Source of the DNA: Candidatus Blackburnbacteria bacterium RIFCSPHIGHO2_01_FULL_43_15b
GTDB lineage: Bacteria > Patescibacteriota > Microgenomatia > UBA8517 > UBA10165
Direction of reading: 5' to 3'
Assembly: GCA_001816385.1 (NCBI GenBank)
Contig: MHBW01000005.1
Coordinates: 27,585 to 67,761 of the forward strand
DNA: 40,177 nt
Part shown: piece by piece, positions 1 through 40,177 of the stretch
How positions within the stretch are numbered: the stretch's first letter is position 1
How the letters are laid out: each line of letters begins with the position of its first letter
The notes under the pieces: model-generated
Database searches by the model: none
What the model was told of the DNA's origin: nothing
The model's input: the letters and a program-made list of their open reading frames with translations, nothing else
Program-made: the position numbers and the translations under genes

Positions 1-1
1 T

Positions 2-1513
2 TTCTTGCCTTTATCTAAGGCAATCACTTTTTTTGCACCCGATTATTATGGCAATCATTCAACTCAAAATTATTGGGGTCCCCAGGATTACACTTCCAAT
101 ACAGGTTTTGTGGGGATAGTGCCTACAGTTTTTGCAAGTTTAGCGGTTTGTCTTTGGAAAACCAGACGTGAGGTGAAGTTTCTGTTTGTCCTGCTGTTTG
201 CATCTTTAATACTTGCTTTTCCTACTCCCGTCTCTATTTTTTTCTGGAAAAGCGGCTGGTTTGGTTTAAACGCCGCATCGGCTCACAGGTCGCTGGTTCT
301 TTTTAATTTGAGCGTGGCGCTCCTTGTAGGCTTTGGTGCGGACACCTTTTGGGAAAAAAAGGCGGCTGTGGTGAAAGCTTATATTGTTCCTTCATTAACG
401 ATCGTGGGATTTTTTATTTTTACTCTGGCGGCGTGGCGTTTGTCCGATGTAAGCTCGCCTGCATATGCTCATTCCAAAGTTGGTTTACGTAACTTGATTT
501 GGCCTGGAGCAGTTTTAGTTAGTTCCTTTTTGCTGCTGTGGTGGGGTAATCGCAGAACAAATTTGAGGCGCCAAGTCGCTTTTGGGCTGGTGTTATTAGT
601 AGCACTTGCTGAACTTTTCAGATTCGGGTGGAAATTTACACCCTTTTCCCCCCGCAATATAGTTTTTCCCACGACTCCAGTTTTAGATTATTTACAGAAT
701 CAGGAGAAACCTTTCCGCACAACTGGGTCTAGGGTTATTCCAATTAACATGCGAATGCCTTATAAAATCGAAACCATGGAAGGTTATGATGCAGTTTATC
801 CTCTGGAAATCTCCCAATTTATTGCAGCAATAACTAGCAAAAAGAGTGGAACAGCGCCCGTTGGCAGATATGGCACGATCGGAGACGAAACGGAAAGAGT
901 TTTAGATCTGGTGAGCGTAAAGTACGATGTGGTTGTAAAAAGAAACAAAGAAAATCAACCCGATATTAAAGGCGTTATCCCTGCTTATTTTGATCAAAAA
1001 CAATTCCCAATTGTATTTGAAGATAGGTCAGTTGCGATTTTAGAAAATAAAAACGTTTTGCCAAGAGCTTTCATGGTTTATGACTATGAAAGCTCAAGTG
1101 GGCCGAAAACTTTAGATAAAATGCTGAGTGCGGACTTTCCACAAGACAAAAAGATTCTTTTGGAAGATAGCCCAAGCTTAAAAATAGAAAAAGGCGGGAG
1201 CAGTCAAATTCTGTACACAGTTTATAAAGAAACAGAAAGTGAGTTGGGTGTAAGTACAAACCAAAATGGCCTACTGTTTATATCTGATACCTTTTACCCA
1301 GGATGGAAAGCATATGTTGATGGCGTAGAAAAAAAGATACTGCAGGCAGATTACGCCTTCCGCGCTGTAGAAGTTCCCAAGGGGACACATGAAGTGAAGT
1401 TTAGCTATAAGCCGGAATCTTTCTTTCTTGGGTTATGGGCAGCTGGAGTATCTTTTTTTATATTGGCCTTATGGCTGGGTATCAATTGCCTTGGCAACCG
1501 ACCCAAGGAGTAG
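2..1513 (+). CDS. YfhO-family membrane protein, probable GT-C glycosyltransferase (5' truncated by window edge)
   Basis: The reading frame is open to the left edge, so the start lies outside the window; the TTG at 5 is just an internal codon. About 500 residues remain. The first half is a run of hydrophobic segments. The second half is a soluble, probably extracytoplasmic part that closes with the YfhO signature YPGWKAYVDG (about 1291-1320), then VPKGTHEVKFSYKPESF and one last membrane helix. YfhO-type proteins are polytopic and thought to move sugars from polyprenyl-phosphate donors onto surface polymers; B. subtilis YfhO acts in lipoteichoic acid glycosylation. The PGW motif recurs at the C-termini of the proteins at 16150 and 19783. 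It begins the visible part of the glycan operon and is followed 23 bases later by a GT39-like gene. Family assignment is firm; the sugar and acceptor are unknown. Confidence 0.88.
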   Translation, partial: FLPLSKAITFFAPDYYGNHSTQNYWGPQDYTSNTGFVGIVPTVFASLAVCLWKTRREVKFLFVLLFASLILAFPTPVSIFFWKSGWFGLNAASAHRSLVLFNLSVALLVGFGADTFWEKKAAVVKAYIVPSLTIVGFFIFTLAAWRLSDVSSPAYAHSKVGLRNLIWPGAVLVSSFLLLWWGNRRTNLRRQVAFGLVLLVALAELFRFGWKFTPFSPRNIVFPTTPVLDYLQNQEKPFRTTGSRVIPINMRMPYKIETMEGYDAVYPLEISQFIAAITSKKSGTAPVGRYGTIGDETERVLDLVSVKYDVVVKRNKENQPDIKGVIPAYFDQKQFPIVFEDRSVAILENKNVLPRAFMVYDYESSSGPKTLDKMLSADFPQDKKILLEDSPSLKIEKGGSSQILYTVYKETESELGVSTNQNGLLFISDTFYPGWKAYVDGVEKKILQADYAFRAVEVPKGTHEVKFSYKPESFFLGLWAAGVSFFILALWLGINCLGNRPKE

Positions 1514-1536
1514 ATATACTTAGGTTTGAGTAGCTA

Positions 1537-3069
1537 ATGAAAAAACCTGTGCTTGCTCTGCTTTTGGTGATTTTTTCTGCCGCCTATTTTTTGCGTGTTT
1601 TATATCTTCCACAACAAGCTTTAACGTTTGGCTATGACCAGGCGCGTGATGCTTATTCTGCCCAACAAATTCTCAATGGTCACTTAAAAATTCAAGGACC
1701 ACCGGCTTCAACCCCTGGTTTAAATCATGGTGTTTTGTATTATTACTTTTTGGCCCCCGGATATTTGATAGGCAAGGGGAGTCCAATCGTGACGGCTTAT
1801 TGGACAGCACTTTGGAACGCGCTGACTGTTTTTATAGTTTTTATTTTGGGATGGAAAATGACCAAAAGTCGATTCTCAGCGCTTTTGTCGGCAGTTCTTT
1901 TTGGTATTTCTTTCGAAGCAATTCAATACGCAATTTGGCTGTCAAATCCAATGATGGGTGTGTGGCTCGTTCCACTAATATACTTGGGGTTATGGACTTG
2001 GGTCAAAGAAAAAAAATGGTGGGCTCCAATTCTATGTGGTTTGGCTTTGGGTTTTTCTGTGCAAGCTGAGATTTTTTTGGTCTACCACTTACCCCCTATT
2101 TTACTTTGGCTATTTGTGGGTCGAAAAAATGTTAAACGTTCTGATCTCTTCAAATTCTCAGGAGCATTTTTGCTGGCCATTTCGACGATGCTTTTGTCGG
2201 AAGTGAAATTCGGATTTCAAGCTTTGAAAGGAATCTCGGCTTTGTTGAATGTACAGGATAGTGTTGTTTTATCAAGGGGCTTAGGAGATTACATCGTTCT
2301 CTATTTAAATCAGATAGGTAAGGTTTTTGCGTATTCGTCTTATCCAGGCAATGTTGGATACGGTGGTGTGTTGGTTTTATTAATTATTATCATTGCGCTT
2401 CTTAATTGGAACAAAAAACAAACAATTTCCTGGCAGCCTTTTTTGGCCACTTGGCTTTTTAGTCATATCTTGGTTGTTTCAGTTGGCGGAACAAGCACGC
2501 CATTTTTGAATGTCGGATTTGCCCCGGCCATTGCCCTTGTGATTGGCATTTCATTTACTTTGTGGTGGAAACAAGGGAAGCGGGTATTGGTTCTTGCTTT
2601 AATGCTGTTAATTTTTATTGGCAATTCGTCCCGAATTGTAAAAGAAAACCCTCACGGACAGACAATTTTCTCAATCCAAAAAGACATGACACTTAAAAAC
2701 CAACTTGCGGCTATTGATTACACTTATCAAGCAGCAGGCACTAAAAACTTTAGCATCAACACAATCACTAGTCCTCTTTGGATAAATATCGTTTGGACTT
2801 ATCTTTATAAATGGCATGGGGAGAGAAGTTATGGTTTTGTGCCTGCCTGGCACGGACAAGACCAGGTGGGTCAGCTTGATACACTTGTTCATATTGACGA
2901 ACCTTCTGACACGTTTTTCTTAATCCAGGAACCCTTGCAAGGGATACCAGGGCTTTTTGTAGAAGACACTCTTGGTCAGGAGAATGGAAGGTCTAGGGTT
3001 GTTGAAGAAAAGCACTTTGGGCAAATTGTTGTACAAAAGAGGGCAAGAGAGGTAGTTAGTGCAAAATGA
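1537..3069 (+). CDS. GT39/PMT-like membrane glycosyltransferase, DQ variant
   Basis: 510 residues, with an N-terminal membrane helix, many further hydrophobic segments to about residue 370 and a soluble C-terminal tail. Straight after helix 1 is GYDQARDAYSAQQI (D34), where GT39/ArnT-type enzymes keep the catalytic loop acidic residue. Here the usual DE pair is DQ, which sets it apart from the DE paralogues downstream. As in the family, it probably uses a polyprenyl-phosphate sugar on the outer face of the membrane. The ATG at 1537 has no clear Shine-Dalgarno but fits the start of helix 1. The 3' end overlaps the next gene by ATGA. Membership of the PMT-like superfamily is secure; substrate is not predictable. 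Confidence 0.87.
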   Translation: MKKPVLALLLVIFSAAYFLRVLYLPQQALTFGYDQARDAYSAQQILNGHLKIQGPPASTPGLNHGVLYYYFLAPGYLIGKGSPIVTAYWTALWNALTVFIVFILGWKMTKSRFSALLSAVLFGISFEAIQYAIWLSNPMMGVWLVPLIYLGLWTWVKEKKWWAPILCGLALGFSVQAEIFLVYHLPPILLWLFVGRKNVKRSDLFKFSGAFLLAISTMLLSEVKFGFQALKGISALLNVQDSVVLSRGLGDYIVLYLNQIGKVFAYSSYPGNVGYGGVLVLLIIIIALLNWNKKQTISWQPFLATWLFSHILVVSVGGTSTPFLNVGFAPAIALVIGISFTLWWKQGKRVLVLALMLLIFIGNSSRIVKENPHGQTIFSIQKDMTLKNQLAAIDYTYQAAGTKNFSINTITSPLWINIVWTYLYKWHGERSYGFVPAWHGQDQVGQLDTLVHIDEPSDTFFLIQEPLQGIPGLFVEDTLGQENGRSRVVEEKHFGQIVVQKRAREVVSAK

Positions 3070-3719
3070 ACTCTCATTTGCTTGCTCGCGCTGCCCAGCG
3101 TCACAAACTTGTTCCGCCTGATCATTATGCCAGGTCAATAAAGCAAAGTTTCTTGCATAAATTTTGGCATACACGCAGATTTACTCAAATAGGGAAGATG
3201 ATAGAACCTAGTGGCGGCAAGGTATTGGATATTGGCTCGGCAGATGGAACTTTCACTAAAGTTATTGTGGAGAAATCGAAAGCTGATGGAGTAATTGGCA
3301 TTGATGTGTTGCCCGGCTCTGTGTCTTACGCAAAACGAAGGTTTGCGCGCAGTAAAGTAGTCTCTTTTAGAGTAGCTGATGCTCACGAACTTCCTTTTTT
3401 AGACAAGAGTTTTGATGCGATATTTTGTTTAGAAACTCTAGAACACGTTGAAGACCCGTTAAAAGCAGCTTGCGAGATGTTTAGGGTTTTGAAAGAGGAC
3501 GGATATGCAGTAGTCCTAGTGCCAAACGAAAATTTTTTGTTTAAGACCCTTTGGCCGATTTGGCTAATGGGTCCTGGAAAAATATGGCGAGGGACTCACA
3601 TTCAAGATTTGTCTGCAGAGGAGATAACGGAGATTCTTAAGAGGAGTGGGTTTACAATAAAAGAAACGAGAAAGTTCTTGTGTGGCATGCTGCAAGCAGT
3701 GAAAGTAGCCAAAGAATAG
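3066..3719 (+). CDS. Class I SAM-dependent methyltransferase (Methyltransf_11 type)
   Basis: 217 residues, soluble. Motif I is VLDIGSADG (53-61), the acidic end of strand 2 is IGID (77-80), followed by ADAHELPF (104-111) and LETLEHVEDP (122-131), the usual order for a Methyltransf_11/UbiE-like Rossmann enzyme. The start overlaps the preceding stop as ATGA, indicating translational coupling. Its place between a GT39 gene and GT2 genes suggests it methylates a sugar or lipid-linked glycan, perhaps as a cap, but that is inference. A 30-40 residue basic N-terminus precedes the fold. There is no membrane segment. Confidence 0.88.
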   Translation: MNSHLLARAAQRHKLVPPDHYARSIKQSFLHKFWHTRRFTQIGKMIEPSGGKVLDIGSADGTFTKVIVEKSKADGVIGIDVLPGSVSYAKRRFARSKVVSFRVADAHELPFLDKSFDAIFCLETLEHVEDPLKAACEMFRVLKEDGYAVVLVPNENFLFKTLWPIWLMGPGKIWRGTHIQDLSAEEITEILKRSGFTIKETRKFLCGMLQAVKVAKE

Positions 3720-3723
3720 TTAT

Positions 3724-4593
3724 ATGAAAACGGCAGCAATTATTCCCAACTGGCAAGGAAGAAAGTTACTTGAAAAAAACTTACCCTCTGTTTTAAAGAT
3801 TGGGTTTGATGAAATTATTGTTGTTGATGACGCATCAACGGATGACGGTGTCGCTTTTTTAACAGAACACTTCCCTACTGTAAAGATTGTGCGACACAAA
3901 AAGAATCAAGGGTTTTCGTCTACCGTTAATGACGGCGTTGCCGCAACTTCTGCTGATATAGTGTTTCTCCTGAATTCTGATGTGGTTCCGGAAAAAAATA
4001 TTTTGCGTTATGTATTAACGCACTTTGAAGATAAGGAAGTCTTCGGTGTCTCTTTGCGAGAGAAAGGTTATTCATATGCAGTTCCTAAAATTGAGAATGG
4101 ATTCATTGGGCACCAGATGGGATCAGAGACTGATAAACCTCACAATACTTTTTGGATTAGTGGAGGCTCAGGCGCTTTCCGCAAGAGTTATTGGGAAAAG
4201 TTGGGAGGGCTAGATACGATGTTTAACCCTTTTTATTGGGAGGATGTAGATTTATCTTATCGTGCGCTTAAAAGAGGATGGAAATTGCTTTGGGAACCTA
4301 AAGCAATTGTAGAACACAGACATGAATCCACAATAAACCTGAAGTATTTCTCGGCCCGATATTTAAACTACGTAAAAGAGAGAAACCAACTTTTGCTTTG
4401 TTGGAAGAACTTAAACTTAGGGTGGATAGTGAGCAAACACATCCCTGGATTATTGTGGAGATTGCGCCATCCGGGTTATATTGTGCCAGTTCTTTGGACA
4501 CTAATGAAATTGCCGCAAGTTATTGTGCGACGGATACAAGAAGCAAAGGAGGTCAAAGTTACAGATGAAGAAGTTTTTCAAAGATTCCAATAA
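3724..4593 (+). CDS. GT2 family glycosyltransferase (rhamnosyltransferase-like)
   Basis: 289 residues with a GT-A fold. Visible motifs are VDDASTD (34-40), NQGFS (61-65), the nucleotide/metal site NSD (84-86, the NSD/NPD version of DxD), GGSGAFRK (147-154) and the catalytic acidic block EDVDLSYR (173-180), as in WcaE/rhamnosyltransferase-like GT2 proteins. It likely transfers a sugar from a nucleotide donor to a lipid-linked acceptor at the inner membrane face. The C-terminal 70 residues are basic and amphipathic, compatible with membrane association. The gap to the previous stop is 4 bases. The C-terminus overlaps the next gene by 29 bases and carries that gene's ribosome-binding site. Confidence 0.9.
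   Translation: MKTAAIIPNWQGRKLLEKNLPSVLKIGFDEIIVVDDASTDDGVAFLTEHFPTVKIVRHKKNQGFSSTVNDGVAATSADIVFLLNSDVVPEKNILRYVLTHFEDKEVFGVSLREKGYSYAVPKIENGFIGHQMGSETDKPHNTFWISGGSGAFRKSYWEKLGGLDTMFNPFYWEDVDLSYRALKRGWKLLWEPKAIVEHRHESTINLKYFSARYLNYVKERNQLLLCWKNLNLGWIVSKHIPGLLWRLRHPGYIVPVLWTLMKLPQVIVRRIQEAKEVKVTDEEVFQRFQ
4545..4552 (+). promoter_or_regulatory. Shine-Dalgarno site deciding the start at 4565
   Basis: AAAGGAGG lies inside the end of the preceding GT2 gene, 12 bases before ATG 4565. It is the clearest ribosome-binding site in the window and argues for 4565 rather than the upstream in-frame codon at 4523. Confidence 0.65.
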
Positions 4594-5863
4594 TAGATTG
4601 CAAAAAATCGGTGTAGTTAAAGTTGCAATAACAATAGTGATACTGCATATACTTTTGGCCATTCCAGTTCATAGTAATGACTTGGAATTAGCAAAGATTT
4701 GGGGGATTTACGCTAAAGAGTTTGGCTTCTCCGGTTATTATGACTTTTTAAACTTTGGTAATTATGCCAGGCCTGAGTATCCCCCATTGGCAACTATTCT
4801 TTTCTGGTTTATGAGGATTATCTGGCAGATGATTTTTTCCATCTTCTGGCAAATAAATACAGCAATTCCTCTTTTCCCGTCTAAGCTTATACCCTGGCTA
4901 GAAGGAGATGGATATATTTTTATCTTGAAAATTCCTGGAATATTAGCAAACTTTGGGGTAGGACTGGTTATTTATAGATTTTTAAAGTTGAACTTTAATT
5001 CTAGAAAAGCCTTAGGCGGTGCGTTGTTGTATTGGTTAAACCCGGCTGCTGTTTATGTTTCTTCTTTGTGGGGTCAGATAGATGGGATAATAATTTTACT
5101 AAGTTTTCTTGCCATAGTTTTTATTCTGCAGGGGAAAAGCACTTTTGGAGCTCTGTTTTTTATTGCGTCCATTATGACAAAAGCTACCATGCTAGTTCTA
5201 TTCCCAATCTTGGTATTTAAGGTTTTAATTGAAAAAAGATATTTCTTGCTTTTGCGAGACCTGGTAATATCGGTACTTTTTGCTCTGGTTGTGGCATATC
5301 CTTTCACTAGAGAAAACCCCTTAAGTTGGCTATTAAAGAATTACTTGAATAAATTTTTAACTGTAGCTGCTCAGTTGCCTTTCATTCAGTTGAGGGCTTA
5401 TAATTTCTGGACACTTTTAACAGGTTTTAATTTTGTTCCTGACGCTGATCTTTTTGGGGGTATTAGTTTGGCGTTTTGGGCAAGGTCGCTTTCGCTTTTA
5501 ATATTTTTAGGTCTTTTTATTCTCTTGTGCCGCAAAAAAGAAGTGTGGGGAGCTTCCTGTCTTTTTATTTTTGCATCCTTTTTATTCTTACCTCGGATTC
5601 ACGAAAGATATTTGTTGCCAATCTTCCCATTCCTATTAGTTTTCTCATTTTATCAACCAAAAATTCGTCCCGTTTACTATCTTGTTTCTGTTGTGTCGTT
5701 GGCTAATTTATATGCAGCGTGGCAGGTTCCGTATAGCTTAGTGGCAACCTTTTTATCAACTGATCTTGTAGCAAGAATACTATCTTTGTTGCTTTTGACC
5801 TCTTTCCTTTTTGTGTTAATTGTTTACAAAAATTTGCCTGCATATGCAAAAAAGAAAAGTTGA
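4565..5863 (+). CDS. GT87/PIG-M-like membrane mannosyltransferase homologue
   Basis: 432 residues from ATG 4565, chosen because AAAGGAGG precedes it; an in-frame codon at 4523 would add 14 polar residues. Helix 1 is followed by HSNDLELAKIW (D39), the loop-1 acidic residue. Later come LKIPGILANFG, then LNPAAVYVSSLWGQIDG with the WGQxD motif typical of GT87 and PIG-M-like enzymes, and HERYLLPIFPFL near the C-terminus. The same blocks occur in the genes at 11711 and 18555, making a three-member subfamily. Such proteins use polyprenyl-phosphate sugars (mannose in PimE and PIG-M) at the outer membrane face. The sugar used here is unknown. Confidence 0.85.
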   Translation: MKKFFKDSNNRLQKIGVVKVAITIVILHILLAIPVHSNDLELAKIWGIYAKEFGFSGYYDFLNFGNYARPEYPPLATILFWFMRIIWQMIFSIFWQINTAIPLFPSKLIPWLEGDGYIFILKIPGILANFGVGLVIYRFLKLNFNSRKALGGALLYWLNPAAVYVSSLWGQIDGIIILLSFLAIVFILQGKSTFGALFFIASIMTKATMLVLFPILVFKVLIEKRYFLLLRDLVISVLFALVVAYPFTRENPLSWLLKNYLNKFLTVAAQLPFIQLRAYNFWTLLTGFNFVPDADLFGGISLAFWARSLSLLIFLGLFILLCRKKEVWGASCLFIFASFLFLPRIHERYLLPIFPFLLVFSFYQPKIRPVYYLVSVVSLANLYAAWQVPYSLVATFLSTDLVARILSLLLLTSFLFVLIVYKNLPAYAKKKS

Positions 5864-6680
5864 ATTATCCATAATTATTCTTAATTACAACACGGGGGAT
5901 ATTTTCTCCAAATGTGTTGACTCGGTATTGCGGGCGACCGAAAACCTTCAGAGCCCCCATTCAGAGCTTATTCTTTTAGATAATGCATCGACTGATAATT
6001 CTTTTAAGGTTCCCAAAAAAGAAAGGGTTATTGGGATTCAAAACGGAAGCAATTTAGGATTCGCAAGAGGTTGTAATCGTGGAATCAGGGAAGCTAAAGG
6101 TAAGTATGTGCTTCTTCTTAACCCCGATACGGTAGTTATAAAAGATGCCATCCAAAAGTTGTTGGATTTTGCCAAAGCTTGTCCAGATGCCGGGGCTGTG
6201 GGGCCAAAGTTGCTAAATCCAGATGGCACAACCCAACCTTCCGCTTTTTACCTGCCCACTCTTTGGGGAGCAATAAAAGAATTTTGGTTGGGTCAAAAGG
6301 GCATCTACTCTAAGTACATTCCCAAAAAAAGGCCGGTGGAATCTTTGGTTGCGGTGGAAGCGCTCGTTATGGCCGCATTTTTGCTAACACCACGGGCTTT
6401 GAAGAAAGTGGGTTTTTTAAATGAGAAGTATTTTATGTATTTTGAGGACTTAGACTATTGCAGAAATTTAAAGAGTGCCGGTTTAAAAGTTTACTATCTG
6501 TCGGAAGCAGAAGTAATTCATTATCATGGAGTAAGTGGTAAGAACGTAGCCTCCCAAGAAAACCAATGGCGACGGCTTATCCCATCAAGTAAGATTTACC
6601 ATGGGACACTAACGCACAATCTTATCAATTTCGTTATTTGGTCAGGACAAAAATGGCAAAGAGTACTGGATGGAAGATAG
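5844..6680 (+). CDS. GT2 family glycosyltransferase (rhamnosyltransferase-like)
   Basis: 278 residues from ATG 5844, which starts right before the first beta strand; a TTG at 5820 in frame is less likely. Motifs are LDNASTD (45-51), NLGFARGCNRG (70-80), NPD (93-95) for nucleotide-sugar/metal binding, and EDLDYCRN (201-208) near the catalytic base, as in RfbF/WbbL-type rhamnosyltransferases. It is cytosolic or membrane-peripheral and probably extends the lipid-linked precursor before export. It overlaps the preceding gene by 20 bases and the following by 28. With the GT2 at 3724 it flanks a GT87-like gene, so inner-face and outer-face transferases are interleaved. Confidence 0.9.
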   Translation: MQKRKVELSIIILNYNTGDIFSKCVDSVLRATENLQSPHSELILLDNASTDNSFKVPKKERVIGIQNGSNLGFARGCNRGIREAKGKYVLLLNPDTVVIKDAIQKLLDFAKACPDAGAVGPKLLNPDGTTQPSAFYLPTLWGAIKEFWLGQKGIYSKYIPKKRPVESLVAVEALVMAAFLLTPRALKKVGFLNEKYFMYFEDLDYCRNLKSAGLKVYYLSEAEVIHYHGVSGKNVASQENQWRRLIPSSKIYHGTLTHNLINFVIWSGQKWQRVLDGR

Positions 6681-8320
6681 ATTTTACATATCTAGCATGG
6701 GCTTTTTTAATAGGGTTATTTTTTGTATTTAGGTCCAATCCTAATTTTCCCGTAACTTTCCAGGAAGCAGAAGAAAGTTATACAGCATATTCAATAATTC
6801 ACACGGGGAGAGACACAAACGATAACTTACCTGGATTGCTGTTTCGGGGCGATAATAACTATTTGTCTACTTTAGGGGTTTATTTACGGATACCAACAAT
6901 TTGGTTATTGGGATTAAATACGACAGCTGTTAGAATTCCGACCGTTGTCTTGGGGGGTCTAGCCGTTTATGCTGTTTTTTTATCGTCACTGCTAATTCTT
7001 AAAAGTAGGTTACAAGCAACAATTGTCTCTTTAGTTTTCTCTTTATCCCCTTTCTTTATTCAATTAAGCCTATTTAACTTGGGGTTAATTGGAGCTGTAG
7101 CATTTAGCCTACTTGCAAGTTACATGTTATTCACGCAAAGGTGGTATTCTGCAGTTTTCCTGTCTTTTTTGGGTGTACTTTCAGACTTTTCTTCCATACC
7201 CTTTCTGACATGTTTGTTTGTGGGAGAGTCCTATGTCCGAAAGGGGAAAAAGGTTAGCCTTTCCGTTTTGGTGGCCTCTTTAACGGCGATAGTTGTGTTC
7301 CTGTTGATTGATCCACGACTAATCGGTTTTTTTAAGAGAACCACGACATACAGGGAAGTTCAGCCACAAAACTTTACTTATTTAGTTGATCAAAGGTTAT
7401 CTTTTGGTCAGCTTTACAGTTCACCTTTAATAACTGAAAAATTCAATTTTAACCGCATTGCTCACAATAAGATATTCTATAGAGCCAACGCCCTTTCCCA
7501 ATCGTTGATAGGAAATTTCAACTACGAGAAATTGACCTCCTCTTCCCAGGCCGGCACAATTCTATCCAAAGAAACAGTAGATTCCAAAAGTCTTCCACGA
7601 TTCTTTTTCTGGGAAATACCATTTATTTTGTTGGCAGTGATTGTTCTTGCCAAACGACTGCCCAAGCAGCATAAATTGCTTGTGGTAAGCGCTCTCGCCA
7701 CAGTCGTAATTTTTTCTAAAGAAACCTTAGTCTACCTCCTTCCTTTTCTTGCTTTGGGTTATACAATACTGCTTACTTACCTATGGCAAATAAGATTTTT
7801 TTTGCGTCCCGCTTTGATAAGTCTGGGATTACTATTTCTTGTTATTACTTACGCATCTTTTTATGATTTGCTAAATTACCATCAAGAAAAATGGCTTCCA
7901 GAGAATGATTTTCGACAATATCAAATATGGAACACGATTACAAACCAGGATATAAATGAAAAAAAAGTTATAGTTACAGACAGGTTGGGAGAGCCCGCTT
8001 ATTATTATCTGTATTATAAAAAGGTAGATCCAAATGTGTTTCGGGAGGGAAAGGCGCTAAGCACAAATTCTTCCTCAGGAATTCAACGTGTCAATCGGGT
8101 AGGGGGTGTAGAATTTAAATCTTTCAAATATTTTGAATCCCCTAGGGGTAAAGACGAAGTTTGGGTAGGTATGGGAGGCGAGTTTTTGGGCGAGAATCAA
8201 AAGTTTAAAGATGTTTCAAATGTTACAGATGGGGTGGTATTTCAAAAGATTTTGGGAGTTAATCAAGCAAATAAATTTTTAGGCGACCAACTCTGGTTTG
8301 TAAAAACGACTCTACAATGA
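6653..8320 (+). CDS. GT39-like membrane protein with catalytic-loop Asp replaced by Gln
   Basis: 555 residues from ATG 6653; a TTG at 6638 is an alternative. It is a clear paralogue of the DE-type GT39 proteins that follow, keeping the TAYSIIHTGRD block, the RIPTVVLGG block and the C-terminal GEPAYYYLYYKKVDPNVF ectodomain motif. However, where relatives have DE, this protein reads TFQEAEESY (Q37 E38). In GT39/ArnT enzymes the loop-1 Asp is important for catalysis, so the protein may be inactive, may rely on the Glu, or may have a structural role. It overlaps the preceding GT2 gene by 28 bases and the next by ATGA. The fold is sure; activity is doubtful. Confidence 0.86.
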   Translation: MAKSTGWKIDFTYLAWAFLIGLFFVFRSNPNFPVTFQEAEESYTAYSIIHTGRDTNDNLPGLLFRGDNNYLSTLGVYLRIPTIWLLGLNTTAVRIPTVVLGGLAVYAVFLSSLLILKSRLQATIVSLVFSLSPFFIQLSLFNLGLIGAVAFSLLASYMLFTQRWYSAVFLSFLGVLSDFSSIPFLTCLFVGESYVRKGKKVSLSVLVASLTAIVVFLLIDPRLIGFFKRTTTYREVQPQNFTYLVDQRLSFGQLYSSPLITEKFNFNRIAHNKIFYRANALSQSLIGNFNYEKLTSSSQAGTILSKETVDSKSLPRFFFWEIPFILLAVIVLAKRLPKQHKLLVVSALATVVIFSKETLVYLLPFLALGYTILLTYLWQIRFFLRPALISLGLLFLVITYASFYDLLNYHQEKWLPENDFRQYQIWNTITNQDINEKKVIVTDRLGEPAYYYLYYKKVDPNVFREGKALSTNSSSGIQRVNRVGGVEFKSFKYFESPRGKDEVWVGMGGEFLGENQKFKDVSNVTDGVVFQKILGVNQANKFLGDQLWFVKTTLQ

Positions 8321-9975
8321 GAAAAATTCAATACAGCTTTTTGGCACTGGTCATTTTACTAGGAGGATTTTTAAGGTTATATGGTCTTTCTAGGTCTCCC
8401 GCCTCTTTAAATTGGGATGAGGCAGCTTGGGGATATAATGCTTATTCCATTTCTCAATTGGGCAGAGATGAGTATGGTAAATTTTTGCCTATTTTTACGC
8501 GTTCTTTTGATGAGTACAAATCAACGTTGCCTCTTTACTTAATGATCCCCAGCATCAAGGTCTTTGGTCTTAATGAGGTGGGTGTCAGGTTGCCTTCTGC
8601 TTTATTGGGAACACTTTCCATTTTTTTGATATTTTTCCTGTCTTTGCAGATTTTTAAAAAGAATTCAATAGCTCTAGTTTCAGCCTTTGTTTTCGCTATC
8701 GAGCCCTGGTCTGTTCACCTGTCGCGCGTTTACCACGACGCCAACGAAGCCCTCTTCTTTTTGCTTCTTGGTTTGTTGCTCTTTTTGTATTCCAAAAGTA
8801 AGCCATATTTACTAATAGTAGCCGTTTTATCTTTTATGATTTCCATGTACACATATAACGCTAATAAAGTTTTAGTGCCATTAATTCTGGTTGGTTTATT
8901 TTTTAAGCATAAGAAAGACCTGACCAAATATCCCAAGGTACCACTATCCTTATCCGCATGCATTTTGGCTATATTTACCAGCGCGTTTCTTTTTCTTGCC
9001 CTAAAAGGTGAGGCTTTAGCTCGGGTGGGCTCTACTAATATCTTTATATTTTGGCCTGTAACTCCTTTTTTGAATTCTTTAATTGAGCAACATTCGGCAA
9101 ATGGCATCTGGGGTATTTTTTTACACAATAAACTCTTTTACTTCCTTGGGGAGGCTGGCGGGAGGTATCTTGCTTACTTTTCTCCCCCAAATCTTTTTTT
9201 GAGAGAACCGCAGGAGCCGGCGACAATTTTGGCCGGCAATTCTATTTTTCACCCCTTCGAGTTTATTCCTTGGGTTGTAGGACTAGCTTATTTATTTAAA
9301 AGTATTAAAAAGTACAAAGAACTAATCTTTATTATTATTGTAGCTCCTGTTCCGGCGATGCTGACTTGGAATTGGTTCCAGCCAGGCAGAACAATGGCGC
9401 TTTTTGCGGTTTTCTCTATGCTTGTTGGGGTAGGTGTGGTATTTCTAATTGATCATCTAAGCCACGCAATAAAGAGGGACATCTATTCAAAAATTGCAAA
9501 GAAGCTCGGTTTTTTCATTTTTGGTTTTTACGGACTATTGGCAGCTTTTTATCTGTTCGATTCGTTACACGTCTACCTGCCTTTCCGTGATTCTGGCAAC
9601 TGGCAGCCTGGGTTTCGCGAGACTGTCCCTGTTGTGATGAAGTATGAAAGTAAATACTCACAAGTGATTATAGAAACCGGACACGGGCAGCCGTACATTT
9701 TTTATCTTTTTTATGGGCAGTACCCGCCTGGGCGTTATTTAAAAGAGTTAGATTTGCAAAAAATAGGGAAACCGCGCAAGTCATTTGATTTTGGCAAGTT
9801 TACATTTAAAAAAATTTATTGGCCTGTGGACCGTAGCCTAAAAAACACACTATTCATAGGCAGTGAAGAAAACCTTCCCCAAAAGGATGTAGAAAACCAG
9901 CCAGGTGCAAAAGTTCTTAAAATAGTTAAAAATAGTAGAGGAGATGTTCAAGCGAAGATTGTGGCGATTGAATAG
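8317..9975 (+). CDS. GT39-like membrane glycosyltransferase (DE type)
   Basis: 552 residues. One helix, then LNWDEAAWGYNAYSI with the catalytic-loop pair D34 E35, GRDEYGKFLP, a SFDEYKSTLPLY segment and GLNEVGVRLPSALLG, the set shared by all close paralogues here. About ten further hydrophobic segments follow. The C-terminal soluble domain carries GQPYIFYLFYGQYPPGRY. The family transfers a sugar from polyprenyl phosphate on the extracytoplasmic face. The start overlaps the preceding stop by ATGA and lacks a Shine-Dalgarno site, so coupled reinitiation is likely. Acceptor and sugar are unknown. Confidence 0.9.
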   Translation: MRKIQYSFLALVILLGGFLRLYGLSRSPASLNWDEAAWGYNAYSISQLGRDEYGKFLPIFTRSFDEYKSTLPLYLMIPSIKVFGLNEVGVRLPSALLGTLSIFLIFFLSLQIFKKNSIALVSAFVFAIEPWSVHLSRVYHDANEALFFLLLGLLLFLYSKSKPYLLIVAVLSFMISMYTYNANKVLVPLILVGLFFKHKKDLTKYPKVPLSLSACILAIFTSAFLFLALKGEALARVGSTNIFIFWPVTPFLNSLIEQHSANGIWGIFLHNKLFYFLGEAGGRYLAYFSPPNLFLREPQEPATILAGNSIFHPFEFIPWVVGLAYLFKSIKKYKELIFIIIVAPVPAMLTWNWFQPGRTMALFAVFSMLVGVGVVFLIDHLSHAIKRDIYSKIAKKLGFFIFGFYGLLAAFYLFDSLHVYLPFRDSGNWQPGFRETVPVVMKYESKYSQVIIETGHGQPYIFYLFYGQYPPGRYLKELDLQKIGKPRKSFDFGKFTFKKIYWPVDRSLKNTLFIGSEENLPQKDVENQPGAKVLKIVKNSRGDVQAKIVAIE

Positions 9976-9977
9976 AT

Positions 9978-11714
9978 ATGCGTAAGTATTCAAATCTCTT
10001 ATTAATAGGTATTCTAGTAATAGCTAGCTTATTGCGCCTGTGGCAGCTTGACCGCGTGTCAGTGTCTTTGTTCGGGGATGAGCTGGATGTGGGTTACCAT
10101 GCTTACTCTATTTTGAAAACTGGACGCGACTATTCTGGCAACTTTTTGCCAATTCACTTCCAATCCTTGGCCGAATGGCGCACACCTCTTTATCTCTACT
10201 CAGTAGTACCCACAGTAGCTTTGTTTGGCGTCTCGCCATGGGGAGTTAAACTTCCTGCGGCTATTTTCGGCATCCTTGGGGTATGGGTATTTTATCTGTT
10301 TATTCGCCAAATTACTGGTAAGCAAGGTATTGCTTTGCTTTGTGCCCTAGTTCTTGCTCTGTCCCCCTGGCACGTCCAGTATTCAAGAGCCGGTTTTGAA
10401 GTGACGCAACTTTTAACGCTATATATAGCTGGCATTTACTTTTTTCTTAGGGGTTTAAAGAATGGGAAATGGCTATTCCCATCTGCGGTGTTCTTGGCAC
10501 TTACCCCTTGGGCATATAGCACTGCCAAACTTTTTTTACCCTTAACCTTTGCCGCACTGGTTTTGATTTGGCGGCGCGACCTTCTTAAACTGCCGCGGAA
10601 ACAGCTTATAATTGCTGCTTTGTGCTTTGCAATAGTTGCCGCACCAATTGCCTTCAGTACGGTTTTTGGTGGAGGTGCACAGCGTTTTAATTATATTTCT
10701 ATCTTTTCAGATCCCACCATGTCTCCTGAAATTGGATTTGCAAGATTAAGAGATGCCAAAATGCGCAACCCTGTAGCTCAAGTGGGTATTACTCCTACTT
10801 TTGTTGATCGGTTGTTCCACAATAAGGCAACATGGCTTACTACCTTTGTGGGTCAGAATTATTTGCGTGCGTTTTCAACAGAATTTCTTTTTACCCAAGG
10901 TGATCCTAATCCTCGTCATTCGCCAAATGGAATAGGCGAACTGTATAAGTTTGAAGCTGTATTTTTAGTTTTGGGACTTGCCTACTTTCTTTTTTCAAAA
11001 GTAGACAAAAAGATAAAAATTTTTGTGTTCTTCTGGATTCTTGCAGCGCCAATCCCCGCGGCTTTGACACGTGACGGAGGTAACCATGCTACGCGCCTCT
11101 TTTTACTTCTTCCGCCTTTAATCTTTCTAGTGGGGTATGGCGTGTGGAGCACATATAATTCGTTCTTAATTCGCAAGTGTAGTCTGTTTGTGTATTCGTA
11201 TTCATTCGTATTAATTCTAAGTGTTGTATTCTTCCAACATCTATATTGGATCCACTATCCATGGGATTCGGAACGCTGGTGGCATGCAGCGTTTGAAACC
11301 GCAGTCAAAACGGCAGTTTTTGAAAGTCCTAATTATGATAAGGTAATAGTCAGTAACGCCGGAGAGCCGGCAATGATTTTCTTTTTAGGCTGGTCTCAAT
11401 TTTCTCCCCAAAGATTCCACGAGCTTTACCAACCGAGAGGCACAGGGGGCTTGGATTTGCCTCGGGAGACCTTACCTAATTTTGGTGCAATTTCCAAGCT
11501 GGATAAATACTATTTTGGTTCCCCCAATGTCGATCTTTATACATTAGGACAGGTTTTACCGGATAAAGCCCTTTATGTTGCCACGGCAAAGGAAGTAAAT
11601 GTAAACTTAATACAAGAACCGGAGCGTTTGCCTAAAGATCTGATAATGGTTAAAGCGGTTGCTTATCCATCCGGAGAACCAGCCTTTTTCTTGTTGACTA
11701 AAAATACTAAATGA
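9978..11714 (+). CDS. GT39-like membrane glycosyltransferase (DE type)
   Basis: 578 residues. LFGDELDVGYHAYSI supplies the loop-1 pair D34 E35, followed by TGRDYSGNFLP and SPWGVKLPAAIFG, as in neighbouring paralogues. SPWHVQYSRAGFE is the conserved block after the next helices. The C-terminal domain has GEPAMIFFLGWSQFSPQRF, a weaker version of the family LFY motif. Between the last two helices the DNA contains a 10-base tandem repeat (11194-11217) coding VYSYSFVLI, at the site where three other paralogues also carry repeats. It starts 2 bases after the previous stop and overlaps the next gene by ATGA. Confidence 0.9.
   Translation: MRKYSNLLLIGILVIASLLRLWQLDRVSVSLFGDELDVGYHAYSILKTGRDYSGNFLPIHFQSLAEWRTPLYLYSVVPTVALFGVSPWGVKLPAAIFGILGVWVFYLFIRQITGKQGIALLCALVLALSPWHVQYSRAGFEVTQLLTLYIAGIYFFLRGLKNGKWLFPSAVFLALTPWAYSTAKLFLPLTFAALVLIWRRDLLKLPRKQLIIAALCFAIVAAPIAFSTVFGGGAQRFNYISIFSDPTMSPEIGFARLRDAKMRNPVAQVGITPTFVDRLFHNKATWLTTFVGQNYLRAFSTEFLFTQGDPNPRHSPNGIGELYKFEAVFLVLGLAYFLFSKVDKKIKIFVFFWILAAPIPAALTRDGGNHATRLFLLLPPLIFLVGYGVWSTYNSFLIRKCSLFVYSYSFVLILSVVFFQHLYWIHYPWDSERWWHAAFETAVKTAVFESPNYDKVIVSNAGEPAMIFFLGWSQFSPQRFHELYQPRGTGGLDLPRETLPNFGAISKLDKYYFGSPNVDLYTLGQVLPDKALYVATAKEVNVNLIQEPERLPKDLIMVKAVAYPSGEPAFFLLTKNTK
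11194..11217 (+). repeat. In-gene 10-base tandem repeat (ATTCGTATTM), 2.4 copies
   Basis: Two adjacent copies, ATTCGTATTC and ATTCGTATTA, differ at one base and are followed by ATTC. The repeat is inside the GT39-like gene at 9978, at the start of the penultimate hydrophobic segment. Confidence 0.6.
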
Positions 11715-12976
11715 AATCCATTTGGAAAATTATTTTTATAGCTTTTGTACTTCGTCTTGCTTTTTCTTTTGTCACTTGGCATCCGGACTTAAATAACCAT
11801 GTTGATTGGGGAATAAGGTTTTGGGAGTATGGCCCGGCAAAATTTTACAAAGCGAATGTTTGGAGCTTTACCTGGCCAAACCAGCCCCCAGGTACTATTT
11901 ATATCTTTGCCGGAATCAGGAAATTGTTTGAGTTAACCTTCTCCTTTTTCTGGTATTTAAATGTTAGCATTCCAGCTTTCCCGTCAAATCTGATGTTGTT
12001 TTTTGAGAAAAACTTGTATCAGGCACTCCTCAAACTGCCAGCAATTTTATCTGATTGCGGCATTGCCTATCTTATTTTTAGAGTCTTTGCCAAACAAGGT
12101 AAAAAAACTTTGGGTCTTTGTGGTGCAACTTTGTTTTTGGCAAATCCAATTGTTTGGTATAACTCAACAATTTGGGGGCAAACGGATAGTATTATCAGCT
12201 TTTTTGCCCTCTTAGCTTTTGTACTGCTTATTGAAAGAAAATTCTTTTTTGCCTTCTTTGCCATAATGCTTTCTCTTTATATAAAATTGTCTTTGATTAT
12301 TTTCTTGCCTGTATTTTTTGTAGTTGCTCTAAAGCAAAAGTATGCGCTAAAACAATGGGTTATTGCCCTGCTGGCACCAATATTAATAATAAGCGTATTG
12401 ACAATTCCTTTTTCACAAAAGGCAGAACCGTTTGGATGGCTTATTACACTTTATAAGGATAAAGTGTTTACGCAACAACTTCAGGTAATTACAGCAAACG
12501 CTTTCAATTTGTGGGCTGCTGTCGCGGGAATTCACGAAAAGCCCCAAACTCTTCTTTTGGGCCCCTTGCAATATGCCCAATGGGGAGAACTTCTTTTGGG
12601 GATTGCGTATTTGCCGGCAATTTATTTAGTGTGGCGCAAACAGGAGATCAAGTCTGTTATGTGGTCGCTGAGCATAATTGCCTTTTCATCTTTTATGCTG
12701 GCGACAAATATGCACGAGCGATATTTGTATCCCCTATTTGCGCCCTTAACCATTCTTGTTTGCCTGTATAGCTTTCTCTTGCCTCTATACATAATAGTAT
12801 CCCTGGTTTCCTTAGTTAACTTATACAACTTTTGGTGGTTCCCAAAAATAGATTTTATTGTGCAGATTATGTCAGTAAAAGACCGCATTGCCCCAAGAAT
12901 TTTGGGACTTATTAATTTCGGCTTTTTCTTATACTTCTATAAACAATTCTACACGAGAAACTTCAGGAAGGGTTAA
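11711..12976 (+). CDS. GT87/PIG-M-like membrane mannosyltransferase homologue
   Basis: 421 residues, paralogous to the proteins at 4565 and 18555. Loop 1 has WHPDLNNHVDWG (D26), followed by the shared FPSNL and LLKLPAILSDCG segments. ANPIVWYNSTIWGQTDS contains the WGQxD motif of GT87/PIG-M-like enzymes, and NMHERYLYPLFAP lies near the C-terminus. It probably uses a polyprenyl-phosphate sugar on the outer membrane face, with mannose as the family precedent. Coupling to the previous gene is by ATGA; nine bases separate it from the next. All hydrophobic segments appear intact. Confidence 0.87.
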   Translation: MKSIWKIIFIAFVLRLAFSFVTWHPDLNNHVDWGIRFWEYGPAKFYKANVWSFTWPNQPPGTIYIFAGIRKLFELTFSFFWYLNVSIPAFPSNLMLFFEKNLYQALLKLPAILSDCGIAYLIFRVFAKQGKKTLGLCGATLFLANPIVWYNSTIWGQTDSIISFFALLAFVLLIERKFFFAFFAIMLSLYIKLSLIIFLPVFFVVALKQKYALKQWVIALLAPILIISVLTIPFSQKAEPFGWLITLYKDKVFTQQLQVITANAFNLWAAVAGIHEKPQTLLLGPLQYAQWGELLLGIAYLPAIYLVWRKQEIKSVMWSLSIIAFSSFMLATNMHERYLYPLFAPLTILVCLYSFLLPLYIIVSLVSLVNLYNFWWFPKIDFIVQIMSVKDRIAPRILGLINFGFFLYFYKQFYTRNFRKG

Positions 12977-12985
12977 CCTGTCATT

Positions 12986-14467
12986 ATGTACAAAGTAGGT
13001 TTTCTGCTAGCATTCATAACCACGTCTTTCGTTTACGGTCTTTTTTTAAATCGTGTGCCTGTTCATCTCAACCAAGACGAACTAGGTTTTTCGATAAACG
13101 CTTATTCGATAGCAAAAACAGGAATGGATGAAAACGGAAGGGTTATGCCGATTTATTTTTGGCATTTGGGAGTGATGTGGGCAACTCCGGCAATTGTATA
13201 TCTAACTGCGGGGGTTTTAAAGTTTTTTCCCTTATCGGAAGAGTTTATCCGTTTGCCTAGCGTCTTTGTCGGTCTTGCCAATCTTGTCTTAATCTGGTGT
13301 TTGGCAAAAGCTTATTTTAAGTGTGAGAAGTGGGCTCTTGCTGTGGTTATTCTGTTGGCAACGACTCCGGTTAACTTTATACACAGCCGTCTGCTTTTGG
13401 ATAATTTGTATCCTGTGCCGTTTGTTATAGCTTGGCTATTGTGTTTGCTGAAATATTTTGAAGGCAAAAAGATTTGGGTGTTACTGGCAGGCTTATTTCT
13501 TCTGGGGGCAGGTATGTATACATATCATGCTGCAAGGATCATGATGCCTTTTTATTTCTTACTGACTCTTTTGGTTGTACGTCGCAATTATTTAAAGTTA
13601 AGTTTGGCGTTTGCCGCGCCGTTGGCTCCTTTAATTTGGTGGTTTAGTAAATATCCTGATACTCTATTTGCCGACCAGGTCAAATATACTGGTATTTATA
13701 AGTTAAACCTTTTCCATCGGTTGGATGTTTATCTCAACTACTTCAACCCTAAGTTTTTATTTTTTACAGGGGATCAGAGTTTGATTCATTCAACCCACAG
13801 GTCAGGAGTTTTTCTTATCCCTCTTTTAATTTTTATTCCAGTGGGGATCTATTTTCTGTGGAAGAAGAAAGACACTTTTAATAGGCTACTGTTAGCGGGT
13901 TTCTTCACTTCCCCCATTGCGGCAACAATTGCCGGAGACCACTATAGAATTTCAAGAGCTCTGTTTATTCTGCCATTTGCCACACTGATTGCAGTGGCAG
14001 GTCTTAAAGCGCTTTTAAGTGTTCGTGATATAAGATGGAAGTTGACATGTATTTTCCTTGTGCTTTTGATACCTCTGCAATTTGCGGTCTTTTACTATGA
14101 CTACATGACTAAATATCGGGTTCGGTCATACTCCTGGTTTAACGATAATATCCCGGGCGTTTTGGAATCCACAATATCTTACGTTAAGGAAAACCAAGTT
14201 GAACAAATTTACCTCGATCGTAGGGTAAATTTTATTGACCGATACTGGAAGTTTTATACACTAAGAGCAAATACACCTGAACTTTTAAGTAAAGCAGTTT
14301 ATCAGGATCCATACTCGCTGGTATTGGAGACAATGCCGGAAAAAAGTCTAATCGTTTATAATTTCAACCACATAGACGGCCAAAAGAAAACCCTTGGACC
14401 TTTTAAAAAGGTTAAAGAGATTATAGAACCCGACGGAGTTTCAAAGTTTTATCTCTTTGCAAATTAA
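12986..14467 (+). CDS. GT39-like membrane glycosyltransferase (DE type, shorter C-terminus)
   Basis: 493 residues. Loop 1 reads HLNQDELGFSINAYSI (D31 E32), then TGMDENGRVMPIYF and SEEFIRLPSVFVG, matching the GT39-like paralogues. YTYHAARIMMPFYF is the conserved mid-protein helix also found at 24785. The C-terminal soluble part is shorter and lacks the family motif LFYxxxxPxxF, having instead an aromatic-rich segment (DRRVNFIDRYWKFYTL), so it may recognise a different ligand. Nine bases precede the ATG, with a poor purine-rich stretch upstream; 19 bases follow before the next gene, one of the few places with room for an internal promoter. Confidence 0.88.
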   Translation: MYKVGFLLAFITTSFVYGLFLNRVPVHLNQDELGFSINAYSIAKTGMDENGRVMPIYFWHLGVMWATPAIVYLTAGVLKFFPLSEEFIRLPSVFVGLANLVLIWCLAKAYFKCEKWALAVVILLATTPVNFIHSRLLLDNLYPVPFVIAWLLCLLKYFEGKKIWVLLAGLFLLGAGMYTYHAARIMMPFYFLLTLLVVRRNYLKLSLAFAAPLAPLIWWFSKYPDTLFADQVKYTGIYKLNLFHRLDVYLNYFNPKFLFFTGDQSLIHSTHRSGVFLIPLLIFIPVGIYFLWKKKDTFNRLLLAGFFTSPIAATIAGDHYRISRALFILPFATLIAVAGLKALLSVRDIRWKLTCIFLVLLIPLQFAVFYYDYMTKYRVRSYSWFNDNIPGVLESTISYVKENQVEQIYLDRRVNFIDRYWKFYTLRANTPELLSKAVYQDPYSLVLETMPEKSLIVYNFNHIDGQKKTLGPFKKVKEIIEPDGVSKFYLFAN

Positions 14468-14471
14468 AACT

Positions 14472-14480
14472 TGATACAAT
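14472..14480 (+). promoter_or_regulatory. Possible internal extended -10 promoter element
   Basis: TGATACAAT fits an extended -10 (TGnTATAAT) with one mismatch and lies 6 bases before ATG 14487. No convincing -35 was found. A transcript starting here would be nearly leaderless. Chance occurrence in AT-rich DNA is quite possible. Confidence 0.25.
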
Positions 14481-14486
14481 GTATAT

Positions 14487-16163
14487 ATGCGGCGCTTGGT
14501 ATTTTTGGGAACCTTTCTTCTGGCCCTTACTCTAAGATTATTTGATTTGCAAAACCATCCCGTTGGTTTTACTCCAGATGAGGCTTCTTTTGGTTATGAT
14601 GCATACTCCATTTTGAAAACTGGAAAAGATCAATGGGGGCAATTCCTGCCTTTAACTTTGCAGTCTTTTGGGGATTACAAACTTCCGCTTTATACATATC
14701 TAACAATCCCCTCAATAGCAACATGGGGTTTGAATGAATTTACGGTTCGGTTGCCTAACGCTGTGGTAGGCACACTGGCTGTGTTGGCCACATATCTTAT
14801 GGTGTCAGTGCTTATTAAAGACAGGCGTGTTGCGGTGTTAAGCGCATTTCTCCTGGCCATATCGCCGTGGCACATCTCACTTTCCCGGGGTGCTTTCGAG
14901 GCAAACTTAACGACTTTTTTCATGCCTTTTGGAGTGTGGGCATTTTACAAAGGATTGGAAAAACCTCGTTGGATGGCCTTGGCGGCTTTGGCTTTTGGCC
15001 TGAATCTCTTTACTTACCACTCTGCAAGATTATTTACTCCACTTATTATCCTTTTGTTATTGTGGGATCGCCGCACTTTGTTATTGCACTTTAAGGCGGG
15101 AAGGAAGTATGGAATAGCTATTGCTGTGTTGGCTATCTTTATTGCCGCTGCCGCTTATGCGATGCTTTTTTCTGGGGCGGGAAGTCGCGGTTCCGACATT
15201 GCGATTTTCAATCCTACAGATAATTGGACAGGTCTGGCCGACAGGCGGTATGAGGCAGTTTTGGCCGGAGTGCCCGATTTTATCGAAAGAATCTTTTCAA
15301 ACAAGGCAGTTTATGTCTTCAAAGAGTTTTCTCAAAGATATCTCTCCTACCTTTCCTCCCAATTTTTGTTTACTCAAGGAGCAGGCGAGTGGACTTATGG
15401 TATGATTGCCGGCAGAGGTGTACTTTATTTAGTTGAATTGCCTTTTGTGCTAGCTGCCCTTGTCTCTTTTGTTAGGCGGCCAAATAAGTTTTTAGGGTTA
15501 GTTTTGCTTTGGCTTTTGCTTGCGCCACTACCGGCTGCTTTAACCAAAGGACCCGGGTATGCGGGTAATCGAGTGGCTGTGATGATGCCGGCGATTCAAG
15601 TTTTATCTGCTTACGGTGCATTAGCACTGTGGGACGTTGTCCAAAAGAGATGGTCGAGACATAAAGTATCCTGTGCTTGGGGTAGTTCATTGTTATCTTG
15701 TTATCTTGCTATCTTGCTAGCAAGCCTTGGGTTTTTCCTGGAAGACTATTATTATCACGCGCCGCGGGATCAAGCCCAGGCAATGCTTTATGGTAGAAAA
15801 CAGGCGGTAGAACTTGCTTCACAAATTGAAAATAGATACCCGCAAATTATTTTTAGTCGTTCGTTATCAGAGCCGCAAATCTATGTTGCCTTTTACAAAA
15901 AATGGGATCCAACTGATTATCAAAAGCAAGCACAGGACTGGTTGAGATACAAGGCAGAGGGGCGCTCCTTTGTTGATCAATTGGGACAATATAACCTAGG
16001 AAAGTTTGTATTTAGGACTATTCAATACGAGGATGGTGTAAACCTTGGGCCGTCGCTGTTGGTAGGAAGTGTTCGTGAGTTTCCTCCAGATGCTAAGCTT
16101 GTAAATGTTGTCAAAACTCCAAATGGTCAGCCCCTTATCCTAATTGTTTATGGAAAAGATTAG
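14487..16163 (+). CDS. GT39-like membrane glycosyltransferase (DE type)
   Basis: 558 residues. Loop 1 is FTPDEASFGYDAYSI (D31 E32), then TGKDQWGQFLP, SFGDYKLPLYTY and GLNEFTVRLPNAVVG. SPWHISLSRGAFEANL and NLFTYHSARLF are the conserved mid-protein blocks. The C-terminal ectodomain shows SEPQIYVAFYKKWDPTDY. Between the last two helices is a three-copy octamer repeat (15695-15718) that encodes part of SCYLAILLA; the gene at 23091 carries the same octamer at the same place. It is preceded by 19 bases with a possible extended -10 and overlaps the following gene by 14 bases. It is probably a polyprenyl-phosphate-sugar transferase on the outer face. Confidence 0.9.
   Translation: MRRLVFLGTFLLALTLRLFDLQNHPVGFTPDEASFGYDAYSILKTGKDQWGQFLPLTLQSFGDYKLPLYTYLTIPSIATWGLNEFTVRLPNAVVGTLAVLATYLMVSVLIKDRRVAVLSAFLLAISPWHISLSRGAFEANLTTFFMPFGVWAFYKGLEKPRWMALAALAFGLNLFTYHSARLFTPLIILLLLWDRRTLLLHFKAGRKYGIAIAVLAIFIAAAAYAMLFSGAGSRGSDIAIFNPTDNWTGLADRRYEAVLAGVPDFIERIFSNKAVYVFKEFSQRYLSYLSSQFLFTQGAGEWTYGMIAGRGVLYLVELPFVLAALVSFVRRPNKFLGLVLLWLLLAPLPAALTKGPGYAGNRVAVMMPAIQVLSAYGALALWDVVQKRWSRHKVSCAWGSSLLSCYLAILLASLGFFLEDYYYHAPRDQAQAMLYGRKQAVELASQIENRYPQIIFSRSLSEPQIYVAFYKKWDPTDYQKQAQDWLRYKAEGRSFVDQLGQYNLGKFVFRTIQYEDGVNLGPSLLVGSVREFPPDAKLVNVVKTPNGQPLILIVYGKD
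15695..15718 (+). repeat. In-gene octamer tandem repeat ATCTTGYT, 3 copies
   Basis: ATCTTGTT ATCTTGCT ATCTTGCT, with a partial copy on the left. It lies in the penultimate membrane segment of the GT39-like gene at 14487. The same octamer family recurs at 24303-24326 in a paralogue. Confidence 0.7.
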
Positions 16164-18558
16164 ACTGTCGGTTGTTATTCCAGCGTATAACGAGTCAAAA
16201 AATTTTCGCTGTGGTGTTTTAAACGGAGTAGTTGAATTTTTAAAATTGCGAAAATACACTTGGGAGGTTATTTTGGTTAATGATGGATCAACCGATGAAA
16301 CTCTCAAGTTGCTTAAGGAATTCGTAAGTTGTCATTACGGTTTCAGGCTTGTAGATATGGTTCATGGGGGCAAAGTTGCTGCGGTGACTAGTGGGGTGTT
16401 AGAGGCCAGAGGTGAAATTGTAGTATTCTCGGATTTTGATCAGTCTACGCCCTTGAGCGAAGTAGAAAATTTCTTACTAGAATTCAATAAGGGGGCAGAA
16501 TTGGTGATTGGAAGAAGAGTTGAGAAATCTGGCTGGTCTCTTTTTCAGAAATTAAGAAGTAAAACCTTTAACTTTTTAGTTCAGTTAATAATTCTACCAG
16601 GAATTAATGATACACAATGTGGATTTAAGGCTTTTAAAAATTCTGTTGCGAAGGAACTTTTTAAAAAGCTTAGTATCACAAAACATACGGCCAAAGACGG
16701 TTATAAAGGGGCTTTCGACGTAGAACTTCTTTACTTGGCAAAACGAAGAGGATATAAGATTGTGCAGCTTCCAGTCGTTTGGAGTTACGTTAAGTCCGGG
16801 ATTCTCTCCCCGCTCGAGCCAATCAAAATGTTGCTGGATATAATTCACCTACGCTTAGCATATCTTAACCGCCATGTGATACCAGTAGTTTTGTTGCTAC
16901 TTTTGTCTGTTCCGGCTTGGATACAGACAGCCAAAGGTGGCTACTTTCCCATGCATGACGATCTACAATTTGGGAGGCAAGTAGTTATGGACAAGTGCTT
17001 TGCAGACAAACAAATACCTTGCAGATGGTCAAAAGACTTAGGCTACGGCTACGGATATCCGCTCTTTAACTATTACCCACCATTTCCTTACTACCTGGGA
17101 CAAATGTTTAGAAGTGCAGACTTGTCGTACATCGATGTAATTAAAGTGCTGGTTGTTCTTAGCTTGATAATATCAGGGCTACTAATGTATCTTTTTGCGC
17201 AAGTATTTTGGGGAAAATGGGGAGGTTTGATATCTGGGGCGCTTTACATATATGCTCCTTATCATGCTGTCGATATTTACGTGAGAGGTGCTATGAATGA
17301 AGCGTGGGCGATAGCTTTCTTCCCAGGCGTGTTTTGGGCGCTTTATAGGTTAATAGAAAGAAATAAGTGGAAATACGTTTTACCAGTAGCCGCATTTTCG
17401 TCTTTGGTTATGCTCTCTCATAATCTAATGTTGATGTTGTTCGTGCCAGCAGCTTTCGTGTGGGCTTTGTTTTGGCTCGTCAAATTTAGAAGTGTTAAGG
17501 CTTTGCCAAAACTGGTTGTAAGTGGTAGTTGGTCTCTGGGGCTAGCAGCCTTTTTCTCGCTGCCGGTAATCTTTGAGCAGAAATACGCTCATGTTGAAAC
17601 CTTGACCGCCGGTTATTTTAATTACCTGGCGCACTTTGCAACTCTTAAAGAATTATTCATTGATAGAAATTGGGGGTATGGCAACTCTATTTACGGGCCC
17701 GTTGATTATATCAGTTTCCAAATTGGATATATTCATTGGGGGTTGGCCTTGGTTAGTTTGATAGTGGCTTTAGTATTTGCGAGGAAAAAGCTTTACAAAT
17801 CTTTATTTATAGTACTAATGTTTGCGATCTCTTTGTTTTATGCGTTTTTGGCTCACGAAAAATCTTCTTTTTTGTGGTCAGCCGCGCCTCAGCTCCAATA
17901 TTTACAGTTCCCCTGGCGTACCCTTTCTATCGTGATATTCGGAACGTCTTTTTTGGGAGGAAGTATCGTTATATTAGGAGAGAAACTTATCAAGTTTAGA
18001 GTAATCGGAACATTGATCCTGATTTTAGTGACCGTAGCTTTTTATAAGGATTACTTTCGCTGGAAAGATTTTTGGCCTAACTTTAAAGATCAAGACAAGT
18101 TGGCGGGGGAGCAGTGGAAACTCCAAACGACGAATGGAATTTTTGACTACTTGCCCGTATGGGCTCCCTTTCCACCTGTGAATCCTCCCAACGGCGATGC
18201 AGAAATTATCGATGGGGAGGGGCAAATAACAACTCTTTTTAAAAACAGCGTGAAGCAAGAGTACGAAGTAAAAGTAAAAAAAGAAGCCCGTTTCCAAATC
18301 AACACTTTTTATTTTCCCGGTTGGGAATACACAGTTGACGGGCGGGAAGTTTTGGTAAATCCTAAAGATGATCAAGAGTTGGGACGGCCGAGAATCCAAC
18401 TCTCGAGTGGAAATTATAAAATAGTTGCACTTTTTAAAAAGACATCCGTAAGATATATAAGTGATATTGTTTCTGTAGTTTCTTGGAGCATATTTCTTGT
18501 TTGTGCTTTTTTATCGGCTTCCAATATTAATTTTTTGAAAAGAGAGAAGTCACCATGA
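16150..18558 (+). CDS. Fusion: polyprenyl-phosphate-sugar synthase (GT2, ALG5/DPM-like) plus PTPS_related/YfhO-like membrane glycosyltransferase
   Basis: 802 residues from ATG 16150 (a TTG at 16144 is possible). Residues 1-240 are a GT2 domain with NDGSTD (44-49), the DxD-like DFDQ (95-98) and DTQCGFKAF (154-162), as in dolichyl/undecaprenyl-phosphate glucose or mannose synthases. A helix near 245 leads into a polytopic domain: MHDDLQFGR (269-271 acidic), C283 and C291 in DKC...PCRW, then GYGYPLFNYYP. It ends in a soluble part with the YfhO-type motif FPGWEYTVDG. The membrane half aligns over its whole length with the stand-alone protein at 19783. Inference: the GT2 half makes a lipid-phosphate sugar inside, and the GT-C half uses it outside. 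It overlaps its neighbours by 14 and 4 bases. Confidence 0.9.
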   Translation: MEKIRLSVVIPAYNESKNFRCGVLNGVVEFLKLRKYTWEVILVNDGSTDETLKLLKEFVSCHYGFRLVDMVHGGKVAAVTSGVLEARGEIVVFSDFDQSTPLSEVENFLLEFNKGAELVIGRRVEKSGWSLFQKLRSKTFNFLVQLIILPGINDTQCGFKAFKNSVAKELFKKLSITKHTAKDGYKGAFDVELLYLAKRRGYKIVQLPVVWSYVKSGILSPLEPIKMLLDIIHLRLAYLNRHVIPVVLLLLLSVPAWIQTAKGGYFPMHDDLQFGRQVVMDKCFADKQIPCRWSKDLGYGYGYPLFNYYPPFPYYLGQMFRSADLSYIDVIKVLVVLSLIISGLLMYLFAQVFWGKWGGLISGALYIYAPYHAVDIYVRGAMNEAWAIAFFPGVFWALYRLIERNKWKYVLPVAAFSSLVMLSHNLMLMLFVPAAFVWALFWLVKFRSVKALPKLVVSGSWSLGLAAFFSLPVIFEQKYAHVETLTAGYFNYLAHFATLKELFIDRNWGYGNSIYGPVDYISFQIGYIHWGLALVSLIVALVFARKKLYKSLFIVLMFAISLFYAFLAHEKSSFLWSAAPQLQYLQFPWRTLSIVIFGTSFLGGSIVILGEKLIKFRVIGTLILILVTVAFYKDYFRWKDFWPNFKDQDKLAGEQWKLQTTNGIFDYLPVWAPFPPVNPPNGDAEIIDGEGQITTLFKNSVKQEYEVKVKKEARFQINTFYFPGWEYTVDGREVLVNPKDDQELGRPRIQLSSGNYKIVALFKKTSVRYISDIVSVVSWSIFLVCAFLSASNINFLKREKSP

Positions 18559-19793
18559 AAAGAATTCTTCCCTGGTTGTTAATAGGCGTAATAATAAGAT
18601 TAGTTATCATACCAATTACGCTCCATCCGGACATCAGAGGATTCGCTTTGGGAGCGCAGCTGATTTCAAGCGGTCATATATTGGATTTTTACGATTATCT
18701 AAGTCGCCTACCTTCGGATAGCCCCCTGGTACGCTTGTACGGAAGAGATCTCTTCATTTATCCTCCTTTAGCCAACTCCTATCCTGCGGTCTACATGAAA
18801 TTACTTTGGCCCTTTTATCCCCAGGAACTATTGCACACCTTAATTATTGATATGGGGAAAGTAATAGGTCAGCCGCAGCTCTCATTGCTTCTATACTTGT
18901 TAAAACTCCCAAATCTTGTTGTTGATTTTTTAATTGTGTACTTGCTAGGCAAGTTCTTCGAAAAAAGAGCAGATAAATCTTTAGGTCAAATCTTGTGGTT
19001 GATTAATCCTGTAACTATTTATTCAGCATACATGCTTACCCAGTCTGATATTTTGCTGGCATTATCAATTATGGTGTGCTTGCTCTTTGCGAAGAAGGGG
19101 AAATATTGTCAAGCTGCATTTGCATTAGCTATGGGGGCACTTGTCAAGCAGTTCGTACTTTTTTTGTTGCCTATTTTGGCTTTATATGCCCCCGGCTCTT
19201 TCATAAAAAAGTTAGGTATATTTTTGGTGGGGATAATGTCATACGCGTTAGTCCTTGTACCATATCTGTCTTCTCCTGGTTTCCGTCATTATGCTTTACT
19301 TGCTTCTCAGGCAGATAAAATTTTCTTCGCAAAAATACCAGTTTCGGGGGGCGCTTTTCTACCAATCTTTTTGGTGGGCATGTTCTTGCTTTATTGGTTC
19401 TGTTGGTTGTATGCAAGAAAGTATGAATTATGGCAATGGTTTATGTGGCCATTACTGCTTTTTTACAGTGTAGTTCATTTTCATCCCCAGTGGTTTACCT
19501 GGATTACACCAATTTTAGTTATTTTCTTAGTACGACTGCAGAAGAAAGCAATTTTGCCTACTTTGGCCATGTTGTGGGCTTTTTTGGGTATTATTTTAAT
19601 GTTTGAACCGTCACTTAACGTAGGTCTATTTGCTCCATTAAACCCTCCCTGGAGCAATGACTACTCTTTACTGCCGCTTCTTACCAAGCTATTGCCCGAA
19701 GTAACCCTAAGGAGTGTTTTCTTTGCATTTTTGGCGTCGGCAGCAGGAGTAGTTTCTTATTTATCCTTCAAGCGAACTGTAAATGCGAATTAA
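18555..19793 (+). CDS. GT87/PIG-M-like membrane glycosyltransferase homologue
   Basis: 412 residues; third member of the GT87-like set with the genes at 4565 and 11711. Loop 1 is LHPDIRGFALGAQ (D26). LLKLPNLVVDFLIVYLLG and LINPVTIYSAYMLTQSD correspond to the shared blocks, but the usual WGQxD is LTQSD here, keeping Gln and Asp while losing the Trp-Gly. HFHPQWFTWITP replaces the HERYL block. It is therefore the most divergent of the three and may have another sugar specificity. The start overlaps the previous stop by ATGA, the only upstream pairing being a weak AGAGAGAAG purine run. It overlaps the next gene by 11 bases. Confidence 0.85.
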   Translation: MKRILPWLLIGVIIRLVIIPITLHPDIRGFALGAQLISSGHILDFYDYLSRLPSDSPLVRLYGRDLFIYPPLANSYPAVYMKLLWPFYPQELLHTLIIDMGKVIGQPQLSLLLYLLKLPNLVVDFLIVYLLGKFFEKRADKSLGQILWLINPVTIYSAYMLTQSDILLALSIMVCLLFAKKGKYCQAAFALAMGALVKQFVLFLLPILALYAPGSFIKKLGIFLVGIMSYALVLVPYLSSPGFRHYALLASQADKIFFAKIPVSGGAFLPIFLVGMFLLYWFCWLYARKYELWQWFMWPLLLFYSVVHFHPQWFTWITPILVIFLVRLQKKAILPTLAMLWAFLGIILMFEPSLNVGLFAPLNPPWSNDYSLLPLLTKLLPEVTLRSVFFAFLASAAGVVSYLSFKRTVNAN

Positions 19794-21435
19794 CAAAGAG
19801 AAAAAATTGATACTTTTGGCACTAATTCTTGTCATTCCAACATTCTGGAGGATGTTGCGAGAGGGAATTTACTCGATGCAAGATTTTCATTTATTTAGGA
19901 TGTACGAGTTCGACAAGTGCGCGCGTGATTTTCAACTGCCTTGCCGTTGGACCCCGGATTCGGGTTTTGGATATGGCGAGCCGATGTTTAATTTTTACAC
20001 CCAAGTGCCTTTTGCCATTGGTGAATTTTTCCACTTGCTGGGTTTTCAGATAACTGATTCGGTAAAAATTCTTTTCATACTTTCTTTGTTGCTTTCAGCC
20101 CTGGGGATGTATTTATTTGCCAATAAATTGTGGAGGAATAAATATGCAGCTTTGGTAAGCAGTGTGATTTATGTGTATGCACCGTACCGCGCCGTGGACG
20201 TTTGGGTCAGAGCTGCCTTGCCTGAAGCTTTAGCATTTGTGCTTTTTCCATTCGTTACACTTTTTGCTTGGAATCTCTTGCAAAAGAAAAGTTTAGGTAA
20301 TTTTGCTGGTTTTACTTTTTTTCTAGCGTTGCTTTTGTTAACACACAACCTGTCCTTTCTAATGTTCAGTTTATTCTTGGGTTTATGGTTGGGTTACAAA
20401 GTTGTGGAAAGCAAGAACTATCACGGGATTCCCGGCTTCATCGGAGGTGGGATCTTAGCGTTACTGCTTAGCGCGTTTTATATTCTACCGGTAATTTTTG
20501 AGTCTCGATATGTAAATTTAAGTTCTACGACGACAGGATACTTCGACTTTAGAGCACACTTTGCTACGCTAAACCAGCTTTTAATATCAAGATTTTGGGG
20601 ATATGGTGCGTCGCTTTTTGGCCCGAAGGATGACCTTAGTTTATCTGTGGGTCAAGTGCAGTGGGTATTGCCTTTGATAGCCCTGGTATGCCTGTTAATA
20701 ACTCGCCAAAAAGAAAAACTTAAAGACGTTTTGGTGTTAGTTTTAATTGGTTGGTTGGCTTTGTTTTTAACACACAATAAGTCGACGTCTATTTGGGAAA
20801 GCCTCAAATTTATGTCATATTTTCAATTTCCGTGGCGTTGGCTTTCTATAGCAACTTTCAGTTTTGCGCTGGCTTCTGGAGCTGTGGTGTTTGTTTCCAG
20901 GCGATTCCCTCTGTGGATTAGTGCAACTGTTATTGTCATCATCATCCTTGTGAACTTTTCTTTTTTTAAGGAGGATATGTGGTACAACATTACAGATAAA
21001 GACCAGTTTGTAGGGAAAAAATGGGAAGAACAGATCGCGTCAGCGCTGGGCGATTATTGGCCAGTATTCGCTTCCCAACTTCCGACAAGTTCGGCTCCTT
21101 TACAGCCTGTTATTAGCGGTTCTTCAGTGGGGAACCAGCTCGTAAAGAAGAGTAACAGTGTGGCATACCAACTTTCGCTTGTTTCTCCGGCGGAAGTGCA
21201 ATTCCCAATAGTTTACTTCCCTGGTTGGCATTTGTTTATGGGTCAGAAGGAATATCCAGTTTTTCCGTCTGGGAACTTGGGTTTGATAACCGCGCAACTG
21301 CCTTCACTTGATGGGGAGAAGGAGGTAATACTGAGATTCGCGAATACTCCTGCAAGAACCTGGGGAAACATAATTAGTATGGTCACAGCTGTCGGTATAG
21401 TCTTGTTTGTTGTGAAGAAAAAACATGTGGCTTAA
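19783..21435 (+). CDS. PTPS_related/YfhO-like membrane protein, probable GT-C glycosyltransferase
   Basis: 550 residues. After helix 1 comes YSMQDFHLFRMYEFDKC with acidic D34, then QLPCRW (C46 and C54, eight apart), GFGYGEPMFNFY and a series of membrane segments including YVYAPYRAVDVWVRAALPEA. The C-terminal soluble part has YFPGWHLFMGQKEYPV. Order and spacing match the membrane half of the fusion protein at 16150, so this is a stand-alone paralogue without the GT2 part. Databases often label such proteins as 6-pyruvoyl-tetrahydropterin synthase related; the sequence shows no pterin-synthase features and a membrane sugar-transfer role fits the context. It overlaps both neighbours by 11 bases. 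Confidence 0.86.
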   Translation: MRINKEKKLILLALILVIPTFWRMLREGIYSMQDFHLFRMYEFDKCARDFQLPCRWTPDSGFGYGEPMFNFYTQVPFAIGEFFHLLGFQITDSVKILFILSLLLSALGMYLFANKLWRNKYAALVSSVIYVYAPYRAVDVWVRAALPEALAFVLFPFVTLFAWNLLQKKSLGNFAGFTFFLALLLLTHNLSFLMFSLFLGLWLGYKVVESKNYHGIPGFIGGGILALLLSAFYILPVIFESRYVNLSSTTTGYFDFRAHFATLNQLLISRFWGYGASLFGPKDDLSLSVGQVQWVLPLIALVCLLITRQKEKLKDVLVLVLIGWLALFLTHNKSTSIWESLKFMSYFQFPWRWLSIATFSFALASGAVVFVSRRFPLWISATVIVIIILVNFSFFKEDMWYNITDKDQFVGKKWEEQIASALGDYWPVFASQLPTSSAPLQPVISGSSVGNQLVKKSNSVAYQLSLVSPAEVQFPIVYFPGWHLFMGQKEYPVFPSGNLGLITAQLPSLDGEKEVILRFANTPARTWGNIISMVTAVGIVLFVVKKKHVA

Positions 21436-23107
21436 AAAACATTGGTTATTAGTATTAATTGTAATTCTGGGTTTTATCTTAAGGTTTGTATGGATTACTC
21501 GCGTGCCGCCAAGTCTAAACTGGGATGAGGTCAGTCATGGTTGGAATGCCTACTCAATTTTAAAAACCGGGCAAGATGAGTGGGGAAAAGCATTCCCGAT
21601 TGCAAATTTTAGAGCTTATGGGGATTATCCCCTCCCGCTTAATTTGTATTTCACCATACCCTTTATAAAGGCCTTTGGATTAAACACATTGGCTATCCGC
21701 CTGCCACATGTTTTATTGGGAACTCTCACTATACTCTCCTCATATTTTGTTTTTTTGGGGGTTACCAAAAGAAAAGATATAAGTTTACTTGGCGCGTTTT
21801 TTGTAGCGATTGATCCCTGGCTACTTTTCCCTTCACGGTTTGTTTTGCAATCAAACCTGTCGGTGTTCTTTATAACTACCGCCGTGGCCCTTTTTGTGAA
21901 TGGCAAGTTCCCGCTTTCTTTTTTTGCTTTTGGCCTAACGCTTTTTTCTTATCACACAACCAGAATCTTCACTCCAATTTTTTTACTTGCACTTTTTATA
22001 ATCTACCGGCGTGAACTATTAAACTTTTTCAAACACAAACGCTTACTCGGGACAATTTCTCTTGTCATTTTATCTGTCTTTCTTGTGCCGCTTCCCTTTG
22101 TTTTGTCGAATCCAGAAGCAAGAGCTCGGGCAAATTGGGTTTTTTTGGTTGATCAGAGTGCAATAAACCACATCGAAACTTGGCGGCAGTCGAGTAAATT
22201 ACCTCCAAAGTTAGCTCGTCTTCTCTACAACCGCCCTGTCTACTTCGTTGAGAAGTTTGCCCAAAACTATGTAGATTATTTTTCGCCGCAGTTTTTGTTT
22301 TTGAATGGTGGTACGCAATATCAGTTTAGCGTCCCAGGTTGGGGGCTTCTTTATCCGGTTAACTTACCCTTTTTCTACATCGGTTTGATACTGGTTGCAT
22401 GGAGAGCGATTAAAAAAGAAAAGGCATATCAACTGGTTTTGCTGTGGCTGTTGCTGGCACCAATTCCGGCAAGCATCACAAATGAGAAATATGCCGTATT
22501 GCGCTCAACATCCATGCTTCCGATTCCTCAGTTGCTTTCTGCGTTGGGAGTTTTTTGGGCTGTTGATAAAATTGCCCGAAAATGGAAAGTCGTTGTATTG
22601 GCCGCATATTTCTTAGTTCTTTTTGGCTTTGTTGAAAAATATCTTTTCAACTATTTTGCACTTTATAGAAGCAACTATTCATGGGCCTGGCAATATGGGT
22701 ACGCCTTTATGGTAGATTACGTAAAACTTCACTATAAAGAATACGATCGGGTCGTTATCACCAAAAAATATGGCGAACCGCATGAATTTCTACTTTTCTA
22801 CTGGCCTTGGGATCCGGCTGCTTACCGGAAAGACTCCAAACTTGTGCGCTTTAATCAGTCTGATTGGTATTGGATAGATCGGTTTGACAAGTTTTACTTT
22901 GTAAATGATTGGGATATGCCGAGAGTGGCGGGTGGAGAGTGGCGGGTGGAGAGTGGCGAAACATTCAGTTGTGCAGGAGCTACGCGTTGTCTGCTTGTTA
23001 CCAGCCCTGGGAATTATCCTTCTGATTGGAATAAACTTAAAACAATATTTTTCTTAGACGGAAAGCCGGTGTTCGATATTTTATCTAACTATGAAACAAA
23101 AAATTAG
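21425..23107 (+). CDS. GT39-like membrane glycosyltransferase (DE type) with repeat insertion in C-terminal domain
   Basis: 560 residues. Loop 1 reads LNWDEVSHGWNAYSI (D34 E35), then TGQDEWGKAFP, YGDYPLPLNLYF and GLNTLAIRLPHVLLG. DPWLLFPSRFVLQSNL and FSYHTTRIF are the conserved mid-protein blocks. The ectodomain has GEPHEFLLFYWPWDPAAY. Downstream of that motif a repeat of GAGAGTG/GCGGGTG units (22921-22958) adds the glycine/arginine-rich stretch VAGGEWRVESGE, followed by FSCAGATRC with two cysteines. Neither feature is evident in the other paralogues. It overlaps its neighbours by 11 and 17 bases. Probable role: sugar transfer at the outer face. Confidence 0.9.
   Translation: MWLKKHWLLVLIVILGFILRFVWITRVPPSLNWDEVSHGWNAYSILKTGQDEWGKAFPIANFRAYGDYPLPLNLYFTIPFIKAFGLNTLAIRLPHVLLGTLTILSSYFVFLGVTKRKDISLLGAFFVAIDPWLLFPSRFVLQSNLSVFFITTAVALFVNGKFPLSFFAFGLTLFSYHTTRIFTPIFLLALFIIYRRELLNFFKHKRLLGTISLVILSVFLVPLPFVLSNPEARARANWVFLVDQSAINHIETWRQSSKLPPKLARLLYNRPVYFVEKFAQNYVDYFSPQFLFLNGGTQYQFSVPGWGLLYPVNLPFFYIGLILVAWRAIKKEKAYQLVLLWLLLAPIPASITNEKYAVLRSTSMLPIPQLLSALGVFWAVDKIARKWKVVVLAAYFLVLFGFVEKYLFNYFALYRSNYSWAWQYGYAFMVDYVKLHYKEYDRVVITKKYGEPHEFLLFYWPWDPAAYRKDSKLVRFNQSDWYWIDRFDKFYFVNDWDMPRVAGGEWRVESGETFSCAGATRCLLVTSPGNYPSDWNKLKTIFFLDGKPVFDILSNYETKN
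22921..22958 (+). repeat. In-gene tandem repeat of paired heptamers GAGAGTG-GCGGGTG, 2.7 copies
   Basis: Two exact copies of a 14-base unit followed by GAGAGTGGCG. The unit itself is two related heptamers. It is read in frame in the C-terminal domain of the gene at 21425, and its GC content is well above that of its surroundings. Confidence 0.85.
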
Positions 23108-24782
23108 ATCACTCATCACTCATCACTCATCACTCATCACTATTCTGATTCTTGCATCGGTCTTGCGGATGTGGCAACTGGATATTAACCCGCCGCATTT
23201 GACGAGTGATGAGGCAGCTTTGGCGTATAACGCATATTCAATTTTGGAAACGGGCAGAGATGAGCATGGCGAACTTCTGCCACTGATTTTTAAGTCATTC
23301 GGAGATTGGAAGCCAGGATTATATATTTATCTGACGGTGCCGTTTGTGGCGGTTTTAGGTTTGACCGAGTGGGCGGTCAGATTACCATCTGCTCTCGCTG
23401 GAGTTGTTGCCGTATGGCTTATCTATAAAATTAGCCAAAGACTGTTTACTCCGAAATTGGAAATTGGAAATTGGAAATTGGAAATTCTAGCAGCTATGCT
23501 GCTGGCTGTCTCTCCTTGGCATGTGCATTTTTCCCGAGGAGCATGGGAAGCAAATCTTTCCCTGACTCTTACCTTAGCTGGAATTTGTTTTTTTCTGCGT
23601 TTTCTCAAAGGCAAGAGAAAGAGTGTATATCTATCGTGTCTCTTTTTTGCATTAACCCTTTGGGCATATCAGGGAGCAAAGCTTGGTACTACCTTGGTAG
23701 TAGTAGCTCTTTTGTTGGCTTATCGCAAGCAATTTAACCTTATGCCTCGCCGGCAAATTATTAAAGTTTTGGTTTTGGGGTTTGTGTTGGTGTTACCAAT
23801 AATCTTAAGCGTGGTCCAGGGACAAGCAGGGAGGTTAGCAGTTTTTAGCGTTTTTTCTTACCGAAGACCTTTGGAATATGTTGTAAATATCTTAAATCAG
23901 GAAGGAGTTGGTATAAATTCCTGGCAATATATTTTTTACCATTCTGGGCCATTAAGTATTTTGCGAGGGGTTTTGAACAGGTGGACGAACTATTACTCTG
24001 CCAGATTTTTATTTTTTGAAGGGGATTGGGCTAACCCCCGACATGGCGCGCCGGACGTAGGAGTTTTGCTGTTAGCGGATTTGCCGATGCTGATTTTTGG
24101 ATTTTTATATTTGGCAAGGAGTCAAAACAGAAACGCGAAGTGGTTTGTACTTCTCTGGCTTTTACTTGCTCCCTTACCTGCGGCTTTATCCCGAGACACC
24201 ATTCAAGGCGTGAGGAGTTTGAATGAGGTTGTCCCACTAACAATTTTAACTGCGTGTGGTTCTGCATATATGTGGGGTTTTGCCAAGATACGGAAGCTTG
24301 CCATCTTACTACCTTGTTATCTTGTTGTGTATGCTTTTAATTACATTTATTTTTTGGATCAGTATTGGGCCCATTACCCTTTAAGAAGTGCCAAAGATTG
24401 GCAATATGGTTATAAACAAGCAATCCTGGCTATTTCAAAAGAGCAAAATGCTTACCAACAAATAGTCTTTCAGCAGAGCTACAACCAACCATATATTTTC
24501 TTTTTGTTTTACCAAAAATATGACCCGAAAAATTATCAAAAGATTGCTTCTTCTGTTTATCAGCCAAATTCTTTAGGAGATGTGGGCTTGGTCGGTAAGT
24601 TAGATAATACACAATTTCGTGATGCGAGTGCTTCCGATTTACACCAAAAAGATACAATAATAGTCTACGATCCGGAGCATCCGCCTTTTGCCGAGCTTTC
24701 CCAAAAACAACAAGATGGGATTTACCAAGAAATAACTAGACCGGACGGCAGTGTGGCTTTTGAACTACTTTCCTGGGAATAA
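23091..24782 (+). CDS. GT39-like membrane glycosyltransferase (DE type) carrying three repeat tracts
   Basis: 563 residues. Loop 1 has LTSDEAALAYNAYSI (D40 E41), then TGRDEHGELLP, FGDWKPGLYIY and GLTEWAVRLPSALAG. SPWHVHFSRGAWEANL is the mid-protein block and NQPYIFFLFYQKYDPKNY the ectodomain motif. Three short tandem repeats lie in frame: ATCACTC heptamers straight after the start (coding SLITHHSSLIT, lengthening the N-terminus by about ten residues relative to paralogues), GAAATTG heptamers in a loop before the SPWH block (coding LEIGNWKLEI), and an ATCTTGYT octamer at the penultimate helix. The reading frame stays open through all three and the core motifs are intact, so it is likely functional. 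It overlaps the previous gene by 17 bases. Confidence 0.9.
   Translation: MKQKIRSLITHHSSLITILILASVLRMWQLDINPPHLTSDEAALAYNAYSILETGRDEHGELLPLIFKSFGDWKPGLYIYLTVPFVAVLGLTEWAVRLPSALAGVVAVWLIYKISQRLFTPKLEIGNWKLEILAAMLLAVSPWHVHFSRGAWEANLSLTLTLAGICFFLRFLKGKRKSVYLSCLFFALTLWAYQGAKLGTTLVVVALLLAYRKQFNLMPRRQIIKVLVLGFVLVLPIILSVVQGQAGRLAVFSVFSYRRPLEYVVNILNQEGVGINSWQYIFYHSGPLSILRGVLNRWTNYYSARFLFFEGDWANPRHGAPDVGVLLLADLPMLIFGFLYLARSQNRNAKWFVLLWLLLAPLPAALSRDTIQGVRSLNEVVPLTILTACGSAYMWGFAKIRKLAILLPCYLVVYAFNYIYFLDQYWAHYPLRSAKDWQYGYKQAILAISKEQNAYQQIVFQQSYNQPYIFFLFYQKYDPKNYQKIASSVYQPNSLGDVGLVGKLDNTQFRDASASDLHQKDTIIVYDPEHPPFAELSQKQQDGIYQEITRPDGSVAFELLSWE
23108..23141 (+). repeat. In-gene heptamer tandem repeat ATCACTC, 4.9 copies
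   Basis: Perfect heptamers starting 17 bases after the first base of the start codon of the gene at 23091. Related degenerate copies occur at 27702-27729 and 27831-27858 inside a GT4 gene. Confidence 0.9.
23453..23486 (+). repeat. In-gene heptamer tandem repeat GAAATTG, 4.9 copies
   Basis: Four perfect units and six bases of a fifth, in a loop-coding part of the gene at 23091. Three units make 21 bases, so the tract cycles through all codon phases without a stop. Confidence 0.9.
24303..24326 (+). repeat. In-gene octamer tandem repeat, ATCTTGYT family, 3 degenerate copies
   Basis: ATCTTACT ACCTTGTT ATCTTGTT in the penultimate membrane segment of the gene at 23091. Same unit and same structural position as 15695-15718 in the gene at 14487. 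Confidence 0.55.
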
Positions 24783-24784
24783 TC

Positions 24785-26407
24785 ATGAAGAAATATTTAA
24801 TAATTTTTATCATCATTCTTGCGGTTTTGTTGCGCTTCAACCAGTTAAGCAGTTTGCCCGCATTAAACGCGGACGAAGCAGCAGTCGGTTATAACGCTTA
24901 TTCTCTGTTGCAAACAGGGAAAGACGAGCATGGTAACTCTTGGCCAATTCATTTTCAATCGTTTAACGATTACAAGCCGGGACTTTATTTTTATATAGTG
25001 ATGCCGTTTGTATCGATTCTTGGTTTGAATGAGTGGGCGGTAAGAATTCCCGGAGCCGCCCTTGGCGTGGCGACAGTATTTGTAATTTGGCTTTTAGTTC
25101 GCGAATTATTTCCTCAAAAAAAATGGTTGCCTGAAGTTGCTGCGCTATTTTTGGCCATTTCTCCTTGGCATCTACATTTCTCGCGTGGAGGATGGGAGGT
25201 AAATGCGACCACTTTCTTTATCACTTTGGGGGCTTGGTCATTTATCAAATCAAGCCGAAACCCGAAATATCTGTGGACTTCTATAGTGGCTTTTGTGGCG
25301 TCTCTGTATACTTACCATGCAGCACGAATAGTAGCGCCTCTTCTGGTCGGTGGACTGCTTATTTATTACCGAAGAACACTCTTTAGTAGACCGAATTTCC
25401 GAAGCATTCTAATCGCGGGAGTTGTGGCAATATTATTATTGGCACCGTTGGCAAAAGATCTTATCGGCCCTGCAGGAATTTCAAGGGCTTCTGGTGTTGG
25501 GTTATTTGCTGATTTAGGGCCATACAATAAAACAAACCAGCAACGCGGAGAACACACCAACTCTTCAAACATTAGTGCGAAACTGCTGCACAACAAGTTT
25601 GTAAATTACGGCCTGGCATTTGCGGCAAACTACGGAAAGCATTTTTCGGGAGACTTTTTGTTCATTAGTGGCGACGAAATACAAAGAAATAAAGTACCAG
25701 AATTCGGCCAAATGTACTTGCTGGATTTGGTTTTCCTAATTGTGGGGATTGTGGCAATTTTTAAAAACCCCAAAGGGTGGTTGCCAATTCTCATATGGCT
25801 TGCTGTCGCGCCGGTTGCGGCAGCATTAACATTTCAATCGCCTCATTCGTTACGCGCTCAAAATATGGTTGTACCGATGGTGATAATTAGTGGGTATGGT
25901 GCAGTAAGGGTTTTCAGGGCGTTGGGGAGATGGGGAAAGTTAGGGAAATTGGGGGTGCTTGCGATCGTACCATTTATGCTTTGGGACTTTTCAAGATATC
26001 TTCATGAGTATTACCTGCATATGGCAAAAACATACGGCTATTCTTCTCAATATGGTGTAAAAGAGCTGGTAAGTTTTGTGCAAGAAAATGAGGGGAAATA
26101 TCAAAATGTTGTTATTACAAACCGTTACGACCAGCCTTATATACTTTTCCTTTTTTATTCAGAATATCCTCCCGCAAAATTCCAAAAAGAACATGCATTA
26201 ACTTCTCGGGATAAGTTTGGGTTTTCTACAGTTGAACATTTTGGCAAATATATTTTTGAGGAAATTTCACCATGGGACAAAACTCGAACAAAGCATGCGA
26301 ACAGTTTAATTACGGGAAACTCCAGTGAGATACCGGACGGCACCAACATAATAAAAAAGATATACTTTCCTAGCGGCGATATAGCTTTCAAGGTCGTTGC
26401 AAACTAA
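24785..26407 (+). CDS. GT39-like membrane glycosyltransferase (DE type)
   Basis: 540 residues. Loop 1 has LNADEAAVGYNAYSL (D30 E31), then TGKDEHGNSWP, FNDYKPGLYFY and GLNEWAVRIPGAALG. SPWHLHFSRGGWEVN and SLYTYHAARIVAP are the mid-protein blocks, and the ectodomain has DQPYILFLFYSEYPPAKF. It is the closest relative of the gene at 23091, so a recent tandem duplication is plausible. A degenerate nonamer repeat (25922-25957) codes GRWGKLGKLG between the last two helices. It starts 2 bases after the previous stop and ends 2 bases before a GT2 gene. Probable outer-face sugar transferase. Confidence 0.9.
   Translation: MKKYLIIFIIILAVLLRFNQLSSLPALNADEAAVGYNAYSLLQTGKDEHGNSWPIHFQSFNDYKPGLYFYIVMPFVSILGLNEWAVRIPGAALGVATVFVIWLLVRELFPQKKWLPEVAALFLAISPWHLHFSRGGWEVNATTFFITLGAWSFIKSSRNPKYLWTSIVAFVASLYTYHAARIVAPLLVGGLLIYYRRTLFSRPNFRSILIAGVVAILLLAPLAKDLIGPAGISRASGVGLFADLGPYNKTNQQRGEHTNSSNISAKLLHNKFVNYGLAFAANYGKHFSGDFLFISGDEIQRNKVPEFGQMYLLDLVFLIVGIVAIFKNPKGWLPILIWLAVAPVAAALTFQSPHSLRAQNMVVPMVIISGYGAVRVFRALGRWGKLGKLGVLAIVPFMLWDFSRYLHEYYLHMAKTYGYSSQYGVKELVSFVQENEGKYQNVVITNRYDQPYILFLFYSEYPPAKFQKEHALTSRDKFGFSTVEHFGKYIFEEISPWDKTRTKHANSLITGNSSEIPDGTNIIKKIYFPSGDIAFKVVAN
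25922..25957 (+). repeat. In-gene degenerate nonamer tandem repeat, 4 copies
   Basis: TTGGGGAGA, TGGGGAAAG, TTAGGGAAA and TTGGGGGTG lie head to tail in the gene at 24785, coding GRWGKLGKLG in the basic loop before the last membrane segment. Confidence 0.6.
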
Positions 26408-26409
26408 TT

Positions 26410-27276
26410 ATGAGCAAAAAATTGTCTGTGGTTCTGGCCACATTTAACGAAGAAGAGAATATTGGTGCTTGTTTGGAATCATGCAAGAACATTGCTTCAG
26501 AGTTTGTTATTGTTGACGGAAGCTCGGCAGACAGGACCAGAGAAGTAGCTGAAGGTTTCGGGGCAAAAGTTATAAAAACACAAAATCACCCCAACTTTCA
26601 TATCAATAAGCAAAAAGCAATTGACGCGGCGAAGGGAGAGTGGATTTTGCAAATGGACGCGGACGAGCGCGTCAGCCCGGACTTGGCTCGAGAAATAAAA
26701 TATGTAATTGAGTTGGATTCTGCAAAGGCGGAGAAGTATCAGGAGGATTTGTCGCAGAAGGAATTATTTTTAAGACACCTTAGGATTTTGGAAAAAAGAG
26801 ATGGGCAGATTGGGACTGATAAAAGGGAATATGTTGCCTACTTTCTTCCCCGCTTAAATTATTTTTTGGGAAAATATTTGAGATATGGAGGCGTATACCC
26901 CGATGGGGTCATCAGACTTATTAAAAATGGCAAAGCGTATTTGCCGGCAAAAGATGTTCATGAACAGATGGAGGTTGGTGGACGAGTCGGTTGGTTGCAA
27001 AGTCCGTTATATCATGTTGATTCCCCCACTTTTGCTCGATATCTTGCAAGAAACAATCGATATATCGAGTTAATAAGAGCACAAATGGTTAAGGAGCGTT
27101 TGGAAAAAGGTGTGCTTACACTTTTAAACTATATGCTAGTTAAACCTGCCAGCTGGTTTTTAGTAACCCAAATCCGCCACAAAGGAATTTTAGACGGATA
27201 TCAAGGAATTGTTTTCTCATTTTTTTCAGCATTAAGGTTCCCTCGGGCATACTGGAGATACCTTAACAACAAATAA
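26410..27276 (+). CDS. GT2 family glycosyltransferase, WaaE/KdtX-like
   Basis: 288 residues. Motifs are TFNEEENI (11-18), VDGSSADRT (35-43), the metal-binding DADER (83-87), and RLIKNG with KDVHEQMEV downstream, as in the beta-1,4-glucosyltransferase WaaE-like branch of GT2. Compared with what I know of the family, there is an extra charged segment at about 100-140 (rich in K, E, Q and R), probably a helical insertion. The C-terminus (VKPASWFLVTQI, then IVFSFFSALRF) could sit on the membrane. It is cytosolic, presumably acting on the lipid-linked glycan core. It marks the change from the GT-C block to the mixed transferase/export block, and its TAA stop overlaps the next ATG by one base. Confidence 0.9.
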   Translation: MSKKLSVVLATFNEEENIGACLESCKNIASEFVIVDGSSADRTREVAEGFGAKVIKTQNHPNFHINKQKAIDAAKGEWILQMDADERVSPDLAREIKYVIELDSAKAEKYQEDLSQKELFLRHLRILEKRDGQIGTDKREYVAYFLPRLNYFLGKYLRYGGVYPDGVIRLIKNGKAYLPAKDVHEQMEVGGRVGWLQSPLYHVDSPTFARYLARNNRYIELIRAQMVKERLEKGVLTLLNYMLVKPASWFLVTQIRHKGILDGYQGIVFSFFSALRFPRAYWRYLNNK

Positions 27277-28307
27277 TGCGCGTTTTTCTCGATTCAAATC
27301 CCACAATACCAGGTCACACGGTGCGCGGCATGGGTCGCTATGCGAGCCAACTTTTGCAGGCCATGAAAGGCCACAAGAATGTCCAATTAGTGGGGAAAAA
27401 TGACAAGCCAGAGATTGCTCATCACCCCTTCTTTGACCTTTTCTTTAATACTTTGCATGAGAGAGGAAATGTGCCAACTGTCGTTACAGTACACGACACC
27501 CACCCCATTATTTATCCTGAGCACTTTCCTGTAGGAATTCGCGGAAAGTTGAAATTTGTCCTCCAGAAAAAAAGGTTGCAAAAAGCTGACGCGATTATTG
27601 TTAATACAGAAACTACTAAAAAAGACGTGGTGCTGTTTTTAGATATTTCTGCAGACAAAATTTTTGTAACTCACTTTGCTGCAAGCGGTTCTTGTAAACT
27701 TATCACCCATCACCAATCACTCCTCACCGTCTGCAAGAAGTACGACCTGCCTGCAAGATTCATACTTTATGTTGGTGATATTAATTACAACAAAAATATT
27801 CCAGGACTTATACGTGCATTTTCTCTAGTTACTCATCACTCATCGCTCACCACTCATCTTGCTCTGGTAGGGAAAGCCTTCGAAGGTGAAACCAACGAGG
27901 CAGAAGAAATACGCAAATTAATTAAGGAATTGCAAATTGAAGACAAGGTGCATATATTGGGTTTTGTTCCGGATGAAGATTTAGTAAAGATTTATAATTT
28001 AGCAGAGGTTTATTGCCAACCCTCATTTTACGAAGGTTTTGGTTTTCCTGTTCTTGAAGCAATGGCTTGCGGCACACCTGTCGTTGCCGGGAGAACACAA
28101 GCTTTAGTAGAAATTGGGGAAGGAGCAGCTCTGTTCGTGGATCCAAAAAATGTGCAAGATGTGGCGCGAGGTATCGAAAGAGTCATAAGTGATAGCAATT
28201 TGAGGAAAGGTTTGATTGCAGCCGGACTTAAGAAAGCAAAAGAATTTGATTGGAGAAAAACCGCTTATAAAACCGTTAATGTTTACAAAAAAGTTCTTGG
28301 TGAATAA
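27276..28307 (+). CDS. GT4 family glycosyltransferase (MtfB/mannosyltransferase-like) with two repeat insertions
   Basis: 343 residues, GT-B fold. The N-terminal domain has GMGRYASQLL (18-27) and VTVHDTHP (70-77). The C-terminal domain starts at ILYVGDINYNKNIPGLIRAF (163-182) and has the donor-site motif EGFGFPVLE (E253, E261) followed by AMACGTPVV. Two loops contain repeat-coded inserts, LITHHQSLLT (142-151) and VTHHSSLTTH (185-194), from degenerate ATCACTC-type heptamers. They fall in the interdomain linker and just before the strand LALVG, places where family members vary, so function is probably kept. It starts on the A of the preceding TAA and overlaps the next gene by 29 bases. Confidence 0.9.
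   Translation: MRVFLDSNPTIPGHTVRGMGRYASQLLQAMKGHKNVQLVGKNDKPEIAHHPFFDLFFNTLHERGNVPTVVTVHDTHPIIYPEHFPVGIRGKLKFVLQKKRLQKADAIIVNTETTKKDVVLFLDISADKIFVTHFAASGSCKLITHHQSLLTVCKKYDLPARFILYVGDINYNKNIPGLIRAFSLVTHHSSLTTHLALVGKAFEGETNEAEEIRKLIKELQIEDKVHILGFVPDEDLVKIYNLAEVYCQPSFYEGFGFPVLEAMACGTPVVAGRTQALVEIGEGAALFVDPKNVQDVARGIERVISDSNLRKGLIAAGLKKAKEFDWRKTAYKTVNVYKKVLGE
27702..27729 (+). repeat. In-gene degenerate heptamer repeat, ATCACTC family, 4 copies
   Basis: ATCACCC ATCACCA ATCACTC CTCACCG, coding ITHHQSLLT in the interdomain linker of the GT4 gene at 27276. Confidence 0.7.
27831..27858 (+). repeat. In-gene degenerate heptamer repeat, ATCACTC family, 4 copies
   Basis: ACTCATC ACTCATC GCTCACC ACTCATC, a phase-shifted version of ATCACTC, coding THHSSLTTH in a loop before the beta strand LALVG of the GT4 gene at 27276. 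Confidence 0.78.
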
Positions 28308-29448
28308 AAATACTGTTTCCATTCTTCTACTTTTTCTAGCCTGGCGGGTTTGGATTACAGTTTTTGCTCTGTTGGGGATTGCCTATCTTCCTTTGGCAAG
28401 CAGAAACTTTTTAGGCGGCAGTTTTGATAATTATTTAGAAAGTCCTTTGTTTTGGGGCTGGAGCAATTTTGATGGCGAGCACTACATTGCAATTGCACAA
28501 AATGGTTATAAAGCGCTCGAACACTCTTTTTTCCCACTTTTCCCGCTGATTTTGCATTTGCTTGCACCCGAAGGAATAGAGAAAATCGCGTGGGCGGGTT
28601 TGTTAGTCTCTAATACATTTTTTTTAGCAGACCTCTTTTTGCTTTGGAAGTTGGTAAGACTTGATTATTCTGAAAAAGTTGCCTGGTGGTCTTTAGTTTC
28701 TTTAGTTTCTTTCCCAACGTCATTTTTTTTTGCTTCCACATACACAGGATCACTTTTCCTATTTTTGGCACTGCTTAGTTTTTTATTGGCAAGGAATGGC
28801 AAATGGATAAGCAGTGGTTTTGCAGGAGGATTGGCCTCAGCTACTAGAGTTTTCGGAGTTGCGCTAGCTCCTGCTTTGTTGGTTGAATGGTGGCTGCAAT
28901 TTAAATCTAGGAAGCTCTCTTTTCCTAAAATCTTATTAGTTATAACAGTATTTTTCTTGAGCTTGTCAGGCCTTGTTGTGTATATGTTTTACCTTTACAA
29001 AACAACAGGTAGCCCATTCACTTTTTATAATGAATTATCTCCCTACGGCGAGCAGCGGCAGGTAGGCAAGTTAATTCTATTCCCACAAGTTTTCTGGCGA
29101 TATTTTAAAATGATTGCAACAGTGGACAGGAGCAGTCCAATATATAGCACAACCTTGATCGAATTTTTCTCTTCTGTGTTGGTCTTGTTCTTGCTTGTCG
29201 TTGGTTTTATGAAGAAATTAAGGCCCTCTTATTTAGTATTAATTTTCACCGGGTATATACTTTCAACCATTACCGGAAGCTTTAGTTCTTTACCCAGATA
29301 TATTTTGGTGGTCTTCCCCCTGTTTACCCTCTTGGGTGAGATACTATTTTCCTTGCGAGTTCAACTGAAAATAGCCACCATAACGATTTCTGTTTTGCTT
29401 TTAACTTTAGAAACTATGCTCTTTGTAAGGGGTTACTGGGTGGGATGA
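28279..29448 (+). CDS. PIG-V-like (GT76-type) membrane mannosyltransferase homologue
   Basis: 389 residues if started at ATG 28279. A GTG at 28300, overlapping the preceding stop, is a good alternative, and 28216 is too far upstream. The diagnostic block is WSNFDGEHYIAIAQNGY (D65), the W(D)GxHYxxIAxxGY signature of PIG-V-like transferases, after helix 1. FFPLFPLILHLL follows, as in the family. About ten membrane segments; SSLPRYILVVFPLF near the C-terminus matches the conserved SxxRY motif. Eukaryotic PIG-V adds the second mannose of GPI from dolichyl-phosphate-mannose; bacterial relatives are mostly uncharacterised. It sits between a GT4 gene and the flippase, and its stop overlaps the next start by ATGA. 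Confidence 0.86.
   Translation: MFTKKFLVNKNTVSILLLFLAWRVWITVFALLGIAYLPLASRNFLGGSFDNYLESPLFWGWSNFDGEHYIAIAQNGYKALEHSFFPLFPLILHLLAPEGIEKIAWAGLLVSNTFFLADLFLLWKLVRLDYSEKVAWWSLVSLVSFPTSFFFASTYTGSLFLFLALLSFLLARNGKWISSGFAGGLASATRVFGVALAPALLVEWWLQFKSRKLSFPKILLVITVFFLSLSGLVVYMFYLYKTTGSPFTFYNELSPYGEQRQVGKLILFPQVFWRYFKMIATVDRSSPIYSTTLIEFFSSVLVLFLLVVGFMKKLRPSYLVLIFTGYILSTITGSFSSLPRYILVVFPLFTLLGEILFSLRVQLKIATITISVLLLTLETMLFVRGYWVG
28690..28712 (+). repeat. In-gene nonamer tandem repeat TCTTTAGTT, 2.6 copies
   Basis: Two exact nonamers plus TCTTT, coding SLVSLVSF in a membrane segment of the PIG-V-like gene. Confidence 0.65.
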
Positions 29449-30710
29449 AAACATTGATAAATTATTTTAAAGCCTCTTTTAAAAATCCGCTTTTGATGGG
29501 AAGTTTTGTGATGGTTGTCGGAACGAATTTATACAGCACCGGGCAATTTTTATACCACTCTATAGCTCTTAGGGTTTTGGGCGAAGCTTATTATGGAGAC
29601 TTGGCCGCTATTATTTCGTTGTTGGGGATTGTAGGAATTTTTCAATTAGCATTTAATCTGACAATTGTAAAATTCGTTGCAGGACACAACAGAAAGGAAG
29701 AACTCCAAAACTTTAGCAGTTGGATTAATTGGTGGAGTATCTTAATTGGTCTTGGTATGGGGTTAGTGTTATTGTCGATGTCTCCTCTCCTGGCTGCTTT
29801 TCTAAAGTTACACCAACCCTCTTCCATTTACTTATTACCAGTTATCGTAGTGCTTGGTACGGTGCTTAGCGCTAACAGGTCAATATTACAAGGGCTCCTT
29901 CGTTTCAATCAGCTTGTAGCTAGTCTGATGTCGGAGATGCTGCTTAAAATAATGCTAACTATTGTTTTAGTGTGGTTAAGCTATGCAATTTTTGGTGCCA
30001 TGGTGGCCTTGTTGGTGGGAGTATTGGTTTCGTACGGCATTACGAGAGTTTTTTTGAAAGACGTGATTGTAAGAAAACGTGGCGAAAGGCCGAGCATAGC
30101 TCCACTAATAATGTTTTCATTGCCCGTTTTTATACAAGGTGCAGCGTTAACTTCCATGTATTCAGCAGACATCCTTTTGGTAAAACACTTCTTTTCCGCG
30201 TATGAATCAGGAGTTTACGCGTCCGTGGCAGCATTGGGACGAATAGCTTTTTTTGTATCTACGCCAATATCGGCAGTAATGTTTCCCATGATATCTCGAC
30301 GCCATGCAGAATCGCAGCCATACAAAGATATTCTCCTCTTGAGTATTTTGGGAACTTTTATTCTGGCTGCTGCTACTGTCCTTGCGTTTAGGTTTTCCCC
30401 CCAAATCTTTCTAGCTCTCTTTTCGGGACATGTACTTAAAGAGAGTGTTGGGCTGTTGTGGTGGTTTTCCGCATTTGCTGGCTTCTTGTCTGTGGCCAGT
30501 CTCTTAGTACAGTTCTATCTTTCTGTAGGCAAAGTTAAGATGACTTGGTTTTTTGCTATAGCAGCTTTGGGACAAGCGATAGCAATCTGGTTTATTCATC
30601 CTGACTTGTTGAGAGTTATTCAAATATCTCTTGTCGTGACGGCTTTACTGGCATTTTCGCTTTCGTTATACTTACTTTATCATCAGAGATGGCTGTATCA
30701 CAAAAGATGA
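29445..30710 (+). CDS. Wzx-like lipid-linked oligosaccharide flippase (MOP/polysaccharide biosynthesis superfamily)
   Basis: 421 residues, almost wholly hydrophobic with about twelve helices. The start SFVMVVGTNLYSTGQFLYH and LRVLGEAYYGDLAAI follow the MOP-superfamily N-terminal pattern in which helix 1 leads into a GxxxYG-type loop. The C-terminal half repeats it (PVFIQGAALTSMYSADILLVKHFFSA, then AGVYASVAALGRIAFFVSTP-like residues). Such proteins flip undecaprenyl-linked oligosaccharides to the outer face. Its place between the inner-face GT genes and the polyprenyl-phosphate-sugar synthase suggests it exports the core that the GT-C enzymes then extend. It is coupled on both sides by ATGA. 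Confidence 0.87.
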   Translation: MKTLINYFKASFKNPLLMGSFVMVVGTNLYSTGQFLYHSIALRVLGEAYYGDLAAIISLLGIVGIFQLAFNLTIVKFVAGHNRKEELQNFSSWINWWSILIGLGMGLVLLSMSPLLAAFLKLHQPSSIYLLPVIVVLGTVLSANRSILQGLLRFNQLVASLMSEMLLKIMLTIVLVWLSYAIFGAMVALLVGVLVSYGITRVFLKDVIVRKRGERPSIAPLIMFSLPVFIQGAALTSMYSADILLVKHFFSAYESGVYASVAALGRIAFFVSTPISAVMFPMISRRHAESQPYKDILLLSILGTFILAAATVLAFRFSPQIFLALFSGHVLKESVGLLWWFSAFAGFLSVASLLVQFYLSVGKVKMTWFFAIAALGQAIAIWFIHPDLLRVIQISLVVTALLAFSLSLYLLYHQRWLYHKR

Positions 30711-31513
30711 ATAACTCCAAGCTTCTATCTGTAATAGTGCCTGCGTACAAACAGGAGCAGACAATCGAAGAAGATCTGAAAAACATTGATCGAGTACTTG
30801 CAGAAGGATTAAAAGGGTCTAAATACGAAATAATTTGTGTGGTAGATGGTATCTTAGACACAACATATCAAAGAGCCAAGAGGGTAAAATCCCCGCGAAT
30901 AAAAGTGCTTGCATACGAGAATAATCAAGGGAAAGGTTATGCGGTTAGATACGGTTTTGCTCACTCCAAAGGTGATGTTGTATCGTTTTTGGATGCCGGA
31001 ATGGATATCAGCCCCAAAGGCATGATGATGCTGATGGCGCATATGGAATGGTATAACGCAGATATCGTAGTTGGGTCAAAGCGACATCCAGTTTCGAAAG
31101 TTAACTATCCTTTTATTAGACACGTTCTCAGTATTGGGTACCATGCTCTTGCTAAAGTTTTGTTTGGTCTTTATTTGACAGATACTCAAAGTGGAATAAA
31201 AGTGTTTAGAAGAAAAGTGGTACAAGTTATTCTCCCGCGCCTGTTGGTTAAAAGGTACGCAATGGACATTGAAATGTTGGCTGTGGCAAACCATCTTGGT
31301 TACAAGAGAATTTATGAAGCGCCCATTGAAGTTAAATTTAATAAAAAAACCAGTGCCATAAGCTGGAAAACGGCAATTGATATGGCTATCGATACTTTGG
31401 CAGTTTTTTATCGTTTGAGAATCCTGCGCTATTATGAAGACAAAAACAGGGACCACTGGATAGTAGATCCCAAGCTAAAGATCTTGTTAGCCAGAAGTCC
31501 TGGCGCTTCCTAA
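30707..31513 (+). CDS. GT2 polyprenyl-phosphate-sugar synthase-like protein (DPM/ALG5 type) with altered active-site motifs
   Basis: 268 residues from ATG 30707, chosen because it forms an ATGA overlap with the flippase stop; ATG 30689 is in frame too. The layout is that of dolichyl-phosphate-mannose synthases: VPAYKQEQTI (11-20), NQGKGYAVRYGF (73-84), DTQSGIKVF (159-167) and MDIEM (186-190). The usual DDGSxD reads VDGILD (46-51) and the DAD metal motif reads DAGMD (96-100), so metal coordination may involve D100 or be impaired. No C-terminal GtrA-like membrane domain is present. It probably makes a polyprenyl-phosphate donor for the GT-C enzymes if active. The next gene follows after 12 bases. 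Confidence 0.88.
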   Translation: MNNSKLLSVIVPAYKQEQTIEEDLKNIDRVLAEGLKGSKYEIICVVDGILDTTYQRAKRVKSPRIKVLAYENNQGKGYAVRYGFAHSKGDVVSFLDAGMDISPKGMMMLMAHMEWYNADIVVGSKRHPVSKVNYPFIRHVLSIGYHALAKVLFGLYLTDTQSGIKVFRRKVVQVILPRLLVKRYAMDIEMLAVANHLGYKRIYEAPIEVKFNKKTSAISWKTAIDMAIDTLAVFYRLRILRYYEDKNRDHWIVDPKLKILLARSPGAS

Positions 31514-31525
31514 TCTCCCACTTTT

Positions 31526-32668
31526 ATGAATATTCTTGTACTTTCTTGGCGTGATCCAAAACACCCGATGGCGGGTGGAGCTGAACAAGTGATGCATGAG
31601 CACATGAAAGGATGGATCGCGGCAGGTCATAAAGTTACCTTTTTCTCATCTCGTTTTCCTGGCTCAAAACAAGAGGAAAAACTGGATGGTGTAGACATTG
31701 TTCGTCAAGGCAAAGATCTTTTTTTGGGAGTTCAATTGTCAGCTTTTTGGTGGTATTTGTTTGGGTCTCACGACAAATTTGATTTGGTTATTGATGAATT
31801 TCATGGAATCCCCTTTTTTACACCTCTTTATGTCAGAGTGCCAAAACTTGCTGTGTTGCAAGAAGTTGCAAGAGAAGTTTGGTGGCTTAACCCCCTGCCC
31901 AAACCCTTCAACTGGATAATAGGTTGGATTGGTTATACACTCGAACCTTTCTTATTTTTGTTCTATAGAGACATTCCTTTTATTAACAAAAGTGTCCCAT
32001 TTATGACCGGCTCCCAATCAGCCAAAGACGACCTTGCTAGAATGGGCATTAAATCAAATGATATAACTATAGTTCCACACGGAGTAATAATAGAAACACC
32101 TAGCAAGCTTCCGCCAAAAGAAAAGGAAAACACAATCGTTTTTTTGGGAGCTTTAACTCGCGACAAAGGCATAGAAGATGCGCTAAGAGCCTTTGCTATT
32201 CTGAGTAAAAATGGGAACGATAACCTTCTTTGGATAATTGGCGTCGGTATCTCAAATTATGTGACACATCTTAAAAAATTATCACGCAGACTGGGGATAG
32301 AAGGTAAAATTAAATTCTTCGGCTTTGTAAGCCAAAAAGAAAAATTTGAGCTCCTTGCTCGCGCCCATGTGCTTATAAACCCTTCTATCCGAGAAGGGTG
32401 GGGACTTGTAAACATTGAAGCAAACCGAATGGGAACTCCTGTTGTTGCTTACCGTTCTCCGGGCCTCGTAGATTCGGTAAAAGATGGTCAGAGCGGGGTA
32501 GTGTGTAAAGTTAACACCCCCGGAAATTTGAGCCGCGAAATAGAAAAAATACTCTCCAGTCCTCAAACCTATAAAACATTTCAATACGGATCCAGAAGAT
32601 GGGCGTCACAATTTAATTGGGAAAAATCTAAAAAACTAAGCCTTAAACTCTTGGAGAACATCAAATGA
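31526..32668 (+). CDS. GT4 family glycosyltransferase
   Basis: 380 residues, GT-B fold. The N-terminal GGAEQVMHEH (17-26) binds the acceptor side in related enzymes. The C-terminal domain begins at IVFLGALTRDKGIEDALRAF (about 204-223), and the donor-site motif is EGWGLVNIE (E290, E298) followed by ANRMGTPVVAY. Hydrophobic stretches at about 130-150 (WIIGWIGYTLEPFLFLF) suggest it docks to the membrane. It most likely adds a sugar from a nucleotide donor to the lipid-linked precursor. The start has no Shine-Dalgarno. Its 3' end contains GGAG for the next gene and overlaps it by ATGA. Confidence 0.9.
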   Translation: MNILVLSWRDPKHPMAGGAEQVMHEHMKGWIAAGHKVTFFSSRFPGSKQEEKLDGVDIVRQGKDLFLGVQLSAFWWYLFGSHDKFDLVIDEFHGIPFFTPLYVRVPKLAVLQEVAREVWWLNPLPKPFNWIIGWIGYTLEPFLFLFYRDIPFINKSVPFMTGSQSAKDDLARMGIKSNDITIVPHGVIIETPSKLPPKEKENTIVFLGALTRDKGIEDALRAFAILSKNGNDNLLWIIGVGISNYVTHLKKLSRRLGIEGKIKFFGFVSQKEKFELLARAHVLINPSIREGWGLVNIEANRMGTPVVAYRSPGLVDSVKDGQSGVVCKVNTPGNLSREIEKILSSPQTYKTFQYGSRRWASQFNWEKSKKLSLKLLENIK

Positions 32669-33579
32669 GATCTAAAAAAACCTTATCATCTATCTTTGTG
32701 CTTTTGGTTTTCTCTTTTCTGTTTTGGAAAATCTTTTCAGACTTCGATCAAGTTAAAAACGTAAATTGGCAACTTAGCAAAAAAAATTCGGTGTTACTAT
32801 TAATAGTTTTGCTAGCTGGGCCGTTTGTAAACGCATTATCCTGGCACCTCTACACAAAAGCGCTTGGTGGAGGCATTAACCTCATTGACAATATACGAAT
32901 CTGGACTCTTTCAAACGCCTCCCGATTTGTGCCGGGAAGCATATGGCAATATGCAGGAAGGGTTTATATGCTATCCCAAAAAGGGGTAAGCAAAACGTTT
33001 ACATCTACGGCACTTCTGCTGGAAGCTCTTTTCAATATCGGAATTGCAGGTGTAATTGTTTTGTTTGCATTACGTTTGTTTCCATTGGAGACCCCCGCAT
33101 TTATGCAGAAGAGTCTTGGGCCGCTTGTTTTATTAACATTCACTGTATTGATATTCTTTACAGGAAGCAGAATTAAAGTACTCGAGGGAGTAATAAAGCA
33201 AACTCTTAAAAGCGACGAAATAAAACTTAACAAGATACAAATCAGATGGGTTCCTGCAATATTGCTTAGCGTCTCAGTTCAATTTATTTTAACAGGGCTA
33301 GCACTTTGGCTTGTAGCCATGGGGTTAGGGATAGAAACACAAAGCAGTATTTTCTCTTTTGTCGGAATTTATGCTGCCTCTTGGCTTGTGGGATATCTTG
33401 CATTTCTGGCTCCATCTGGCTTAGGTATTAGAGAGGCCTCCATCGCTGGGCTGATGAGCCTTTATGCTCCACTTGCCCTAGGAAGTTTGATAGCAATTTT
33501 GTTTCGGCTTGCAACTCTTGTGAGCGAGGCAATAGTGGTTGCTGTTATTTTTGTGTTAACTAGAAAAAAGTCCCCTTGA
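32665..33579 (+). CDS. LPG_synthase_TM (UPF0104/AglD-MprF type) integral membrane protein
   Basis: 304 residues with about eight helices. RFVPGSIWQYAGRVYMLSQ (88-106) and PSGLGIREA (250-258) are the two conserved blocks of the LPG_synthase_TM family (PGxxW...GR and PGGxGxRE). The family includes the flippase part of MprF and archaeal AglD-associated membrane domains, and in glycan loci it is thought to move or recycle lipid carriers. No lysyl-transferase domain is attached. GGAG at 32653, eight bases upstream, is one of the few clear ribosome-binding sites. It overlaps neighbours by ATGA and TTGA. It may handle polyprenyl-phosphate sugar transport, which the GT-C array needs, but that is inference. 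Confidence 0.86.
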   Translation: MRSKKTLSSIFVLLVFSFLFWKIFSDFDQVKNVNWQLSKKNSVLLLIVLLAGPFVNALSWHLYTKALGGGINLIDNIRIWTLSNASRFVPGSIWQYAGRVYMLSQKGVSKTFTSTALLLEALFNIGIAGVIVLFALRLFPLETPAFMQKSLGPLVLLTFTVLIFFTGSRIKVLEGVIKQTLKSDEIKLNKIQIRWVPAILLSVSVQFILTGLALWLVAMGLGIETQSSIFSFVGIYAASWLVGYLAFLAPSGLGIREASIAGLMSLYAPLALGSLIAILFRLATLVSEAIVVAVIFVLTRKKSP

Positions 33580-34148
33580 ACTTATTCAACAGCACGTTTA
33601 TACTATTCAAACAAGTGAAGAAACTCTCAAGCCTCATAATAAGCGTACTATTTCTTTTTGCGACAATATTCCCCGCAAATGCACAAGAATTTGCAACATC
33701 TTTGGCCGATGTGCCAGTTGATTCATACACTCTTTTCTGGCCGCTCTCTCCGGGAAAAACAGAAGGCGATAGCCTTTATTCCTTAAAACTACTTAAAGAA
33801 AACGTTCTTGGCATATTTGCTTTTAATGAATCTGAAAAGGTTGATTACCAAGTAATGCTTGGCACAAAAAGGGTACTTGGGGCAGAAAAGCTTATTAAAG
33901 AGAATAAACCTGATATGGTAAAGAAAACCCTCAAGAGAGCGAGTAATAACTTTTCTCAAGCTCACAGTTTGGCCAAGTCTGCAGCAGACAGAGGAAAATT
34001 TAACGCAAGCAAGGTAAGAAGAGATAGGCTGATTAATGTAAAAATCTTAATTGACTTTCTGAAGACGTCTGCCTCAAGCGACTTAAGCTATGATCTTGAT
34101 ACGGCTAAGAACAATGCACAGAGATTGCTTGCTGACTATTTGCCCTAA
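33576..34148 (+). CDS. Secreted DUF5667-like protein
   Basis: 190 residues. The TTG at 33576 overlaps the previous stop (TTGA); a GTG at 33615 giving VKKLSSLII is an alternative start. Residues 15-36 form a signal peptide (KK, hydrophobic core, ANA|QE cleavage after about 36). The mature part begins with a PGKTEGDSLYSLKLLKENV segment, the P-x(n)-YxLK start seen in DUF5667, followed by a lysine/alanine-rich helical bundle (AEKLIKENKPDMVKKTLKRA). Its function is unknown. It is the last gene of the long operon, is presumably released to or anchored at the outside, and could bind the glycan or wall. No terminator hairpin is visible in the 18 bases before the convergent gene. Confidence 0.78.
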   Translation: MNLFNSTFILFKQVKKLSSLIISVLFLFATIFPANAQEFATSLADVPVDSYTLFWPLSPGKTEGDSLYSLKLLKENVLGIFAFNESEKVDYQVMLGTKRVLGAEKLIKENKPDMVKKTLKRASNNFSQAHSLAKSAADRGKFNASKVRRDRLINVKILIDFLKTSASSDLSYDLDTAKNNAQRLLADYLP

Positions 34149-34166
34149 GCATTGCTAATTGCAGAT

Positions 34167-36332
34167 TTAATCCTTAAAACCAAAAACTCGAAGACCAATA
34201 CCCGAAAGCTCACAAGGATAATTTTTAGGAGCGACAAGTCTTATATATTGGACTTCCTCTCCTGGAAAAAGAAAAACAAATTCTGCGTCGTACCCTTCTA
34301 TCTCCCTTGCTGAAAAGTTATTCACAGTCTCATCTTTTTGAAAAAACTGATTACTGTCTCTGGAGGTATACACAGCTGCACCTATTAATTTATCCTTGCA
34401 TTCAGTTGATGAGAATGAGAAGGTCAACGCTTTAAGCTTCTTAATTTCGTAAAGTGAAATAAGGACTTCTTTTTTGCCTTCTTTGACTGAATACGTTCTC
34501 TTGAACCGTTGAGGTGTGGCTGTCAAATCTAGACCTTCTTTAAGGTATTGCTTATCATTTTTCCATATTTTTAAAATTGGATGACCATCCACTCTTACGG
34601 CGTATGCCTCATTGAGAAAGTCATCTAAGTATTTGTGTCTAAAAGTATTACTGAATATATCTTGTCCAACAACAAGCGCCATCTGGTATTCTCCCTCTTG
34701 ATTGTAGCCGCTTCTGGAACCATTGGAAAAATCGATATCTTCTCGTAGAGATAGGCGAGATATGTTTTGTGCATTTCCAGAAACTAGTGCAAGTTTTGCT
34801 CTTAGCTCTGCATTTTGGTTTATCCACTTTATGCCTTGCAAGTAAGCATTACCGTAAGTGTTTCCATATCCTGGAAAGTCATTTTCCACAGCACCTCTCA
34901 AACCACCAATTAGGGAGTTGAAATAAACGTTTTGGTTCGGATGCATTTTCCAAAGAGTTGAGAGTATGGGTATAAAACCGGCAAAGATCAGGAGAGATGC
35001 AATCAAGCTGATAGTTTTTCTCTTGGGTTGTTGAGACAGAAAATACTTTCTCAAGATTTTAGCAATAAAGTTTCGCAAAAAAAGCGCGCCAACACTCGCT
35101 ATCATTGCCATGGGTGCAACAAATTCCATAATTTGTCTTAACCCCCCATATATATTAGTTATTGAAAAAGTTACCCTAAGAACTGTGAAGTAAAAGAATG
35201 TAAGCCAAAGAATAGTGACAGAACCCTTTTCCTTAAAACGAAAAACGCCAACGATAGAACCTACAAGAAACAGAAAAAGAGTAATGGGGGGAATTGTATA
35301 CAGGAAGTATTTGACGCTAATAAGTTGTGTACACTCTGTAAACCAGAGTTTCGTTAAGGGAGAATAGGAACATGTTGGTCCCCCGATGTTTTTGTAGTAC
35401 ATAACGACTTGATAAATTTTTTCTGCCGGATCAGGCCATAAAGCTGGCCAGCTAAAGAAAAAGACCAAAAATACAATTATTGGATATGCAAACAAGGCAA
35501 AGTACAATCGTTTTGGGTATAAAGTGTAAAGTTCCAAAAACACATTTCTAAAAGTTAGCTTTTTGTTTTTATACAACTTTTCCTTTAGTTTGAGTGTTGT
35601 AAAAACAACAAACCAGGGTAAAAGTACAAATGGAGCGAACACGAAATTGAACTTTGTACCGAATGAGGCTCCTCCTGCAAGAGCGGAAAGAATAAGATAT
35701 TTGGCTTTTTTCTTTGTAAGTGCCAGCCAAAAAAAATACAAGGCAATTGTAAAGAAGGCAGCCATAGGCGGATCTTTAACATTAAAGTGTTGTTCTGCAA
35801 AGAGAAGTGGGAAAGTATAAACAGCAAGAACCGCAACGACCGAAGCGAAAGTCCCAAACGTTTTCTTAACCCAAATTGATACCGTCAGCGCAAGCAAAAA
35901 TGTTGTTATGATACTATAAAGGTGATAGGCTGGCACGTCTTCAACTAAACCTAAGTACTTGAAAAATATACTGTTGCTTACTGCAAGCATAATATCGCTA
36001 AATGCTGGGTGCCCATAGGTTCCTTGCACAACCCAACTATTAAAATCTATAAGGTGACTTTCGTATTCGCTTATTCTGACTTTTCTGTGCCGGTCACAGA
36101 TCTCACCAGTAGTCGCATCAATACGGGAGTTTAAGTTATATTCACTTTTACAAAGACTGGGTAAATCGGAATAGTCCGTTTTATGAGACAAAATATAGCG
36201 TAAATAAGCTTGGCCGCGTGCAAAGTGAACCGGTGAATCCCAATTCATTCCGTAGTCATATTGTGTTGTAAGGGCAACGATGAAAAACAGTATTGGAATT
36301 AAAAAAGAGGAGAAGCGTTGGATTAAGGTCAT
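34167..36332 (-). CDS. GT39-like membrane glycosyltransferase, NVKD type, cysteine-containing ectodomains
   Basis: 721 residues, much longer than the DE-type paralogues. Loop 1 is YGMNWDSPVHFARGQAYL (D32). HFNVKDPPM (182-190) matches the N-x-KD-P motif of the bacterial PMT_2/GT39 group. A large C-terminal domain from about 480 is soluble. All six cysteines fall in predicted outer regions, in pairs: C61/C79, one pair in the loop GGPTCSY...FTECTQ, and one pair in the last 110 residues (STECKD, NYPCEL), consistent with disulfides. The truncated gene at 39512 is a paralogue sharing the N-terminal half. It is transcribed against the main operon, with its own candidate -10 at 36376-36381. Sugar and acceptor are unknown. 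Confidence 0.9.
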   Translation of the reverse strand: MTLIQRFSSFLIPILFFIVALTTQYDYGMNWDSPVHFARGQAYLRYILSHKTDYSDLPSLCKSEYNLNSRIDATTGEICDRHRKVRISEYESHLIDFNSWVVQGTYGHPAFSDIMLAVSNSIFFKYLGLVEDVPAYHLYSIITTFLLALTVSIWVKKTFGTFASVVAVLAVYTFPLLFAEQHFNVKDPPMAAFFTIALYFFWLALTKKKAKYLILSALAGGASFGTKFNFVFAPFVLLPWFVVFTTLKLKEKLYKNKKLTFRNVFLELYTLYPKRLYFALFAYPIIVFLVFFFSWPALWPDPAEKIYQVVMYYKNIGGPTCSYSPLTKLWFTECTQLISVKYFLYTIPPITLFLFLVGSIVGVFRFKEKGSVTILWLTFFYFTVLRVTFSITNIYGGLRQIMEFVAPMAMIASVGALFLRNFIAKILRKYFLSQQPKRKTISLIASLLIFAGFIPILSTLWKMHPNQNVYFNSLIGGLRGAVENDFPGYGNTYGNAYLQGIKWINQNAELRAKLALVSGNAQNISRLSLREDIDFSNGSRSGYNQEGEYQMALVVGQDIFSNTFRHKYLDDFLNEAYAVRVDGHPILKIWKNDKQYLKEGLDLTATPQRFKRTYSVKEGKKEVLISLYEIKKLKALTFSFSSTECKDKLIGAAVYTSRDSNQFFQKDETVNNFSAREIEGYDAEFVFLFPGEEVQYIRLVAPKNYPCELSGIGLRVFGFKD

Positions 36333-36375
36333 GTCTGCACAAATAGGGCTTCGTAGTATCCGTAGACGTGGTGTT

Positions 36376-36381
36376 ATTATA
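36376..36381 (-). promoter_or_regulatory. Candidate -10 box for the minus-strand GT39 gene
   Basis: On the minus strand this reads TATAAT exactly, 43 bases before the start codon. No good -35 is found at 16-18 bases spacing, so the assignment rests on the -10 alone. Confidence 0.4.
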
Positions 36382-36446
36382 TACTAATTGCAGGGGTATA
36401 CCTATTTAGCTCGAGTTTGGCAACTCTTCGTTAAATAGTTAGAACT

Positions 36447-36484
36447 CAAAATACTATTTGGAAGTTGCAAACTAGAGTATTTTG
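36447..36484. repeat. 9-base perfect inverted repeat upstream of the heptose kinase gene
   Basis: CAAAATACT (36447-36455) pairs with AGTATTTTG (36476-36484) across a 20-base loop. A second, mutually exclusive pairing joins AAATAGT (36434-36440) with ACTATTT (36453-36459). It could be an operator or an RNA switch. Confidence 0.5.
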
Positions 36485-36492
36485 GGTATAAA
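36465..36492 (+). promoter_or_regulatory. Candidate promoter for the heptose-kinase operon
   Basis: TTGCAA (36465-36470) and TATAAA (36487-36492) are 16 bases apart. The -10 ends 5 bases before ATG 36498, so the transcript would be leaderless. The right arm of the inverted repeat lies in the spacer, so a bound protein or structure there would affect it. Confidence 0.35.
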
Positions 36493-36497
36493 AGATA

Positions 36498-37505
36498 ATG
36501 ATTGTAGTAAGAGCTCCACTACGAGTAAGTTTTGTTGGCGGAGGTACAGATTTTGCCAATTTTTATACACGCACACCGGGTCGCGTAATTTCAACAGCTA
36601 TCGACAAATGGGTGTATTTAGTTATCAACAAAACTCCAATGATCGATAGAATATCAGCCCGTTATTCTATTACTGAAACCGTAGATAAGCTCGATGAGCT
36701 ACAACATACTCGTATTAAAGCAGCCTTACTCGACTTAGGGATTGAAAAAGGAATTGAAATTGGCTCATTTGCTTCACTTCCAACCAAGACTGGTTTGGGG
36801 TCTTCCTCCAGCTTTTCGGTTGCATTAATGAAAGGTCTCCATGCTTCTTTTGGGAGAAGCCTAACATCATACCAAGCCGCAGAAGAAGCATGCCGGCTTG
36901 AGATAACGCTGCTGGGAGAACCTATAGGTAAGCAAGACCAATATGCGGCGGCTTTTGGCGGCTTGAATCGCATTCAATTTAATCCAGACCATAGTGTGGA
37001 AGTCAAACCAATACTGATGAACTACCATGTCCAATCAAAACTTGAAGGTCATTTGCTTATGTTTTTTACTGGTATAACACGTTTTGCCTCGAAAATTCTA
37101 ATAGAACAAAAAAATAGTATTTCTCAAAAATTCGATACCCTCCGTGAAATGGCCGACTCAACCTTTGACTTTGAAAAGGTGCTTCTTAAGGGAGATATAA
37201 AAGGCGTAGCAAGGATACTCCACAGCGGATGGCTTCTCAAACGCTCTCTCGCATCCGCTGTCTCCAATTCTGCCATTGACAATCTTTATAATATTGGAAT
37301 AGGAGCAGGTGCATTGGGTGGAAAGGTGCTTGGTGCTGGCGGGGGTGGTTGTATTCTTTTTGTAGTGCCTCCCAAAAAACGGAGTAGAGTATCTAAGGAG
37401 CTTTTGAAAGAATCGGCAAGGAGCGGTCTTTCTCAGGCAAGAGTTATCCCTTTCCGTTTTGTTAATTTCGGAACTGAAGTTGTATTTGATGACCAAATAG
37501 CATAA
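36498..37505 (+). CDS. hddA: GHMP kinase, D-glycero-D-manno-heptose 7-phosphate kinase (HddA-like)
   Basis: 335 residues, the normal length for HddA. The N-terminus RAPLRVSFVGGGTD (5-18) is the substrate-side signature. PTKTGLGSSSS (95-105) is the GHMP ATP-binding loop, KQDQYAAAFGG (145-155) is typical of the heptose/fucose kinase branch, and GAGGGGCILF (279-288) closes the site. HddA phosphorylates D-glycero-alpha-D-manno-heptose 7-phosphate at C1 on the way to GDP-D,D-heptose, used in S-layer and capsule glycans. The partners GmhA, GmhB and HddC are not in the window. It opens a new operon with the methyltransferase 12 bases downstream. A related sugar kinase specificity cannot be excluded. 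Confidence 0.85.
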   Translation: MIVVRAPLRVSFVGGGTDFANFYTRTPGRVISTAIDKWVYLVINKTPMIDRISARYSITETVDKLDELQHTRIKAALLDLGIEKGIEIGSFASLPTKTGLGSSSSFSVALMKGLHASFGRSLTSYQAAEEACRLEITLLGEPIGKQDQYAAAFGGLNRIQFNPDHSVEVKPILMNYHVQSKLEGHLLMFFTGITRFASKILIEQKNSISQKFDTLREMADSTFDFEKVLLKGDIKGVARILHSGWLLKRSLASAVSNSAIDNLYNIGIGAGALGGKVLGAGGGGCILFVVPPKKRSRVSKELLKESARSGLSQARVIPFRFVNFGTEVVFDDQIA

Positions 37506-37517
37506 ATTAATGGAAAG

Positions 37518-38297
37518 ATGATTAAGGTCTTGACAAAAAATGTCTGGGTTAGTTTCTCAGAAAAACTAGGAACAAGTATTATCCACCCGCAATTTCTACT
37601 TACTAGATACCAAAAGGAAGCGATAGAAGAAGCCAAAAAATACGCAAAAGGAAATCTTGTGGATATTGGTTGTGGTCGTATGCCATACCGAAAAGTGTTT
37701 TTACCTCTTGTAGATTCCTACATTGGCGTTGATCACCCTGAAGTTTCGAGTCTTTATTCTTCAAACACGAAACCCGACGTGCTTGCGGACGCAAAAGAGC
37801 TTCCCTTTCCCAAAAATACCTTTGACATTGCGTTAATGCTTCAAGTTTTAGAACATGTAGACGCACCAGACAAAGTTATAAAGGAGGCGGGGAGAGTTTT
37901 GAAGCCAAACGGAATACTTATTATTACTGTGCCATTTTTTTATCCTCTTCATGACATGCCCCATGACTGGGGAAGATACACAAGCACTGCACTTAAGTCC
38001 TATGCCAAAGAGGCTTCCCTACGCGTTATTAAAATAAAAGCAAATGGAGGGTTTTTTGACTTTTGGCTCCAGTCATTGAACACATTTCTAGTTAAACGAA
38101 TAAACGACATGCTATCTAAAAATTTAAGTTTTCAGTCGGTGCTTGTTATTCCCGTTGCAGCTATTTCAGTTCCAATAATCTTAGTCAATAATTTGTTTAT
38201 ACTCATTCTTGGCTCCTTATTAAAAGTATTTCCAAAATATCCAAACTATTTTCCTTTAGACTATCTTGTTGTAGCAAAGAAAACCTCTAAAGCATGA
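37518..38297 (+). CDS. Class I SAM-dependent methyltransferase with hydrophobic C-terminal hairpin
   Basis: 259 residues. Motif I is LVDIGCGRMPY (47-57), the strand-2 acidic end is IGVDHPE (69-75), then DAKELPF (91-97) and LQVLEHVDAP (108-117), a Methyltransf_11 arrangement. PFFYPLHDMPHDWGRYT is a segment often seen in methyltransferases of polysaccharide loci. Unlike the enzyme at 3066, residues of about 203-235 are strongly hydrophobic (VLVIPVAAISVPIILV, then LFILILGSLL), suggesting membrane attachment near a lipid-linked substrate. A short GGAAAG lies close before the ATG. It is probably a glycan or lipid-linked sugar methylase; the substrate is unknown. Confidence 0.87.
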   Translation: MIKVLTKNVWVSFSEKLGTSIIHPQFLLTRYQKEAIEEAKKYAKGNLVDIGCGRMPYRKVFLPLVDSYIGVDHPEVSSLYSSNTKPDVLADAKELPFPKNTFDIALMLQVLEHVDAPDKVIKEAGRVLKPNGILIITVPFFYPLHDMPHDWGRYTSTALKSYAKEASLRVIKIKANGGFFDFWLQSLNTFLVKRINDMLSKNLSFQSVLVIPVAAISVPIILVNNLFILILGSLLKVFPKYPNYFPLDYLVVAKKTSKA

Positions 38298-38301
38298 AAA
38301 T

Positions 38302-39528
38302 ATGAGTATGCAAAAAACAAGAGTTTTAGTACTAACAAGCTCCTTCCCTAGATATAAAAATGACTGGTGGCAACGTACAATCCTGAGTATCTACAGCAAT
38401 ATGGATTTAAAAAAATACTCAATCACTGTTGTAGCGCCATCTGGTCCAGACTCGTTACTTTCAGAAAAAATTGGAGGAATAAATGTCATAAGGTTTAATT
38501 ATTTTTACCCAAGATCCCTACAAGTTCTCACGTCGGGCGAGGGCATACTTTATAGTAGCAAGAAAAATAGAATTTTGGGGAAAATCGAGATGTTCACTTT
38601 TATTATTGCTGAATTCTTTACAGCTTTAAAGTTGTTGATAAAAGAAGATTTCGACATCATACATGCAAATTGGATTATTCCTCAAGGGTTTATAGCAACT
38701 ATTTTAGGATTTATTTTTCAAAAGAAAGTAGTAGTCACAGTACACGGCACGGATGTTTTTGCTTTGAAAAAATTAAACTTTATTAAAGCGTTTATTCTTA
38801 AATATTGCGATCTGTGTACGGCGAACAGTTCGGTCACCAGAGACGCCGTAAAAGAAATATATCCAGAGGCAAAAGTAGAAATAGCATACATGGGAGTTGA
38901 TATAAGGTTATTCAATCCGCTTAAACGCAACAAATCGTGGGCAGAAGGGTTTGGGAACAATCCAAAAATAATTTTAGGAGTAGGAAGGTTAATTAAGTGG
39001 AAAGGCTTTGAATATCTAATAAAAGCATATGCGCAAGTTTTAAGGTCTGTTCCTGGTGCAAAACTAGTTTTAATTGGCAAAGGTCCAGAAGAAGATGCTC
39101 TAAAAAAGTTGGCAAGGAAACTAGATCTTAAAGAAAATGAAGGAATATTTTTTATGGGAACATTCGGGCCAGATAAATTACCCATGATTTATGCATCAAG
39201 TGACCTAGTGGTTTCGCCATCAATATCAATTGCAAAAACAGGAGAAAAAGAAGGCCAGGGAAATGTTGTCCTAGAAGCAAGAGCATCAGGAGTTCCAGTA
39301 ATAGCAAGCAAATCAGGCGGTCTTATAGATACAGTCGATGGAGAAACAAACGGGCTTTTGTTTGAGGAAAGAGACGACAAAGATCTTGCCAAGAAAATCG
39401 TTTCTGTTCTTTCAGACGAGACTTTAAGAAAGAATCTGTCCAAAAATGGATTGACATATGTAAGAGAGAACTTTTCTTGGGGAAAAGCAAGTTCAAGATT
39501 TTGTAAGCTGTATGATGAAATTCTTTAA
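38302..39528 (+). CDS. GT4 family glycosyltransferase (WcaL-like)
   Basis: 408 residues, GT-B fold. SSFPRYKNDW (13-22) lies at the N-terminal glycine-poor acceptor loop, HANWIIPQGF (121-130) and VTVHGTDVF (145-153) complete the first domain. The second has GVGRLIKWKGFEYLIKA (226-242) and the donor motif EGQGNVVLE (E317, E325) followed by ARASGVPVIASKSGG. This pattern matches exopolysaccharide GT4 enzymes. Coming after the heptose kinase and a methyltransferase, it is a candidate to use GDP-heptose or another GDP/UDP sugar, but the specificity cannot be read. An alternative start four codons... MQKTRV at 38308 is possible. It overlaps the next gene by 17 bases. Confidence 0.89.
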   Translation: MSMQKTRVLVLTSSFPRYKNDWWQRTILSIYSNMDLKKYSITVVAPSGPDSLLSEKIGGINVIRFNYFYPRSLQVLTSGEGILYSSKKNRILGKIEMFTFIIAEFFTALKLLIKEDFDIIHANWIIPQGFIATILGFIFQKKVVVTVHGTDVFALKKLNFIKAFILKYCDLCTANSSVTRDAVKEIYPEAKVEIAYMGVDIRLFNPLKRNKSWAEGFGNNPKIILGVGRLIKWKGFEYLIKAYAQVLRSVPGAKLVLIGKGPEEDALKKLARKLDLKENEGIFFMGTFGPDKLPMIYASSDLVVSPSISIAKTGEKEGQGNVVLEARASGVPVIASKSGGLIDTVDGETNGLLFEERDDKDLAKKIVSVLSDETLRKNLSKNGLTYVRENFSWGKASSRFCKLYDEIL

Positions 39529-40177
39529 AAACAACAAAAGGCTTAGCATTCTTATCGTTCCGATTATATACTTAGTCGTTGTTGTCTTTACTTTAAAAGA
39601 TTATGGCATTAATTGGGACACCCCAAAACACCTTACTCGCGGACAGTCTTATCTTCACTTTATCTTAACAGGCAAACACGACTTTTTAGAAGTGCCACCG
39701 TACCCTCAAATGAAAGGCGCCCCGGATTATGTTGACAACAATGTCGACTCTCCCACAAGAGGACAGCCCGCAAAAGAAAATTCCATAGAGGCAGGAGTTC
39801 GCAGAAGTTACTTCCAGTCTGATTTTTATACCTTCGACTATTTCATGACAAAACATGAACATACTCATCCTGAAGTAAACGGTGTGTTGCTTGCGATATC
39901 AAATTACCTTTTCTTTCAAAAGCTAGGACTAGTAGAAGACATTGAAGCGTACCACTTATTTATAGTACTCGTGACATTCGGTCTTTCTCTAGGAATCGCA
40001 CTCTGGACCCATAAAAACTTTGGGCTACTTGTCTCTCTTGTTTCTTCCGCCTCTCTGGTAATGTATCCTCTTGTTTTCGCAGAATCCCACTTCAACGTCA
40101 AAGACACAGTTCTTATGTCATTTTTTGGTCTTGCGATTCTGACCTTCTGGTATGGTTTTTCAAAAAACAAATCTTCA
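39512..40177 (+). CDS. GT39-like membrane glycosyltransferase, NVKD type (3' truncated by window edge)
   Basis: The frame starts at ATG 39512 (or the adjacent ATG 39515), overlaps the GT4 stop, and stays open for 222 codons to the edge. After helix 1 it reads DYGINWDTPKHLTRGQSYL, and later FAESHFNVKDTVLM. Both match the minus-strand protein at 34167 (DYGMNWDSPVHFARGQAYL and FAEQHFNVKDPPM), so it is a paralogue. The outer loop between helices 1 and 2 differs: it is longer, has no cysteines and contains KHEHTHPEVNG, where the other has GTYGHPAFSD. A typical member would extend several hundred residues further. It probably transfers a polyprenyl-phosphate sugar on the outer face. Confidence 0.87.
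   Translation, partial: MMKFFKNNKRLSILIVPIIYLVVVVFTLKDYGINWDTPKHLTRGQSYLHFILTGKHDFLEVPPYPQMKGAPDYVDNNVDSPTRGQPAKENSIEAGVRRSYFQSDFYTFDYFMTKHEHTHPEVNGVLLAISNYLFFQKLGLVEDIEAYHLFIVLVTFGLSLGIALWTHKNFGLLVSLVSSASLVMYPLVFAESHFNVKDTVLMSFFGLAILTFWYGFSKNKSS

Follow-up and report, generated by a model that had tools for sequence, protein, structure and literature searches.

A gene cluster of an uncultured Microgenomates-type CPR bacterium probably encodes a multi-component transmembrane glycosylation system of greatly increased size, in which polyprenyl-phosphate sugars would serve to extend or decorate a lipid-linked glycan of the cell surface. This reading is built on sequence and structure prediction, namely, on GT-C folds, acidic residues in loop 1, the type of the GT2 synthases, flippases, collinearity, and orthologous lineages; we infer each of the following: the direction of transfer, the division of labor, a common acceptor, and a cell-surface product. 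The chemistry of the locus is already known, while its scale is unusual. A literature search, with subscription papers and preprints outside its reach, returned no description of this locus.

Extent and gene content of the locus

The window, i.e., the whole stretch of 40,177 nucleotides that was analyzed, contains 26 genes on one strand at positions 2 to 34148, as seen from the open reading frames and their translations (Table 1). The largest intergenic gap is 23 bp (g1/g2), and overlaps among the remainder are at most ~29 bp, a figure that assumes ATG starts at 4565 (g5), 5844 (g6), 6653 (g7), 16150 (g13), and 28279 (g21). Sixteen of the 26 are GT-C-type genes (9 GT39-like, 3 PIG-M/ALG6-like, 3 YfhO/PTPS_related, and 1 PIG-V-like), and two further GT39-like genes lie beyond the run (g27 and g31). 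An earlier sequence-only reading had given the same gene number, gap limit, and four classes, as well as the two genes just past the run; open reading frames, Pfam, and profile-profile comparison reproduced its counts exactly. Its operon span of 2 to 34148 is correct for the window, but the run begins near position 17,894 of the contig (C5:17,894; host contigs carry the prefix C and genomes the prefix G), ~9.7 kb further upstream, and the window holds only part of it. At least 23 GT-C genes are present on the 67.8-kb contig. The GT-C set has full-length open frames throughout, except for g1, a YfhO gene of which the window has only the 3′ part, the loop-1 part lying upstream beyond a 14-N assembly gap, and g31, which ends at the contig end. 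The host genome, presumed in that reading to be small, is 904,670 bp (96.8% complete).

Clustering was assessed in G006, the only complete relative used for this test, where a 60-kb span contains 20 GT-C genes, beyond the chance expectation (shuffled mean, 6.8; maximum, 11). GT-C enzymes account for ~4% of the genes predicted in G006 and take up 6% of its genome. Counting all polytopic neighbors as GT-C was abandoned: a five-member family with Wzy_C-positive members was taken out of the G006 census, which fell from 35 to 31, and the family of C5:21380-23077, at only 40% in profile-profile comparison, was likewise excluded.

Table 1. Genes of the window, with positions counted from its first nucleotide
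Gene	Assignment	Positions	Strand	Evidence
g1	YfhO-family GT-C, 3′ part only	2..1513	+	PF09586 E 9e-20; upstream half and N-run
g2	GT39-like GT-C, loop-1 YDQARD	1537..3069	+	Profile-profile 99.1% to GT39 set
g3	SAM-dependent methyltransferase	3066..3719	+	PF08241 E 1e-23
g4	GT2 glycosyltransferase (cytosolic)	3724..4593	+	PF00535 E 1e-19
g5	PIG-M/ALG3/GT87-like GT-C	4565..5863	+	PF05208 (ALG3) E 1.6e-5; 100% to g10 family
g6	Ordinary (non-DPMS) GT2	5844..6680	+	PF00535; PDB matches
g7	Divergent GT39-like GT-C, loop-1 QE	6653..8320	+	100% to GT39 set; alignment
g8	GT39-like GT-C	8317..9975	+	PF13231/PF02366
g9	GT39-like GT-C	9978..11714	+	PF13231 E 6e-12; 100/100 ortholog clade
g10	PIG-M/ALG6-like GT-C, invariant loop-1 Asp26	11711..12976	+	Profile, AlphaFold, Foldseek
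g11	GT39-like GT-C	12986..14467	+	PF13231 E 8e-11; 100/100 ortholog clade
g12	GT39-like GT-C	14487..16163	+	PF13231 E 3e-10; 100/100 ortholog clade
g13	GT2-GT-C fusion	16150..18558	+	PF00535 and PF10131; PDB matches
g14	PIG-M/GT87-like GT-C	18555..19793	+	99.9% to g10 family; neighbors in G003, G006
g15	YfhO/PTPS_related GT-C	19783..21435	+	PF09586; AlphaFold; Foldseek
g16	GT39-like GT-C, probable ortholog also in G006/G008	21425..23107	+	PF02366 E 5e-6; tree
g17	GT39-like GT-C	23091..24782	+	PF13231 E 6e-9; 100/100 ortholog clade
g18	GT39-like GT-C	24785..26407	+	PF13231 E 4.5e-9; 49-69% identical matches in 30 relatives
g19	GT2	26410..27276	+	PF00535
g20	GT4	27276..28307	+	PF00534 E 3e-37
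g21	PIG-V-like GT-C	28279..29448	+	PMT_2 E 4e-4; family 96.3% to g10 family
g22	Wzx/MOP-type flippase	29445..30710	+	PF01943 E 7e-19
g23	DPMS-type GT2 (polyprenyl-phosphate-sugar synthase)	30689..31513	+	PDB best match DPMS 5mlz E 9e-15
g24	GT4	31526..32668	+	PF00534 E 1e-38
g25	LPG_synthase_TM-family membrane protein	32665..33579	+	PF03706 E 1e-19
g26	DUF5667 protein, final gene of run	33576..34148	+	PF18915
g27	GT39-like GT-C	34167..36332	-	PF13231 E 5e-10; 95.3% to GT39 set
g28	GHMP sugar kinase, nearest HddA (heptose-7-phosphate kinase)	36498..37505	+	PF00288/PF08544; NF049969 (HddA) E 1e-46, far under family cutoff
g29	Methyltransferase	37518..38297	+	PF08241
g30	GT4	38302..39528	+	PF00534 E 6e-39
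g31	GT39-like GT-C resembling g27, cut by contig end	39512..40177	+	Sequence; best match is the G001 g27 ortholog

Assignment of the GT-C proteins

Matches to Pfam PMT/PMT_2 at or above the cutoff were obtained for g8, g9, g11, g12, g16, g17, g18, and g27, and no Pfam match for g2, g7, g10, and g14. The assignment of g2 (through its family) and g7 to GT39 comes from profile-profile comparison only, in which the flippase and most other polytopic families, serving as controls, scored 0.1 to 7%. In an alignment of g7, g8, g9, g11, g12, g16, g17, and g18, the second residue of the loop-1 DE motif (E31) is invariant and the first (D30) nearly so; g7 has Q in place of D, retaining only the second acid, and the other seven aligned window paralogs have D. 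An acidic loop-1 residue had been ascribed to all sixteen proteins; two corrections apply, in that this part of g1 lies upstream of the window and g7 keeps one acid of the pair.

The g10-family profile matched GPI mannosyltransferase 1 (E 5.6e-9) and ALG6 (3e-5), and Asp26 (D26) in loop 1 is invariant across 26 sequences of the family, g5 and g14 among them. The AlphaFold model of g10 (pLDDT 93.2) had ALG6 as its best Foldseek match (E 4.3e-7), and GPI mannosyltransferase I, GPI-transamidase subunit U, PglB, and ALG3 were also retrieved; g10 is thus predicted to have a GT-C fold, with g5 and g14 assigned to its family by profile alone (99.9 to 100%). The ALG3 match of g5 is weak and barely over the Pfam cutoff, and the PMT_2 match of g21 is weak and under it.

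Pfam YfhO/PTPS_related matches support the assignment of g1, g13, and g15. Because a search of PDB sequences with the YfhO/PTPS profile gave no match, the fold assignment of this group leans on the g15 model (pLDDT 89.5), which predicts a GT-C fold with an extracytoplasmic domain, a C-terminal beta domain with strands at 450-519. Foldseek matched this model with PglB, STT3, AftA, EmbA, AftD, and ArnT. The confident whole-chain matches of both models, g10 and g15, are GT-C enzymes, contrary to the absence of such a fold that had been named as grounds for rejecting the assignment. In g13, a polyprenyl-phosphate-sugar synthase-type GT2 (~residues 1-250; best PDB matches, GtrB [sll0501], ArnC, and DPMS) and a YfhO/PTPS_related GT-C form one chain, and a fusion of the same type (829 aa) is found in G003.

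Donor synthases, flippases, and other functions

About five donor synthases of the DPMS/GtrB type are encoded in the locus. DPMS, GtrB, and ArnC were the top PDB matches of C5:1570-2865, which additionally carries a GtrA/DPMS_TM membrane domain, C5:5774-6547, the N-terminal part of g13, and g23, while g6, the control, matched ordinary GT2 enzymes only and none of the DPMS type. The best match of g6 in G006 and G008 sits N-terminal to a PTPS domain, in fusion with YfhO/PTPS. There are two MOP-type flippases, g22 and C5:17894-19381, which may flip the lipid-linked sugar. Since donor synthases and flippases share the locus, the outer-face chemistry put forward in the sequence-only reading appears well founded.

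The run yielded neither a Wzy nor a ligase gene; the host encodes its Wzy_C proteins elsewhere in the genome. Contig C3 encodes a UbiA protein that closely resembles decaprenyl-phosphate phosphoribosyltransferase (just under the NCBIfam cutoff), alongside WecA-like and GT-C genes. STT3-based N-glycosylation was rejected because the host genome (G000) has no STT3/PglB-family match (PF02516, E ≤ 0.001); the few weak STT3 matches in G004, G005, G007, and G011 coincide with or adjoin GT39 matches.

Conservation and lineage-wide expansion

Reciprocal best hits are collinear for 41 of 42 genes in G001, which belongs to a different genus, 31 of 33 in G005, and 18 of 18 in G008. Orthologs in other genera are intact, ~50 to 65% identical, and kept in order, with a median identity to G001 of 57% for the GT-C proteins and 61% for neighbor genes. 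In the phylogenetic tree, g9, g11, g12, g17, and g18 are each grouped with their orthologs from other genera at 100/100, and g16 joins its G001 ortholog at 100/100 (100/99 once G005 is included). The tree thereby rules out recent tandem duplication of these six genes and indicates that the GT39 paralogs diverged before the genera split. The placement of g7 and g8 is marked by weak forks and long branches, that of g7 being very long.

The idea that each paralogue may add one residue is consistent with the separate, conserved paralogs that such a role would predict. It had also been implied that such richness is rare, most loci having one to a few of these genes, which does not apply within this lineage: all 57 genomes examined, the host included, have 4 to 36 PMT_2 matches, and the expansion is therefore a trait of the lineage and not peculiar to the host genome. 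The median is 21 matches in sampled members of the host's class versus 3 in the remaining phylum.

Proposed assembly of a lipid-linked glycan outside the membrane

In the proposed pathway, a lipid-linked glycan would be begun by cytosolic GT4 and GT2 enzymes and exported by Wzx-type flippases, while the DPMS/GtrB-type GT2s of the locus would place sugars on polyprenyl phosphate. Using these donors, the GT-C battery would then extend and branch the glycan outside the membrane, most conserved enzymes probably making one specific linkage each. A glycan with sixteen specific residues would be very elaborate for a genome of only 0.9 Mb, and several GT-Cs may therefore serve other acceptors. The unusual first motif position of g7, the lack of a Wzy or ligase gene in the run, and the lack of STT3 in the genome count against the pathway.

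A broader version of the latter idea, in which the GT-Cs act not on one glycan but on several acceptors (pilins, S-layer or other surface proteins, and lipids), some of them directly, as PMT-like protein O-glycosyltransferases, seems to us unlikely, if the most serious competitor. The GT39 family is that of the protein O-mannosyltransferases, Pmt1 matches the GT39 set weakly by profile, distinct GT-C subfamilies occur together, and contig C8 carries another envelope-type locus, in which GT-Cs are accompanied by a flippase and a Wzy_C protein. However, the GT-Cs of the run are interleaved, in collinear order, with GT4, GT2, flippase, and methyltransferase genes, an arrangement typical of a single polysaccharide or oligosaccharide pathway.

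Parts of the locus may be exchangeable, with gene pairs gained and lost. g7, g8, g13, and g14 have only distant best matches and no orthologs in G001 and G005, yet g7 and g8 are adjacent in G031 as well (g8, 52% identity), and g13-type and g14-type genes are direct neighbors in both G003 and G006. DNA identity to G001 is also uneven (78 to 93% at 33.7-39.5 kb, mostly ~65% in alignable operon DNA), and relatives differ widely in PMT_2 count. A conserved core with exchangeable modules would be a refinement of the pathway above, and it becomes a rival only if surface diversification (serotype-like, for phage or partner recognition) is the main function; this is improbable, as the conservation of six GT39 paralogs and g10 as orthologs between genera would be unexpected for a mainly variable array. 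Still far less credible is a set of decaying tandem duplicates without specific roles. The many paralogs and the altered motif and branch length of g7 might suggest it, but the full-length frames, the divergence of the paralogs before the genera, and the intact, collinear orthologs contradict an array that has decayed or scattered, the outcome that the sequence-only reading had offered as its own refutation.

Relation to known glycosylation systems

Multi-component transmembrane glycosylation systems such as CsbB/GtcA/YfhO and GtrA/GtrB/Gtr (PMC8035078, PMC11127046) likewise combine a polyprenyl-phosphate-sugar synthase, a flippase, and a GT-C, with the same Pfam domains (YfhO and PMT_2). The locus has the GT-A synthase and flippase (GtrA/DPMS_TM domain and MOP type) of such systems, but whereas they possess one of each component, it comprises about five synthases, two flippases, and the GT-C array of the contig, and differs further in its synthase-GT-C fusion, g13. 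With eukaryotic dolichol-linked oligosaccharide and GPI assembly (ALG3/6/8/9/10/12, PIG-M, PIG-V), it would share the order of cytosolic steps, flipping, and GT-C steps that use Dol-P sugars in the lumen; profile comparison links g5, g10, and g14 to PIG-M and ALG6, and for g10 the predicted fold does so too. Unlike that pathway, which has fewer GT-Cs, the locus has mostly GT39- or YfhO-like ones, in a genome without detected STT3. Mycobacterial arabinan assembly (EmbA-C, AftA-D) also employs several distinct outer-face GT-Cs, and the g15 model matches AftA, AftD, and Emb; the corresponding UbiA-like gene, on C3, is in a locus other than the window. In the closed genome of the Microgenomates member Ch65, 29 glycosyltransferase genes were called remarkable, in passages that mention neither a GT-C array nor donor synthases nor a conserved locus (PMC7143001).

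Implications

We suggest, tentatively and with clear reservations, that Microgenomates assemble a large and branched glycan for their surface in an ALG-like series of outer-face reactions. This series would have more dedicated GT-C steps than the compared systems, would be kept from genus to genus, gene by gene, and would be a main investment of a genome that is otherwise stripped down. These stripped-down bacteria appear to spend an unusual share of their genome on a complex surface sugar coat. For studies of GT-C sugar and acceptor specificity, the locus supplies many naturally diverged GT-Cs together with matching donor synthases, among them g13, a donor synthase joined to its likely partner GT-C. 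If the proposal is true, an elaborate surface glycan built outside the membrane would be a central trait of an entire CPR class, and it would be a strong candidate for a role in attachment to partners and in interaction with phages.

Extent and content of the gene run

The 26 same-strand genes with gaps of up to 23 bases, including 16 GT-C genes in four classes (GT39-like, PIG-M/ALG6-like, YfhO/PTPS_related, and PIG-V-like), that were described in the sequence-only reading were confirmed by open reading frames, Pfam, and profile-profile comparisons. The run is larger than claimed, with an operon-like start ~9.7 kb upstream of the window. Five further GT-C genes precede that start, and the contig holds at least 23 in total (the split YfhO gene counted once and truncated g31 included). 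The window corresponds to G000:C5:27585-67761; a 14-N assembly gap lies immediately left of it, and the right edge is the contig end. Two further details need correcting: of g1, a YfhO-type gene, only the 3′ part is present, loop 1 lying outside the window because the gap splits the gene, and g7 carries QE rather than DE in the GT39 alignment. The genome (G000; 904,670 bases, 35 contigs, completeness 96.8%) belongs to a Microgenomates-type CPR bacterium, judging by a locus protein whose closest named matches come from MAGs assigned to Candidatus Daviesbacteria, Collierbacteria, and further Microgenomates.

Features of the locus and related loci
Coordinates	Feature
Window 2-34148	g1-g26
C5:17,894	Operon-like start
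C5:4604, 6525, 9031, 11330, 12838	Five further GT-C genes
C5:1570-2865	First upstream GT2
C5:5774-6547	Second upstream GT2
C5:10547-11302	Fifth donor-synthase candidate
C5:19335-21398	687-aa protein within run, between flippase and C5:21380; no BLAST match in compared stretches of five relatives
L001:3099-4496 (C5)	pyrE-/pyrF-like genes (judged by eye) between conserved locus genes; no counterpart in compared G001 and G005 stretches
Window 6653-9975; L170	g7-g8 pair
Window 33735-39515	Kinase/methyltransferase/GT4 cassette
G000:C3:30448-37487 (L067)	Second small cluster
G000:C30:5955-6476	Wzy_C-domain protein
G006:C1:391762-394833; G008:C1:340752-343829	~1,025-aa YfhO/PTPS-grouping proteins

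Membrane enzymes and donor synthases

Structure prediction supported the GT-C fold for g10 and g15. Among solved structures, the family alignment of g10 (PIG-M/ALG6-like) matched GPI mannosyltransferase 1 (E 5.6e-9) and ALG6 (3e-5), and its model (pLDDT 93.2) matched ALG6, GPI mannosyltransferase I with Dol-P-Man, a GPI-transamidase subunit, PglB, and ALG3, the first non-GT-C match having a probability of 0.12. For most of its chain, the model of g15 (YfhO/PTPS; pLDDT 89.5) matched PglB, STT3, AftA, EmbA, AftD, and ArnT; partial glycosidase matches (~100 columns) probably reflect its C-terminal beta domain. The GT39 set, which by sequence matched ArnT and Pmt1 weakly among solved structures, is supported as GT-C by Pfam. 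The ~1,025-aa proteins, with 21 to 22 predicted membrane segments, are possibly double-length GT-Cs.

Four GT2s were compared with solved structures. The first upstream GT2, which has a GtrA/DPMS membrane domain, matched dolichol monophosphate mannose synthase (DPMS) over 358 residues (E 8e-31); DPMS was also the best match for the second and for g23. The N-terminal domain of g13 matched GtrB, ArnC, and DPMS, while the control g6 gave ordinary GT2 matches only; thus, g13 joins a donor-synthase-type domain to a GT-C. In G006 and G008, another kind of fusion links that GT-C type to a GT2 resembling g6. For the fifth candidate, the nearest NCBIfam families are of donor-synthase type, with scores far under cut-offs.

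Besides two GT-Cs, the second cluster encodes a WecA/MraY-like phosphotransferase and a UbiA protein whose score falls slightly short of the decaprenyl-phosphate phosphoribosyltransferase cut-off. The cluster hints at polyprenyl-phosphate pentose donors; relatives of its genes are also grouped in G006.

The best reading is that a lipid-linked glycan would be started inside the cell, flipped outward, and lengthened there by GT-Cs that draw on polyprenyl-phosphate sugars, in the manner of multi-component transmembrane glycosylation systems (PMC8035078, PMC11127046). The sugars, linkages, and acceptor in this reading are inferential, as is the assumption of one linkage per enzyme. A profile search of the genome found no STT3 (PF02516, E≤0.001). 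Wzy_C-family proteins occur in 18 of 18 genomes checked; none of the four G000 matches lies inside the window. These proteins recur as open frames of ~640 to 740 aa in most of these genomes and are candidates for a ligase, polymerase, or oligosaccharyltransferase that is otherwise missing.

Conservation and exchange

Gene order and orthologues are kept across relatives. Collinear reciprocal best hits numbered 41 of 42 in G001, of another genus (18 being GT-C), 31 of 33 in G005, and, in another family, 20 of 24 (G006) and 18 of 18 (G008). In a tree of 33 GT39 proteins, g9, g11, g12, g16, g17, and g18 each grouped with other-genus orthologues with full or near-full support, on stems mostly exceeding within-group divergence. 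Matches to g18 (49 to 69% identity, some cut by contig ends) occur in 30 relatives and, where flanking genes can be seen, mostly lie in tandem GT39 arrays; g10 has matches of at least 47% in 11 relatives, and YfhO/PTPS homologues occur in 53 of 57 genomes. Collinearity, orthologue groups, and this recurrence argue for maintained, distinct functions.

Genes g7, g8, g13, and g14 share no orthologues with G001 or G005 and reappear as adjoining pairs in other relatives, suggesting modules. The g7-g8 pair also adjoins in distant genome G031, whose g7 homologue has EE at the GT39 DE position; given these altered motifs, g7 may pair with g8 as a modified or non-catalytic subunit. The cassette is 78 to 93% identical to G001 DNA, peaking over sugar kinase g28 (93%), against mostly ~65% for aligning operon DNA, which suggests recent exchange between genera; a portion is also 85% identical to G004.

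A trait of the class

No description of the GT-C array itself was found in the open-access journal literature searched. One study remarks on 29 glycosyltransferases in a closed Microgenomates genome (PMC7143001), and another notes families enriched in Microgenomates, most of them hypothetical and many membrane-located (PMC6744442). By a conservative count, GT-Cs make up 31 of 758 predicted ORFs and 6.3% of bases in the complete genome G006. Matches to PMT_2 range from 4 to 36 per genome (median, 21) among 57 genomes (G000 and order-level relatives). In an even draw across the phylum, 12 genomes of the class had 15 to 24 matches each, a lower bound because some scorings were capped; the median in 131 others was 3, and 7 reached at least 15. 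Thus, the GT-C expansion characterizes the class and is not peculiar to G000.
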